A stretch of DNA of 54,567 bases from Opitutia bacterium (GTDB lineage: Bacteria; Verrucomicrobiota; Verrucomicrobiia; Opitutales; Opitutaceae): contig CANJCM010000023.1 in NCBI GenBank assembly GCA_947472765.1, positions 1-54,567 on the forward strand, read 5' to 3'. Both the position numbers and the translations under genes were made by a program. Below are positions 1 to 54,567 of the stretch, one piece after another. Positions within the stretch are counted from its first letter, which is position 1. Every line of letters starts with the position of its first letter. The notes below the pieces were generated by a model, which was not told where the DNA came from, did no database searches, and saw only the letters and a program-made list of their open reading frames with translations.

Positions 1-14
1 CCCGCCCTCCATCG
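1..14 (-). repeat. Intergenic hairpin repeat family B, partial copy cut by the window edge
   Basis: Read on the minus strand, these bases give the TGGAGGGCGGG start of the same element found complete at 20943-20967. The rest of the hairpin would lie before base 1. It is only 14 bases long, so assignment rests on the match and on the complete copy 50 bases away. Confidence 0.45.
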
Positions 15-64
15 TAGGCGGATCGTTCAGACTTCCGCTCGCGCTCCTCTCAAAGAGCAATCCA

Positions 65-94
65 TGGAGGGACGGTGCCCCCACCGTCCACGGC
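65..94 (+). repeat. Intergenic hairpin repeat family B, copy 1
   Basis: TGGAGG leads into a perfect 8-bp stem (GGACGGTG at 70-77, CACCGTCC at 82-89) with a CCCC loop. About 50 further bases downstream (containing GTCGAGCGGA and CACCAATCA) match the tract after copy 3 at 20853, so the conserved unit is nearer 90 bp than 30 bp. It lies downstream of the minus-strand AsmA-like gene that ends at 226. Confidence 0.75.
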
Positions 95-225
95 TGCCTT
101 TCGTCGAGCGGAACGTTCACCAATCAGTTTAGCAACCGCCGCTCATCGCAGGTCTGTGTCCTTCATTCGAGAAACGGCCCGGCGGCGAGCGCCGGCCCTA
201 CATTCAACTGCATCGTTCCGGCTGC

Positions 226-3192
226 CTACGGCTTCGAACCGCCGCGGAGCCGGTTCAACAACTCCAATGCCTTGTCGCTCACTCCACCCTTTTCGAGCGC
301 GAGCGCCGCGAGTTTCTCATTCAGCTCCGTGGTGTCTGGTTTGCCGAGCGTGCCTGAGACCTTCAGCGGCAGCGTGCACGCGGCGTAGCCCAGCTCGTCG
401 GCGGATTCCTCGAGCACGCCGACGTACTTCAACAGGCCGGCATGATGCCCGCGGGCCCGGAGCTTGAATTCCATCGCCAGCTCTTCGTCGAGCAGCGCGG
501 CTCCGGGGCGGTGCCGGGCCTCGCCCTGGCCTGACAGCCGAAGCTCAGGCGAGATGAGCGTGAAGTTCTTCAGCGTCGCGTTCTGGTCGGCGTCCCGGGC
601 GAGCGTCACGCTCAGCTGGTCGTACGGAATGGCCTTCCAATAATTCGCGAGCTCCGCAATCGCCTGGGCCTTGTTCGCGATGTTCTCGATTGCACGGTCG
701 TTCTTGCCGCTGATGGCGTTCGCCAGATTCCCGAGCTTGGCGATGCCGGCCGCGAACGCACCGGTCGCCTCGAGGCGGGCCGCGGCCGACACGGGCAATC
801 CGCGGAAGGTCCCACCCGTGCTCGTCAGTTGAAAATCCCCGCCCGCCCCGCCCGCGAGGGCCGCCAGCGTGGCGCCCCGGCCGAGGAGCTTGCTCTCGAT
901 GTTAAACCGCCCTTCGACGGTCGACGGCTGCCCCGGGTTGAGCGAGCGGAAGAACGGCGCCGGGTCGAAGGCCGTCACCGCCAGGGCCGCTTCCAAGGCA
1001 TACGGCTCCGGGGTCGCGCGAAGGAAGGTGAGTTCACCATCGAGCCGCGCGCTGCCGCCCTGGCCCAGCCCGGCCTTGAAGCCGGCCAGTTTCAAAACTC
1101 CGGGTTCAACCTGAAGCTTTCCCTCGACGTCGGAGACCTCGAAGAGATCCGAGTAAATCGCTTTCTTCACGTGCAGCGCGACGGTGCCACGCACCCCGGC
1201 CCACGGCGGAGCCGCCGCGGTGGCCGCCGCGCCGCCAGTCGGGGCCGTCTCTGGCACCAGAGCCGCAAACAGGCGCGCATCGGCCACGTGGAGCTGGAGG
1301 CTCACGATGTCCGCCTCGAGCGCCAGTCCATCGGGCCCAGGCTGAAGTGTACCCGCGATCGTCAGGTCGGACTTGCGACCTTCCTGCTCAAAGTGGATCG
1401 GCGCATTGACGGCCATCTGGCCGCTGGCCGAGACATCAACCCGCAACTGGGTGCTGACGTCCGGCAACCGTTCCGCGGCGGTGGCGAGTTGGCGGAGGGT
1501 CAGGTTGACCGCAAATTCATCCCGGGCAGCGAGACTCGCGATAAAGTCCAGCTTCGCCTCGCCGCTTGCGAGGTTGGCCGTACCCACCGCCGCTGGCTGG
1601 GCCAGCACCGCCGGGAGATCGAGCGAAAGGGCACCCGTGGCCTTCAGGGGTTCCGTGACGCCGCCAAGTTGGCCGGCCTTGCCCGACAGCCGCAGCCAGG
1701 TCACGCCGCCGGTCTTCGCGTTCAATCCGTCGATTTCCGCCTGCCAGCCGTGTGAAGTATAATCAGCGGCCAGACGCGTCTCGAAATCGACCGCCGTAAT
1801 CATCGCCCGTTTCTGCCAGCTCGCGGCCAGGTTGGCCGCCGTCAGCGGCGTCCGCGTCCGCAGGCTGAAGCCATCCCCGCGGGCGAGCGCGGTGAACTCG
1901 CCCCGCACGCCGTCACCGCTGAGTTCCAAGCCCGGCACCAACGGGCCGGTCCAGGACAGCGGCACCCCGTCGAGCACGAGATCAAAGAGTTCGCGGTCCG
2001 GGGCCGAGGGTTTGATCGCCCCCGAGGCTGTTTCCACGTCGAAGGCCTGCAGCGCCCGGAGGGTCGCCACGGGCTGAACCGCACTGAGGCGGGCCTGCAG
2101 CGACTGCACCCGGACGCGATCGCGATCCCGCGCGAGATCGAATTCCGCACTGACACCCACCGCTCCGAGACGCGCGAGCTGGGGCGCCACGACTTCCAGC
2201 CGATCGAGCGCGGCGTTCAGCCGGCCCGCCGCGTGGAGCGACGTCAGCGCGGCGTCGGTGTCGAAGCTCCCTCCTCCCGAAATGGCAAAGGCCGGAAGCG
2301 CGCGTCCCAAGGCAAAGGGCGCCACATCGGCGTCCCGCACTTCGAGCTGCCAGGTGCCATCGAGCTGGCGGGCACCCGCCGGCAGACCAGCCTGCACCAG
2401 CACGAGCTGGCGTTCTGGCGTGACGACGGTGACCCGGTAGGTCTCGCCGGCCGCAGCCCGTGCGGCGGCCAGTTCTCCGCTCAATTTGACCCCTTGGGGA
2501 AACTTCGTGCCGCGCGCCGTCGCATCAAGCTTCAGCTCCAGCCGCGCCAGGGAACGCGGAGTGTCCATCGTGGCGGTGAGAGCACCCGCAATCCGGACGG
2601 CGCTGACCGCGGGATCGGTGAGATCGGCGTCCGCCTTGATTTCGAATCGTCCATCGCGGCCCGCGCCGAGTCCCCCACCCTGAATCACCACGCGGACCCG
2701 GCCGCGCAGTTCGGGGAGAATGACGTCGCCCTCGAGTTGCAGCGCCTCGATCGCCAGGTCCACCGGCAGCTGAATCTGCCGCAGCACGCCGCTGAACGCC
2801 GCCGCCACGGCGGCTGGCGCATCCGCCGCCGCGACCGAAACCGACGCCGGCTCTTTCGGAGCGGGGCGGGAAAGATCCAGCGTCCAGCCTCCGGCGACCA
2901 GACGGGAAATGAGCACTTTCTGGCTGAGGCCGGCCGACAGCACGGGAAGATCGGCCTCCAGCCGGGGCAAAATCAGGACCGCGCCATCCTGCTCAAAGCG
3001 CACATCCTGCACCTCGACATGCTGCCACCCGGCGGCGATCCGGCCAAGGGTGGCATGCAGATCAGGACGCGCCGCGAGCGCGCGCCACGCGAAATAGGTC
3101 TGCACGCCGGAATTGAACGCGAGGAATCCAGCCATCAACCCGACGCCCACCGCTCCGGCGATGGCGATGATAAGAAACCGGACCCGTTTCAT
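226..3192 (-). CDS. AsmA-like/DUF748-type large envelope protein
   Basis: The 988-residue protein has one N-terminal membrane anchor (about residues 5-27, FLIIAIAGAVGVGLMAGFLA) and then a long beta-rich, low-cysteine region. The repeating LRLSGQGE-type strands and the final 'LPLKVSGTLGKPD' segment are typical of the AsmA C-terminal domain. Proteins of this broad class sit in the inner membrane, span the periplasm and are linked to outer-membrane lipid transport or homeostasis. The exact subfamily cannot be fixed by eye. It starts 127 bases downstream of the TolC-type gene on the same strand, so it may be a distal gene of the efflux operon or have its own promoter in that gap. The ATG start is used because the anchor begins directly after it. 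Confidence 0.7.
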   Translation of the reverse strand: MKRVRFLIIAIAGAVGVGLMAGFLAFNSGVQTYFAWRALAARPDLHATLGRIAAGWQHVEVQDVRFEQDGAVLILPRLEADLPVLSAGLSQKVLISRLVAGGWTLDLSRPAPKEPASVSVAAADAPAAVAAAFSGVLRQIQLPVDLAIEALQLEGDVILPELRGRVRVVIQGGGLGAGRDGRFEIKADADLTDPAVSAVRIAGALTATMDTPRSLARLELKLDATARGTKFPQGVKLSGELAAARAAAGETYRVTVVTPERQLVLVQAGLPAGARQLDGTWQLEVRDADVAPFALGRALPAFAISGGGSFDTDAALTSLHAAGRLNAALDRLEVVAPQLARLGAVGVSAEFDLARDRDRVRVQSLQARLSAVQPVATLRALQAFDVETASGAIKPSAPDRELFDLVLDGVPLSWTGPLVPGLELSGDGVRGEFTALARGDGFSLRTRTPLTAANLAASWQKRAMITAVDFETRLAADYTSHGWQAEIDGLNAKTGGVTWLRLSGKAGQLGGVTEPLKATGALSLDLPAVLAQPAAVGTANLASGEAKLDFIASLAARDEFAVNLTLRQLATAAERLPDVSTQLRVDVSASGQMAVNAPIHFEQEGRKSDLTIAGTLQPGPDGLALEADIVSLQLHVADARLFAALVPETAPTGGAAATAAAPPWAGVRGTVALHVKKAIYSDLFEVSDVEGKLQVEPGVLKLAGFKAGLGQGGSARLDGELTFLRATPEPYALEAALAVTAFDPAPFFRSLNPGQPSTVEGRFNIESKLLGRGATLAALAGGAGGDFQLTSTGGTFRGLPVSAAARLEATGAFAAGIAKLGNLANAISGKNDRAIENIANKAQAIAELANYWKAIPYDQLSVTLARDADQNATLKNFTLISPELRLSGQGEARHRPGAALLDEELAMEFKLRARGHHAGLLKYVGVLEESADELGYAACTLPLKVSGTLGKPDTTELNEKLAALALEKGGVSDKALELLNRLRGGSKP

Positions 3193-3319
3193 ATTCGCGT
3201 GAAAGATGACCCAGCTCGGCCAACCAGGTTGCCAATTGATTGGCCGGAAAATTTTTGAACGCAGAGCGCCCCGGTGTCCCGCGGAAGTTGATTGGGCCGA
3301 ATCAATTTCGGCGGTCCGC

Positions 3320-4723
3320 CTACCGGGCTACAAATTCGTCGGACTGGCCCGTCGCCTTCCGCAGCGAGGCCACGGAAACGTTGTAGGCGTAGTAGGCCTG
3401 AATCTGGTTGATGCGGGCCGTCGTCAGATCGACCTGCGCCTGGAGGACATCGAGCTGGGTGCTCGTGCCCGCACCGTAGCGCGCGTTGGCGAGGCGCACC
3501 GCTTCCGTGGCCTGTTCGACGACGCGGGCGGAGGCCTCGGCGAGCTCCGTGGCTTCCTGCCAGCGGGAGTAAGCCGTCCGGACCTCAACCTCGACCGCGA
3601 GCTGCGCCTCCGAGAGCGTCAGGCGGGTCTGCTCGAGCCGCGAACGCGCCTGCGTCACGCGACCCGCCGTGGCCCGTCCATCAAAGATGTTCCACTGCGA
3701 CTGCACACCGAGCAGCCAGCCGTTGTTCGAGTCGCCGAATGAATCGGTCGTCCCCTTGCGCACGGCCCAGCCACCGAATGCCGAGACCGATGGCTTGCGG
3801 GCGGATTGCACCGTGGTGATCGCCTCCTCGCCAGCCTCGGCGAGCTTGGACAGCCGCTCGAGTTCCGGACGCTTGGCCCGGGCGGCATTGAAGGCCGCCC
3901 CAAGCTCGAAGCGGGCCGGCGTGTAGTCGAGCGTGCCGACAATGTCCGGCACCGACTGCGGGGCATCGGACGCATTGACCGTGAGACCGAGCCCCTGGCG
4001 CAGCGCCTCGATCGCGAGGCGGTAGTTGTTGTTGGCCGTGATGAGCGGGACCTTGGCGTTCGCGACCGCAACCTCCGCCCGGAGCTTTTCAAAACTCGAG
4101 ACCGTGCCGGCGTCGAAACGGTCGGTCGTCGTCTTCAACTGCTCCTGGAGCAGCTTGAGATTCGATTCCTGGACCTTGATCTGTTCGCGGGCCAGCAGCA
4201 CCTCGTAAAACCCGGTGCGGACCTGCAGCAGCGAGCTGTTAATCACGCCCTGCAAGTCGAGCAGCGCCGCATCGCGGGCCAGCTTCGAACTGCGGACGGC
4301 AGAGCGGACGCCGCCGCCGGAGTAAAGCACCTGGCTCGCCGTGAGATTGATCTGCCACCCGCGATCGCTGGCCGGAAAACCCTGGCCGATGCTCTTGTCA
4401 TTCAGCTGGAACGCCCCGTCGGCCGAGACGTTCGGAATTTCGCGGGCGGAAACCTCCACGACCACGCCTTCCTGTTCCTTGATGCGTTCGCGCGCCTGGC
4501 GGATGGCGAAGTTGTTCTCGAGCGCGAAGCCAATCGCGCCCTTCAGGTCGAGCGTCGCCGGCATGGGCGCGGCGGATCGCGCCGCCGGCACAAGCGCCAG
4601 CGCGAGCGACGGCACGATGACTCGCCAGGGCGCGGAGAGCCGGAGCCGCGGCACGGCCGCGGGCTGGGCCGCGCTCAAACGGGGACGGCGGAGGGGCGAG
4701 AGGAAATGACGGACGAGTTTCAT
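3320..4723 (-). CDS. TolC-family outer membrane efflux channel
   Basis: The 467-residue protein has an N-terminal basic and hydrophobic export signal (about residues 30-52, ending near ARSAAP). Two repeated halves follow, each rich in long amphipathic helices (for example IRQARERIKEQEG and RLEQTRLTLSEAQLAVEVEV). This is the outer membrane factor (OEP) pattern, and the length is normal. It forms the trimeric outer-membrane duct of a tripartite pump. It starts 11 bases after the RND pump gene stops, so the two are surely co-transcribed. The substrate is unknown. Confidence 0.93.
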   Translation of the reverse strand: MKLVRHFLSPLRRPRLSAAQPAAVPRLRLSAPWRVIVPSLALALVPAARSAAPMPATLDLKGAIGFALENNFAIRQARERIKEQEGVVVEVSAREIPNVSADGAFQLNDKSIGQGFPASDRGWQINLTASQVLYSGGGVRSAVRSSKLARDAALLDLQGVINSSLLQVRTGFYEVLLAREQIKVQESNLKLLQEQLKTTTDRFDAGTVSSFEKLRAEVAVANAKVPLITANNNYRLAIEALRQGLGLTVNASDAPQSVPDIVGTLDYTPARFELGAAFNAARAKRPELERLSKLAEAGEEAITTVQSARKPSVSAFGGWAVRKGTTDSFGDSNNGWLLGVQSQWNIFDGRATAGRVTQARSRLEQTRLTLSEAQLAVEVEVRTAYSRWQEATELAEASARVVEQATEAVRLANARYGAGTSTQLDVLQAQVDLTTARINQIQAYYAYNVSVASLRKATGQSDEFVAR

Positions 4724-4734
4724 GGGAGGCAGAG

Positions 4735-7700
4735 TTACTTGGCCGGAATGGTTTCGAGCGTGGACACCTCGGAAGCGGCGTGTTCGCGGGCTCGATCCTT
4801 GGAGTGATCCTTGGCGAGCAGGACGTAGATGGACGGCAAAACGAACAGGGTGAAGAGCGTGCCGATGGTCATGCCGCCGACGAGCACGAGGCCGATCGAG
4901 TTACGGGCCGCGGCGCCGGCGCCGCTGACGAGCGTGAGCGGGAAATGGCCCGCGATCGTCGCCGCACTGGTCATCAGGACGGGCCGGAGACGCGTCATGG
5001 CGGCTTCGTGGACCGCCTCGATCTTCGACCGACCCTCCTCCTGAAGCTTGTTGGCGAACTCGACGACGAGAATGCCGTTCTTGGCGATCAGGCCGACGAG
5101 CGTCACCAGGCCCACCTGGGCGTAGATGTTCATCGTGGTGGTCCAACCGCTGGTCCAGAAGTGCGTGCTGGGATCCGGAATCTTCAGGAACGTGAAGACG
5201 AGCGCCCCGAAGAGCGCCAGCGGCACGGACCCGAGCAGAATCACGATCGGATCGCGGAACGAATTAAACTGCACCGCGAGCGCCAGAAAGATCAGCACGA
5301 TCGCGAGTGAGAAGGCGGGAATGAACTTGTTGCCCTCCTGGCGGAACTGCCGCGACTCACCGGTATAGTCGATCGTATAGCCCGGCGGCAGAATCTCCCG
5401 GGCGGTGGTTTCGAGGAACTTCAGCGCCTCGTCGAGCGTGGTTCCGCTCTGACCGGAGAGCTTCACGGCGTTGAGCTGCTGGAACCGGTTCAGCGAACGC
5501 GGCACCGTCTTGTTCTCGATGTGGGCCACCGAACTGAGTGGGATCAGTTCGCCCTTCGGGCCACTGATATAGATATCCTTCAACTGATCCGGATTCAAAC
5601 GCTGCGAGCGGTCGATCTGCGGGATGACCTTGTAACTGCGGCCGGCGATGTTGAACCGGTTGACGAAATTACCGCCGACCGCGGACGCGAGGTCGGCACC
5701 GACTTGGGCGAGGTTTAGGCCGAGGGCCGCGACCTTTTCCCGATCGATGATCACCTCGGACTGAGGCTGGTCGATCTTCACATCGATCAGCGGCGGAAAG
5801 TAGAACTTTCCGCTCTCCATCGCCTTCTTCGAAATCTGCCGGGCAAATTCGACGAGCTGGGTCGCGTCGGCGGTCGACGCGATCACGAACTCGATCGGAA
5901 AATTGCTGCCGCCCGGCAGGGCCGGAGGCGTCAGGGCATAGACCTCGAGGCCGGGGATCTGGGACAGCTTGCCCTGCACTTCCGGCAGAATCTCGAAGAC
6001 CGAGCGTTTGCGCTGCGACCACGGCTTGACGGCCATGCCGCCGAAACCATCGAAGCCGAACATCGCTCCCGCTGACGGCGGGAAGAGAATCTGGAACGTG
6101 AGATCCGCCTCGGGCGTGCTGAGGAACGCCTGTTCGACCGCCTTGCCGAAGTGGCTCTTCTGATCGGCGGACGCATTGGCCGCCGCGCCGATGCCGCTGA
6201 AGATGATGCCCTGATCCTCGGCCGGTGCCAGTTCGTTGGGCGAGAACATGTACATCGGAATCGCGCACAGTCCGACGATGATCCACACGGCATAAACGAT
6301 CGGGCGGCGCTGCAGGGTGCCACCCAACATGCGACCGTACCACGCGCGGAGCTTGTCGAAGCGATGATTCACCCAGCCGGTGAAACCCTTTTCTTCTTCC
6401 TCGGCGCTGCGCAGGAGGCGCGCCGCCATCATCGGAGAGAGCGTCAGGGCCACGATGCCGGAAATCGTCACGGCACCGGCGAGTGTAAGTGCAAACTCGC
6501 GGAAGAGCGCACCCGTCAGACCACCCTGCAAACCGATCGGAGCATACACGGCGGCGAGCGTCACGGTCATCGCGATCACCGGGCCGGCCAGCTCGCGGGC
6601 GCCCAGCAACGCGGCTTCGCGGGGACTTCGGCCCTCGCGCAGGTGTCGCTCGACGTTTTCGACCATGACGATGGCGTCGTCGACCACGAGGCCGACCGAG
6701 AGCACGATCGCGAGGAGCGTCAGCAGGTTCAGCGTGAAGCCGAAAACCTGCATGAGAAAAATGCCGCCAATCAGCGAAACCGGAATCGCCATCACCGGAA
6801 CCAGCACCGAACGGAAGGACCCCAGGAACAGGAAGATCACGATCACGACGATGACGAGCGTGTCGATCAACGTGTGGGTGACCTCGCTGATGGCGTTGCT
6901 GATGTACTCGGAGGCGTCGTAGCCGATGTTGGCGGTCAGGCCGGACGGCAGGTCCTTCTTGATCGCGTCGAGTTCGACCCGGACGCGCTTGATCACGTCG
7001 ATCGTGTTCGCACTGGGGAGCGGAAAGATCGCCATGAACACGGCGGTCTGACCGGAATAGCGGACCTCCGTGTCGTAGTCCTCGGCGCCGAGCACCACAT
7101 CCGCGACGTCCTCGAGCCGGACGACCGTGTCGTTCTGCTGGCGGATGACGAGCCGGCGGAATTCGCCGACCGTATGCAGGTCGGTGTTGGCGGTGAGATT
7201 GACCTGGACGAGCGAGCCCTTGGTCGAGCCGACGGCCGCGAGATAGTTGTTGGCCGCGAGCGCCTGGCGAACCTGCGCCGGGCTGACGTTGAGGGCGGCC
7301 ATTTTGTCGGGCTTGAGCCACACGCGCATGGCGAACGTGCGGGCACCGAAAATTTCGGCGCGCTGCACGCCGGCGATGGCCGCGAGGCGGGGCTGGACGA
7401 CCCGCACGAGGTAGTCGGTGATTTCGCTCTGCGACAGGATCGTCGACGCGAAGCTGAGGTATGCCGCCGCCACTTGCGAATCGGCGGACTGCATCGAAAT
7501 GGACGGGATCTCGGACTCGGGCGGCAATTCGTTGCGGACCTGATTCACCTTCGAGGTGATGTCGGCGAGGGCCTTGGTCGGATCGTAGTTGAGCTTCAGG
7601 CGGGCGGTGACGCTCGAAAAACTCTGGAGGCTCTTCGACTCCACGTAGTCGATGCCGTCCGCGGAGGCGATGGCGCGCTCGAGCGGTGTCGTCACAAACC

Positions 7701-7884
7701 CGCGGACGAGTTCGGCGTCGGCGCCGACGTACACCGTGTTGATGACGACGGAGGCGTTCTCACTGCGCGGATACTGGCGAACGGACAGCGACCGCCACGC
7801 CTGTACTCCGGCGATGACGATCACGAGGTTGACGACAATCGCCAGGACGGGGCGGCGAATGAAGAGGTCAGTAAAGGATTTCAT
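4735..7884 (-). CDS. RND (HAE1-type) multidrug efflux pump, inner membrane subunit
   Basis: The 1049-residue protein has the full AcrB/MexB-like length and twofold layout: TM1 near residues 10-30, a large periplasmic loop, TM2-6, then a second half. The proton-relay residues are visible: the Asp pair in TM4 (GLVVDDAIVMVENV) and the Lys in TM10 (GLIAKNGILVVEFAN). These place it with proton-driven hydrophobic/amphiphilic drug exporters rather than with heavy-metal or SecDF types. It lies between the adaptor (64 bases upstream) and the TolC-type channel (11 bases downstream). The start ATG sits directly before MKSFTDLFIRRPV, the usual N-terminus of the family. Confidence 0.96.
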   Translation of the reverse strand: MKSFTDLFIRRPVLAIVVNLVIVIAGVQAWRSLSVRQYPRSENASVVINTVYVGADAELVRGFVTTPLERAIASADGIDYVESKSLQSFSSVTARLKLNYDPTKALADITSKVNQVRNELPPESEIPSISMQSADSQVAAAYLSFASTILSQSEITDYLVRVVQPRLAAIAGVQRAEIFGARTFAMRVWLKPDKMAALNVSPAQVRQALAANNYLAAVGSTKGSLVQVNLTANTDLHTVGEFRRLVIRQQNDTVVRLEDVADVVLGAEDYDTEVRYSGQTAVFMAIFPLPSANTIDVIKRVRVELDAIKKDLPSGLTANIGYDASEYISNAISEVTHTLIDTLVIVVIVIFLFLGSFRSVLVPVMAIPVSLIGGIFLMQVFGFTLNLLTLLAIVLSVGLVVDDAIVMVENVERHLREGRSPREAALLGARELAGPVIAMTVTLAAVYAPIGLQGGLTGALFREFALTLAGAVTISGIVALTLSPMMAARLLRSAEEEEKGFTGWVNHRFDKLRAWYGRMLGGTLQRRPIVYAVWIIVGLCAIPMYMFSPNELAPAEDQGIIFSGIGAAANASADQKSHFGKAVEQAFLSTPEADLTFQILFPPSAGAMFGFDGFGGMAVKPWSQRKRSVFEILPEVQGKLSQIPGLEVYALTPPALPGGSNFPIEFVIASTADATQLVEFARQISKKAMESGKFYFPPLIDVKIDQPQSEVIIDREKVAALGLNLAQVGADLASAVGGNFVNRFNIAGRSYKVIPQIDRSQRLNPDQLKDIYISGPKGELIPLSSVAHIENKTVPRSLNRFQQLNAVKLSGQSGTTLDEALKFLETTAREILPPGYTIDYTGESRQFRQEGNKFIPAFSLAIVLIFLALAVQFNSFRDPIVILLGSVPLALFGALVFTFLKIPDPSTHFWTSGWTTTMNIYAQVGLVTLVGLIAKNGILVVEFANKLQEEGRSKIEAVHEAAMTRLRPVLMTSAATIAGHFPLTLVSGAGAAARNSIGLVLVGGMTIGTLFTLFVLPSIYVLLAKDHSKDRAREHAASEVSTLETIPAK

Positions 7885-7948
7885 GGTCTGGAGACGAGGG
7901 AGGCTGGTGCTTCACCAAGGGCGGAATCCGCCCCACCTTCCCGGTCGA

Positions 7949-9091
7949 TCAGGCGTTATCGGGGCGCGGCGCGAGCTGGGCGTTCGGCGCCAGGGCGTTG
8001 TTGACCACGACCGGCATGCCGGGACGCAGCTTGAAAACCCCCGTGGTGACGATGGTCTCGCCCGCTTTGAGGCCGACGACCACCGAGACAAAATCGCCGC
8101 GGGCGGCGCCAAGGCGGACGAATTGCTGGCGGAGGACCTGCTCCATCTTGCCGGTCTTCTCGTTCTTTTTCTCTTCGATCACAAAAACGGAATCGCCATA
8201 GGGCGCGTAGAGCACGGAGGTGGCAGGAATCGAGAGCACGGTGGTGGCTTCGGGCAGCACCACCTCAACGTTGGCGAACATCCCGGCGCGGAGCTTCTCC
8301 TCCTTGTTGTCGAGCGTGGCCTGCACCCGGACATTGCGCGTCACGGCGTCGACCTCCGGGCTGATCGCGGTGATTTTTCCGTCGAAGGAGGACCCGCCCG
8401 CGACATCGCTGGTGACACGCACTGATGTCCCGGCCGCGAGCTGCGAGAGGCGCTGCTGCGGGAGCGAGAAGTTCACGTAAATGGGATCGAGCGTCTGGAG
8501 CGTCGTGATCGCCTCGCCCTCCTTGAGAATCTGGCCAAGGTTGATGAAACGAAGTCCGAGCCGGCCGGCGAACGGCGCGCGAATGGTTTTTTTCGCGATG
8601 ATTGCGCGGATGCTGTCGGCCTGGGCCGCGGCCTGTTTCGACTGGGCATCGGCCGCGTCGAGTTCGGCCGGCGAGTTGGTGTTGCTCTGGCGGAGCTCCT
8701 TGGCGCGCGCGAGATTCGCATTACCGAGCGCCGCCGTGGCTTCCGCAGCGCGGAGCTGGGCTTCTTCGGTCGAGGTATCGAGTTGGACGAGCAGATCGCC
8801 CGCCTTCACGGCTGCACCCGCCTCGAAGCCAATTTTGACCACCTTGCCCGGAGCCTCGGCGGCCACGGTCACGCCTTGGACGGCGACAAGGGAGCCGGTC
8901 GCGACGAGACTGTTCACCCACTTGTCCTGCTTCACCGCGGTCGCGGTGACGGTGGTGGGAGGCATGACGCGGGCGGCCCCGGCCGCTCCCATGGCCTTGA
9001 ATTGGGATATCTTGATCAGAAAGAGCGGACCAGCGACGAGGAGCGCAAAGCCCACGAGGCTCGCGATGAATTGGATGAGTTTCCTAAGCAT
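7949..9091 (-). CDS. RND efflux periplasmic adaptor (membrane fusion protein)
   Basis: The 380-residue protein begins with an uncleaved-looking anchor (MLRKLIQFIASLVGFALLVA). It continues with the barrel-sandwich (lipoyl-like) halves around a coiled-coil hairpin (residues about 105-165, alanine-rich), then a beta-barrel and a membrane-proximal domain, as in AcrA/MexA. The reading frame stays open 57 codons upstream to 9262, but that stretch is Arg/Pro-rich, overlaps the end of marR and precedes the membrane anchor, so the ATG at 9091 is chosen. In the 64-base gap before the pump gene there is a GGGCGGAATCCGCCC hairpin (7919-7933) that may tune expression or mRNA stability between the two genes. 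Confidence 0.93.
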   Translation of the reverse strand: MLRKLIQFIASLVGFALLVAGPLFLIKISQFKAMGAAGAARVMPPTTVTATAVKQDKWVNSLVATGSLVAVQGVTVAAEAPGKVVKIGFEAGAAVKAGDLLVQLDTSTEEAQLRAAEATAALGNANLARAKELRQSNTNSPAELDAADAQSKQAAAQADSIRAIIAKKTIRAPFAGRLGLRFINLGQILKEGEAITTLQTLDPIYVNFSLPQQRLSQLAAGTSVRVTSDVAGGSSFDGKITAISPEVDAVTRNVRVQATLDNKEEKLRAGMFANVEVVLPEATTVLSIPATSVLYAPYGDSVFVIEEKKNEKTGKMEQVLRQQFVRLGAARGDFVSVVVGLKAGETIVTTGVFKLRPGMPVVVNNALAPNAQLAPRPDNA

Positions 9092-9132
9092 GGATGGAAG
9101 CGGTTGGCCTATAATGGTTAAATGGAAAGAGT

Positions 9133-9696
9133 TCAGGTCCGCGGCGCGGCGGGCTCGAGTTCGTCGGTGATGGCAGGACGTTCGGCGGCCCGGCCTAGGA
9201 CCTTCGTCAGCAGCGCCACCAGGGTCTTGCGTTCGGCCTCGTCGAGCGGGCTCATCAGCCACGCCATCTGGCGGAAGTGCGCCGGGAGAATGTTCTTCAC
9301 CACGACCTCGCCCCGCGGAGTCAGTGCCACCGAAGTCATTCTCCGGTCGTCGGAATGCGGCGTGCGGGCGACAAGTCCCGCCCGTTCGAGGGTGTCAATC
9401 AGACCTGTCACCGTGGCGCGGGTAACCCCGGTGCGATCGGCGATTTCGGCGGGACTGAGCGGTACCTCCCGACCTTCCCGCTGGCAGTTGCCCCACAGGG
9501 CCATCAACACACCAAACCGGCCATGCGTGATGTCGTGCTCCGCAAGTTGCACTTCCGCAACGCGGAAGGCCTCGTCACCGGTCCGCAGCAGGTGGAGAAA
9601 CGCCTCGGTCGCGGACGGATCCAGATCCGGAAACTCGCGCGCCGCGTCGAGCAGGCATTCGTAGCGCGGGAGGTCTTTCAGCATCAGGTGCGGCAT
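9133..9696 (-). CDS. MarR-family transcriptional regulator of the efflux operon
   Basis: The 187-residue protein has a winged helix (LSPAEIADRTGVTRATVTGL, then LERAGLVARTPHSDDRRMTS with the wing DDRR), flanked by long dimerisation helices. This is the MarR layout; the N-terminus is slightly longer than usual. It is the first gene of the minus-strand efflux operon, 41 bases before the adaptor. By family precedent it would repress its own promoter and be released by a small phenolic or amphiphilic ligand. Two in-frame ATGs (9696 and 9684) are possible; the first is listed. Confidence 0.92.
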   Translation of the reverse strand: MPHLMLKDLPRYECLLDAAREFPDLDPSATEAFLHLLRTGDEAFRVAEVQLAEHDITHGRFGVLMALWGNCQREGREVPLSPAEIADRTGVTRATVTGLIDTLERAGLVARTPHSDDRRMTSVALTPRGEVVVKNILPAHFRQMAWLMSPLDEAERKTLVALLTKVLGRAAERPAITDELEPAAPRT

Positions 9697-9722
9697 GGCA
9701 AAAAATAAGGGGGCAGATAGTC

Positions 9723-9754
9723 AGGACCCTAACGATAATTGCAAGTACGGTCCT
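9723..9754. promoter_or_regulatory. Candidate MarR operator/promoter region
   Basis: An inverted repeat AGGACC (9723-9728) and GGTCCT (9749-9754) is centred about 40 bases upstream of the marR start. The spacer is AT-rich and contains TAATTGCAAGTA; a second small palindrome, CTTAATTTCCTAAG, follows at about 9753-9766. This is the only AT-rich stretch before the operon. Assignment as MarR binding site and promoter is inference from position and symmetry. Confidence 0.45.
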
Positions 9755-9883
9755 TAATTTCCTAAGACAGTTGGCCGCCTAATTTTAAGGTGCCTGCGCC
9801 GAATCGACCCGGCTGCCTCCAAGACGCCGGTTCGCGCGGATTGAAGGTACGTCCGCCGCTCGTCGGCGGGCTATTCGTACCGA

Positions 9884-9908
9884 TGGAGGGCCGGTGCCCC
9901 CACCGGCC
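9884..9908 (+). repeat. Intergenic hairpin repeat family B, copy 2 (stem variant)
   Basis: TGGAGGG leads into a perfect 8-bp stem GGCCGGTG (9889-9896) and CACCGGCC (9901-9908) with loop CCCC. Relative to copies 1 and 3, one stem base has changed (A to C) and its partner has changed to match (T to G). It lies in the 435-base marR-tkt gap, which also holds repeat A and the candidate operator but no convincing gene. Confidence 0.75.
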
Positions 9909-9994
9909 AGAGCCGTTCGATTCGACCGTCACACCGCCCCGCAAACTTGGACCCCGAAGGACCTGGATTCCGAAGTTGAACGGTTTGCCGTGGC

Positions 9995-10061
9995 CCCGTC
10001 CGTGAGGACAGGGACTTCGTGATCGCTGCGCTTAAAGCCGTCCCGCTGCTCACGCAGCGGG
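9995..10061 (-). repeat. Intergenic paired-hairpin repeat family A, copy 1
   Basis: Two hairpins are about 30 bases apart. The first is an imperfect GTCC/GGAC stem with a GTGA loop (9995-10013). The second is a perfect 8-bp stem CCCGCTGC/GCAGCGGG with loop TCAC (10042-10061). In opposite orientation the same pair appears at 22778-22834 and, partly, at 23631-23736. It lies just past the 3' end of tkt and could also help end that transcript. Confidence 0.7.
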
Positions 10062-10131
10062 CCACGAAACCAACTTCGGAACCCAAGTATTACCTAACGG
10101 CGGCTCAAGCCGCCGGGTGCCGTCGTTCGGC

Positions 10132-12117
10132 TCAGAGCGATTGCGCCGTCGCGACAAGATTCTCCGCTGTGATGCCCAATTCCTTGAAGATGATCGGAGC
10201 AGGTGCACTCATGCCAAAGCGGTCGATGCCGACGACCTTGCCATCGAGACCCACGTACTTGAACCAGAGTCCGCTGACCCCGGCTTCGATCGCGACGCGT
10301 TTCCGGCAAGCCGACGGCAGCACACTCTCCCGGTACTCGGCCGACTGACGGTCGAACCGTTCGAAACACGGGACCGAGACCACGCGCACGCCGGCCCCGA
10401 GGGTCTTGGCGGCGGCGACGGCAAACTGCACTTCACTGCCCGCCGCGAGGAGAATATGAGTCAGAGCAGCCGTTTCTTTCACGGCGACGTAGGCACCTTT
10501 CGCCGCGCCTTCGCGCCGCGTCGCCACGGGGATGTCGTTGAGATTCGGCAGGGCCTGGCGGGTGAGCGCAAGCAGCGTCGGACCGTCGATGCGCTCCAAC
10601 GCCGCGGCGAAAGCACCGGCCGTCTCTTCGGGATCCGCCGGGCGGATCACGTCGAGATTCGGAATCACGCGCAGGCCCGAAACGGTTTCGACCGGTTGAT
10701 GCGTCGGCCCGTCCTCACCCACCCCGACCGAGTCGTGCGTGTAGATATAGAGTACCGGAAGTTTCGAAAGCGCCGCCAGGCGCATCGAGGGACGCGAATA
10801 GTCGGCAAACACTAGGAAGGTCGCGACGCTCGGCCGGAAGATTCCGTCGTACGCCATGCCGTTCGCGATCGCCGCCATGCCATGCTCACGGATGCCGAAG
10901 CGGAGATTGCGGCCGCTTCGATTGGTGACGTCGAAATCCTTGTCCGCCGCGATGTAATTGAGCGTCGAGCCGTAGAGGTCGGCGCTACCCCCGACCAGCA
11001 ACGGCAGCTCCGCCGCGATCGGCTGCAGCACGTCACGCCCGGCCGCCCGGGTCGCCAGCTTGGCATCGGCCGGGAACACCGGGATCTTGGCGAGCAAGGC
11101 CGCGGCGCTCGGAGCATCGCCGGCACTTTCCAACAGTGCCGCCTTCTCCGGGTTCGCCTGCTTCCACGCCTTGAAGAGTCGGGACCACTTGTTGCAGCCG
11201 CGCACGAGCCGCTCCTTGTGCTGCGTGAAATAACCGCGGACGTCATCACTGACGTAAAAGTGCTCGTGCGGCAGTCCGAGGGCGGCGCGAGCGGTGTCCG
11301 CGAACTTTGCCCCACCTTCCCCATGGCCCTTGGCCGTGCCCGCCACTTCCGGGATGCCCTTGCCGATCACCGTCTTCGCGATGATGAGCTGCGGCTTCGG
11401 GGACTTGGTCTTCTTCGCCTTGTTGTAGGCCTTGAGAAAGGCCGCGAGATCGTGGCCGTCGACGGTTTGGACATCCCAGTTGAGAGACTTGAACCGCAGC
11501 GCGACATTTTCGCTCTGCGTCTTCGCCGCCATCGCGTCGAGGGTCACGTCGTTCGAATCGTAAATCAGGATCAGGTTGCCGAGCTGCTGGTGGCCCGCGA
11601 ACGCGATCGCCTCCATCGCCACGCCTTCCTGCATGCAGCCGTCACCGGCCAGGGCGACCACATGGTAGTCGAAAATCGGATGCTCCGGTGTGTTGAACCG
11701 CGCCGCGGCCATCTGGCCCGACAGCGCCATGCCCACCGCGTTGCCCACGCCCTGACCGAGCGGACCGGTGGTGCATTCAACTCCCGGAGTCTCATGGAAC
11801 TCCGGGTGGCCGGGCGTCTTGCTGTGGAGCTGGCGGAATTTTTTGACGTCGTCGAGCGACAGATCGTAGCCGCTCAGGTGCAGCCACGAGTAAAGGAACA
11901 TCGAGCCATGACCCGCCGAGAGGACGAAGCGGTCGCGATTCAACCAGCGCGGACGCTCGGGGTTGTGACTCAGCGCGTGGCCAAAGAGCACGGCGCCGAT
12001 TTCCGCGCAGCCCAGCGGCAATCCCAGATGACCGGACGAACAGGCGTGCACCGCGTCGATGGCGAGGCCACGCGCCTGGTTGGCAGCTTTGGCGAGGAGA
12101 TGAGTTTGCAGGGTCAT
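10132..12117 (-). CDS. tkt: Transketolase
   Basis: The 661-residue protein is full length for bacterial transketolase, the thiamine-diphosphate enzyme that moves two-carbon units between sugar phosphates in the pentose phosphate pathway. The N-terminal half carries the cofactor motif (GDGCMQEG about residue 157, running to IYDSND). Also visible are the substrate histidines in [10 protein letters not shown] and SAGHGSM and the [14 protein letters not shown] segment. The pyrimidine domain has [14 protein letters not shown], with the catalytic Glu and the phosphate-site Arg, and [18 protein letters not shown]. It is transcribed after rplS but is separated from it by a strong terminator, so it probably has its own promoter in the 142-base gap upstream. 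Confidence 0.97.
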
Positions 12118-12204
12118 GAGAAAAATTGGCTTTGAGGTAGACGTGCGTCCGCGGGCGGGGGAAGCCCGAATTTCACGAGGCGCCCCCCGGTATGCCCGGA
12201 CGCC

Positions 12205-12238
12205 AAAAAAAAGAGCGAGTCCGGTGAGGGACTCGCTC
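12205..12238 (-). terminator. Rho-independent terminator after rplS
   Basis: On the minus strand, GAGCGAGTCC (12238-12229) pairs perfectly with GGACTCGCTC (12222-12213) around a 6-base loop and is followed by eight U residues (12212-12205). It lies 22 bases after the rplS stop and ends the rpsP-trmD-rplS transcript before tkt. Confidence 0.95.
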
Positions 12239-12259
12239 GATGAAATGTTTTAAACTGCC

Positions 12260-12685
12260 TTAGGCCTTCGCGGCGGCGGGAGCAGCCGCCGCCTTGGCGG
12301 CCTTCTCGGCCGCGTGCTGCGCATGAATCTCGGCCGCGCGATCCTTTTCCTTGATCGCGACCGCGGCCTTGCCGGTGCGACGGCGCAGGTAGTAAAGACG
12401 TGCCCGCATCGGCTCCGACTCGCGCTCGACCTCGATCTTCTCGATGTTCGGCGAATTGACCGGAAACACGCGCTCGACGCCCTCGCCGTAGCTCAGCCGG
12501 CGAACCGTGAAGCTCTCGTGAATGCCGTGGCCCTTGCGGGCGATGACGATGCCGGCGTAAACCTGCACCCGCTCCTTGTCACCTTCCCGTACCTTTGTGT
12601 GCACGCGCACACCGTCGCCGACTTTAAACGGCGTAATGTCTTTCTTCACCTGGGTGGAGGTGATTTCTTGGATAATCGGGTTCAT
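12260..12685 (-). CDS. rplS: 50S ribosomal protein L19
   Basis: The 141-residue protein matches L19, which sits at the 30S-50S interface. The core includes [20 protein letters not shown], the conserved [12 protein letters not shown] and the C-terminal [15 protein letters not shown]. After residue about 110 there is an extra 30-residue Ala/Lys-rich tail ([16 protein letters not shown]) absent from short L19 proteins. It starts 9 bases after trmD on the same strand and is followed by a strong terminator. Confidence 0.97.
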
Positions 12686-12694
12686 GGCAGTGAG

Positions 12695-13369
12695 TTAATT
12701 GAGTAAATCCGGACGCACCTGACGCGTTTTTTCCTCCTGTCGCGCCTGACGCCATTTTTCGATTTCGGCATGGTTGCCCGAGAGAAGAACCTCGGGAACG
12801 GACATGCCCCGAAATTCGGCGGGACGCGTGTATTGAGGAAAGTCGAGCAACTTGCTGGTGAAGGATTCGTGCGTCAATGACTTTTCCTCTCCGAGCACGC
12901 CGGGGATAAATCGAGCCAGCGCATCGATGACCACCGCCGCGGCCAGCGTGCCATTCGTGAGCACATAATCGCCGATCGAGATCTCTTCATCGATAATGTG
13001 ATCGCGAATCCGCTGGTCGATTCCCTCGTAGTGCCCGCTCAGAAAAACGAGATGCTGCTCGCGCGAAAGCCGGTGCGCGATCGTCGGGCTCAGCGGCACG
13101 CCATCGGGCGTCAGATAAATTCGGCGGCAGCCCGGAGTCTGCACCGCTTCCATCGCCGCGAACACCGGCTCCGGCTTCAGCACCATGCCGGCACCGCCCC
13201 CGAAGGGTCGATCGTCGGCCGTGCGATGTTTGTCGGTCGACCACGCCCGGAGATCGCGGACATTCACGTTCAACAGTCCGGCCGCGATGCCCTTGCCGAG
13301 GATGCTCTCGGACAAAAATCCATCGAGCATCCGCGGAAACAGCGTGAGGACGTCGATCGTGAGCGGCAT
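12695..13369 (-). CDS. trmD: tRNA (guanine37-N1)-methyltransferase
   Basis: The 224-residue SPOUT-family enzyme methylates G37 next to the anticodon using S-adenosylmethionine and so limits frameshifting. Knot-forming motifs are present: LSGHYEGIDQRI and ISIGDYVLTNGTLAA, and the N-terminus has the family start IDVLTLFPRML. It lies between rpsP and rplS as in most bacteria, but the usual intervening rimM is absent. A terminator-like hairpin lies just upstream at 13400-13432. Confidence 0.97.
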   Translation of the reverse strand: MPLTIDVLTLFPRMLDGFLSESILGKGIAAGLLNVNVRDLRAWSTDKHRTADDRPFGGGAGMVLKPEPVFAAMEAVQTPGCRRIYLTPDGVPLSPTIAHRLSREQHLVFLSGHYEGIDQRIRDHIIDEEISIGDYVLTNGTLAAAVVIDALARFIPGVLGEEKSLTHESFTSKLLDFPQYTRPAEFRGMSVPEVLLSGNHAEIEKWRQARQEEKTRQVRPDLLN

Positions 13370-13399
13370 GGGCGGGTCGGTCGCGGGGGACTAAAATGA

Positions 13400-13432
13400 A
13401 AAATCGCCCGAGCCGCGAGGCTGGGCGATTTT
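13400..13432 (-). terminator. Terminator or attenuator between rpsP and trmD
   Basis: On the minus strand, AAAATCGCCC and AGCC pair with GGCT and GGGCGATTTT around a TCGC loop with a single C bulge, followed by five U. The same structure also has a T-run on the plus strand. It lies 24 bases after the rpsP stop and 30 bases before trmD, so it should separate S16 from TrmD-L19 levels. Confidence 0.8.
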
Positions 13433-13456
13433 CGCTAAGTGACGGGAAACGAAGCG

Positions 13457-13732
13457 TCAGCTCGCGGCGGCAGGAGCCCCCTGCGCAGCGGCGGCGCGAC
13501 GCGCCTTCTTGATCATCGCGTGCATCGTGTTGGTCGGGAGAGCACCTTTGCTCAGCCAGTACTCAACGCGATCCATCTTGAGATTGATCGGGTTGCCCTT
13601 GTCGCCGGGGCGATAGGTGCCAATGATTTCAACCGCCGCACCATCGCGGCGGGAGCGGGCCTCGGCCACCGCGACGCGGTAAAGCGGCTGGTGGACGGAA
13701 CCTACCTTGGTAAGACGAATTTTCAGAGCCAT
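13457..13732 (-). CDS. rpsP: 30S ribosomal protein S16
   Basis: The 91-residue protein begins MALKIRLTKVGSVHQPLYRV, the standard S16 opening, and continues with IIGTYRPGDK and the conserved DRVEYWLSKGALPTNT. The frame is open 42 codons further upstream, but that stretch has no homology and S16 starts at this methionine, so the ATG at 13732 is used. The Ala-rich end (AAAAQGAPAAAS) resembles the L19 tail. It is the first gene of the translation cluster, divergent from ychF across a 229-base gap that should hold both promoters. Confidence 0.96.
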   Translation of the reverse strand: MALKIRLTKVGSVHQPLYRVAVAEARSRRDGAAVEIIGTYRPGDKGNPINLKMDRVEYWLSKGALPTNTMHAMIKKARRAAAAQGAPAAAS

Positions 13733-13961
13733 GTCAGATGTATTGCGGAGCAGTTCTCGCTTCGAAAAGCCGAGCACAAGACCGGCCCACAATCGGCTTG
13801 TCAAGCACCGCTTCAAACCGCTCTCTTCGATCTCTTGCAGGTTGGATCCGCCCGCCATCGATCGGCGCCGGGTTCAATCCCGCCACTTCCGGTATTGCAG
13901 ACCGACGTGGCGGCCGCGCCCTCCGCGGTCCAGCGTTTAGCTCCCGTCCTCACCTCTCTTT

Positions 13962-15065
13962 ATGCTCAAAGCCGGCATCGTCGGACTCCCCAACGTGGGC
14001 AAGTCCACCCTCTTCAACGCCCTGACCCGATCCCGCAAGGCGGAGGCAGCCAATTATCCTTTCTGCACGATCGATCCCAACGTGGGCGTCGTGATCGTGC
14101 CGGACGAGCGCGCCTACGTGCTCCAGAAGATCGCCAAGACCAATGTCGTCGTGCCGGCGGCGATTGAGTTCGTCGACATCGCCGGACTCGTGGCCGGCGC
14201 CAGCAAGGGCGAGGGTTTGGGCAACCAGTTCCTCGCCAACATCCGCGAGGTCGACGCGATCGTCCAGGTGGTCCGCTGCTTCGAGGATCCTGATATCGTG
14301 CACACCATGGGCGGCATCGATCCCATCCGCGACATCGAGGTCATCACGACCGAACTCGTCCTCGCCGATCTCGATGCAGTCGCGAAGCGTGCGCTCAAGA
14401 CGCAGAAGAGCGCCAAGGCCGGCGACAAGGATGCGATCATCGAACTCGCCCTCCTGCAAAGGCTCGAGCCGCATCTGAATTCCGGCAAGACCGCCAACAC
14501 CATCGCGGCCACGGATGACGAGAAGGCGCTGATGAAGCTCTTCCAGTTGCTCACCGCGAAGCCCGTCCTTTTCGCCTGCAATGTCGCCGAGAGCGATCTC
14601 GCGACCGCCGAGCAGAATCCTTTCGTCCAGAAGGTCGCGGAATTCGTCCGCACGCACCATGACGCGGCCTACGTGCCGATCAGTGCGAAGATCGAATCCG
14701 AGTTGATTGATCTTCCGCCCGACGAAGCGAAGGCCTTCCTCAAGGATCTCGGCGTCGACGACTCCGGCGTCTCCGCGCTGATCAAGGGCACCTACTCCCT
14801 GCTCGGCCTGCAGACCTATTTCACTGCGGGCGAAAAGGAAGTCCGTGCCTGGACGATCAAGAAAGGCTGGAAGGCCCCGCAGGCCGCCGGCGTCATCCAC
14901 ACCGATTTTGAGAAGGGCTTCATCAAGGCCGAGATTGTCTCCTACGACGACCTCACCCGCCTCGGAAGCGTCGCGGCGGCGCGCGAAGCCGGCAAGTATC
15001 GCCTCGAAGGCAAGGAATACGTCTTCCACGACGGCGACGTCGCGCTCTTCCGGTTCAATACCTGA
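13962..15065 (+). CDS. ychF: Redox-regulated ribosome-binding ATPase YchF (OLA1 family)
   Basis: The 367-residue Obg-related P-loop protein has G1 GLPNVGKSTLFN (residues 7-18), G3 DIAGLVAGASKGEGLGN and a G4 position reading NVAE in place of NKxD. That is the family hallmark that shifts specificity from GTP to ATP. The last 80 residues form the TGS domain (YFTAGEKEVRAWTIKKGWKAPQAAG). YchF binds ribosomes and modulates stress responses. The 3' side has a weak GC-rich hairpin followed by TTTT (about 15067-15092). Confidence 0.97.
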   Translation: MLKAGIVGLPNVGKSTLFNALTRSRKAEAANYPFCTIDPNVGVVIVPDERAYVLQKIAKTNVVVPAAIEFVDIAGLVAGASKGEGLGNQFLANIREVDAIVQVVRCFEDPDIVHTMGGIDPIRDIEVITTELVLADLDAVAKRALKTQKSAKAGDKDAIIELALLQRLEPHLNSGKTANTIAATDDEKALMKLFQLLTAKPVLFACNVAESDLATAEQNPFVQKVAEFVRTHHDAAYVPISAKIESELIDLPPDEAKAFLKDLGVDDSGVSALIKGTYSLLGLQTYFTAGEKEVRAWTIKKGWKAPQAAGVIHTDFEKGFIKAEIVSYDDLTRLGSVAAAREAGKYRLEGKEYVFHDGDVALFRFNT

Positions 15066-15100
15066 ACCGGGGCCGCCGGAGGCCCGGAGTTTTCCCCGGC

Positions 15101-16141
15101 TCACACCAGGGCAGGCGCCGGGCCAGTTCCGTCGACCCACTTTCCGTCTACCATGATGAGATTGGCGAGATCGGGCACCCCTTTCTCGCCGCGGGCCAGC
15201 ATGGACGAGAGCATTTCGACCGCCACGGTCCCAATGCGCTCAGGGCGTTGATCGATCCCAAATTCCGCCGGCGGATTCGGCCAGTTCATCGTTACAATCT
15301 TCGGCCAGTGCCGCGTCGGAACCGCCTTTCGGGCGCGATCGAGCACGGAGTAATTCAGGGCTTCGATGATGATTGCGTCGGGCCGTTCCCTGATCAGCCA
15401 GGCCGTGAGTCGGTCGGCATCGAGATTAGGGCCGGGGGTTTCGTCGATGAGGGGAACCACCGACTCCGTGCCGCCAAACTGATTTTGCCAGGCGACGCCC
15501 GCGGCCCAGCGATGATTCGCCCGCACATCCCAATCCTTGGACATCGCCAGCCCTATCCGCCGATAGCCCAGCACCGTCAGTTCGCGGCAGGCGCGGATCA
15601 TGTTATCGAATTGGTTCGGCGTGACACGGTGAAAACCGGGCGCGAGGACCGTGGTAGTCACCGATACGGTCGAAAATAACTCCCAGTCCAGCCTCGCGCT
15701 CAGGTCAGCGGACTTCCGCATCGGCAGGATCAGCAGACCTTCCACCCCGCGGTTCACGAGCGCGCGCTGCAACGGCGCCTTCTCCGGATAATCATCCAGG
15801 TTCAGCGTGCTAAATGAATAGCCGAGCGCTTCCGCGCTGGCACGCAGCCCCGCCAGGAGACCGGCTATATAATAATCATTCCGGGCCGGGACATCATGCC
15901 AAGGCTGACCGAGTCCGCAGATGTTCGCCGTGGCCCGGGCCGAGGCCCGCGACCGAAGGTGGTTCATCAGTTTGCTCACGTGCGGATCCGGACGGTAGCC
16001 ACGCTCGGCCGCCAAACGCTGGATCCGAGCCTGAGTCGCAGGGGAAACTTCCCCGCTTCCCCGCAAGGCGAGGGAAACCGTCGCGACGCTCACGCCTGCC
16101 TCCGCGGCAAGGCTTCGCATCGTAGGCCGGGGTAATGCCAT
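15101..16141 (-). CDS. LacI-family transcriptional regulator
   Basis: The 346-residue protein has an N-terminal helix-turn-helix (MRSLAAEAGVSVATVSLALR), a hinge helix (SKLMNHLRSR, longer than usual) and a periplasmic-binding-protein-like effector domain. The family effector is normally a sugar; the actual one is unknown. It is divergent from the TonB-dependent receptor at 16264, with a 19-bp palindrome touching its own start codon, so it probably represses itself and may control the receptor. M1 and M8 are both possible starts. Confidence 0.94.
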   Translation of the reverse strand: MALPRPTMRSLAAEAGVSVATVSLALRGSGEVSPATQARIQRLAAERGYRPDPHVSKLMNHLRSRASARATANICGLGQPWHDVPARNDYYIAGLLAGLRASAEALGYSFSTLNLDDYPEKAPLQRALVNRGVEGLLILPMRKSADLSARLDWELFSTVSVTTTVLAPGFHRVTPNQFDNMIRACRELTVLGYRRIGLAMSKDWDVRANHRWAAGVAWQNQFGGTESVVPLIDETPGPNLDADRLTAWLIRERPDAIIIEALNYSVLDRARKAVPTRHWPKIVTMNWPNPPAEFGIDQRPERIGTVAVEMLSSMLARGEKGVPDLANLIMVDGKWVDGTGPAPALV

Positions 16142-16159
16142 GGCTTAACTGTTTAGCCA
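16141..16159. promoter_or_regulatory. Candidate LacI-family operator
   Basis: TGGCTTAACTGTTTAGCCA is symmetric at 16 of 18 paired positions around its central base. AT-rich half-sites with a short centre fit LacI-family operators. It overlaps the first base of the lacI-type gene, so binding would block its own translation start or transcription. A shorter palindrome, GGTTTAACC, at 16192-16200 lies closer to the receptor promoter and may be a second, weaker site. Confidence 0.65.
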
Positions 16160-16263
16160 GCCGCTCCTCGCCGCCAACCGGAAAATCACAAGGTTTAACC
16201 ATTCAAGATTACCGGAACCTCTTATCCGGCTAAGTCTCGTAGTCATCTGTATCCAAGCAAACC

Positions 16264-18474
16264 ATGAAAACCCACTATAAGATAGTACAGCTCCTCGCCG
16301 CGCTCACCACGAGCGCGTCCCTGTTCGGCCAGACTCCGTCCACCCCCGGCAAGGATGAGATCGTGGAATTGCCCGCGTTCTCCATCTCCTCGGAGAAGGA
16401 CACCGGCTACATCGGCAAGTCTGCGCTCAGCTCCACTCGTATCGCGGTCGACACTTCCGATCTGCCGCAGTCCGTGCAGGTGCTCAACAGCGGCTTCCTC
16501 AAGGCCGTCAACCCGTTCATGATTTCCGACATTCTGAACTATGTCGGCGGCGCGCAGAACGGCGCGCTGAACTGGACCTCGGGCCGCAACAATATTCGCG
16601 GCTTTTCGGGTGACGGTGACTACGTCGACGGCTTTGCCCCGCCGATGGCGAGCACGGTCGACTCGATCATCTACGATCGCCTCGAGGTGATCAAGGGGCC
16701 CTCCACGATCTTCCTCGCGGCCGACGGTTCGCCCGGCGGCATCATCAACAAGATTTCGAAGAGCCCGCTCGCCACGCGCCAGACCACGCTGAGCCTGCAA
16801 CTCGGCTCCTTCGACGCGAATCACTTCGGGCTCGATACCACCGGCGCGATCACAAAGGACGGCAAGTTCCTCTATCGTTTCCTCACCGGCATCCAGTACT
16901 CGAACGGGTACTACGACAGCACCTACATGCATCGTAATCTCTTCATGCCGATGGTGAGCTACCAGTTCAGCCCGGACACGAAGCTTGAAGTCAAGGCGAT
17001 GCTGATTGAAACCGCCTGGCCCTCGTACAACGGCCTGATGTTCGATCCGCGTACGATGAAGATGTTCGACGTGCCGTACACCCGCTCCTCCTCCGAGGAC
17101 GCCCCCCACAACTGGCGCCATGACCGGGTGAAGCGCGTCTGGGTCAACTATACCACCCGCTGGAACGAACACGTCGTCTTCCGCCTCGCGGCCATGAATG
17201 CCTACGATCGCGCCGACCGCCTCGAGTCTCTCGCCAACACCTGGAATGACGGTGGCCGCGCGTGGAATGCGGCGACCACGCCCACGAACTACACCGGTGG
17301 CGCCTATCCCCGCACGACGACCGCCGACGATTCCACGAGTCGCTACCGCGACATCCAGTCGGACCTGAACTTCAACTTCAAGACTGGTGCCGCGAACCAC
17401 AGCCTCCTCGTCGGCGGCGAACTCCGCGACGCCCCGTCCGCGCAGATCAACTACGCCGGCACGTCCTCGCCGTGGAACCCCTTCGTCAAGACCGAGCCGA
17501 CCGTCGTGGTGAATTATGCCGCCAAGAGCGGCTGGAGCCAGAACTCGAGCACGCTCGCCCGGGTGTACGTGCTGGAGACTTTGAAACTCTTCAACGACCG
17601 CCTGCTCCTCTCCTACGGCGCGACCCGCACCCGTGCGACCGGTTCAACGACCAACGGCCTGACGAACGTCGTCACGACCCCGGAATACGTCGTCTTCAAG
17701 AACCTCAAGCAGTACGGTGTCGTGTACAAGATTACCGACGGCGTGAATCTGTTCGCGGGATACAACGAGAATTACGCGCTGAACGGTGTCGGCACCGTCA
17801 ACGGCGTGATCGGCGTCCCGCTCCCGCCCAAGCAGGGCAAGCAGAACGAGGTCGGCCTCAAGACGTCGCTCTTCAACAAGAAGCTGACCGTGAATGTCTC
17901 CTACTTCGACGTGCAGCAGCAAAACAACACGGTGCCGTCCTCGCCGCAGAATCCGCTCAATCCGCTCGTCCTGATTCCGGGCGTCGTGTCGCGCGGCTTC
18001 GACGGCGACCTGAACTATGAGGTGAACCGCAACTTTTTCCTCATGGGTTCGTTCTCGCTGTATGACGCGAAGTCGATCCTCGGGCCGGCCGCCAAGACCT
18101 TCATCCAGCCGTACACCGGCACCATCATCGCCGACTCGCTGCCCGTGAACAACACCTCGGAGAAGAGCGCCAGCCTCTTTGGCCTCTATCGCTTCACCGA
18201 GGGCACGGTCAAGGGACTCAGCGTGGGCCTCGGCGCCAATCACCTTACAAAGCGCGCCATCACCGACAACGCCAACCAGGTCTGGTTTGGCTGGGTCCCC
18301 GGTCGCACGCTGGTGAACGCCAACATCACCTACCGCTACAGCCCGCGGATCAACTACGGCCTCAACATCGATAATCTGCTCAACACGAAATATATTTATT
18401 CCGTGCGCAGCGTGAACGTCATCGTTCCCGGCCAGGCCTTCAACGTGAAGTTCAGCGTCGACTACACGTTCTAA
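16264..18474 (+). CDS. TonB-dependent outer membrane receptor
   Basis: The 736-residue protein has a signal peptide (MKTHYKIVQLLAALTTSASLFGQ), a plug domain (residues about 50-170, with the conserved YDRLEVIKGPSTIF and GGIINKISKSP) and a 22-strand barrel ending in the aromatic DYTF terminus. It imports a bulky substrate across the outer membrane, powered by TonB-ExbBD. The plug resembles siderophore-receptor types, but the neighbouring LacI regulator points to a carbohydrate or glycoside. No SusD-like partner follows, and no obvious Shine-Dalgarno is seen. Confidence 0.93.
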   Translation: MKTHYKIVQLLAALTTSASLFGQTPSTPGKDEIVELPAFSISSEKDTGYIGKSALSSTRIAVDTSDLPQSVQVLNSGFLKAVNPFMISDILNYVGGAQNGALNWTSGRNNIRGFSGDGDYVDGFAPPMASTVDSIIYDRLEVIKGPSTIFLAADGSPGGIINKISKSPLATRQTTLSLQLGSFDANHFGLDTTGAITKDGKFLYRFLTGIQYSNGYYDSTYMHRNLFMPMVSYQFSPDTKLEVKAMLIETAWPSYNGLMFDPRTMKMFDVPYTRSSSEDAPHNWRHDRVKRVWVNYTTRWNEHVVFRLAAMNAYDRADRLESLANTWNDGGRAWNAATTPTNYTGGAYPRTTTADDSTSRYRDIQSDLNFNFKTGAANHSLLVGGELRDAPSAQINYAGTSSPWNPFVKTEPTVVVNYAAKSGWSQNSSTLARVYVLETLKLFNDRLLLSYGATRTRATGSTTNGLTNVVTTPEYVVFKNLKQYGVVYKITDGVNLFAGYNENYALNGVGTVNGVIGVPLPPKQGKQNEVGLKTSLFNKKLTVNVSYFDVQQQNNTVPSSPQNPLNPLVLIPGVVSRGFDGDLNYEVNRNFFLMGSFSLYDAKSILGPAAKTFIQPYTGTIIADSLPVNNTSEKSASLFGLYRFTEGTVKGLSVGLGANHLTKRAITDNANQVWFGWVPGRTLVNANITYRYSPRINYGLNIDNLLNTKYIYSVRSVNVIVPGQAFNVKFSVDYTF

Positions 18475-18503
18475 CCGGCGTCGGTCATCCCATTCCCACC
18501 AAA

Positions 18504-18549
18504 CCCATCGCCCACGCCGGAATGCCGGCGCCGGGCTATGGGTTTTTTT
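18504..18549 (+). terminator. Rho-independent terminator after the TonB receptor
   Basis: A long imperfect stem (CCCAT, GCCC and GCCGG pairing with CCGGC, GGGC and ATGGG) around loop AATG is followed by seven T (18543-18549). It runs through the first possible ATG of the next reading frame, which argues for a later start of that gene. Confidence 0.9.
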
Positions 18550-18652
18550 GTGGGCCAGGCCAGCGCGTCTCTGGGAACGCGCGCTCGTTCCCAACGAAAG
18601 TCGACCTGACGGCGGGGTTGCAGAGCCTGCCGGCCCGGCCCTGAATCGGCGG

Positions 18653-19465
18653 GTGCGGTTCCGCAGCGCCAGTTTCTTTTTCCTGCTCCCGGTGCTGGCG
18701 CTGCCGGCCCATCCGGAATTGGACGCGGCGTTGCAGCGGATCAATGCGCGCGTTGCCGCGAGTCCCCAGGCCGCGGCGCTCTACCTGGAACGCGGGGAGA
18801 TTTATCTGGGAGCCGGTGACCTGCTCACCGCCGAGGCCAATTTTCAGGTCGCCGCTGAACTCGATCCGCAGCTTCCCCGGCTTGACCGTGCGCGGGCCAC
18901 CCTGGCCCTCAGCCGGCGGCAACCCGCCGACGCCATCCGGCTCCTCGAGGGCGCGTTGCGGCGCAACCCGGCCGATACCGAGGCCCGCATTCTCCGGGCT
19001 CGATCCCAGCTGGCCTCGGGCCATTCCGCGGCAGCCGGCGAGGACTTCGCCGCGGCGCTGGCGTTGCTCGAACAGCCCGCCCCCGAAATTTTCCTCGAAT
19101 ACGCCGCATGCGCCGCGAACCCAATCGAGGCCATCCGTCGGCTCGATGCCGGCTGCGCGCGTTTGGGTGCCGTGCCCGCGTTGCTGGAGCGCGCCCTCGC
19201 TTTGGAGGAGTCGGCGGGGCTGATCGACCACGCCGTTTCCCGGCTCGATCGCATCATCGCCCGCGTCGAGCGTCCGGAGTCATGGCTGAAGCGGCGCGGC
19301 GATTTGCTCCAGCGCGCAGGCCGCCCGGCCGAGGCCGGCGCATCCTACGCCGCCGCCCGGACTGCCATCGGCCGGCTGCCAGACTGGCTGCAGGAATCCC
19401 CCGCCACTACCCGCCTGAAGCACGAACTCGTCGATTCAGCGCCGTCTCTCTCCCTCTCCCCATGA
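18653..19465 (+). CDS. Exported tetratricopeptide-repeat (TPR) protein
   Basis: The frame is open from 18548, but that ATG lies inside the preceding terminator. A GTG at 18653 is directly followed by a signal-like segment (RFRSASFFFLLPVLALPA), so it is preferred and gives 270 residues. The mature part is almost entirely helical Ala/Leu/Arg-rich TPR-like repeats (for example LYLERGEIYLGAGDLLTAEA and ILRARSQLASGHSAAAGEDF). No catalytic motif is visible. Its stop overlaps the start of the metallophosphoesterase (ATGA), so the two are translationally coupled and may act together outside the cytoplasm. Confidence 0.75.
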   Translation: MRFRSASFFFLLPVLALPAHPELDAALQRINARVAASPQAAALYLERGEIYLGAGDLLTAEANFQVAAELDPQLPRLDRARATLALSRRQPADAIRLLEGALRRNPADTEARILRARSQLASGHSAAAGEDFAAALALLEQPAPEIFLEYAACAANPIEAIRRLDAGCARLGAVPALLERALALEESAGLIDHAVSRLDRIIARVERPESWLKRRGDLLQRAGRPAEAGASYAAARTAIGRLPDWLQESPATTRLKHELVDSAPSLSLSP

Positions 19466-20808
19466 AACTCCGCTTCAACCTGCTTTCGCTCTTGTTGCTG
19501 CTCCTCGCGCCCGGACTGCTTCCGGCCGCGACGACGATCGTCCGCGGACCCTATCTGCAATCGGCCACACCCACGAGCATGGTGGTGCGCTGGCGGACCG
19601 ATCTGAGCGAGCGCTCCGTCGTAAGTTACGGACTCGCCGCCGACAAATTGACCGAGAATGCCCGCTCGGCCGGGGTCGGCACCGAGCACGTCGTGCAGTT
19701 GGAGAATCTCCAACCCGGCACCCGCTACTTCTACGTGGTCGGCAATGCGCCGGTGCCGCCACCCTCCACGAAGGCGGGAGCGGCCGCCGAAGACGGCCCC
19801 GCGTCCGCCGCCATGAGCAGTTTCACCACGCCGCCACCGGTCGGCGCCGCCAAGCCGACCCGCGTCTGGGTGCTCGGCGATCCCGGCACGAAGAACGACA
19901 CCCAGCGCGCGGTCCGCGACGTGTATCAGAAGTTCACCGGCGACCGGCCGACCGATCTCTGGCTGCTCCTCGGCGATAACGCGTATCCTGACGGCACTGA
20001 CGCCGACTACCAGAAGGCCATTTTCGAACTCTATCCCGATTTCCTTCGCACGTCCCCGGTCTGGCCGGCCCTCGGCAACCATGACGCCCAGAGCGCAAAT
20101 TCGATTACGCAGTCAGGCGTTTACTACGACATCTTCACGCTGCCCACCCGCGGCCAGGCGGGCGGGGTCCCCTCCGGCACCGAGGCGTACTACTCCTTCG
20201 ATTACGCCAACGCCCACTTCATCTGTCTCGACTCCCAGGATTCCGACCGGAATCCAAACGGACCGATGATGCAGTGGCTCAAGGCCGACCTCGCGGCCAC
20301 GAGCCGCGACTGGATCATCGCGTACTTCCATCATCCGACGTACACCAAGGGCACGCACGATTCGGACCGCGACGCCGACAGCGCCGGCCGGATGAACGAC
20401 ATGCGCGCGATCTTCCTCCCGGTCCTCGAGGCCGGCGGAGTCGATCTCGTGCTCACCGGCCACTCGCACGTGTACGAACGCTCGTGGCTGATTGATGGGC
20501 ACTACGGCAAGAGCAACACTTTCAACGCCAGCGCCCACGTCCGCCAGACCGGCGACGGCCGCGCCGGTGGCAACGGCGTCTACCGCAAGCCGCGCATCCG
20601 CACCGAACATGCCGGCGAAGTCTCCGTTGTCACCGGCAGCGCCGGCCACGCCAGCACCCAGCCCGTGCCGCTGAACCATCCGGTCTTCTTCCTCTCGCTC
20701 AACGAAGCCGGCTCTTCCGTGATCGACATCAACGGGCTCCAGCTGGACTTCACCTTCCTCAACGAAAAGGGCGAGAAGCGGGACTGGTTTTCCGTGATCA
20801 AGGAGTGA
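19462..20808 (+). CDS. Secreted purple-acid-phosphatase-like metallophosphoesterase
   Basis: The 448-residue protein has a signal peptide (MKLRFNLLSLLLLLLAPGLLPA) and an N-terminal fibronectin-III-like domain typical of purple acid phosphatases (residues about 25-125). A dinuclear-metal phosphoesterase domain follows. All metal-site motifs are present: VLGDPG, LLGDNAYPDG, ALGNHD, YFHHPTY and GHSHVYER. It would hydrolyse phosphate esters in the periplasm or outside the cell. The frame is open much further upstream, but the ATG at 19462 is chosen for the signal peptide and the ATGA coupling to the TPR gene. Confidence 0.92.
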   Translation: MKLRFNLLSLLLLLLAPGLLPAATTIVRGPYLQSATPTSMVVRWRTDLSERSVVSYGLAADKLTENARSAGVGTEHVVQLENLQPGTRYFYVVGNAPVPPPSTKAGAAAEDGPASAAMSSFTTPPPVGAAKPTRVWVLGDPGTKNDTQRAVRDVYQKFTGDRPTDLWLLLGDNAYPDGTDADYQKAIFELYPDFLRTSPVWPALGNHDAQSANSITQSGVYYDIFTLPTRGQAGGVPSGTEAYYSFDYANAHFICLDSQDSDRNPNGPMMQWLKADLAATSRDWIIAYFHHPTYTKGTHDSDRDADSAGRMNDMRAIFLPVLEAGGVDLVLTGHSHVYERSWLIDGHYGKSNTFNASAHVRQTGDGRAGGNGVYRKPRIRTEHAGEVSVVTGSAGHASTQPVPLNHPVFFLSLNEAGSSVIDINGLQLDFTFLNEKGEKRDWFSVIKE

Positions 20809-20852
20809 CGGGAAAGAATTTCGTCCCCTCCTCCGCTTGGAACGCCGTACCA

Positions 20853-20882
20853 TGGAGGGACGGTGCCCCCACCGTCCACGGC
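20853..20882 (+). repeat. Intergenic hairpin repeat family B, copy 3
   Basis: Stem GGACGGTG (20858-20865) pairs with CACCGTCC (20870-20877), loop CCCC, identical to copy 1. The next roughly 60 bases (to the GCCGCTC near 20931) also match copy 1, with a few substitutions. Confidence 0.8.
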
Positions 20883-20942
20883 GGCATTACGTCGAACGGA
20901 TCGTTCGCCAATCAATTGACCAACTGCCGCTCGTCCGCACCC

Positions 20943-20967
20943 GGCGGGTGAGGGCACCCGCCCTCCA
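20943..20967 (-). repeat. Intergenic hairpin repeat family B, copy 4 (inverted, third stem variant)
   Basis: GGCGGGTG (20943-20950) pairs perfectly with CACCCGCC (20955-20962), loop AGGG. Read on the minus strand it gives TGGAGGGCGGGTG, the family consensus with a different stem. With copy 3 it forms an inverted pair enclosing about 60 bases in the gap between the phosphoesterase and the PAS-PP2C gene. The rest of that 324-base gap shows no gene. Confidence 0.7.
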
Positions 20968-21132
20968 TCGGATCAGCCCTCGTTATCATTCTCGTTCTCG
21001 CCACCCTCCATCCGGGAAAACGATAACGAGAAAGAGAACGAGCACGACTAGACTGGCGGACTCAAGACTCGATCGCGCTCCCGAAACCCGGCGTTGCGTG
21101 AGCCGGGTGCCCGCGTCAACTTCCCGCGCTTT

Positions 21133-22737
21133 ATGAGCGACGCCTCCGGCTCCCGCGTTTCCGCCGAGTCCCTCGAACCGATGGATTCGGCGATTCTGCG
21201 CGTGTTGATGGATAACATCCCGGACCGGATCTACTTCAAGGATCGCGAGAGCCGGTTCGTCCGGAACAACCTCGCCCACGCCCGTTCGCTCGGCGTCGCG
21301 TCACCCGACGACTGCGTGGGCAAGACGGACTACGATTTCTTTTCCCGCGAGCACGCGCAGCGGGCGAAGGCGGACGAGCAGGAAATCATGCGCAGCGGCG
21401 TGCCGATCATCGCGAAGATCGAACGGCTCACGATGCTCGACGGGAAGCAGGGCTGGGCGTCCTCGACCAAGATGCCGTGGTACGACACGCAGGGCCGCGC
21501 CATCGGGACCTTCGGGCTGACCCGCGACGTGACCGATGCGAAGAACGCCGAGGAGAAGCTGATGCAGGAGCGCAACCTCCTGCGGACGATCATCGATCAC
21601 CTGCCCAGCCGGATTTACGTCAAGGACGCGCAGTCGCGCTTCCTCCTCAACAACAAGGCGCACCTCGAGCAGCTCGGCCACAAGTCGCAGACGGAAGTGC
21701 TCGGCCACACGACCGCCGATTTTTTCCCGGGCAACCGCGGCCAGCAGGCGCTGGCGGACGACCAGCAGGTGTTTCACGGCGAGCCGATCCTGAACCAGGA
21801 GAAGTCCGACTTCGGCGCCGAGGGCCGCGTGCACTGGTCGCTGGTGACGAAGGTGCCTTTCCACGACCTGGCCGGGCAGCTGCTCGGCCTCGTCGGAATC
21901 AGCCACGACATCACGCAGCGCAAGCACGCGGAGGAGGAACTCCAGCGGCGCACGACGGAGATGGAGACTGATCTGCGAATGGCGCGGCAGGTGCAGGAGG
22001 CGTTCCTGCTGCGGCCGTATCCGGCTTTCCCCCGCGGCGTGGAGGCGGCCCGCAGCGCGCTCCGTTTTGCCCACCGGTACATTCCGACAACGACGCTGGG
22101 CGGCGACTTCTTCAACATCAGCCAGATTTCGGACACCAAGTGCGGCGTGCTCGTCTGTGACGTGATGGGGCATGGCGTCCGCGCCGGTCTGCTCACCGGA
22201 CTGATCCGCGGCATCGTGGAGGAACTGGGCGTGCGCGGCGCGGACCCGATCCACGTCCTCGCCGAAATCAATCATAGCCTGATGCCGATCGTGGAGCAGA
22301 CCGGCCAGCCGGTGTTCGCGACGGTGTTTTTCGGCGTGATCGATCTCTCGGCCCGGACCCTGACCTACGGCAACGCGGGGCACCCGGCCCCGCTTGTCGT
22401 CCACCGCGAGGCCAATCAGATCGTGCGCCTCGCCCCCGCCGACCCGGAACCCGCAGCCGGCCTGCTCGCTGATTTCGCCTACAGCCGCCACGAATGCAGC
22501 TTCCTGCCCGGCGATCTTTTTCTCGGCTATACGGATGGTCTGCTCGAGGCCTCCGACGACGCCGGCCAGATGTTCGGCGAGGAGCGGCTCCAGCAATGGC
22601 TCGCCGCCCACCGCAGCCTCAACGGCAGCGAAGTCTGCGGCCAGCTCCTGAGCACGGTGCAGACGCACAGCGGCCGGACCGTGTTTGCGGACGACGTGTG
22701 CGTCGTCGCCATCGAGTCGGCGCCGCCGCGAAGTTGA
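21133..22737 (+). CDS. PAS-PAS-PP2C (SpoIIE/RsbU-type) serine phosphatase
   Basis: The 534-residue cytoplasmic protein has two tandem PAS/PAC sensor domains. Residues about 20-140 open DNIPDRIYFKDRESRFVRNN, and residues about 150-275 open DHLPSRIYVKDAQSRFLLNN. A short coiled linker (HAEEELQRRTTEMETDLRMA) and a PPM-type phosphatase domain follow. Metal-binding motifs are visible: GGDFF, VCDVMGHGVRAG, YGNAGHPAP, GYTDGL and DDVCVV. Such proteins dephosphorylate an anti-sigma-factor antagonist in partner-switching pathways, but no STAS or anti-sigma kinase gene is nearby. The ATG at 21133 is preferred to an upstream in-frame TTG. Confidence 0.93.
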   Translation: MSDASGSRVSAESLEPMDSAILRVLMDNIPDRIYFKDRESRFVRNNLAHARSLGVASPDDCVGKTDYDFFSREHAQRAKADEQEIMRSGVPIIAKIERLTMLDGKQGWASSTKMPWYDTQGRAIGTFGLTRDVTDAKNAEEKLMQERNLLRTIIDHLPSRIYVKDAQSRFLLNNKAHLEQLGHKSQTEVLGHTTADFFPGNRGQQALADDQQVFHGEPILNQEKSDFGAEGRVHWSLVTKVPFHDLAGQLLGLVGISHDITQRKHAEEELQRRTTEMETDLRMARQVQEAFLLRPYPAFPRGVEAARSALRFAHRYIPTTTLGGDFFNISQISDTKCGVLVCDVMGHGVRAGLLTGLIRGIVEELGVRGADPIHVLAEINHSLMPIVEQTGQPVFATVFFGVIDLSARTLTYGNAGHPAPLVVHREANQIVRLAPADPEPAAGLLADFAYSRHECSFLPGDLFLGYTDGLLEASDDAGQMFGEERLQQWLAAHRSLNGSEVCGQLLSTVQTHSGRTVFADDVCVVAIESAPPRS

Positions 22738-22777
22738 GATTGAGCCTAGTCTCTCCTTCTGACGTTGCGTTTTGAAT

Positions 22778-22834
22778 CCCTGCCCTCACGGGCAGGGCCA
22801 CTTTTCAGTCGTGGCCCGCTGTGTGAGCAGCGGG
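22778..22834 (+). repeat. Intergenic paired-hairpin repeat family A, copy 2
   Basis: CCCTGCCC/GGGCAGGG with loop TCAC (22778-22797) is followed 17 bases on by CCCGCTG/CAGCGGG (22815-22834). The intervening sequence contains TCGTGGCCCGC, shared with the other copies. It lies in the gap between the convergent PAS-PP2C and pcp genes, so it may also act as a two-way terminator. Confidence 0.75.
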
Positions 22835-22884
22835 AGATTTGGACGGGCAAGGAGAGCGCACGCCTGCTTTTCGACGGCCGTTTT

Positions 22885-23529
22885 CTAGGCAAGCGTCCCG
22901 CCCGTCTCACTTCGACCTACCCGGGCCACAAGCGTGGCCTCGATCGCGATCTCAATCGCTTCGATCATCTTCGCCTGAGACAGACTCGGCTGCCCACGGC
23001 GGACCTGCCCGGGCAATCCCGGCACGTGAATGAAGCCCGCCTTTAGTCCCGGCTGGCGGCGCAGCGCGTGCATCAGCGCGTAGAAGACATGATTGCAGAC
23101 GAAGGTACCCGCCGTCTGGGACACGGCTGCCGGAATCCCCCGCTCCCGCAAGGCCGCCACGATGGCCTTGATCGGCAGCCGTGACCAATACGCCGCCGGC
23201 CCGCCCCGGACCACCGGAAGATCGATTGGCTGGGCGCCGGCATTGTCCGGGATGCGCGCGTCATCCAGGTTGATCGCCACCCGCTCCGGCGTGATCTCGG
23301 CGCGACCACCCGCGAGCCCAGTGGCAATGACCACGGCGGGGCAATGCCGCCGAAGCAAGCGGGCCAGTTCCGGCGTCGAAGTCTGAAACACACACGGCAG
23401 CACGGCGCCGATTACGCTTCTCCCCGCGATCACGCGGCCATCGAGGGCGCGGGCAATCTCCGCGGACGGATTCACGACGTCGCCGCCGAAAGGTTCAAAG
23501 CCGGTGACGAGGACGGGGGCCGATTTCAT
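22885..23529 (-). CDS. pcp: Pyroglutamyl-peptidase I
   Basis: The 214-residue cysteine peptidase (family C15) removes N-terminal pyroglutamate from peptides. The N-terminus VLVTGFEPFGG is the family signature. The catalytic triad is in place: Glu82 in ITPERVAINLDDARIPDN, Cys145 in GTFVCNHVFY and His168 in GFIHVPGLP, close to the usual 81/144/168 numbering. It lies downstream of pxpA and the fused pxpBC on the same strand. It would release 5-oxoproline, which those enzymes then open to glutamate. Confidence 0.96.
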   Translation of the reverse strand: MKSAPVLVTGFEPFGGDVVNPSAEIARALDGRVIAGRSVIGAVLPCVFQTSTPELARLLRRHCPAVVIATGLAGGRAEITPERVAINLDDARIPDNAGAQPIDLPVVRGGPAAYWSRLPIKAIVAALRERGIPAAVSQTAGTFVCNHVFYALMHALRRQPGLKAGFIHVPGLPGQVRRGQPSLSQAKMIEAIEIAIEATLVARVGRSETGGTLA

Positions 23530-23630
23530 GGCGGAAGTGGCCCAGCGTCACGCAGTGTTGTCCTCGGCGCAAAACCTTCCGCACCGATTGAACAGGGAAG
23601 ATTCGCGAAGCAAAGGAAGTTGTCCGTTGT

Positions 23631-23736
23631 GGCCCGCTGCGTGACAGGCGGGACGAATTGAAGCGCGCATTGACGAAGTCCCTGCCCTCACGGGCAGGGC
23701 TACATTTCATTCGTGGCCCGTTGCGTGAGCGGCGGG
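23631..23736 (+). repeat. Intergenic paired-hairpin repeat family A, copy 3 (composite)
   Basis: Three units are in a row: a GTGGCCCGCTGCGTGA half at 23631, a perfect CCCTGCCC/GGGCAGGG hairpin with TCAC loop (23680-23699), and CCCGTTGCGTGAGCGGCGGG (23717-23736). It fills most of the 247-base gap between pxpA and pcp. Confidence 0.75.
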
Positions 23737-23776
23737 AGGTTTGGACTCCCACAGGCGTCAGGCCATTGCGCGAATC

Positions 23777-24517
23777 TCAATGAGACGCGGCCGCCCTCAA
23801 CACGACCCCGGCGGCCGTGAGTTCGTCCCGCAGCCGGCGCGCAAACGCGACCGCGTGCACGCCGTCCCCGTGGACACACACGGTGTCGGCCCGGATTGGC
23901 CAGTCGCTGCCCTCGGTTGCCCGCACCACCCCCTGTTGCACCATCCGCATCACCTGCGCGACCGCGACCGACTCGTCCGTGATCAACGCGTTGGGCTGCG
24001 AGCGCTGTGTCAGCTGGCCCTCACGCTGGTAGGTGCGATCCGCGAAGACTTCTTCCGCCACCCGCAAGCCACGCACCCGTGCGCTGCGCGTCAGCACACT
24101 GCCGGAAAGCGCGTACAGGATCAAATTTGGCCACAGCCGCGCCAGCTCCGTCGCGACACCCTCCGCGAGCGCGGCATCGGCCGAAACCTGGTTATAGAGG
24201 GCGCCGTGCAGCTTCACGTGCCGCAGCTTCGCCCCGGCGATTTCGGAGAGCTGCTCCACCTGCATCACCACGATGCGCGCGGCCTCCTCCGGGGTAATGG
24301 ATCGTTCGCGGCGTCCGAAATTCTCCAGGTCGAAGTAACCTGGGTGCGCGCCAATCGCCACGCCGTGTGCGAGCGCCAATTTCACCGTTTCGATCATGGT
24401 CGAGCGATCGCCGGCGTGCGCTCCACAGGCGATGTTGGCGGAGGTGATGAGCGGCATCAGCTCCGCGTCATGGCCGGCCCCCTCACCGAGGTCGCAGTTG
24501 AGATCGATTCGTTTCAT
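23777..24517 (-). CDS. pxpA: 5-oxoprolinase subunit A (LamB/YcsF family)
   Basis: The 246-residue protein opens RIDLNCDLGEGAGHDAELMP, the hallmark of PxpA. It continues with the conserved TSANIACGAHAGD, IGAHPGYFD and VKLHGALYN and ends with the VHGDG motif. With PxpB and PxpC it forms the bacterial ATP-dependent 5-oxoprolinase, converting 5-oxoproline to glutamate. MKRIDLN at 24517 is taken as the start; an in-frame ATG four codons upstream (24529) and a TTG (24544) are alternatives. It starts 30 bases after the fused pxpBC gene. Confidence 0.95.
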   Translation of the reverse strand: MKRIDLNCDLGEGAGHDAELMPLITSANIACGAHAGDRSTMIETVKLALAHGVAIGAHPGYFDLENFGRRERSITPEEAARIVVMQVEQLSEIAGAKLRHVKLHGALYNQVSADAALAEGVATELARLWPNLILYALSGSVLTRSARVRGLRVAEEVFADRTYQREGQLTQRSQPNALITDESVAVAQVMRMVQQGVVRATEGSDWPIRADTVCVHGDGVHAVAFARRLRDELTAAGVVLRAAASH

Positions 24518-24547
24518 CGCGGTATCCATGGCACGGACAGTCAAAGC

Positions 24548-26200
24548 TCACCGCAGTTTCTGGGCGAGTCCCTGACGCAGGAGCGCTACGGCATGCTCCC
24601 GCTGGCGACCACACTCGTGCGCTTCCTCCAGCGACACCTCGCGAAAGCTCACCCGCTCGCCCGGCCGAAGCTGGGCGAGGAGCGGCAGATCGACCGTGAT
24701 GACATGCGCGATCTGCGGATAACCGCCGAGCGTTTGCGCGTCCGCGAGCAAGATGATCGGCTGGCCATCCGGCGGCACCTGAATCGTTCCCGGCACCACC
24801 GCCGCGGAGAGCAGCTCGCGCCGGCTGGCCCGTTGCGCTGCGACGCCGCGCAGCCGCAAACCCATCCGATCGGACTGCGGGCTGACCGTGAATGACTGGG
24901 GCAGGAAATCCGCCTCGAACTCGTCCGCCTGCGCCCCACGCACGACCCGCACCGTCGGATGGGCGGAGTACGCCGGAAGAATTCGTTGATCGATTCTCCA
25001 GTGACCGATCACTTTCCGGCCCGATGCCACGGTCGGCAGCAGATCGCCCGCGGCCAGGGCGCGTCCGAGGTAACCGCCGAGTCCAACGCGGAGGTGCGTG
25101 CTGCGACTGCCCAGGACTTCCGGCACGGCGATGCCGCCCGCAACGGCGAGATACCCCCGGCAACCACTTCGCGCCGAACCGAGTTTCAATCGCGTTCCGG
25201 CCGGAATCATGACCGGCCGCCACGGCGGAAGCGCGTCGAAGACCGCGCCCGTCGCGGCGACGATGGTGTCGTGGCGAAAAAGCAACACCGGGCCGATCAG
25301 CGTGAATTCGAGTCCCGCGGCGTTCTCAGAATTACCCACGAGCAAATTGGCGACCCGCAGCGCGAATGAATCCGTGGCCCCACTCAGCCCCACCCCGGCC
25401 GCCCGATGTCCCGTGCGCCCGAGGTCCTGCACCGTCGTCAACATCCCGGGCTCAAGCACTTCGATTCCGGATCCAGGACCGCCCTCGAGCGCGGTATTTT
25501 GGTTGGGTGTCTCCGGCACGCACGGAGTGCCGGCGGTCGCGGGCTCCGGTTCCGCAATCGCCCGGAAGCGGACGTGATCGCCCACCTGCAGCAGCGCCGC
25601 CTCCGTCCGATTCGGGTCGAAGAGCGGGAGCGAAGTGCGGCCGATAAGATTCCAGCCTCCCGGAGACTGCCGCGGATAAACACCGGTCTGCGCGCCACCG
25701 ATTCCCACCGAGCCGGCCGGCACGGAGGTCCGGGGAGTCGACCGGCGCGGCGTGGCCAGTTTCTCGGGCAGCCCGCCGAGGTAGGCGAAGCCCGGGAGAA
25801 AACCGATCGCGTGGACCAAATAGGTTGCGCCGGAATGTAACGCGATGACCTCGGCGGCCGTGAGCCCGTGCTGCGCCGACACCTCGTGGAGATCCGGACC
25901 CTGTTCGCCACCATACCAAACGGGAATCTCCCGCTCGCGTCCCGCCGTAGCGATCGCCGTTTCGTCCAAGGCCTGAACCCGGTGCTCCAACTCCCGGACC
26001 AAGGGCGCGAATCCACCGGTCACAATGGGATCATAGTGCACCGTCACGCTCGCGAAGGCCGGCAGCACATCGAGCACACCGTGCGGGCGACTTCGTTCAA
26101 TTTCCAGGGCGAGGCGACGAACCCGCGCCACGACCGCTTCGTCCACGGCGTCGGCCAGCGTCAGCACGATGGCCGAATCGCCCAGGGCGGAGAGCGTCAT
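24548..26200 (-). CDS. pxpBC: Fused 5-oxoprolinase subunits B and C (KipI-KipA)
   Basis: The 550-residue protein joins two normally separate subunits. Residues about 1-215 are PxpB/KipI-like (LGDSAIVLTLAD near the start, then HSGATYLVHAIGFLPGFAYL and PRTSVPAGSVGIGGAQTGVY). Residues about 235-550 are PxpC/KipA-like (VLEPGMLTTVQDLGRTGHR, GYLAVAGGI and the late QTLGGYPQIAHVI). The reading frame extends 72 codons upstream to 26416, but the PxpB fold begins at MTLSALGDSAIV, so 26200 is used. The order fused BC, then A, then pcp suggests one pyroglutamate-salvage operon. Confidence 0.94.
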   Translation of the reverse strand: MTLSALGDSAIVLTLADAVDEAVVARVRRLALEIERSRPHGVLDVLPAFASVTVHYDPIVTGGFAPLVRELEHRVQALDETAIATAGREREIPVWYGGEQGPDLHEVSAQHGLTAAEVIALHSGATYLVHAIGFLPGFAYLGGLPEKLATPRRSTPRTSVPAGSVGIGGAQTGVYPRQSPGGWNLIGRTSLPLFDPNRTEAALLQVGDHVRFRAIAEPEPATAGTPCVPETPNQNTALEGGPGSGIEVLEPGMLTTVQDLGRTGHRAAGVGLSGATDSFALRVANLLVGNSENAAGLEFTLIGPVLLFRHDTIVAATGAVFDALPPWRPVMIPAGTRLKLGSARSGCRGYLAVAGGIAVPEVLGSRSTHLRVGLGGYLGRALAAGDLLPTVASGRKVIGHWRIDQRILPAYSAHPTVRVVRGAQADEFEADFLPQSFTVSPQSDRMGLRLRGVAAQRASRRELLSAAVVPGTIQVPPDGQPIILLADAQTLGGYPQIAHVITVDLPLLAQLRPGERVSFREVSLEEAHECGRQREHAVALLRQGLAQKLR

Positions 26201-26357
26201 GATCCCTGATCTGCCGTTCACGTCCGCGCTGGCCAAGGCAAAAGCCCGACAAGCCAGGGGCGGCGGCGTTGCCCGGCTCGCTTTCTTTACCGGTGAATCC
26301 TCGTTGGCAGGATTGCCGGCGCAACCACGGTGGATTTCCCCACCAACCCCGTCCGGT

Positions 26358-28028
26358 ATGAAGGCCCTTAAATTCCAGTATCCCGCCCTGCTCGGCCTCT
26401 TGGTTTCAGTCCTCATTCCCGTCGCAACCGCAGCCGAGCGGCCGGCCTTGCGGCTGAATGGGACGGAAGTCGACGAAGCGGTGCTGTTCGCCTTCGACGA
26501 CCATTCGATCCCACACCACGGGAATCTTCAACTGACGATGGAACGGGCCGAGAAGCACCCGGCCAATCCCGTCATGCCCATCGGCCGGCCCGGCACGCCG
26601 GACGAGTGGCAGCTGCGTTTTTACGGCACGATCCTGCGCGTCGATGGCAAATTCCGGATGTGGTACATCGCCGCCGCGGCCGACGGATTCGTCAACCCGA
26701 TGCAGGGCGGCGCGCTCGATCGCCGGGGCTGGCGTTTCGCGTATGCCGAGAGCCCGGACGGCATCGCCTGGACCAAACCGAATCTCGGATTGACGGACTT
26801 CCGCGGCCAGCGGGACAACAACCTGCTTGGCCTGCCGGCCGGCTTCCGCGGCTATCACGCGCTGGTCGTGCACGAACCCGAGGAGCGCGATCCGACCCGC
26901 CGCTACAAGATGATGGCGCTGCTGGTCGACACCGGGCAGTACCGATTGCCGGATCCACAGCCGGACCCGGCCAAGTGGAGCGGCCATAATGTTTACGTGC
27001 CGCTGTACAGCGCCGACGGGCTGAACTGGCGTGTCGCCGATGAACTGGTGACGGACGGTTCGCATGCGCTCTCGGCCAAATTCAAGCTCCTGCGGCACGT
27101 CGAGGGCTCGGGACTCTATCGCTGGAACGGCATGTATTATATCTCCGGCCAGGCGATTCATCAAAGCCTCCTCGATCACGCCGCCATGCCGCCTTACGGC
27201 CGGCACATCCAGTTGTGGCGCTCGCCGGACCTCCTCAACTGGTCCGAGACCTCGACGATGGCGTTTGCCCGCGAGGGCCAGTTCGCCCGGCCGCCCGGTT
27301 TCATCGGATCTCCGAGCACTGCCATTTCGAGTGACACCGAGCAAACCCACGAGGGTGCGAGCGTCTGGAACCGCGGAAATGTCCTGCTGGGCGTGACCGG
27401 CTTCTGGCACGGTTCGAAGGACTGGACCAAGATCACCCACCCGCTGGCCCTGCTGATCAGCAACGATGGCCTGCATTTTCGGGAGCCCCAGCCCGAGTTC
27501 GAATTCGGCGCCGTCGGCCAACGCGGCCGCGACTGGGATCACAGCGGGCTCGGCCAGGGACAGGCCTTTGCCAATGTCGGCGACAAAACCTACATTTGGT
27601 ACGGCGCACCGATGGATCAGTCGGGCGGCCCCCGCACGGGCGGAGCGTGGCCGCGGGAAGGCGGCGTCGGCCTTCTGACCTTCGCCCGCGATCGTTTCGG
27701 CTCGCTCGAAACCCGCGATCCCGAGCGCGACGCGACCCTCGTGACCACGACGATCGAGACCCGGCGGGCCGTCCGGGTCTCAGTCAACGCCGAGGGCCTC
27801 GGTCCCGATTCCGTCCTCCGGATCGAAGTTCTCGACGCACAGGAGCGTCCGCTCCCGGGTTACGCGGGCGATCAGGCGGCGCGGGTCGCCCAGTCCGGGC
27901 TCGACGTGCCGGTGGCATGGACGACTTCGGAGCGCATTCCAGCGGACGCCGTCCTGCGGCTGCGGATTCGCTTCGAAGGCCGCGAGCGCAATGCCATCCG
28001 GCTCTTCGCGGTCTACCTGCGACCTTAA
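26358..28028 (+). CDS. Secreted five-bladed beta-propeller protein, glycosidase-like
   Basis: The 556-residue protein has a signal peptide (KALKFQYPALLGLLVSVLIPVATAA). It then has repeated beta-propeller blades of the kind found in GH32/GH43/GH130-type proteins: GTILRVDGKFRMWYIAA, YAESPDGIAWTKPNLGL, RYKMMALLVDTG and VPLYSADGLNWRV. The last 100 residues form a separate beta-sandwich. The acidic residues expected for catalysis cannot be assigned with certainty, so activity on glycans is only likely. The ATG at 26358 is used because the frame upstream overlaps the divergent pxpBC gene and lacks a signal sequence. Confidence 0.72.
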   Translation: MKALKFQYPALLGLLVSVLIPVATAAERPALRLNGTEVDEAVLFAFDDHSIPHHGNLQLTMERAEKHPANPVMPIGRPGTPDEWQLRFYGTILRVDGKFRMWYIAAAADGFVNPMQGGALDRRGWRFAYAESPDGIAWTKPNLGLTDFRGQRDNNLLGLPAGFRGYHALVVHEPEERDPTRRYKMMALLVDTGQYRLPDPQPDPAKWSGHNVYVPLYSADGLNWRVADELVTDGSHALSAKFKLLRHVEGSGLYRWNGMYYISGQAIHQSLLDHAAMPPYGRHIQLWRSPDLLNWSETSTMAFAREGQFARPPGFIGSPSTAISSDTEQTHEGASVWNRGNVLLGVTGFWHGSKDWTKITHPLALLISNDGLHFREPQPEFEFGAVGQRGRDWDHSGLGQGQAFANVGDKTYIWYGAPMDQSGGPRTGGAWPREGGVGLLTFARDRFGSLETRDPERDATLVTTTIETRRAVRVSVNAEGLGPDSVLRIEVLDAQERPLPGYAGDQAARVAQSGLDVPVAWTTSERIPADAVLRLRIRFEGRERNAIRLFAVYLRP

Positions 28029-28192
28029 GAAGCGGCGGTCTGGCTGGATTCCCGGTGCCGCGAGGAAAGACTCTGGTGGCGGAGCCCCGCGCCCCGGCGT
28101 TGGGTTCGAAACTTGCCCAACGTTTCGCCATCCGGTTCATTTGCCCGGATTGGGTTGAAGTTTCCCTTCAAAGCAGTGACTTAGTTTCCCTC

Positions 28193-28816
28193 ATGAACCG
28201 TCGCCTCATCATTGCACTCGTCCCGTTGTTGTTCGCGGCCTGTGAGAAGGCCGAAATCGAGACCTACCGGGTCGCGAAGACCAAAGTCCCGCAGGTGGCA
28301 GCGGTGACGGCGAACCCGACGCCCCCGCGTCCCGCGCCGCCTCCGGCGGCCCAAGGTAGCATGGCCAACACCGCGGTCCCGACGGCCGGCGGCGCCAACC
28401 TGTCCTGGACGGCGCCCGAGCACTGGAAGGCCCAGCCCCCTTCCGCGATGCGCAAGGGCACCTACCTGATCGCCGGTGAAGGCACCTCCGAGGCCGAGCT
28501 TTCCATCACCGCCTTTCCGGGCGACGTCGGCGGCGAACTCGCCAACGTGAACCGCTGGCGCGGCCAGACCAATCTCCCGCCGATCACGGCGGCGGATTTA
28601 CCCAAGGCCGTCACCCGGATCGAAAAGAACGGCTTGAAGATCGCCGTCCTCGACATCGTCGGCGAAGGCGCCGGGACGAAACGCACGCTCGGCGCGATGG
28701 TGCCGTTCAACGGTGCGACCTGGTTCTTCAAGCTCACGGGTCAGGACGCGCTGGTCGGCAAGGAAAAGGCGGCATTCATGACGTTCATCGAGAGCGTGAA
28801 GCCGGCCGCGCCATGA
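28193..28816 (+). CDS. Small lipoprotein of unknown function
   Basis: The 207-residue protein has a type II signal with lipobox LFAAC (Cys17), a Pro/Ala-rich linker and a folded domain from about residue 70 (LSWTAPEHWKAQP through FMTFIESVKPAAP). No enzymatic motif is seen. Its stop overlaps the ResB start (ATGA), so it is translationally coupled to cytochrome c biogenesis genes and may belong to that pathway. The frame is open far upstream, but the lipobox fixes the start. Confidence 0.8.
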   Translation: MNRRLIIALVPLLFAACEKAEIETYRVAKTKVPQVAAVTANPTPPRPAPPPAAQGSMANTAVPTAGGANLSWTAPEHWKAQPPSAMRKGTYLIAGEGTSEAELSITAFPGDVGGELANVNRWRGQTNLPPITAADLPKAVTRIEKNGLKIAVLDIVGEGAGTKRTLGAMVPFNGATWFFKLTGQDALVGKEKAAFMTFIESVKPAAP

Positions 28817-30006
28817 ACGACGTCATCCGCCAGTTCCGCGACTTCTTCGTTTCGCTCAAGTTGACGGTGGTTCTGCTCGTGCTGGGCATGATCCTCGTTT
28901 TCGGAGCCACGCTCGATCAGACGAACCTCGGCGTCTGGGGCATTCAGACGAAGTGGTTTCGATCGTTTTTCGTGCTCCAGGAAATCCGGGGTGTGCCCGT
29001 GCCGGTGTTTCCCGGCGGCTACTTCATCGGCGGACTGCTCCTGCTCAATCTCCTCGCGGCGCATATCTACCGTTTCAAGTTCGCATGGAAGAAGGCCGGG
29101 ATTGTTCTCACTCACGTCGGCCTGATCATGCTGCTCATCGGCGAGCTGCTCACCGGCATCCTGCAGGACGACTTCAGCATGCGACTGGTGCAGGGTGAGC
29201 CGAAGAATTACTCCGAGAGTTACCGCGGGAACGAACTCGCGATCATCGACACGACGAATCCGGACTTCGATGACGTCGTGGTGATTCCCGAGGGGCTGCT
29301 CGCCAAGGGCGGCGTGGTCCAGCATCCGAAGCTCCCGTTTCGGGTTTCGATCAAGGAATTCCACCCCAACTCCAATCTTCGCGCCCGCGCGCCGTCCACC
29401 GCTCCCATGGGGGCGAGCGAACCGCCGACGCCGGCGACTCAGGGCGTCGGACTCAATGCGGTGATGACGCCGCTGCGGATGACCTACAAGCAGGACGAGC
29501 GCAACCTGCCCGCCGCCTACATCGAACTGCTCACGGCCGAGGGCACGCTCGGCACCTGGCTGGTGACCGCCGACACGCGGATGCCCGAGCAGATCGTCGA
29601 GCATAACGGCCACACCTACTCCGTGGCGCTGCGCTTCACGCGCAACTACAAGCCCTACACGCTGACCCTCCAGAAATTCAGCCACGACGTGTATGCCGGG
29701 ACCGACATCCCGAAGAACTTCTCCAGCCAGATTCGTCTCACCACGCCGGATGGCCGCGACGATCGCGAAGTGCTGATCTACATGAACAACCCGCTGCGCT
29801 ACGCCGGGCTGACGTTCTATCAGGCGAGCTTCGAACCCGGTAACGACAAGGTCACCGTGCTGCAGGTCGTCCGCAATCCCGGCTGGCTCCTACCCTACCT
29901 CGCCTGCTCGCTCATCGCGATCGGACTGGTCGCTCAATTTTGCATCCATCTCGCAGGCTTCTTCGGAAAACGCCGCCGGATCGCCGCCGCCGCTGCCGCC
30001 GCATGA
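28813..30006 (+). CDS. resB: ResB-like cytochrome c biogenesis protein
   Basis: The 397-residue membrane protein has TM segments near residues 12-32, 65-82 and 95-115, a large periplasmic domain and a final TM (WLLPYLACSLIAIGLVAQFC). The sequence NNPLRYAGLTFYQASF is typical of ResB/Ccs1. With CcsA it makes the system II machinery that delivers heme and attaches it to apocytochrome c. Its stop overlaps ccsA (ATGA). The poly-Ala end (AAAAAAA) is encoded by GCC/GCT runs. Confidence 0.92.
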   Translation: MNDVIRQFRDFFVSLKLTVVLLVLGMILVFGATLDQTNLGVWGIQTKWFRSFFVLQEIRGVPVPVFPGGYFIGGLLLLNLLAAHIYRFKFAWKKAGIVLTHVGLIMLLIGELLTGILQDDFSMRLVQGEPKNYSESYRGNELAIIDTTNPDFDDVVVIPEGLLAKGGVVQHPKLPFRVSIKEFHPNSNLRARAPSTAPMGASEPPTPATQGVGLNAVMTPLRMTYKQDERNLPAAYIELLTAEGTLGTWLVTADTRMPEQIVEHNGHTYSVALRFTRNYKPYTLTLQKFSHDVYAGTDIPKNFSSQIRLTTPDGRDDREVLIYMNNPLRYAGLTFYQASFEPGNDKVTVLQVVRNPGWLLPYLACSLIAIGLVAQFCIHLAGFFGKRRRIAAAAAAA

Positions 30007-31943
30007 AAAAATTCCTTCCCCTCCTCGTCCTGATCGTCGCCGTCCTCTACGTCGGCAAGTCCCTCGTCCCGCCGAAGAACCAGGGGCCTTACGACCTCGT
30101 GGGATTCGGGCAGCTCCCGCTGCTGGCGAACGGCCGGATCAAGCCCATCGACACCGAGGCGCGCAGTTCGCTGCTGCGCCTGCAGGGCCGCCAGCGCGTG
30201 AGTTCCCCGCTGCTGAGCGGTGACCTCGTCGGCAGCCCGACGGAGTGGATGCTCGACGTGATCTTCCGCCCGGAAAAGGCGGACACCTATCCGACTTTCG
30301 CGATCGACAACCCCGACGTGCTGGCGCTGCTCGGGAAGAAGGACGAGGACCTGAAGATCAACTACACGAGCCCGGCCAAGCAGGTGCTCGCGCTGGTGGG
30401 CTTCATTCCCTCCCGGCACCGGCGGTTCACGCTCGCCGAAATCTGGCCGCATCGCGCCGCCATCCAGGATCAGGCGCGGCTCGCGGAACCGGTCGAGAGC
30501 GCGGTGCGCACGCCGTTCCAGAGCGCGATCATGCAGCTCTATTTCAATCTGATCCATTACCAGCGGATCCAGCACGCCTTCGTCATGCCCGGGCGGGAGA
30601 ACTTCCTGAACGAGCTGCTCAGCTTCCAGGACAACATTGCCGCGGGCGTGGAGGCGGTGAAGGCCAAGCAGGCCAACCAGCCGCACAACGAGACGATGGC
30701 CGGCATGATGATGGAGATGGGCGAGATGTTCAGCGCCATGGGCCAGGTTTCGAATTTCGGCGTCATTCCGCCCGACGCGGGCGAAAAAGATCCGACGGCT
30801 TGGAAAACGTCCGGCGCCGCGCTGCTCGAGAGTTTCCAGACATCGCAAGTCAACCCCGCCGCCCTTGCCTACGCCGGACTCGCGCGTGCCTGGCGGCAGG
30901 AACAGCCCGAGCAGTTCAACAAACTCGTTCAGCTTTACCGGAGCGGACTCGAGAAGCGCTTCGGTCCGCAGCTCGAGAAGGCGCGCTATGAGGCCCGCTT
31001 CAATGCGGCCGAGCCGTTCTACCTGAGCATGGAGTTCTACGGCCTCGCGTTCTTGGTCGCGATCTTCTCGTGGCTGAAGTGGCCGGACGTCCTCGGACGA
31101 TCCGCCTTCTGGCTCGTCGCCGTGGCGTGGGTCCTCTCCACCGGCGGCATCTTCGCCCGCATGTGGCTCGAAGGCCGCCCGCCCGTGACAAACCTCTACT
31201 CGTCCGCGCTGTTCGTCGGCTGGGGCGCGGTCGCGCTCTGCCTCGTGTTGGAATATTTCTACCGCAACGCGGTGGGCAGCGTGGCGGCCGGCGTCGTGGG
31301 CTTCGCGACGCTGCTCGTGGCGCACCACCTCTCCCTCAGCGGCGACACCCTCGAGATGATGCGCGCGGTGCTCGATTCCAACTTCTGGCTGGCGACGCAC
31401 GTCGTCGTGGTCACGACCGGCTACTCCGCGACGTTCCTCTCGGGCTTCCTCGCGCTGATCTACATCGTTCGCGGGCTGTTCACCCGTTCGCTCGACAAGG
31501 CGACCGCCGACTCCCTGACGCGGATGGTCTACGGCATCGTATGCTTCGCGACGCTCTTCAGTTTCGTCGGCACCGTCCTCGGCGGTATCTGGGCGGACCA
31601 ATCCTGGGGCCGCTTCTGGGGCTGGGATCCGAAGGAAAATGGCGCCCTGCTCATCGTGATTTGGAACGCGATCATCCTCCACGCCCGGTGGGGCGGGATG
31701 ATCAAGCAACGCGGCCTCATGATTCTTGCCGTCGGCGGCAACATCGTGACGAGCTGGAGCTGGTTTGGGACGAACATGCTGGGCGTCGGCCTGCACAGCT
31801 ACGGATTCACCGACGCCGCGTTCGTCGCGCTGGCAAGCTTCGTCGTGAGCCAGCTCGCGATCATCGGGCTCGCCAGCCTGCCGCTCGAGAAGTGGCGCAG
31901 CTTCCGCAGCACTGCCCCGGCCAAGGTCGCCGAGCCGGCCTAA
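30003..31943 (+). CDS. ccsA: CcsA/ResC cytochrome c assembly protein with an N-terminal extension
   Basis: The 646-residue protein has an N-terminal anchor (FLPLLVLIVAVLYVGKSLV) and about 330 periplasmic residues with a Met-rich patch (MAGMMMEMGEMFSAMGQ). A multi-spanning domain follows with the tryptophan-rich heme-handling motif WGRFWGWDPKENGAL (about residue 535) and flanking conserved histidines (VAHHLSLSG, LATHVVVV, VGLHSYGF). The WWD motif defines CcsA. The long extension before it is larger than in the plain family and is common in system II proteins of Bacteroidota and Verrucomicrobiota. Confidence 0.93.
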   Translation: MKKFLPLLVLIVAVLYVGKSLVPPKNQGPYDLVGFGQLPLLANGRIKPIDTEARSSLLRLQGRQRVSSPLLSGDLVGSPTEWMLDVIFRPEKADTYPTFAIDNPDVLALLGKKDEDLKINYTSPAKQVLALVGFIPSRHRRFTLAEIWPHRAAIQDQARLAEPVESAVRTPFQSAIMQLYFNLIHYQRIQHAFVMPGRENFLNELLSFQDNIAAGVEAVKAKQANQPHNETMAGMMMEMGEMFSAMGQVSNFGVIPPDAGEKDPTAWKTSGAALLESFQTSQVNPAALAYAGLARAWRQEQPEQFNKLVQLYRSGLEKRFGPQLEKARYEARFNAAEPFYLSMEFYGLAFLVAIFSWLKWPDVLGRSAFWLVAVAWVLSTGGIFARMWLEGRPPVTNLYSSALFVGWGAVALCLVLEYFYRNAVGSVAAGVVGFATLLVAHHLSLSGDTLEMMRAVLDSNFWLATHVVVVTTGYSATFLSGFLALIYIVRGLFTRSLDKATADSLTRMVYGIVCFATLFSFVGTVLGGIWADQSWGRFWGWDPKENGALLIVIWNAIILHARWGGMIKQRGLMILAVGGNIVTSWSWFGTNMLGVGLHSYGFTDAAFVALASFVVSQLAIIGLASLPLEKWRSFRSTAPAKVAEPA

Positions 31944-32009
31944 GCGAAGTAAGCCCGGGCAGCGGATCGCCCTGGGGCGGTTTGAGAAACGCGCTCGCCA
32001 AACCGGGGG

Positions 32010-32029
32010 TTCGCGCGCAACCGCGCGAA
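32010..32029. terminator. Hairpin between convergent ccsA and recN
   Basis: A perfect 8-bp stem TTCGCGCG/CGCGCGAA with a CAAC loop lies in the 140-base gap where the two transcripts meet. No U-run follows on either strand, so it may be a weak two-way terminator. A second inverted pair, CGGTTTG and CAAACCG, lies just upstream (about 31978-32005). Confidence 0.4.
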
Positions 32030-32083
32030 AGCCGGATCGGGCCGCAGCATGACCGGATCCAGCTCCAACGCCGGAGGGGCGCG

Positions 32084-33745
32084 CTATCGCCCCAGCAACT
32101 CTTCCGCGTGCGCCAGCGCGCTCTTCGCCGAGCGGTCACCGAGCATCCGGGCAAGTTCGCTCACCCGGGTCTTCCGGCTGGCTTGAATCGGGGCGATGGC
32201 CACCCGGGCCCGGTCTTTGGACTGGTCCTTCGTCACCACCAGGTGGCAGGTCGCGCGCGCCGCGACCTGCGGAAGATGCGTGACGCACAGCACCTGGTGA
32301 TGCTGCGCGATCCCGGCCATCTTTTCGCCGACGACGCGACCGATCTCACCGCCGACATTCGCGTCGACTTCGTCGAACACCAGCAGCGGCACCTCGTCGA
32401 GGTCCGCGAGGACGGTCTTCAGCGCGAGCATCACGCGGGCAAGTTCACCGCTGGAAGCGATGCGGTTCAGTGGCAGGGGCGCTTCCCCGACGTTCGGCGA
32501 AAAGACGAACTCGCACGTGGAGTCACCCGACGGCGTGAGTTCCGGCCGGGCCGAAACGCGAACGACGAACTCCGCCCTGGCAAATCCGAGTTGCGCGATG
32601 CCGGCCGCGGCAACCTTCGACAACTCACGGGCCGCCTTCTCGCGCCGCGTCCGCAGCACCTGCGCGTCCTTCCGGGCCTGCCGCGCCGCGGTGTCAATCT
32701 GCTGGTCGAGCCGGGCGAGCGTGCCGGCCAGGTTGCCCTGCATGTCCAGCCGGCGTCGCATCGTTTCCCGCGCCGCCACCACGACGGAGAGTTCACCCCC
32801 GTGCTTCCGCTTCACCTCGAGCCAGGTGTTAATCCGCTCGGTCAACGACTCCGCCTGTTCGGGATCGAACTGCAATTGCTGGCTGAGCGAGGAAAACTCT
32901 CCCGCCAGATCGTCGAGCTCGACGACCACCGAGGCGAGCCGGTCGGCGAGCGGCTTGCTCGCGGCGTCCACGCTCTCGAGTTGGCGGGCTTCGCGAAGCA
33001 ACGCCGCGATCCGAGGCTGGACTCCGTCCTCGCCCGCGAGCCCCGTGGAGAGCGTCTCCGCGAGTTCGGTCAGTTCCTGCGCCCGGCTCAGCCGTTGGAA
33101 ATCGCGCTCCAGCGTTTCCACCGCCTCGGTCGTCAGTTCGAGCGCATCGAGGCGCGCGAGTTGTTGCCGAAGAAAGTCCGCCTGCTCGGACGACAATTCC
33201 TCGGCGGAGGTCAGTTCGTCGCGTTGGGCCACGAGGTCGCGCCACGCCTGATAACTCTTCGCATACGCCGCCAGCGCCTCGGAATTTCGCCCGAAGAGAT
33301 CGAGCAGTTCCAGCTGGCAGCTTTCCTTCAGCAGGCGCCGCGGCTCGGCCGGCCCGTGAAAATCGATCCAGTGTTCCCCGAGGCGTTGCAGGGACGCCAG
33401 AGTCGAGAAGCTGCCATTCACCGTGATCCGGGGCGCCTTGTCGCGCGGCAGGCTGCGCTTCAAAATCAGCACACCTTCCTCGCAGGCAGGCAGGCCGAGT
33501 TCCGCCAGCACCGCGTCGATGCGGCGCGAATCCGCGAAGTAGAGCGAAGCCTCCACCTCCGCCGCCGCGGCGCCCTGCCGGATGGCCGTCTTGTCGGCGC
33601 GTTCGCCGGCGAGCAGGCTCAGAGCGCCGAGCAGGATGCTTTTGCCGGCGCCGGTTTCGCCGGTGACCGCCGTGAAACCCGCCTCGAAATCGAGCGCCAC
33701 TTCCTCCAGCAGCGCGAGGTTTCGAATTCGAAGCGATTGGAGCAT
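32084..33745 (-). CDS. recN: DNA repair protein RecN
   Basis: The 553-residue SMC-like ATPase acts in double-strand break repair. Walker A (GETGAGKSILLGAL) is near residue 30, long coiled-coil arms occupy the centre, and Walker B (LLVFDEVDANVGGEIG) is near residue 445, followed by HQVLCVTHLPQVAA. It is full length. The start is MLQSLRIRNLALLEE at 33745; the frame extends 12 codons further but the family N-terminus is here. Confidence 0.96.
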   Translation of the reverse strand: MLQSLRIRNLALLEEVALDFEAGFTAVTGETGAGKSILLGALSLLAGERADKTAIRQGAAAAEVEASLYFADSRRIDAVLAELGLPACEEGVLILKRSLPRDKAPRITVNGSFSTLASLQRLGEHWIDFHGPAEPRRLLKESCQLELLDLFGRNSEALAAYAKSYQAWRDLVAQRDELTSAEELSSEQADFLRQQLARLDALELTTEAVETLERDFQRLSRAQELTELAETLSTGLAGEDGVQPRIAALLREARQLESVDAASKPLADRLASVVVELDDLAGEFSSLSQQLQFDPEQAESLTERINTWLEVKRKHGGELSVVVAARETMRRRLDMQGNLAGTLARLDQQIDTAARQARKDAQVLRTRREKAARELSKVAAAGIAQLGFARAEFVVRVSARPELTPSGDSTCEFVFSPNVGEAPLPLNRIASSGELARVMLALKTVLADLDEVPLLVFDEVDANVGGEIGRVVGEKMAGIAQHHQVLCVTHLPQVAARATCHLVVTKDQSKDRARVAIAPIQASRKTRVSELARMLGDRSAKSALAHAEELLGR

Positions 33746-33959
33746 CCCCCGATCTGCGCACGAAAAGGCGGCGCGTTTCAAGCGGCACTTCGCCGGGAGT
33801 CACGATATTGCGTCGATCGCCCGCCGCGGACTGCGGGGTCGCGGCGTGAACGCGGCCTCCCTCGCCCTTCCCGGGGACGAACTCGTTGCGCGGTGGATCG
33901 CAGAATTTTCCTTGCCGAGGCACTTAGGCCTGCTGCTTACTCCCCGACTCCCTTAGTGC

Positions 33960-34036
33960 GGACTCTTAGCTCAGTTGGTTAGAGCACTTCCTTGACATGG
34001 AAGGGGTCACAGGTTCGAGTCCTGTAGAGTCCACCA
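33960..34036 (+). tRNA. tRNA-Val (GAC anticodon), island insertion site
   Basis: The 77-base cloverleaf folds completely. The acceptor is GGACTCT/AGAGTCC and the D-arm GCTC/GAGC. The anticodon stem CTTCC/GGAAG holds loop TTGACAT (anticodon GAC), the T-arm is ACAGG TTCGAGT CCTGT, and the 3' CCA is encoded. An integrase gene starts 103 bases downstream, so the 3' half of this tRNA is the likely attachment core. A second copy of that 3' half was not found within the window. Confidence 0.97.
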
Positions 34037-34089
34037 TCTCCCTCTCTCAGAGGAGAGCTCCGTTTGAGGAGTGGCTTAAAAAGGCTGAT

Positions 34090-34139
34090 CCCGACAAAAT
34101 CGGGTGCCAAAAATTCGAAATCCTACAAAATGATTTTGT
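34090..34139 (+). promoter_or_regulatory. Twin small hairpins upstream of the integrase
   Basis: CCCGA/TCGGG around CAAAA (34090-34104) is followed by ACAAAATGATTTTGT (34125-34139), which ends one base before the integrase ATG. The heptamer ACAAAAT occurs in both and again at about 34150, inside the gene. The second palindrome would bury the ribosome-binding region, or could bind a dimeric protein such as an excisionase or the integrase itself. Function is inferred from position only. Confidence 0.4.
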
Positions 34140-35267
34140 ATGAAATCGACAAAATGGACTCCTCCGCGAGGCATCCGTCTCATCGGCCAGCCGAGCTGCA
34201 AGAAGAAGAAGTACGCCGTCCAATGGGTGGTTGACGGGAAGCGCAAAACGAAGGGGTTCTCCTCTTCCGAAGCCCAGGTCACCTACGCGAAAACGCTGGC
34301 CAACGAACTGCGGAGCCGGGGCACCCGTGTGCTGCGCCCCCATGACGCCAACATCCGCGAGTGGCGGGCCTTTCGTGACCAGATCGGCCACGACGTTGCG
34401 CTGTCCGAGGTGCTCGAGGTCTGGCGCAAATACGGCGCCCGCGAGGAGCTCACTGTCTCGACCGCCCTCGACCGACTCACCGCCGCCCGCACCGCCGAGG
34501 GCGTCGCCAAGACGACGCTCCTGCACTACACCGCGATCCACAAGCGACTGAAGGAGGCACTCGGGGACCGTGACGTCGCGACAATAACTCATTCCGACAT
34601 CTCCCAGTGGCTGGCCGGTCTCGACATGGCGCCGTTGTCGGTGCGGACACACTTCATCCGCGCCCGCTCTCTCTTCAACTGGCTGCGCGTGCAGCGCCTT
34701 CTCACCCACTCGCCCATCGAGGGCATGCGGCCACCAAAACTCGTGCAGGAAGAGGTCTCGGTCCTAACGGTCGCGCAAGGGAAGCTTCTCTTGAGCGACG
34801 CCAACTGCGCGGTCTCCCGTGAAATGATGGGCCGAATCGCCCTTGAGGCCTTCGCCGGCGGCCGCTTTTCAAGCGTCGCGCAGATGACGGCCGACGACAT
34901 CCGCTTCGACCAGCAGGGCATCGTTCTGCAGGCGTCGAAAATCAAGACGCGCCGGCGCCAGTTCGTGGACGGATTGCCGGCCAACCTGTGGGCGTGGCTC
35001 AAATGGTCGGATCCAAAGTCGTGGAAGATGAATGTCTCGGAGTACATGCACGCCAAAAGCGGAGCGTTTGCCCGCGCCGTCGTGGCCAACCCAGGCAACG
35101 TGCTGCGCCACTCGTTCTGCTCGTACCACGTCGCCGCCCTGAAGGACGTGTCACGGACGGCGGTCATCCTCTGCCACAACTCGCCGAAGATGCTTTGGTC
35201 GCACTACAAGGGGCGGGCCACCGAGGTGGACGGCAAGGCGTGGTTCGAAATCATGCCGCCGGCATAG
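34140..35267 (+). CDS. Tyrosine-recombinase integrase
   Basis: The 375-residue protein has an N-terminal arm-type DNA-binding segment (residues 1-60, KKKKYAVQWVVDGKRKTKGF), a SAM-like core-binding domain (about 90-190) and a C-terminal catalytic domain. Catalytic residues: Arg in FAGGRFSSVAQM, Lys in KIKTRRRQF, box II NVLRHSFCSYH (Asn in place of the usual first His), a His/Trp-type LWSHY position and the nucleophile Tyr in WSHYKG. It is directly downstream of tRNA-Val and in the same direction, as expected for an integrase that made the island boundary. The sequence looks intact. Confidence 0.9.
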   Translation: MKSTKWTPPRGIRLIGQPSCKKKKYAVQWVVDGKRKTKGFSSSEAQVTYAKTLANELRSRGTRVLRPHDANIREWRAFRDQIGHDVALSEVLEVWRKYGAREELTVSTALDRLTAARTAEGVAKTTLLHYTAIHKRLKEALGDRDVATITHSDISQWLAGLDMAPLSVRTHFIRARSLFNWLRVQRLLTHSPIEGMRPPKLVQEEVSVLTVAQGKLLLSDANCAVSREMMGRIALEAFAGGRFSSVAQMTADDIRFDQQGIVLQASKIKTRRRQFVDGLPANLWAWLKWSDPKSWKMNVSEYMHAKSGAFARAVVANPGNVLRHSFCSYHVAALKDVSRTAVILCHNSPKMLWSHYKGRATEVDGKAWFEIMPPA

Positions 35268-35423
35268 AGCCTGAGACAGTCAGAGTCGCCTCTGCCCCCT
35301 CCCCACTGAGGCGGGCGTCACGACTTAGTTTGCAGCTAAACGCATTGGCACGTGTCGGGCCGGTGATAATCGTCCGTGCTGAGCTTTCGCACCGTCTGTT
35401 TGCCATGAAGCATCTCGTCCTAC

Positions 35424-36023
35424 GTGCTGAGCGTTTCGGGACAGCAGGTCATGATATCGACGTCGAACTTGCCGCTAAATTTGGTCCTCTCCGAGCCTGA
35501 CGCGTGCAGAAGTCGAGGAGTACCGCGCATGGAAGACCGCGTCCAATGGGGCCGTGTGGCAGGACGTGGTCGCCGGATGGCGCGCCCACCTGACCGCAAG
35601 CGGCACTCTGCGTGTGCCCTCACCGATGAGGCGTCCGGTGCGGCGTTGAACGAGCGAATCGACGCGAAGGTCGCGGCTGGCAAGATGGCCGGCGACAGCG
35701 CGAGGCAAAAGCGGCACAAGGTCCGTCTACTGATGGCCGAGTTTGCCGACCGAACGCTGGAAAACGTGACGGGCGACGAGATCGAGGACTGGATGGATGA
35801 GCTGCCCGCCGTGGTCAGCGACGTCACGTTCGACAGCTCCGTGAAGCATTTCCGAGCGTTCTTCCAATACTTTGTCGACGAGAAGGTGATCAGCGAGAAC
35901 CCGGCCAGTCGAATCGACTGGCGCGCGACCGAGGCAGATGGTCGGTTGTACCAGACCATCACGCCGGCCACGGCTAAGCGGCTTGCAGGGACTCAAGCTC
36001 AGAGAGACGCGCCAAGGCGTTAG
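35424..36023 (+). pseudogene. Decayed second integrase (core-binding part only)
   Basis: The later half (residues about 80-190 of the 35424 frame) reads like the SAM-like core-binding domain of a tyrosine recombinase (RLLMAEFADRTLENVTGDEI, then FDSSVKHFRAFFQYFVDEKV and NPASRIDW). The preceding stretch (35502-35640) makes protein sense only in another frame (TRAEVEEYRAWKTASNGAVW, then AGWRAHLTASGTLRV). That implies two frame changes. No catalytic domain follows: the reading breaks down after ITPATAKRL near 35990. It is probably a remnant from an earlier integration next to the intact integrase. Confidence 0.5.
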
Positions 36024-36359
36024 TGGCACTGCTCGAAAAGAGCGGCGGATACGCCTCGCTGGTGGCTGCTCTGGAAGTCGATTCGGCCCGGCTGGCCCGC
36101 GGCCGCGCGCCGGCTCCGGCAACGCCAGCTGTTTGATTTCCTATTGGGTTGGACCGGGCAATTTGCACGCCGATGACAAGAAGTCGTTAACCCTGGCTGC
36201 TTGTGGCCCGCCGGGGTACGGGCAGGATGGGAAGCGTCAGTCCAGATTAGCGATGAACGGCAGTGTCCCCGGTGCTCACCAAAGAGATCATGGTAGAGGT
36301 TTTGACCCTAAGACCGAATCAACAATCACGAAAAAAACACGTTCCCTCCGATCACAGAG
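36024..36359 (+). other. Non-coding or decayed stretch on the island flank
   Basis: No complete gene is supported here. One short open stretch (36023-36136, ending LARGRAPAPATPAV) has coding-like codon use and could be the tail of a broken gene. The following 220 bases have lower GC than the T3SS genes and no recognisable motif. I see no repeat of the tRNA end here. Confidence 0.4.
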
Positions 36360-36554
36360 ATGATCATAACGACGACCACGCGCGCGCAAACGTTGGCGCT
36401 TTTGCAGGAGGACGACGCGATGCGCGCGTTGCGCCTCATCCGCGCCCTCGCGGTCGAGACCCATGAGGAATGGATCGATGGCAGTCGTTATCTCAACATG
36501 GAGCCCCTGCGCGCTGTCCTCAAAAAACCAGCTCCCGTCCGCAACGCCGCCTAA
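36360..36554 (+). CDS. Possible 64-residue small protein
   Basis: The open frame begins MIITTTTRAQTLALLQEDDA and is largely helical, with the genome's GC-rich third positions (for example RALRLIRALAVETHEEWIDG). Nothing about function can be read from it. It is the only plausible coding unit between the decayed integrase and the LytTR regulator, and is followed by a hairpin at 36607. It may be spurious. Confidence 0.35.
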   Translation: MIITTTTRAQTLALLQEDDAMRALRLIRALAVETHEEWIDGSRYLNMEPLRAVLKKPAPVRNAA

Positions 36555-36606
36555 AACGGCGGAGAGACTGACCGTCTCCCCTGCCACGCCTCTGCTCAAT
36601 CCATGA

Positions 36607-36633
36607 AAGGGAGGGATCAGAGCCCCCTCCCTT
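36607..36633. terminator. Hairpin before the LytTR regulator
   Basis: A perfect 9-bp stem AAGGGAGGG/CCCTCCCTT with loop ATCAGAGCC has no U-run, so it is a weak terminator or a leader structure of the regulator that starts about 55 bases later. Confidence 0.45.
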
Positions 36634-36687
36634 GAACCCTCCCCATAAATCTTTCTCTCACGGAGCAGCCAAACCACCGATCCACTT

Positions 36688-37554
36688 TTGCAGAACTTGA
36701 ACGACACAACTCTGCGGAGCCTGGCAGGTCCCGGCCGCCTACTCCTCTGTGCCTCCCGGCGCGAGGAGAACCGGGGCCGGACGCCGGCCGCCGAAGGCCG
36801 GCGGATCTCGGTCGTGATCGCGGACGATGAGCCGCTCGCGAGACAGTCCCTCCGCGCCGCGCTCGGCGCGGAACCCGACCTCGACGTCCTCGCCGAATGT
36901 GCGGACGGCCTCGAGGCCGTGCGGGCGGTGACGAGGCACCGGCCCGATCTGCTGTTCCTCGACATCCAGATGCCGGCGCTGGACGGCTTCGGCACCCTCG
37001 ACCGCCTGCCGGTCCCGGGACCGCTCGTGATCTTCCTCACGGCGTTTGACCGCCACGCGGTGCAGGCCTTCGACACGCCGGGCCTGGACTACGTGCTAAA
37101 GCCCTTCAAGACCGAGCGGCTCCAGGCGGCGCTGGAGCGCGCCCGCGCCTGCCTCGCCCTCCGCACCGCCAGCGCCGACGGTGGCACTCTGGGAGAGGCT
37201 CCGGCCTCCAAGCCAGCGGAAGGCTACCTCACCCAGTTCTCCGTCCGTTCCAAGGACCTGATCACCTTCTTGCCGGCCGAGGACGTGGAATGGATCGAGG
37301 CCGACGGGAACTACGTCCTCCTCCACGCCGACGGCCGGAAGTACATGCTCCGCGAGAACATCGGCAGCCTGGAACGGAAGCTGGACCCGGCGGTTTTCCA
37401 CCGGGTCAGCCGCTCCGCGATCGTCCGGCTGACGATTGTCCGGCAGATCGAGACGGCCTTCCACGGTGCGTACAAGCTGATCCTCCGGGACGGCACCCGC
37501 GTGCGGACGTCACGCAAACTGGGCGAACTGGGGCCGCTCTTGCGCAGCCTTTGA
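36688..37554 (+). CDS. LytTR-family response regulator
   Basis: The 288-residue protein has a receiver domain (about residues 38-160) with acidic pocket Asp46-Asp47, phosphoacceptor Asp92 in LLFLDIQMP and conserved Lys138 in YVLKPF. A C-terminal LytTR DNA-binding domain (about 185-288) follows, with FLPAEDVEWIEADGNYVLLH and FHRVSRSAIV. It is a complete AlgR/LytT-type regulator. No cognate histidine kinase is adjacent. The only start in the long frame is a TTG at 36688; the receiver itself begins near residue 40, so an internal GTG start is possible. Its place on the island just before the T3SS genes suggests a role in their control (inference). Confidence 0.87.
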   Translation: MQNLNDTTLRSLAGPGRLLLCASRREENRGRTPAAEGRRISVVIADDEPLARQSLRAALGAEPDLDVLAECADGLEAVRAVTRHRPDLLFLDIQMPALDGFGTLDRLPVPGPLVIFLTAFDRHAVQAFDTPGLDYVLKPFKTERLQAALERARACLALRTASADGGTLGEAPASKPAEGYLTQFSVRSKDLITFLPAEDVEWIEADGNYVLLHADGRKYMLRENIGSLERKLDPAVFHRVSRSAIVRLTIVRQIETAFHGAYKLILRDGTRVRTSRKLGELGPLLRSL

Positions 37555-37801
37555 AGCCCGGTCTCGCCTGGCCGGGACCGCGCCGCCCGACCTCGGATCA
37601 GGAGGGAAACTCATACCATTTTTGAGGTATTTCGTCACATACGGCTTGGACGGGTCGCCAGCCCTGTTTGAACCCCCTGATTCAAGCGAAACGAACAAGT
37701 CGTGGCATCTTCCAAGGGTGCTCGGGGGGATCTTTCCCATCCAGGGCTGGGATTGTATACCGGCGCGGCCCGTCTGCAGGCGTAACCCAAAAGACCGCCC
37801 C

Positions 37802-38482
37802 ATGAATCCCCTCGCGAGCCGCATCGGCATCATCACTGTGACGGTGGTCGACCGGAGCGAGGCCTTCCGTCACCAGCTCTGCCAGGTACTGACGCGCTGC
37901 CCCGGCATTGTCGTCTTCGACCAATGTGCAACTCTGCAGGAAGCCCGGACCTGCCTGGAACTGCGGGCACCCAGGGTACTGCTGCTGGGCGACGACCTGA
38001 CCGGCTCCCCCGGTTGGGAGGCCATGGAGGCCATGCGCGACCTGACCGGGAAGGTGCTGACGATGGCCATGTCCGACCAGCGGGCCGCAGGGCACATCCG
38101 CGCGGCGTTCGTGCAGGGGGCCGTAGGCTATCTTCTGCGGCAGACGGCGGCGACGCTGGTGCAGCGTTCGCTCCATGAGGTCACCGCCGGGGCGTCCCCG
38201 ATGTCTCCCGAGGTTTCACGCGCGCTGATCCAGTCCCTCGCCGAGCCGGAGCCGGTTTCCGGTCCGCTGGCCAGCCTTTCCCGCCGCGAACGCGAGGTGC
38301 TCGAACTGCTGAGCATCGGAGCCCGCTACCACGAGATCGCCAACCGTCTGAAACTCAGCCGGGACACCGTGCACTCGCACGCGAAGAATATCTACCGAAA
38401 GCTGATGGTTCGGTCGAAGACCGAGGCGGCGCTGCTGTTCAAGAGCGGCGGAGTCGAGACGCCCGTGCTGGCCGTGGCTTGA
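37802..38482 (+). CDS. NarL/LuxR-type regulator with degenerate receiver
   Basis: From MNPLASRIGI the protein has 226 residues: a receiver-like domain (1-125) and a LuxR helix-turn-helix (residues about 159-209, LSRREREVLELLS through HSHAKNIYRKL). The HTH is intact. The receiver is not: the site aligned with the phosphoacceptor Asp reads Gly63 (VLLLGDDLTGSP), the acidic pair is reduced to one Asp (VVDRSE), and the conserved Lys is Arg (GYLLRQT). It may therefore work without phosphorylation. The frame is open 60 codons upstream to 37622, but the family N-terminus fits the 37802 ATG. It is the last gene before the T3SS cluster and in the same direction. Confidence 0.87.
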   Translation: MNPLASRIGIITVTVVDRSEAFRHQLCQVLTRCPGIVVFDQCATLQEARTCLELRAPRVLLLGDDLTGSPGWEAMEAMRDLTGKVLTMAMSDQRAAGHIRAAFVQGAVGYLLRQTAATLVQRSLHEVTAGASPMSPEVSRALIQSLAEPEPVSGPLASLSRREREVLELLSIGARYHEIANRLKLSRDTVHSHAKNIYRKLMVRSKTEAALLFKSGGVETPVLAVA

Positions 38483-38860
38483 GCAGGGGCTTGGCCAGAA
38501 GCCGGGGCCTCGGGGCATCGCCCTGACGCGGCGGAACGGGATCAGGCCCACCGCAGTTCATCGGGAGTCCTCGCGATGAGGTAATTGCTTCTGCCTGAAC
38601 CAGCGGCGGACCAGTAGGTCAGTCCTCCACCGCAGCCGACCGCGAATTTAGCCTCCCACGTGTCTTCTCCGTGTATAGGTTCTTGGGAGGCGGACATCCC
38701 CATCCGCCGCAAAAAAGCGTCGTGGCCAGCGCCCATTCCGCCCGAAAACCACCAAGTTGGACAAAAGGCATCACCGCATCACCCGAATAGGTGAGATTTG
38801 GGTGATCGCGTTTGCGGCACGAAGGCCGGGGCAGCACTAGCCTTAGCCTCTTCACCTCCC
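38483..38860. promoter_or_regulatory. Gap upstream of the T3SS cluster, with an inverted repeat
   Basis: This 378-base gap should hold the promoter of the sctW operon. Near its end, ATCACCC (38778-38784) and GGGTGAT (38800-38806) form a perfect inverted repeat around a 15-base spacer that itself contains GGTGA. It is a candidate operator for one of the two upstream regulators, centred about 69 bases before sctW. On the minus strand there is a 64-residue open frame (38542-38736, ending SGRSNYLIARTPDELRWA) with no recognisable homology; I do not call it a gene. Confidence 0.5.
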
Positions 38861-39733
38861 ATGGCCATCGACGGCACCATTCGCGCAGAAGTCCAAGCCT
38901 ACACCGCCAAGCAGTCGGTGGATGAGCCCTTCGTGGAAGTGCAGCGCCAGGAAGGGCTATTTCAGGGACAGAAGGTACAGGTGACGGATGCCAACTCCGC
39001 CGTGGCCAACGCGGCGGAGGAAGTCGGCTCCGTCGTGGCCGAGAAGGTCGAGAAGACCCTTTCCGAGCGGAAGGCCGGCTCCAAGGAGGCGCTCAAGAGC
39101 TCCGCCACCGAGCTGGCGGAATACTACGTCAACCAGATGGCCGAGCCGCAGGCCGGCCAAAAGCTGCATGCCTTCCTTGACCAGCTGAAGAAGATGGGTA
39201 ACGAGGCCTCGGAGGCCGAGATCCGCCAGGCGCTGGGCGAACACTTCGGGGATTCCTCAGACCAGTTCGCCGCGCTCTCCTTCGCGGAGGAGTCGCTGGG
39301 CAAGGAGGGAGCCTTGGCGGGGTTGCAGGCCAGGCTCGGCGCGGTCAAGGCGCAGCTGTTGAAGGAGGCGGGGCCGGCCATCCGCTCCGGCCTCAACATC
39401 GCCGCCGAGGCGCTGCGCTACGCGGACAAGGGCCTCGAGGGAGCCGCCGCGCTGCGCGACATGTACCGGTTTTCCATCCTGGGCGGCCAGAGCGTGTCCT
39501 CCATCTACCTCGCGGTGATGAACCGTTACGGGGCCGAGAAGTTCTCCGACTCGCTGGAGTTCCTGCTCCGCGCCGCCAGCAGCGACCTCGACGGCCGGGT
39601 GATGGCCTCCTCGATGGAGCGTCCCCAGCTGAAGAACGCCGTCGACGACATCTACCACGTGCAGGCGCTCGGCAACACCTATCGCACCCTGGACGACCTG
39701 CTCGCGACGACGCGACGCCTGTTCGCCGCCTGA
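38861..39733 (+). CDS. sctW: T3SS gatekeeper SctW (YopN/HrpJ/InvE family)
   Basis: The 290-residue protein matches YopN in length and place. A polar N-terminus (export signal and chaperone-binding part, about residues 1-75) precedes the helical YopN/HrpJ domain (FLDQLKKMGNEASEAEIRQA, then EHFGDSSDQFAALSFAEESL). The gatekeeper plugs the export channel until host contact and orders translocators before effectors. The SycN/YscB chaperone pair and TyeA are encoded close by, as needed for a YopN-type plug. The start is the ATG at 38861, 21 codons inside the longest frame. Confidence 0.87.
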   Translation: MAIDGTIRAEVQAYTAKQSVDEPFVEVQRQEGLFQGQKVQVTDANSAVANAAEEVGSVVAEKVEKTLSERKAGSKEALKSSATELAEYYVNQMAEPQAGQKLHAFLDQLKKMGNEASEAEIRQALGEHFGDSSDQFAALSFAEESLGKEGALAGLQARLGAVKAQLLKEAGPAIRSGLNIAAEALRYADKGLEGAAALRDMYRFSILGGQSVSSIYLAVMNRYGAEKFSDSLEFLLRAASSDLDGRVMASSMERPQLKNAVDDIYHVQALGNTYRTLDDLLATTRRLFAA

Positions 39734-39736
39734 GCC

Positions 39737-40042
39737 ATGCCGGATGCGCCCTCCGTCCCGTTTCCACCCGCCGGTGCCGCCGCATTCACCGCCCACGACC
39801 TGATGAAGGAGGTACTGCAGATGACAGCCCAGCGCTGGACCGACCCGGACGGCCTGGCGAAGCTGGCGACGGCCGCGGGCTTCTCCGCGCCTCCCGCCCG
39901 CATCTACTTCCTGACCCAGCTGCGCGAGAAGGTCCGGACGCTGCCGCTCAAGCTCTTCGCCTCCCCCGAGACGCGCGAGAAGCTCCTGGAATCCATGCAG
40001 ACCGCCCTCGACCGCGAGATCGCCCGGGAGGAAGTCGCATGA
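39737..40042 (+). CDS. tyeA: TyeA-like T3SS gatekeeper partner
   Basis: The 101-residue helical protein (LMKEVLQMTAQRWTDPDGLA, then LTQLREKVRTLPLKLFASPE) resembles Yersinia TyeA in pattern and length after a 20-residue N-terminal extension. TyeA binds the C-terminal part of YopN to hold the plug at the inner side of the export gate. Here it is a separate gene, as in Yersinia, not fused to SctW. It follows SctW by 3 bases, and its stop overlaps the sycN start (ATGA). Confidence 0.85.
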   Translation: MPDAPSVPFPPAGAAAFTAHDLMKEVLQMTAQRWTDPDGLAKLATAAGFSAPPARIYFLTQLREKVRTLPLKLFASPETREKLLESMQTALDREIAREEVA

Positions 40043-40419
40043 ACCTCGTCGACGAAATGATCGCGGAGTTCGGCACCACCCTGGGCATCGAGCAGCTCCG
40101 GCTCAACGACCAGGGCACGCTCGTGCTCTCGATCCAGTCGCTCGGGCTGCTGGGATTCGACCGGGCCGGCCCGCACGGCGAGTCCGTCCTCGTCAGCCTC
40201 ACGCGCCCGCTGCCCCCGGCCTGGGACCAAGACTGGGCCAACCTCCTCGGCGCCACGCACCACCAGTCCCGGCCGCCCGCCGGCCTGCAGGTGGGCGTGA
40301 TTCGCGACCAACTGGTGCTGACCTTCCTGATCGAGCCGGGCGATTTCACGCTACCGCGGATCACCGAGGCCATCACGGCCCTGGACCGCCAGCATTCCTC
40401 CCTGAAGGCCAGAGGATGA
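40039..40419 (+). CDS. sycN: SycN-like gatekeeper chaperone
   Basis: The 126-residue small acidic alpha/beta protein is of the CesT class. An N-terminal helix (LVDEMIAEFGTTLGIEQL) and central strands lead to the end FTLPRITEAITALDRQ, which resembles the SycN terminus. In Yersinia, SycN and YscB form a heterodimer that carries YopN to the export gate. A YscB-like gene is also present (43261). It is overlapped by tyeA before it and by the yscX-like gene after it (ATGA each). Confidence 0.8.
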   Translation: MNLVDEMIAEFGTTLGIEQLRLNDQGTLVLSIQSLGLLGFDRAGPHGESVLVSLTRPLPPAWDQDWANLLGATHHQSRPPAGLQVGVIRDQLVLTFLIEPGDFTLPRITEAITALDRQHSSLKARG

Positions 40420-40817
40420 AGAAGGAGCCACCCGAGTCCTTCCATCCCCACGTCGGCCTGACGAGGATCGAACTCGTCGACGAGGCCCCGGACCGCGAGG
40501 AACTGCCTGCGGATTCGCGGCTGCACCCGATCAATTCCGCGGTGGAGGCACGCCTGCAGCTGCTGCTCCAGGCCGAGACCTTCGATGCCATGATCTTGGA
40601 CGCTGTCCGGCCGGGGGTCTTCGACCGCGACGTGCTCGCCCCCTCCCGCTTCCACCAGCTCCGGGAAAGGACCACGGAGCGGCTGCTCGAATTGCACGCC
40701 GCCGCCCGCTCCCCGGAGACGGCGGCCGAGCTCGCCGCCGCCGGGGAGGTCCTCCGCCGCCGGGCCGCCGAGCATGAGCTCGGCGAGGCCCTCCGCTACG
40801 CCCTCTTGAAGGGCTGA
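40416..40817 (+). CDS. yscX: YscX-like early T3SS export substrate
   Basis: The 133-residue protein recalls YscX in order of features: an N-terminal FHPHVGLTRIEL segment (compare the PHIGI of YscX), then LPADSRLHPINSAVEARL, a hydrophobic patch and a final helix ending HELGEALRYALLKG. YscX is secreted early and, with YscY, binds SctV to support needle assembly. It occurs only in Ysc-type systems, so its presence strengthens that assignment. The alignment is by eye. Confidence 0.8.
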   Translation: MKKEPPESFHPHVGLTRIELVDEAPDREELPADSRLHPINSAVEARLQLLLQAETFDAMILDAVRPGVFDRDVLAPSRFHQLRERTTERLLELHAAARSPETAAELAAAGEVLRRRAAEHELGEALRYALLKG

Positions 40818-40821
40818 ACCG

Positions 40822-41181
40822 ATGGCCGCCTCCAGCCCCCTCTTCACACGTTCCGAGCGCGACGCCCTCGTGGTGCTGGGCTACCTGCACCTCGAGCAGT
40901 CTCGCCCCGGGGAGGCCGCCGCCCTGCTCCGGCCCCTCCACCGCTCCAACCCCGAGGACGCCGAGGTCGAGCGCTGCCTCGCGGTGGCCGAACTGCAGTC
41001 CGGCCAGGCAGCCAGCGCGGCCCGCCTCGCGGCCCACGCCTACACCCTCGCCGACGAGACCATGCGCCACGTACTGGGGCTCGTCTACGCCAAGGCCCTT
41101 TGGATGGGGGGCGACGACACGGGCGCCCGGCAAGCTCTCGCCAAGATCATCGAACGCCGGAGCACCCTTCATGAAGGCTAA
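40822..41181 (+). CDS. yscY: YscY-like TPR chaperone of YscX
   Basis: The 119-residue protein has three TPR-type helical pairs: ERDALVVLGYLHLEQSRPGE, NPEDAEVERCLAVAELQSGQ and HVLGLVYAKALWMGGDD. This matches YscY in length, place and motif pattern. YscY is the cytosolic chaperone of YscX, and the pair contacts the SctV export gate. The gene starts 4 bases after yscX and overlaps sctV by 11 bases, so the three are translationally linked. Confidence 0.82.
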   Translation: MAASSPLFTRSERDALVVLGYLHLEQSRPGEAAALLRPLHRSNPEDAEVERCLAVAELQSGQAASAARLAAHAYTLADETMRHVLGLVYAKALWMGGDDTGARQALAKIIERRSTLHEG

Positions 41182-43264
41182 CATCATCAACCTCCAGAAC
41201 CGCCTCCTCGGGATGGCGCGCTATGCGGACGTCCTGCTGGCAGTCGGCGTGGTGCTCATCCTCTCGATGATGATCCTGCCGATTCCGCCGTTCGTGCTGG
41301 ATATCCTGCTGGCGACGAACCTCTCCCTCTCGATCCTACTGCTGGTAATCGCGATGTATGTGCCGAACATCCTCGCCTTCTCCACCTTCCCGTCGCTGCT
41401 GCTTGTCACCACGCTCTTCCGGCTCGGCCTGAATATCACCACGACCCGCCTCATCCTGCTCGAGGCGCATGCGGGCGACATCATCTTCACCTTCGGCAAC
41501 TTCGTCGTCGGCGGCAACTTCGCGGTCGGCGTGGTGATCTTCCTGATCATCACGATCGTGCAGTTCATCGTGATCACAAAGGGCGCCGAGCGCGTGGCCG
41601 AAGTCTCGGCCCGCTTTACGCTGGACGCCATGCCGGGCAAGCAGATGAGCGTCGATGCCGACCTCCGGTCCGGCACCATCGACCAGGCCGAGGCCAAGCG
41701 CCGCCGGTCCGACCTCGAGAAGGAAAGCCAGCTCCACGGTGCCATGGACGGCGCGATGAAGTTCGTGAAGGGCGACGCGATCGCGGGCATCATCATCACC
41801 GGCATCAACGTCCTCGCAGGCGTCACCATCGGCGTGATGCAGAAAGGCATGGATGTGGCCAAGGCCCTCTCCACCTACTCGATCCTGACGATCGGTGACG
41901 GCCTGATCTCGCAGATCCCCTCGCTGTTAATCTCGATCACGGCGGGCATGATCGTGACGCGCGGCGGCGGCGAGGCGGGATCGACGCTGGGCGGCGACGT
42001 GGTCAAGCAGCTCATCTCCGAGCCAAAGGGCCTGTTCATCGCGGGCGGCTTCATGGTCGCGTTCGGCATGATCCCGGGCTTCCCGCCGATGCCCTTCCTG
42101 CTCCTGGGCGGCGTGGCCGTAGCCGTCGGCTTCGCGGTCCAGCGCAAGGACCAGGCCGAGGCGCCCAAGGACTCACGCAACCTCCCTGCCATGGCGCCGG
42201 CGGTGCAGAAGGTCTCCGTGAAGCGGAAGGAGTCCGGCGACGAGTTTTCAATCACCGTTCCTCTGCTGATGGACGTCGCGGCCGCCAGCCAGGCCCAGAT
42301 CGACGCGGAGGCGATGAACGACGAGCTCATCCAGGTGCGCCAAGCGCTGTACCACGACCTTGGCGTGCCGTTCCCGGGCATCCACCTGCGCTTCAACGAG
42401 GGGCTGACCGGCAACCAGTACCGAATCCTGCTCCACGAGGTACCGATCGCCGAGGGCGCCTTCCGCGCGGGACACGTGATTGCCCGCGAGAAGACCGAGA
42501 CCCTGAAGATGCTCCGGATCCCCTTCGTCGAGGACAAGAGCTTCCTTGCGGGGCTGAAGCCGCTCTGGGTGCCCGAGGCGCACCTGGCGGAACTGGCCAA
42601 GGCCCGCATCCAAGTGCTGCAGCCGACGCAGGTGCTGACGTACCACCTGAGCGTGATCTTGAAGCGGTACGCCGGCGACTTCATCGGCCTGCAGGAGACA
42701 AAGTACCTGCTGGAAAAGATGGAGGCCGAGTTCCCCGAGGTGGTGCGCGAGGTCCAGCGCGTGCTCCCGGTCCAGAAGATCGCCGAGGTGCTGCAGCGGC
42801 TGGTGCAGGAGGATGTCTCGATCCGCAACCTGCGGACGATCTTCCAGGCGCTCATCGACTGGGGCCAGAAAGAGAAGGAGGCGGTGCTGCTCACGGAGTA
42901 CGTCCGCTCCAACCTGCGCCGCTACATCAGCTACAAGTTCAGCCGCGGTCAGAACATGATCGCCGCGTACCTCCTCGAGCCCGACGTCGAGGAGAAGATC
43001 CGCAAGGCCATCCGCCAGACCTCCTCCGGCGCCTACCTCGCCCTCGACCCGGTCAGCGTGAAGAAGCTCCTGCAATCGGTGCGCAAGGAAGTCGGCAACC
43101 TCTGGGAGAGCAACCAGCGCCCGGTCCTCCTGACCTCGATGGACGTCCGCCGCTACACGCGGAAACTCGTCGAGCAGGAGTTCTACGACCTGCCGGTGCT
43201 CTCGCATCAGGAGCTCACGGAAGAGATCACCATCCAGCCGCTCGGACGCATTTCCATGTCATGA
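41171..43264 (+). CDS. sctV: T3SS export gate SctV (LcrD/YscV, FlhA family)
   Basis: The 697-residue protein is full length. Eight TM segments lie in the first 330 residues (for example ADVLLAVGVVLILSMMILPI), with the FHIPEP signature region (FSTFPSLLLVTTLFRLGLNI and GDGLISQIPSLLISITAGM). The cytoplasmic C-terminal domain (residues about 350-697, with VPFPGIHLRFNEGLTGNQY and LSHQELTEEITIQPLGRI) forms the nonameric ring that receives chaperone-substrate complexes. The YXV gene order matches the Ysc virA-type operon. Confidence 0.97.
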   Translation: MKANIINLQNRLLGMARYADVLLAVGVVLILSMMILPIPPFVLDILLATNLSLSILLLVIAMYVPNILAFSTFPSLLLVTTLFRLGLNITTTRLILLEAHAGDIIFTFGNFVVGGNFAVGVVIFLIITIVQFIVITKGAERVAEVSARFTLDAMPGKQMSVDADLRSGTIDQAEAKRRRSDLEKESQLHGAMDGAMKFVKGDAIAGIIITGINVLAGVTIGVMQKGMDVAKALSTYSILTIGDGLISQIPSLLISITAGMIVTRGGGEAGSTLGGDVVKQLISEPKGLFIAGGFMVAFGMIPGFPPMPFLLLGGVAVAVGFAVQRKDQAEAPKDSRNLPAMAPAVQKVSVKRKESGDEFSITVPLLMDVAAASQAQIDAEAMNDELIQVRQALYHDLGVPFPGIHLRFNEGLTGNQYRILLHEVPIAEGAFRAGHVIAREKTETLKMLRIPFVEDKSFLAGLKPLWVPEAHLAELAKARIQVLQPTQVLTYHLSVILKRYAGDFIGLQETKYLLEKMEAEFPEVVREVQRVLPVQKIAEVLQRLVQEDVSIRNLRTIFQALIDWGQKEKEAVLLTEYVRSNLRRYISYKFSRGQNMIAAYLLEPDVEEKIRKAIRQTSSGAYLALDPVSVKKLLQSVRKEVGNLWESNQRPVLLTSMDVRRYTRKLVEQEFYDLPVLSHQELTEEITIQPLGRISMS

Positions 43265-43704
43265 CAGCCATGAACCCACTCGAATCTGCGGTCACCGCCC
43301 TCTGCCGGGAACTGGATATCCCTGCTCCCGCCCCCAATGCCCGCTCGCGCTACGAGCTGCGCGTGGGTGACTCGATCCTGCGCCTGGGCCCCTGGGGCGA
43401 GCGCGAGGTGGTCCTGGAAGGACCGGTGCTGAACCTGGGCAACAACGCCTCCGCGAACTGGCAGGTGCAGCAGGACATTCTTCGCCAGGCCCTGACGTGG
43501 AACCTGGCCCGGCTGAAGGGCCAGGCCCGGCCAGAGGTGCTGAGCTTCGACGAGCACGAGAACATCATCGTGCTCTGGCGCACCTGGCCGAGCGACGAGC
43601 GGCTCACGGCCGCCATCCTCCGCGGAGCCGAGGAGATGCTCAATGAGGTCGAGTTCTGGCGCAACAAGATCAAGGCGTTCGCGCCGCAACTCCTCCCCTC
43701 TTGA
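43261..43704 (+). CDS. yscB: YscB-like gatekeeper chaperone
   Basis: The 147-residue CesT-class protein has a core (YELRVGDSILRLGPWGEREV, then GNNASANWQVQQDILRQALT) that resembles YscB (compare its GNN and QQALAW segments). It sits directly before the secretin gene, as yscB does in Yersinia. YscB partners with SycN to chaperone YopN. Here the two chaperone genes flank yscX-yscY-sctV. It could instead be a generic effector chaperone. It overlaps sctV (ATGA) and the sctC start. Confidence 0.75.
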   Translation: MTAMNPLESAVTALCRELDIPAPAPNARSRYELRVGDSILRLGPWGEREVVLEGPVLNLGNNASANWQVQQDILRQALTWNLARLKGQARPEVLSFDEHENIIVLWRTWPSDERLTAAILRGAEEMLNEVEFWRNKIKAFAPQLLPS

Positions 43705-45599
43705 AACGCCTCCTGCTCGCCCTCCTGGGGCTCACCGCCGGCACCACCCTGTTCCGGGCCGCCCCCGGCATTCCTTGGCGCGCCGCCACCTACTCGACCC
43801 AGGCGGACCGTGTCCCCGCGTCGGCGCTGCTCCAGGCCTTCGCGACCCAGCAGGGCCTGCCGCTGCAGCTGAACGCGCCGGCCGAGGCGCCGGTCTCCGG
43901 CCGGTTTCAGGACGTGCCGGCCCGCCAGTTCCTCGACGCGGTTTGCGAGGCCACGGGGCTGCTCTGGTTCTGGGACGGCAGCCGCCTGCATATCGACGCC
44001 GCGGCCGCGAGCGAGACCCGCGTGGTCAACCTCGAGGCCGTCACCCCGGAACGCGCCACGGCGGCGCTGCGGGGCCTGGGCTTCGACGGAGGCCCGGCCA
44101 CGCTGGGCCAGGCGGTCCGCGGCGGCGAAGGCATCCTGACCTTGGCCGGTAGCCGGAAGTTCATCGAGGTGGCCGAGCCGGTCCTGAGGACTCTGAACTC
44201 CATGGAGGCCGAGCGCGAGAGCCAGGCGCGCCTGCAGACGGAGCGGGAAGAGGCCGCCGCCGCCGCCGCGGGCTCCCAAGTGCAGATCCGCGTCTTCCGG
44301 CTGACGTATGCCACGGCCGGGGACATCACCGTCCGCGGCGGTTCCAGCCAGTCGGTGATTCCCGGCGTCGCCCGCGCGCTGCAGAACATCATGGGCACGA
44401 GTTCCGGCGAGCTGTCGGTGGGCGTGGAGTCCACGCCCGGCCGCAACCAGCTGACGGGCCTGCGCGGCACGGGCCTCGCGGCCGCGGGCAAGGAAACAGC
44501 GCCCAGGGCCGCCGCCATGTCCCCGGTCCGCCGGGATGAGCTGCCGGCCGATGAGAACCGGGTCCTTATCCAGGCCGATCCCCGGCTCAACGCCGTCATC
44601 ATTCGCGACACCGTCGCCCGCCTGCCGCTCTACGAGGAGCTGATTCGCCAGCTCGACGTAGCCAGCCCGGTGATTGAAATCTCCGCCGCGGTGGTCGACA
44701 TCGACACGGACAACAACCGCAACGCCGGCGTCGAGTTCCTGAGCTTCGGCCGCGTCGGCACCGGCATCACCCCCCGGGCGGGATTCGACGGTGACTTCGG
44801 CGCCAGCCGGGAACCGGGCGGAACCAGTACCAGCGGCACGATCACCGACAGTCAGGCCCTGGTCCGGACCTCCGGCTTCGCCTCCTCCGTGCTGGTGCCG
44901 GTGAGCGGCTTCGAGCTGCTCGCCCGCGTCCGCGCCCTGGAGGAGAAGGGCGAGGCCCAGCTCGTCACGAGTCCAACCGTCATCACCCTCGACAACGTCG
45001 AGGCCAACCTGCGGCAGGACGACACGGTCTACGTGCGCGTGTCGGGCAACGGCACCGGGGCCTCCTCGGACCTGTTCAACGTGCGGACCGGCGTAACCCT
45101 CCGGGTCACGCCGACCGTGGTGCGCGAAGGCGACGAGATTTCGTTCCGGATGGTGGTGGAGGTGCAGGACGGGAACTTCAGCGACCTGACTGTCGACGGC
45201 GTGCCCGCAACCCGCGAGAGCACGATCAACACGCAGGCGGTGGTCCCGGCCAACCGGACACTCCTGATCGGCGGGTATTTCGTCGAGCGGCGCAGCGATA
45301 AGACGCACCAGATCCCAGGCCTCGGCGACCTGCCATACGTCGGCGGGCTGTTCAAGCGCACCGACCGCACGCAGGCGCGGGCCCAGCGTTTCTTCTTCAT
45401 CACGCCACGGCTGGTCGACGTGAAGCGCGAAGCCCGCACCAACCTCCCCGCCGCCCCGGCGGAAAAGAACCGCCTGCCGGCGGCGTCCATTGATCCGGTG
45501 AAGGTCCGTGACCGCGCCGATGTCGCCGTCGGGCGCTCGCGGGGTGCCTTCGAGCCGGTCCCGACCACCGTTCCGGAAACGGCTCCGGCCAAACCCTGA
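43701..45599 (+). CDS. sctC: T3SS outer membrane secretin SctC
   Basis: The 632-residue protein begins with a signal peptide (KRLLLALLGLTAGTTLFRAA) read from a TTG start that overlaps the yscB stop. N-terminal N0/N1-type ring domains follow (about 40-290). The secretin core (about 330-600) contains the conserved FERRSDKTHQIPGLGDLPYV-type segment (VERRSDKTHQIPGLGDLPYV, about residue 532) and VGGLFKRTD. The C-terminal 50 residues carry the region where a pilotin would bind, but no pilotin gene is next to it. It forms the outer membrane ring of the needle complex. Confidence 0.96.
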   Translation: MKRLLLALLGLTAGTTLFRAAPGIPWRAATYSTQADRVPASALLQAFATQQGLPLQLNAPAEAPVSGRFQDVPARQFLDAVCEATGLLWFWDGSRLHIDAAAASETRVVNLEAVTPERATAALRGLGFDGGPATLGQAVRGGEGILTLAGSRKFIEVAEPVLRTLNSMEAERESQARLQTEREEAAAAAAGSQVQIRVFRLTYATAGDITVRGGSSQSVIPGVARALQNIMGTSSGELSVGVESTPGRNQLTGLRGTGLAAAGKETAPRAAAMSPVRRDELPADENRVLIQADPRLNAVIIRDTVARLPLYEELIRQLDVASPVIEISAAVVDIDTDNNRNAGVEFLSFGRVGTGITPRAGFDGDFGASREPGGTSTSGTITDSQALVRTSGFASSVLVPVSGFELLARVRALEEKGEAQLVTSPTVITLDNVEANLRQDDTVYVRVSGNGTGASSDLFNVRTGVTLRVTPTVVREGDEISFRMVVEVQDGNFSDLTVDGVPATRESTINTQAVVPANRTLLIGGYFVERRSDKTHQIPGLGDLPYVGGLFKRTDRTQARAQRFFFITPRLVDVKREARTNLPAAPAEKNRLPAASIDPVKVRDRADVAVGRSRGAFEPVPTTVPETAPAKP

Positions 45600-45613
45600 A
45601 CCCCCGATCTATC

Positions 45614-47866
45614 ATGGCTGATAACGGCGATTGGATCCTAAAGATCATATCCGGACCACACCAGGGCGTGGAGGAGATGCTGCCCGACGGCCGCCTGCTC
45701 GTGGGCACGGACCCGGACTGCAGCATCGTCCTGCACGACGTCCTGATCGCGCCACGGCACTTCGCGCTTACCCGGAAGGGCGGCCGCGTCACCGTCGAAG
45801 CACTCGAAGGCCGCACCTACTGCGGCGGCAAGCTGGTCAAGGTCCCGACCGCAGTGCCGGCTTTCAGTTTCGTCACGGCCGGCACGACCCACGTCGTGGT
45901 GGGACCGGCCGCCGGCAGCTGGCCGCTGCTGTCCTCGGCCGACGCGCCGGAACTGGAGAAGGATCCGCCCCCGGCTCCGGCCGCCCCGGCCGCCGCTCCG
46001 GCCGGCAGCGCTCCCGCGACACTTTCTCCGGCGGCTTCCGTGGCGCCCGCCGCCCCGACCACGCCGACCACGCCGGGAACGCCGGCCGCACCGACGCCCG
46101 AACAGCGCCGACGTGCCTGGTGGATGGTGGGTTTTGGCGGCACTTTGCTGGCGGTCTGGCTGATCCTCTGGTTTCTACTCCGGCCTGCCCCCAGCGAGCC
46201 GATCCGGCCCAGCCCCAAAGCCCGCACCGAGCGCGTGCTTGGCTCGCTGCCGGGCGGAAACCGCATCCGGATCGAGGAACGGGGCGACCTGCTGGTGATC
46301 TCCGGCTACCTCGACTCCGACGCGGCCCACCGCGACCTCATCGCCGCCCTCCGCGCCGAAGTCCCGGAAGCGACCCTCCGACTCTGGAGCACGCCGCGCT
46401 TGGTGGAGACGGCGGGCGCGTTCCTCGCCACCCGCAAGCTCAACCTCACCCTCACGCCCGGAGAGAACGGCGAGCTCAAGATCGCCGGTTCCGCCCCCTC
46501 GGCCGCGGACTGGGAGATAGCCCGGCAGATGCTCCTGGCCGAGGTCCCCGGCCTGCAGAACATCATCGACGAGGTCACCGCGCCCAAGCAACCGGTGAAG
46601 GGATCTAAGGCCTCGACCGAGCCGGCCGTGGCGCCGGACAAGGCCCTGACCGTGATCGCCCTGCAGACCCTGCCGGAGGCCCCCGCCTGGGTCCGCCTCG
46701 CCAACGGCGCCGTCTACTTCGCCGGCGGCCGCTTCCAGGGCATAGCAACGTTCACCGGCCTGGAGGGAGCCAAGGCCCGCTTCGAACACGACGGCGGCGC
46801 GTCGCTTTTTGGTCTCGGCGACGATCTGGCCGTCCTGCTGCCCGCCCGCCCCGCCAAAGGTGACCCCAGCCGCCTCGAACCCGCCCCCAGGCAGGCCGCC
46901 CCACCCGCGCCGGCGGCGGCCCCGAACCCGACCCCCGCGCCCACCCCGCCCGCGCCCACTCCCGCCCCGATCCCTGCCCCGACTCCGACGCCACCCCCGG
47001 GCCTGAGCGACACCCGGCCGGTCGCGAGCCAACCGGCTCCCGTGGCGGCCACCCAGCTGGTTCCAGCGGAAGCGCCGCCCGCGCCTGCTCCGTCGGCTCC
47101 CGCGATTCCGGTCCCGGCAGCGGCCACACCGCCCGCCGTGGCCACCACCGCGGCACCGCTCCCCGCGCCAGTCACGCCAGTCGCGGCAGCACCAGCCCCC
47201 GCCGCGGTCGTTCCTGCGGCCGAGCCCCCGACGCCAACTGCGCCAGTTGCCCCCGAAGTGGCACCCGCTCCCGCCCCGACCACGGTTCAGCCGGTCGCCA
47301 GCTCACCCGCCCCGGCGCCGGAGAGTCCGGTCACGGTGCCCACCACGGCGACCGCGCCGGCCCCGGCGGCGCCAGCTCCGGTCGTCACCGCCCAGGCGGA
47401 GTCGCCGGCCGCGCCGACCCCCGAGCGCCCCACCGAGCTTCCAGTCACCGCACCCGTCACGACCATCGCCAACACGCCGACGCCGGCGGCCGCGGTTCCC
47501 GCGGCGGACGCCCCGGCTCCGGCGACGGCGGTCGCCCCCGAGGGGACTCCCATGCCGGCACCCAGCCCCGCGCCGATGGTAGCGAGTTTGCCCGCGTCCA
47601 CCGTTCCCGTGGCGGCCCCGGCCCCGGCGCCCGAGGCACTGCCTCCGCTGCCGGCCGAGTACGTGAAGAACCCGACCGAGACCAAGATCCGCCTGATCTC
47701 TGAGGCCCTGCAGGCCCGGGACACCGGCGACCTCGCCGCCGCCCAGCGCGCGCTCTCGATCCTGGCCCAGCTGTTGCCCAACGACCAGGCCGTGGTCCGC
47801 CTCCGCGCCGACACCGAGGCCCGCGCCCTCGCCCAGCAGCAGGCCAGACAGGCCGCCTCCCTTTAA
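45614..47866 (+). CDS. sctD: T3SS inner membrane ring protein SctD with a long Pro/Ala linker
   Basis: The 750-residue protein is nearly twice the usual SctD length. Order: cytoplasmic FHA-like domain (residues 1-100, LKIISGPHQGVEEMLPDGRL), a Pro/Ala stretch, one TM (about 169-190, WWMVGFGGTLLAVWLILWFL) and periplasmic ring-building domains (about 205-400). Then comes roughly 260 residues of almost pure Pro/Ala/Val/Thr (about 418-678), and a short TPR-like helical end (IRLISEALQARDTGDLAAAQ). The FHA and ring parts are family standard. The long linker and helical tail are not, and would extend the periplasmic side. Confidence 0.9.
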   Translation: MADNGDWILKIISGPHQGVEEMLPDGRLLVGTDPDCSIVLHDVLIAPRHFALTRKGGRVTVEALEGRTYCGGKLVKVPTAVPAFSFVTAGTTHVVVGPAAGSWPLLSSADAPELEKDPPPAPAAPAAAPAGSAPATLSPAASVAPAAPTTPTTPGTPAAPTPEQRRRAWWMVGFGGTLLAVWLILWFLLRPAPSEPIRPSPKARTERVLGSLPGGNRIRIEERGDLLVISGYLDSDAAHRDLIAALRAEVPEATLRLWSTPRLVETAGAFLATRKLNLTLTPGENGELKIAGSAPSAADWEIARQMLLAEVPGLQNIIDEVTAPKQPVKGSKASTEPAVAPDKALTVIALQTLPEAPAWVRLANGAVYFAGGRFQGIATFTGLEGAKARFEHDGGASLFGLGDDLAVLLPARPAKGDPSRLEPAPRQAAPPAPAAAPNPTPAPTPPAPTPAPIPAPTPTPPPGLSDTRPVASQPAPVAATQLVPAEAPPAPAPSAPAIPVPAAATPPAVATTAAPLPAPVTPVAAAPAPAAVVPAAEPPTPTAPVAPEVAPAPAPTTVQPVASSPAPAPESPVTVPTTATAPAPAAPAPVVTAQAESPAAPTPERPTELPVTAPVTTIANTPTPAAAVPAADAPAPATAVAPEGTPMPAPSPAPMVASLPASTVPVAAPAPAPEALPPLPAEYVKNPTETKIRLISEALQARDTGDLAAAQRALSILAQLLPNDQAVVRLRADTEARALAQQQARQAASL

Positions 47867-47967
47867 CAATCCGACGCCAACCATCCCCCAAATGGGTGAA
47901 AAATTCCGCTTTCGCCCGACGTCCCGTTGACCGTCTCAAGCCCAGCCCTCTTCTCCCTCTTGATCCC

Positions 47968-48198
47968 ATGACAAACATCGATGTGACCGATTTCGACGAA
48001 GCGCTCGCCGCCGATCGGGACGGCTCCTTCCACGCCGCCGTGGAAAGCCACCTGGCCCAAGCCGTCGCCGAGCAGCACGCCCTTATCCAACGGGGCCTCG
48101 CACCCGCGGAGTTTGCCGACGCCGCCAAGGTCGAAGCCGCCCTCGCCAAGGCCATCGATGTGATCCGTTTTTCCCGCAGCCTCCAAGTTTCGAAGTAA
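47968..48198 (+). CDS. yscE: YscE-like needle co-chaperone
   Basis: The 76-residue mostly helical protein (AAVESHLAQAVAEQHALIQR, then AAKVEAALAKAIDVIRFSRS) resembles YscE in pattern and place. In Yersinia, YscE and YscG clamp the needle subunit YscF so that it does not polymerise in the cytosol. The needle genes and a YscG-like gene follow directly, which supports the assignment. The start ATG is at 47968, 24 codons inside the longest frame. The 101-base gap before it is the largest inside the cluster up to this point. Confidence 0.75.
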   Translation: MTNIDVTDFDEALAADRDGSFHAAVESHLAQAVAEQHALIQRGLAPAEFADAAKVEAALAKAIDVIRFSRSLQVSK

Positions 48199-48217
48199 GC
48201 CTTAACTCAACACTCCC

Positions 48218-48490
48218 ATGGCAGTCATCACCACCGGCACCACCACCACGCCCCTCTTCGGGTCCGCCGACTCCGACATCTTCGAGACCATCAAGAGCAT
48301 GGCGACGAAGATCGGGACCGAGACCACTAACGCCATCGGCGCCGCCAACAGCACCGATTTTTCCGATCCGGGCGCCGTCGTCCTCCTGCAAATGCGCATC
48401 AACCAGGTCACCAACGCCGCCACCGCCATCTCGAACCTCAGCAAGGCCATCCAGGAACCCGCCAAGAATGCGGTCAGCAACCTGCGCTGA
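48218..48490 (+). CDS. sctF: T3SS needle subunit SctF, first copy
   Basis: The 90-residue protein has two helices around a central loop (IFETIKSMATKIGTETTNAI and AVVLLQMRINQVTNAATAIS). This is the size and shape of YscF/PrgI needle subunits, though the ends are less usual: a Thr-rich start (TTGTTTTPLFG) and a short tail ending AVSNLR. Function is assigned mainly by the yscE-F-G gene order. It is followed by a near-identical copy 51 bases downstream. Confidence 0.85.
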   Translation: MAVITTGTTTTPLFGSADSDIFETIKSMATKIGTETTNAIGAANSTDFSDPGAVVLLQMRINQVTNAATAISNLSKAIQEPAKNAVSNLR

Positions 48491-48541
48491 GCCCAATCCG
48501 TTTTCGTTCACTAAACTAGAACTAAATAACCCAACCCTCCC

Positions 48542-48814
48542 ATGGCAGTTATCACCTCCGGCACCACCACCACACCCCTCTTCGGCACCGTCGACTCCAA
48601 CATCTTCGAGACCATCAAGAGCATGGCGACGAAGATCGGGACCGAGACCAACAACTCCATCGGCGCCGCCAACAGCACCGATTTTTCCGATCCGGGCGCC
48701 GTCGTCCTCCTGCAGATGCGCATCAATCAGGTCACCAACGCTGCCACCGCCATCTCGAATCTCAGCAAGGCCATCCAGGAACCTGCCAAAAACGCGGTCA
48801 GCAACTTGCGCTGA
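48542..48814 (+). CDS. sctF2: T3SS needle subunit SctF, tandem second copy
   Basis: The 90 residues differ from the first copy at only six sites (T6S, S16T, A17V, D20N, T37N, A39S), all in the first 40 residues; residues 40-90 are identical. Many synonymous third-base differences separate the DNA copies, which points to purifying selection on the protein rather than a very recent copy. The 51-base gap upstream is AT-richer than the rest of the cluster and could hold a separate promoter. The second subunit may tune needle properties or simply raise dose. Confidence 0.85.
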   Translation: MAVITSGTTTTPLFGTVDSNIFETIKSMATKIGTETNNSIGAANSTDFSDPGAVVLLQMRINQVTNAATAISNLSKAIQEPAKNAVSNLR

Positions 48815-48836
48815 CACCCCCAGTCGCCCCCCCACC

Positions 48837-49244
48837 ATGGAAACCTCCGGTCCGATCGTCCGCCTGCTGATGCGCCTCGGCTACTGGTCCGTCTGGCACG
48901 GCCTGCACGCGGAGGCGTCCGTCCTTTTCGCTGGCGCCCAAGCGGCCCGTCCCGCTAGCGAAGTTCCCGTGGTGGGGATGGCTGTCCTCGCGATGGCCAT
49001 GAACCAGCCGGCCTCCGCCGTGACCTTGCTCCGCGGGCAGGCGCCGGCCGGCAACCCGCCGAGCGACCTGGTCCAAGCCCACCTGGGCTGCGCCCTTTGT
49101 CTTGCCGGCGAGGAAGCCGAGGGTCGTGGCATCCTCAGCCGCCTCGCGGCCGGGGCCAAGGACCCGGCCGCCCGCCAGATGGCCGCGACCCTCTCCGCCC
49201 TCCCGACGGCTCAGCTGAGCCCCAGCCTACCCAAAGTCCTATGA
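48837..49244 (+). CDS. yscG: YscG-like TPR needle chaperone
   Basis: The 135-residue TPR-like protein (LGYWSVWHGLHAEASVLFAG, then DLVQAHLGCALCLAGEEAEG and ARQMAATLSALP) matches YscG in size, repeat pattern and place after the needle genes. YscG cradles the hydrophobic helix of the needle subunit together with YscE. The frame runs well upstream through sctF2, but the ATG at 48837 is the family-like start. Its stop overlaps the sctI start (ATGA). Confidence 0.8.
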   Translation: METSGPIVRLLMRLGYWSVWHGLHAEASVLFAGAQAARPASEVPVVGMAVLAMAMNQPASAVTLLRGQAPAGNPPSDLVQAHLGCALCLAGEEAEGRGILSRLAAGAKDPAARQMAATLSALPTAQLSPSLPKVL

Positions 49245-49687
49245 GCGTCGCTCCCACCGCCCTCCCCCTGCCGATCAGCGCGGCGGTCACTCCGGCCGCC
49301 GCCGTCGAGGCCATCCCCTCTCTCCCGTCCACGGACCTGGATCGCCTCCGCTCGCTGCTGCAGCAGACCGCTTCCCAGACCGCCAAACCGGGGGCCAGCC
49401 TTCCCCCGCCCGAGGCCATCACCGGGGTCGCGACGGAGGGCACCCGCTCTTTTGGCGACTCGATCCTCGAAGGCGTCATGCGCTTTCGCACGAGCTACCA
49501 GGACTCGGTCCAGTCGATCAACCACCGCCTGGAGGCCGTTTCCCAGAACGAGATGTCCGGCCTGAACAACTTTTCCGAGATTCTGAGCCTGCAGGTCGAC
49601 GTCTCGAAGTGGTCGATGTCGGTCATGGGCGTGGACAACGCTTCCAAGGCCGGCACCAACACGGTCAAGGAACTCAGCCGCGGCTGA
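49241..49687 (+). CDS. sctI: T3SS inner rod protein SctI (YscI/PrgJ family)
   Basis: The 148-residue protein has a disordered N-terminal half and a helical C-terminal part (FGDSILEGVMRFRTSYQDSV, then MSGLNNFSEILSLQVDVSKW and SMSVMGVDNASKAGTNTVKE), which carries the conserved rod signature (LSLQ...KW, NASKAG). It builds the rod that links the export gate to the needle. No yscH-like gene lies between yscG and it, unlike in Yersinia. Confidence 0.88.
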   Translation: MSVAPTALPLPISAAVTPAAAVEAIPSLPSTDLDRLRSLLQQTASQTAKPGASLPPPEAITGVATEGTRSFGDSILEGVMRFRTSYQDSVQSINHRLEAVSQNEMSGLNNFSEILSLQVDVSKWSMSVMGVDNASKAGTNTVKELSRG

Positions 49688-49755
49688 GGCCGTATCCAAC
49701 CGCCGGTCCGTTCTCCTCCCAGCCGGCTCCCGGCCGTCTGGGCCCGCCTCTTTTC

Positions 49756-50538
49756 ATGCCGCTCTCCCGACTCCTCTACCTCGCCCCGGCCCGCCTGCTC
49801 CGCGCCGCCCCGCTGGCCACCTGCCTGCTGCTCGTGGGCTGCAGCAGCAAGGTGGCCCTCTTTTCCCAGCTCGAGGAAAACGAGGCCAACGAGATGCTCG
49901 CGATCCTGAGGCCGCGGGAGATCGCCGTCACCAAGGAGCCTGGCAAGGAAGAAAGGTGGGTGCTCAAGGTATCGACGGATGATTTCGCCCGCGCCGTCGA
50001 ACTGCTCAAGGCCCAGGGTTACCCGCGCGAGAAGTTCGCCAAGATGGGCGAGGTATTCCAGAAGGCGGGCCTCGTCAGCTCACCCACCGAGGAGCGCATC
50101 CGCTACATGTACGCGCTCTCCCAGGAGATCGCCGACACGCTGACGCACATCGACGGCGTGACCAGCGCCCGCGTGCACATCGTCATCCCGAACAACGACC
50201 CGCTCGCGGAAAAGATCACGCCCTCCTCCTGCGCGGTGTTCATCCGCTACCGGCAGGGGTTCGACCTCGAGAGCCTCGCGCCCCAGATCAAGAACTTGGT
50301 CACGCGGAGCATCGAGGGCCTGAACTACGACAACGTCACCCTGGTGCTCGTGCCCTCGGCCGCCACGGCGGTGACGCCCCCGCCGGCCGCCGACGCCCGT
50401 CCCGCTGACGCCTCGGCGGCGACCTCTCCCCGGAACCTCGGCGTGACCGCCGCCGCCGCGCTCATCGCGGGCGCCCTCGGCTGGTTTTTCCAGCGGACGC
50501 TCTCCCGACGCGCGGCCAAGCAGCCTGCCGCCGCATGA
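49756..50538 (+). CDS. sctJ: T3SS inner ring lipoprotein SctJ (YscJ family)
   Basis: The 260-residue protein has a type II signal with lipobox LLVGC (about residue 27). Ring-building motif 1 (ALFSQLEENEANEMLAILRP), ring-building motif 2 (RYMYALSQEIADTLTHIDGV, then ARVHIVIPNNDP) and a C-terminal TM (AAAALIAGALGWFF) follow. The layout and length are standard. It is anchored by lipid and TM in the inner membrane and forms the periplasmic ring with SctD. Its stop overlaps sctK (ATGA). Confidence 0.95.
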   Translation: MPLSRLLYLAPARLLRAAPLATCLLLVGCSSKVALFSQLEENEANEMLAILRPREIAVTKEPGKEERWVLKVSTDDFARAVELLKAQGYPREKFAKMGEVFQKAGLVSSPTEERIRYMYALSQEIADTLTHIDGVTSARVHIVIPNNDPLAEKITPSSCAVFIRYRQGFDLESLAPQIKNLVTRSIEGLNYDNVTLVLVPSAATAVTPPPAADARPADASAATSPRNLGVTAAAALIAGALGWFFQRTLSRRAAKQPAAA

Positions 50539-51206
50539 GTACATCCGTCTGGTTCGGCAGCCTGCTCAAGGGTAACCCGGAGCTCTACCGCCAGATCTAC
50601 GACTGGAACCTGTATCCGCACCGCTGGGTCCGGCCGGAATGGCTAGCCACCGTGCCAGGCGCGGAACCGGCCCTCGTCCCTGTGCTCGAGCGCACGGAGC
50701 GGGGTCGCGAGCGGCTGGGCCGCCACGTGCGCGCGGCCCTTGGTCTGACGGACACCTTTTGGGACTTCGAACACCGCCCCCGCCGGCTCGCCCTCCTACC
50801 CGCGGCCACGCTCGAGCATCTGGCACGGTTTGCCGGCGCCGCATGGCACTGGAACAGCCTGACCCGGATGGTCTCGCAGCGTGACCACCGCGCCGTCACG
50901 GCCCGGATCGGCGCCGACGCCCGCACCTTCGCCCTGCGCCGCGGCCGGGCCCTGCTGGGGCCGGCCGGCCTCCCCGTCCCAGCCATCCCGGTCATCCCGG
51001 ATTCGGACCAGCTGACCACGGCCGGCTGGACCCTGATCGCTTCCTGCCTCGGCGCCGAGCCGGCGCCGGTCCTGCCCCGCGCCCGCCTGAAGTTCCCCCG
51101 CGGACTCGCCGCGGGCGAAGCCGTGCCGGCCGCCCAGGCTTGGGGCCTCCTGCAGCCCATCCTCCACGAAACGCTCCCCGCTTCCGACCGCCTATGCTTT
51201 GCCTGA
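50535..51206 (+). CDS. sctK: T3SS sorting platform protein SctK (YscK family)
   Basis: The 223-residue protein has the YscK-like N-terminus (LYRQIYDWNLYPHRWVRPEW) and a Trp/Arg-rich middle. It is well conserved in place between sctJ and sctL. SctK links the SctQ pods to the SctD cytoplasmic domain. No enzyme motif is expected. It overlaps sctL by 13 bases. Confidence 0.87.
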   Translation: MSTSVWFGSLLKGNPELYRQIYDWNLYPHRWVRPEWLATVPGAEPALVPVLERTERGRERLGRHVRAALGLTDTFWDFEHRPRRLALLPAATLEHLARFAGAAWHWNSLTRMVSQRDHRAVTARIGADARTFALRRGRALLGPAGLPVPAIPVIPDSDQLTTAGWTLIASCLGAEPAPVLPRARLKFPRGLAAGEAVPAAQAWGLLQPILHETLPASDRLCFA

Positions 51207-51799
51207 ACCGCCAGGGAGCCAATTTCCTCACGCAGGGGCCGGTCCTCAAGGCAGCGGACTACGCCGCGGCCGTGGCCGCCCAAGACCTCATCCGGCAGGC
51301 CGAGGAGGAGGCCGCCCGCATCCGCTCCGAAGCCGAGGAAATCTACCAGCAGCGAAAGGCGCAGGGCCACCGCGAGGGCGTCGAGGAGGGCAAGGCGGAG
51401 ATGGCCCAGCAGGTCGTCGCCACCCTCGGCCAGTCCAACACTTACCTCGCCAAGATCGAGCAGGCGCTGGTCGACGTCGTGATGAAGTCGACCGCCCGCG
51501 TGATCGGCGAGATCAGCGAACGCGAGCGCGTCGAGCACATCGTCCGCCAGGCCCTTGAGTACCTGGGCCAGAGCGGGCAGGTCCAGGTCAAGGTCTCGCC
51601 CGACCAAGGCGAATGGATGAAGGGCCGCGTCGATGCCCTCCTCACCGCCTTCCCCCGCGTGAAATTTCTCGAGGTCAAGGTCGACCCGCGCCTGCCGGCC
51701 GACGGCTGCGTGCTGGAGACGGAGTTCGCCGTCATCGACGCCACCGTCGAGACGCAGCTGCGCGCCATCGAGAAGGCGTTGATCCAGTCGATCCAATGA
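51194..51799 (+). CDS. sctL: T3SS ATPase stator SctL (YscL/FliH family)
   Basis: The 201-residue protein has a charged coiled-coil middle ([20 protein letters not shown], then [20 protein letters not shown]) and a C-terminal domain ([17 protein letters not shown]) that docks on the ATPase, as in FliH. It links the ATPase to SctQ. The frame runs further upstream into sctK, but the ATG at 51194 is used. Its stop overlaps sctN (ATGA). Confidence 0.92.
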
Positions 51800-53127
51800 G
51801 GCCGCCCCTGCTCGACGCCGAGACGCTTTCCGCCCGCCTGCACCGCGGCGTGGACCGCGCGCAGCCCCTGGCCCCGCGCGGGCGGGTGGTGCAAGTCGTC
51901 GGCACGATCGTCAAGGCCCACGCCCCGGGCGCGAAGATCGGCGAGCTCTGCGCGCTCCGGAACCCCTGGGAGGACCACCAAATCCTCGCGGAGGTGGTGG
52001 GCTTCTCGCAGAACCTCGCGCTGCTCACGCCGCTCGGCGAGATCGTCGGCGCCTCCTCCTTCACCCAGGCGATCCCGCTCGGCGAGGTCCACCGCGTGCC
52101 GGTCGGCCCGGGGCTGCTGGGCCGCGTCCTCGACGGCCTGGGCCAGCCGCTCGACGGCAAGGGGCCCCTCGAGATCGCCGACCACTACCCGGTCTACGCG
52201 GACCCGCCGAACGCGATGACGCGCGAGCTGATCACGAAGCCGATCAGCCTGGGGGTGCGCTCCCTCGACGCGCTCCTCACCTGCGGCGAGGGCCAGCGCA
52301 TGGGCATCTTCGCCGCCGCGGGCGGCGGCAAGAGCACGCTACTCAGCCAGATCGTCCGCAACACCACGGCCGACGTGATCATCCTCGCGCTGATCGGCGA
52401 GCGCGGCCGCGAGGTGCGCGAGTTCCTTGAGCGCGACCTGGGCGAGGAGGGCGTGAAGCGCGCGGTCACCGTCATCTCAACCTCCGACCGACCCTCGATG
52501 GAGCGCCTGAAGGCAGCCTACGTCGCGACAGCCGTCGCGGAATACTTCCGGGATCAGGGCAAGAAGGTGCTGCTGCTGATGGACTCGGTGACGCGCTTCG
52601 CCCGCGCGCTGCGCGAGATCGGCCTCGCGGCCGGCGAGCCACCCACCCGCCGCGGCTTCCCGCCGTCGGTGTTCGCCACCCTGCCCCGGCTGATGGAGCG
52701 CGCCGGCTGCTCGGCCAAGGGCTCCATCACCGCCCTGTACACGGTGCTCGTGGAGGGCGACGACATGACCGAACCGATCGCGGACGAGACCCGCTCCATC
52801 CTCGACGGCCACATCGTGCTCTCGCGCAAGCTGGGCGCGGCCAACCATTACCCGGCCATCGACGTGCTGGCCAGCGTGAGCCGCCTGATGACGGCCATCG
52901 CGGGCAAGGACCACCTGCGCAGCGCAGGCCGCGTCCGCCAGCTGATGGCCAAGTACCAGGAGGTCGAACTGCTGGTCCGCATCGGCGAATACAAGTCGGG
53001 CAACGACGCCGTCGCCGACGAGGCGATCAAGAAGCTCGACGCGATCAACAACTTCCTTCGGCAGGGCCTGCGGGAGCAGAGCTCCTTCGAGCAGACCCTC
53101 GAGGCGCTGCACCAGCTCGTGAAATGA
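51796..53127 (+). CDS. sctN: T3SS ATPase SctN (YscN/FliI family)
   Basis: The 443-residue protein is full length. Walker A ([14 protein letters not shown]) is near residue 174, then [13 protein letters not shown], Walker B ([20 protein letters not shown]), and the T3SS signature [20 protein letters not shown]. It releases chaperones and unfolds substrates at the base of the injectisome. The chosen ATG at 51796 overlaps the sctL stop; the frame upstream lies inside sctL. Confidence 0.97.
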
Positions 53128-53636
53128 GCGGCTACCCACTGCAGGACATGGTGCGCGTCCGTGAGCACCGCGAGGACCAGGCCACCCAGGCGGTGACCAA
53201 GGCCCAGCGGCAGCTAAAGGAGGCCCGCGCCGCCCTCGATCGGAAGCAGCAGGAACTGGTGGACTACACCGTCTGGCGGATCGCCGAGGAAAACCGGCTG
53301 CTGGACTCGCTGATGCGCCGGCCGCTCAAGCTCGGCGAGATCTCCGACGTTCGCGCGACGATCGGCACCTTCCGCGACCGCGAGCTCGAGCTCAAGGACG
53401 AGGTCGTGCAGCACGAGAAGACCGTGGCCAGGGCCGAGGCCCACCTTGAGGAATGCCGCCTGCGCCAGGTCAAGGCCGTGCGCGACCTGGAGAAGCTGGT
53501 CGAGCACCGCACGATCTGGCAGCGCGCCCGCGCCCTCGAGCAGGAGGTCGCCGAGGACCTCGAACTGGAGGATTTCTCCGGACCCCGCGGCGACCGTTTC
53601 AACGTTGAACCCTCTTCGACCCATGGACGCAACTAA
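53124..53636 (+). CDS. sctO: T3SS ATPase stalk SctO (YscO family)
   Basis: The 170-residue protein is a long coiled coil with heavy Arg/Glu/Lys content ([20 protein letters not shown], then [20 protein letters not shown]), the pattern of YscO/FliJ, the rod that sits in the ATPase hexamer and touches SctV. It lies between sctN and sctP as in the Ysc order. It overlaps both neighbours (ATGA with sctN, 14 bases with sctP). Confidence 0.88.
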
Positions 53637-54567
53637 CCCCCTGGCGCGGGGCACCACCCCCCTGGACGAAGAGGCCGCCGCTCTCTCCTCCTCCCTCACA
53701 AGTGGCCCGCTCCCCTGGAACCCCGAGGCGGGCGATCGTCAGGTCAGGCCCGCGGCCGGAAACGGCACCGAGACCGCGGACCCGGCATCCGCCGCGGAGA
53801 CCAACGGGAAAACGGACCCGGCGAGCCTCGTGGCGGCTTTCAAGCAGGCACTGACCGGCCCCACCCCCACGTCGGTCCTGCGTTCCACCTCCGACCCGGC
53901 TCTCGGGGGTGGCATAACCTTGAACGGAGGTCCGGCTTCCCCAGAAATCGGGTCCGGTCCGCTCCCGCGCCCGGAGTCGCTCTATTCCCAAGTGGCCGAG
54001 GCCTTCACGACCCGGGCGGCTGGCGCAGCCATCCCGGTCTCAAGCCACTCCGACCAGGTCGCCGGCACGTCGGCGGGCGGTCGCATGCTTGCAGCGGCTA
54101 CGCCCACCACCGAGACGCCGCCGGCGCGGCAGGCCCCCTTCGTGTCGCCGCGTGCGAACACTGTTGGTACGAGCGTGGATGCCGGCTCCAAAGATGCCAC
54201 AGCGGGCTCCTTCGCCGCCCCGACCGGCACCGAGCAAGGTAACCGGTCCGCCAATCTGGCCCCCACCCCCACGGCCACCCCGACTGCGCTCACCTCCGAC
54301 GCGCCTGCGGCCGTCGCCGCCCTGGCCACCCGCGGCAACGTCCCGCTCGCCGCCTTCCCCACCACGATCGCCTCGCTCCCGGTCACCTCCGCCGTCCCGC
54401 CGCGCACCAGCGGTACCGGGACGACGACCACGCTGACCAGCGACCCGCTGCCCTCCTTCGCCGCCCCGACCGGCACCGACCAAGGTAACCGGTCCGCCAA
54501 CCTGGCCCCCACCCCCACGGCCACCCCGACTGCGCTCACCTCCGACGCGCCTGCGGCCGTCGCCGCC
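53623..54567 (+). CDS. sctP: Needle-length regulator SctP (YscP family), partial
   Basis: This frame stays open from the ATG at 53623 to the end of the window (315 codons, no stop), so the 3' end is missing. The protein is Pro/Ala/Thr/Ser/Gly-rich with almost no aromatic or charged clusters, as expected for the extended ruler region of YscP. From residue about 196 it contains a long internal repeat: 38 residues starting FAAPTGTEQGNRSANLAP recur 82 residues later (54208-54321 and 54454-54567), nearly unchanged, and the second copy ends exactly at the window edge. The T3S4 substrate-switch domain expected at the C-terminus lies outside the window. Identity rests on place after sctO and on composition. 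Confidence 0.78.
   Translation, partial: MDATNPLARGTTPLDEEAAALSSSLTSGPLPWNPEAGDRQVRPAAGNGTETADPASAAETNGKTDPASLVAAFKQALTGPTPTSVLRSTSDPALGGGITLNGGPASPEIGSGPLPRPESLYSQVAEAFTTRAAGAAIPVSSHSDQVAGTSAGGRMLAAATPTTETPPARQAPFVSPRANTVGTSVDAGSKDATAGSFAAPTGTEQGNRSANLAPTPTATPTALTSDAPAAVAALATRGNVPLAAFPTTIASLPVTSAVPPRTSGTGTTTTLTSDPLPSFAAPTGTDQGNRSANLAPTPTATPTALTSDAPAAVAA
54208..54567 (+). repeat. 246-bp period repeat in the SctP ruler
   Basis: Bases 54208-54321 and 54454-54567 are 114-base copies that differ at only two bases seen (GAG/GAC and AAT/AAC codons). They are in frame (82 codons apart), with a diverged spacer between. The array may go on past the window. Confidence 0.85.

Follow-up and report, generated by a model that had tools for sequence, protein, structure and literature searches.

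The locus raises the question of how a gene order known from Yersinia plasmids comes to stand on a verrucomicrobial contig, and whether it represents a recently acquired Ysc system, a relic, or an injectisome of its own lineage with its own control. We have analyzed the window, that is, the whole stretch of 54,567 nucleotides, whose verrucomicrobial origin, proposed in a preliminary description, was borne out. Type III secretion systems (T3SS) have been reported in the same phylum from Verrucomicrobium spinosum and from rice-associated Verrucomicrobia (Opitutaceae strain EW11 and strain LW23) (PMC3681970; PMC7251102). The region described here is a real injectisome island that is Ysc-like in design. 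We are confident that it is best understood as the left part of a Verrucomicrobiota injectisome island at a tRNA-Val, Ysc-like in its working, probably of a separate lineage, and most likely switched by a NarL-type regulator and a DNA box.

Gene content and order

All 20 genes that had been listed are present, on the plus strand and in the order from sctW to sctP:

38861..39733, +, sctW (yopN), gatekeeper; TIGR02568 95.8 bits, cut-off 89.5; HrpJ E 4e-21
39737..40042, +, tyeA; PF09059 E 4e-20; TIGR02511 over cut-off
40039..40419, +, sycN-like chaperone; TIGR02503 E 5e-10, below cut-off
40416..40817, +, sctX (yscX); PF09474 E 3.5e-24; TIGR02502 83 bits, cut-off 30
40822..41181, +, sctY (yscY); NF052415 85 bits, cut-off 70; SctY structure 8arc E 6e-4
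41171..43264, +, sctV (yscV/lcrD), export gate; TIGR01399 928 bits, cut-off 692
43261..43704, +, chaperone in yscB position; CesT PF05932 E 2e-7, over cut-off
43701..45599, +, sctC, secretin, TTG start; TIGR02516 320 bits, cut-off 238
45614..47866, +, sctD, inner-ring protein, Pro/Ala-rich over a long stretch; PF16697; TIGR02500 87.2, cut-off 86
47968..48198, +, sctE (yscE), needle co-chaperone; PF08988 in 4/4 family members, at best E 1.9e-6, and E 0.04 for the window copy by itself
48218..48490, +, sctF1, needle subunit; PF09392 E 0.002, below cut-off; 6/6 family members match, best 1.5e-5
48542..48814, +, sctF2, needle subunit, tandem copy; PF09392 E 0.007, below cut-off
48837..49244, +, sctG, TPR chaperone in yscG position; TPR in 5/5 members, YscG model weak (1/5); named mainly by position
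49241..49687, +, sctI, inner rod; mainly by position, C-terminus conserved in 5 sequences
49756..50538, +, sctJ, inner-ring lipoprotein; TIGR02544 233 bits, cut-off 162
50535..51206, +, sctK (yscK); PF06578 E 1e-11, over cut-off
51194..51799, +, sctL, stator; NF005392 177 bits, cut-off 159
51796..53127, +, sctN, ATPase; NF005391 757 bits, cut-off 657
53124..53636, +, sctO, stalk; PF07321 E 4e-26, over cut-off
53623..54567, +, sctP, ruler, 3' end missing; by position

None of the 20 genes is interrupted by an in-frame stop. Curated Pfam or NCBIfam cut-offs are passed by 13 of them (SctW, TyeA, SctX, SctY, SctV, YscB as CesT only, SctC, SctD, SctJ, SctK, SctL, SctN and SctO), SycN, SctE, SctF1, SctF2 and SctG fall below, and for SctI and SctP, which are named from position, the HMM searches found no family match. 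SctV, SctN, SctJ and the secretin SctC lie together in one locus, the combination that marks an injectisome (non-flagellar T3SS), and the best solved relative of SctV is 7alw, a 'Low calcium response protein' (E 4e-251). Within its blocks the cluster keeps the gene order of the Yersinia ysc blocks. The HMM matches thus support the earlier claim of a non-flagellar T3SS with a Ysc-type gene set and order. The accessory parts that had been called Ysc-specific fared unevenly: YscX, YscY and TyeA are over their cut-offs, while SycN is weak, YscB is recognized only as a generic CesT chaperone, and YscE and YscG stay below curated cut-offs. The statement that most neighbours overlap by ATGA was too strong, since this overlap is found at 7 of 19 junctions; four-base overlaps occur at 8 and overlaps of any length at 11.

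The gene count given before was correct, but two needle genes among the 20 had not been singled out. They form a 324-bp tandem duplication whose copies differ mostly silently (dN 0.030, dS 0.209), and the six amino-acid changes between SctF1 and SctF2 all fall within residues 6-39.

In the machine as we picture it, SctC, SctD and SctJ would form the rings of the needle complex, SctX:SctY would feed the SctV gate that SctW-TyeA hold, and SctN, SctL, SctO and SctK would serve as power and sorting parts. SctE and SctG would keep the SctF needle subunits soluble, with SctP as the ruler, and proteins may be delivered into a eukaryotic cell via a translocon encoded past the contig end.

A regulator and a spaced box before sctW and sctE

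Upstream of sctW and ahead of sctE the window holds the following features:

36688..37554, +, LytTR-type response regulator; relatives have no more than distant counterparts
37799..38482, +, reg, NarL/LuxR-type response regulator directly upstream of sctW; NarL model E 6e-24
38779..38794, +, box 1, TCACCCGAATAGGTGA; 66 bases before sctW, TTG 17 bases downstream
47884..47899, +, box 2, TCCCCCAAATGGGTGA; 68 bases before sctE, TTGACC 27 bases downstream

The start of reg at 37799 was judged from where its homologues begin; the mechanical open reading frame runs from 37622. The gene occupies the same place in G172, G1008 and G993 (49-50% identity) and adjoins sctW in all three family relatives with upstream DNA to read. 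Searched with tblastn at E 0.01, the G334, G362 and G129 stretches gave no match to it.

The two 16-bp sites are the only exact ones in the window, where no other site lies within one mismatch (chance mean 0.02), and 692,694 bases sampled from the window's own genome contain none at this tolerance. Among 258 loci examined, to which the window does not belong, exact matches occur in three, those of G172, G1008 and G993. G172 and G1008 have the box at both places, ahead of sctW and of sctE, and G993 has it ahead of sctW. All 4 sctW sites are followed by a TTG at +17, and all 5 sites before sctE, translocon or lcrR genes by one at +27; an offset common to a whole set arose in none of 20,000 shuffles. 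The two spacings are one helical turn apart. Boxes also precede reg in G172 and G1008, there without the 17/27 spacing; none was found before the window's own reg. A scan of 38400-38900 yielded no sigma-70 promoter. G172 carries one additional box, with one mismatch, away from the T3SS promoters.

Box and reg occur together in all four readable family loci (the window, G172, G1008 and G993), and G334 and G362 have neither. The NarL-type regulator and the box are therefore a candidate switch of the injectisome island. The adjacent regulator would most likely turn on transcription by binding the box ahead of sctW and sctE, placed 17 or 27 bases upstream of a -35-like TTG. Because the conserved box stands before sctW and again before sctE, the cluster likely has at least two transcription units, and the idea that the virA, virC and virB operons are fused into one unit is doubtful.

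The box might instead be the site of another factor, such as a LytTR-type or global regulator. In favour of this, G993 has a distant LytTR-type gene beside reg as well. This gene, on the opposite strand and 27% identical over 228 aa, is the only near full-length match to the window's LytTR-type regulator; counterparts in G172, G1008 and G993 share 27-38% identity. However, LytTR genes lie at varying places in these loci and at low identity, whereas box and NarL-type regulator are together in every readable family locus and both missing from G334 and G362. We therefore regard another factor as a less likely owner of the box, though one to be taken seriously.

The contig end and the missing export genes

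The contig itself stops at 54567, the last base of a repeat in sctP (115 nt, 54207-54321 and 54453-54567, 98% identical, spacing 246). In four colinear relatives (G172, G334, G362 and G1008) sctQRSTU follow sctP in this order. The translocon block lies 3' of sctU in G172 and ahead of sctW in G334 and G362. In G172 its genes include an SseC-type translocator and a chaperone with a match to LcrH_SycD (142 bits, cut-off 105); SseC matches occur in G334 and G362 as well. An LcrR-like gene stands 3' of sctU in G172, so that the reported absence of lcrR holds for the window, which ends inside sctP, but not for this related locus.

A broken remnant, in which the window strain has truly lost sctQRSTU and the translocon and secretes nothing, would explain why searches of its assembly (95.9% complete) recovered neither sctR nor sctU nor an SseC-type translocator. 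The 7,901-base G172 stretch with sctQRSTU gave a single 66-base match (76%) there. Yet a break at the last base of such a repeat is a usual assembly break, the cluster genes are free of in-frame stops, the needle copies differ mostly silently, and relatives have the whole set. We consider such a loss unlikely.

Island boundary and lineage

The island would have inserted beside the tRNA-Val, the window being its left part:

33960..34036, +, tRNA-Val (gac), where the island likely integrated; ARAGORN
34140..35267, +, tyrosine recombinase (integrase); XerD model E 2.3e-10, below its cut-off; Pfam integrase domains match weakly (E 0.013-0.1)
35424..36023, +, incomplete second tyrosine recombinase, probably a vestige; resembles recombinases weakly (E 0.002-0.004)

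Similarity to the same-genus genome G013 stops at 34037, one base beyond the tRNA; G013 has the same tRNA, no YscX and no similarity past it. The proposed genomic island is thus supported by a tRNA-Val and a tyrosine recombinase at one end (integrase models below cut-offs) and by its absence from this near relative. No second, directly repeated copy of the tRNA 3' end was found in the window, whose contig stops before the right end of the island.

The expectation that SctV would fall inside the Ysc clade was not borne out. In the SctV tree the window lies in a Verrucomicrobiota group with modest support (84/79), and the group including Lentisphaeria is supported at 77/89. SctV is 83-87% identical to four family relatives, but 52-56% to the Aeromonas and Yersinia plasmid copies. 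With groups chosen after sight of a first tree, AU tests of SctV rejected nesting with Aeromonas, Photobacterium and SB0670 (p 2.6e-5) and with eight proteobacterial rows (p 0.007); for SctN, nesting with Aeromonas/Photobacterium gave p 0.23, and the deep forks of that tree are not separated. The system is probably a lineage separate from the gammaproteobacterial Ysc. The alternative that a verrucomicrobium recently acquired a proteobacterial Ysc system of the Yersinia/Aeromonas type fits the gene order and accessory parts, the recombinase in its island context, the sporadic presence (5/200 genomes of the window's family) and the SctN tree, but SctV, though SctV only, rejects it and systems from the same order, the same class and Lentisphaeria cluster with that of the window at modest support, which makes it highly improbable.

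Comparison with known systems

The Ysc family comprises Yersinia Ysc-Yop, Aeromonas Asc, Pseudomonas Psc and Vibrio Vsc, and YscX and YscY have been described as confined to the gammaproteobacterial Ysc node (PMC5864894). The window has both proteins over cut-off. It further resembles the family in TyeA, the SycN/YscB-like chaperones, the YscE-like protein and the internal order of three blocks, and G172 adds the LcrR-like gene along with a translocon block whose order is like lcrGVH-yopBD. Unlike the family, the window has an SctV of apparently separate lineage, blocks joined in one run on the same strand, tandem needle genes, a tRNA-Val island in Verrucomicrobiota, and a NarL-type regulator with its own box beside sctW. 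The activator of the Ysc family is of AraC type (LcrF/ExsA).

Chlamydiae, PVC relatives of Verrucomicrobiota, likewise have a non-flagellar T3SS, but their SctV branches outside the 26-row group that holds the window (100/100), and YscX was not found in the two chlamydial genomes searched (G529 and G531). Chlamydial T3SS loci are described as scattered (PMC3459982). Of 387 Verrucomicrobiota sampled, 24 gave a YscX match, 11 of them over the curated cut-off; in the window's order YscX was detected in 39 of 177 genomes sampled, each time over the cut-off, and in the class of Pseudomonas farris in 2 of 369 sampled.

Implications

New here are the tandem needle duplication, the tRNA-Val/recombinase boundary, the NarL-type regulator conserved beside sctW and the 16-bp box. 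Taken together, we tentatively propose, as a reading somewhat short of an even chance, that the Ysc design, YscX and YscY included, did not arise as a gammaproteobacterial invention but is an old layout that a Verrucomicrobiota lineage shares; the genomes of this lineage range from free-living size down to about 1 Mb in host-restricted members. In the window's family a dedicated NarL-type regulator would run the system from a spaced operator at every promoter. The needle of the window strain would consist of two subunits, the copies differing in their variable N-terminal half. With YscX distributed as it is in Verrucomicrobiota, both the age of the Ysc design and the direction in which it spread become testable. 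Natural SctX:SctY:SctV sets far from Yersinia are now on offer, and the box with its 17/27 spacing gives a handle on the timing of switch-on, while box searches offer a route to effectors.

Gene content of the type III secretion cluster

The genome studied here (4.97 Mb in 157 contigs, 95.9% complete; the window is its contig C23, which ends at 54567) carries all twenty consecutive type III secretion (T3SS) genes that the preliminary description had counted.

38861-54567, plus strand, in-frame stops absent: sctW, tyeA, sycN, sctX, sctY, sctV, yscB, sctC, sctD, sctE, then
sctF1, sctF2, sctG, sctI, sctJ, sctK, sctL, sctN, sctO and an open-ended sctP

Recovery of the Ysc families by HMM, which had been anticipated, holds for 13 of the 20 genes, which exceed the curated cut-offs (Pfam, NCBIfam), but SycN, SctE, both SctF and SctG score under them. 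SctI and SctP have no family match in either collection and are named by position; the SctI C-terminus is common to all five aligned sequences. When the families are taken as a whole, PF08988 matches SctE in 4/4 relatives (best 1.9e-6) and PF09392 matches all six SctF members (best 1.5e-5), while SctG shows TPR in 5/5 members and the YscG model in one of the five, a weaker gain than for SctE and SctF. SctV has its best solved relative in 7alw ('Low calcium response protein'), with an E of 4e-251; SsaV reaches 4e-141 and the top FlhA 4e-120. Searches of solved structures with SctX, SctF, SctI and SctG returned no T3SS relative. Overlap by ATGA had been described for most neighbours, which is too strong, since it occurs at 7 of the 19 junctions; one further junction is TTGA, three more overlap by 11-14 bases and eight have gaps, the longest being the 101 bases between sctD and sctE.

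The established working scheme of Ysc systems is the basis of the steps proposed for this one. By analogy, SctY would carry SctX to SctV, SctE and SctG would hold the needle subunits, SctP would set needle length, and SctW-TyeA would hold back delivery until contact. Excerpts of two papers describe the Yersinia-type precedents, namely binding of YscX:YscY to the export gate (PMC9163089) and control of needle length by SctP in Yersinia (PMC3459982).

Tandem needle genes

The two needle genes form a 324-bp tandem duplication. Identity between them is 255/273 at the base level and 84/90 at the residue level; of the codon changes, 6 are replacements and 11 are silent (dN 0.030, dS 0.209). All six replacements fall at residues 6-39, in the half where species differ, and within residues 46-90 there are 40 positions invariant in six sequences. 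A single needle gene is present in the stretches examined of G172 and G1008 (same family) and of G334 and G362 (same class). The pair could possibly provide a mixed needle or a switchable surface.

Contig end and the genes downstream of sctP

sctP contains two copies of a 115-nt segment (98% identity, spacing 246 bases), and the contig stops exactly where the second copy does. Repeats of this kind are a usual assembly break point. Location of the missing genes elsewhere in the assembly is rejected, since SctU, SctR and SseC-type models had no match anywhere in it by profile search and no sctQRSTU or translocon match was found in 60 stretches of the genome. In G172, G1008, G334 and G362 the genes sctP-Q-R-S-T-U follow in order; the translocon block lies downstream of sctU in G172 and upstream of sctW in G334 and G362, and the G1008 contig ends shortly past sctU. 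After sctU, G172 carries in succession:

LcrR-like gene (PF09621 E 1.5e-6, over cut-off; TIGR02572 E 2e-6, under cut-off)
936-aa protein
108-aa protein in the LcrG position and 525-aa protein in the LcrV position, neither given a name by Pfam or NCBIfam
LcrH/SycD chaperone (142 bits, cut-off 105)
SseC-type translocator
YopD-position protein with an SseD match under cut-off

The reported absence of lcrR is thus true of the window, but not of G172. Beyond its translocon genes G172 also encodes a 707-aa Ser/Thr protein kinase (L033:696-2819, minus strand; PF00069 E 7.5e-32) with a long N-terminal extension, a candidate secreted effector.

A regulator and a shared 16-bp box

37799-38482, plus strand: NarL/LuxR-type regulator gene upstream of sctW (NarL model E 6e-24, under cut-off)

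A homologue 49-50% identical occupies this position in G172, G1008 and G993, or 3/3 of the family relatives with upstream DNA (the contig of a fourth, G992, starts inside sctW), and tblastn gave no match in the stretches of G334, G362 and G129. By eye, neither the usual acidic pair nor a clear context for a phospho-acceptor is present in the receiver domain of the regulator, so its signal may be atypical.

Alignment of the gap before sctW revealed a shared 16-mer. Allowing one mismatch, a search of the window for the pattern TCMCCCRAAYNGGTGA gives two sites only, 38779 and 47884 (chance mean 0.02), the second site sitting in the long sctD-sctE gap. The box is exact before sctW and sctE in G172, where further sites differ at one position before the translocon operon and before the regulator, and at two positions before the LcrR-like gene. 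G1008 has it exact before sctW, with one mismatch before sctE and two before the regulator, and G993 has it exact before sctW on a contig that ends before sctE. No box at up to one mismatch was found in G334 and G362. Exact copies occur in 3 of 258 fetched loci, those of G172, G1008 and G993, and 692,694 bases of the window's own genome hold no site at up to one mismatch and six at two.

The spacing to the following TTG is fixed at exactly 17 bases past the box at 4/4 sctW sites and at exactly 27 bases at all five sctE, translocon and lcrR sites, where it reads TTGACC in four. In shuffles either set shared any offset in 0/20,000, a figure to be read knowing that the pattern was seen before testing and that shuffling destroys shared ancestry and so overstates the case within the sctW sites and within the sctE sites. 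Between sites, the sequence following the box shows 18-59% identity over its first 17 bases and 25-50% over 60; the translocon and lcrR promoters precede genes other than sctE, and the lcrR TTG is also the start of a mechanical reading frame. None of the six background two-mismatch sites has a TTG at 17 or 27, and this spacing is also absent from the sites before the regulator and from another one-mismatch site in G172. The two spacings differ by 10 bases, one helical turn, as expected for an activator that touches the polymerase from one face of the DNA. Visual inspection revealed no -10 element, and a promoter search of 38400-38900 returned no sigma-70 promoter. We infer that the regulator binds the box.

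Boundary of the region

33960-34036: tRNA-Val(gac); after it come a tyrosine recombinase gene and a partial second one, each scoring under the model cut-offs

The cluster had been described as a likely island. The tRNA and recombinases beside it favour that reading. In the stretches around the T3SS of six relatives (G172, G1008, G993, G334, G362, G129) no tRNA was found. In G013, of the same genus, the same tRNA-Val is present and similarity runs over 33904-34037 and then stops; this genome has at least two more tRNA-Val copies, from which the counterpart was picked out by its longer shared stretch. Nor is the left flank conserved: the window's gene to the left of the tRNA, judged RecN-like by eye, is in the opposite orientation in G013 and at a distance of 7 kb. 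An att repeat of the tRNA end inside the window is rejected, no repeat of 14 bases or more being present. A low-GC foreign origin is likewise rejected, as the T3SS genes have a GC content of 69.2%, above 7 of 8 other window genes compared, and a GC3 of 0.895, above all eight. Distant relatives of the island recombinase (25% identity) lie on two other contigs of the same genome (L262:5060-5815, L274:526-948).

Distribution of YscX

With model TIGR02502 (E up to 0.001), YscX was found in 39/177 sampled genomes of the window's order (all 39 over cut-off), in 24/387 of the phylum (11 over cut-off), in 5/200 of the family and in 2/369 of the class of Pseudomonas farris; among the listed genomes of the window's genus, one has YscX and ten are without it. 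Among 14 named genomes selected from 80 SctV loci, seven have YscX, five of them over cut-off (Lampropedia, Diaphorobacter, Belnapia, Mailhella and a Gammaproteobacteria MAG).

Of the 39 positive genomes of the order, 35 are at most 1.3 Mb (rounded sizes); the protist-nucleus symbiont Ca. Nucleococcus has a genome of about 1 Mb according to an excerpt of PMC8204192. In G107 and G026, sctX lies far from the best SctU-family gene on a shared contig (about 105 kb and 42 kb). Several of the Lentisphaeria-type or other same-phylum loci L046, L048, L049, L056, L057, L061, L069, L071 and L072 have sctW and tyeA matching one reading frame, and G376, G342 and G426 have a secretin gene near sctW; both represent a different layout of this block. 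G172 (C11:1054212-1055234), G012, G026 and G009 carry a second or third gene of the SctU/FlhB family, which would belong either to flagella or to additional secretion systems.

Lineage of the system

Of 112 loci or joined loci scanned, about 108 had an SctV-like frame, and 40 of these plus the window entered a first SctV tree. The careful tree, rooted on FlhA, has 33 rows, eight being dropped for time and long branches (Massilia, Variovorax, Duganella, Pseudomonas L117, Pantoea, Syntrophus FlhA, G471, L100). The window groups with G172 (100/99), then with G334 and G362 (100/100) and with other Verrucomicrobiota (84/79), and the Verrucomicrobiota and Lentisphaeria rows form one side of a branch (77/89). 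Eight proteobacterial rows were treated as YscX-bearing (six on HMM evidence, Photobacterium by assumption, Aeromonas on an excerpt of PMC5864894); they fall together with Shewanella, Pseudomonas farris and two rhizobial rows (94/94). Two Desulfovibrionaceae rows stand apart from them, including Mailhella, which has YscX. The SctV of a Verrucomicrobia MAG (SZAS AMP-14, L101), in which YscX had no match, groups with a Chlamydiae row (99/96); the MAG may be a chlamydia under a wrong label, or the phylum may have a second type of T3SS.

In AU tests on SctV, joining the window group to Aeromonas, Photobacterium and SB0670 is rejected at p 2.6e-5, and joining it to the full set of eight proteobacterial YscX-bearing rows at p 0.007; a single clade of Verrucomicrobiota, Lentisphaeria and the eight is not rejected (p 0.071). 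All these p-values are somewhat optimistic because the groups were named after the quick first tree had been seen. A recent proteobacterial import is thereby rejected on SctV, and the proposed placement in the Ysc clade is not supported by the first of these tests. The SctN tree (25 rows, without those of Mailhella, Archangium and Chlamydiae, whose stretches have no SctN) leaves deep forks unresolved and rejects neither grouping (p 0.23, p 0.50), so that placement of the window with Ysc-type rows is not decided by it (p 0.23), and it does not bear on import.

T3SSs in Verrucomicrobia were already known, as excerpts of a 2012 survey (PMC3459982) and of papers on Verrucomicrobium spinosum (PMC3681970) and on rice isolates including Opitutaceae strain EW11 (PMC7251102) record. 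In the open PubMed Central literature we found no paper joining Verrucomicrobi with YscX, or Puniceicoccales with type III secretion, and YscX and YscY are described, in an excerpt of PMC5864894, as unique to the gammaproteobacterial Ysc node. The system found here is Ysc-like in its parts and their order, and probably belongs to a separate verrucomicrobial lineage.
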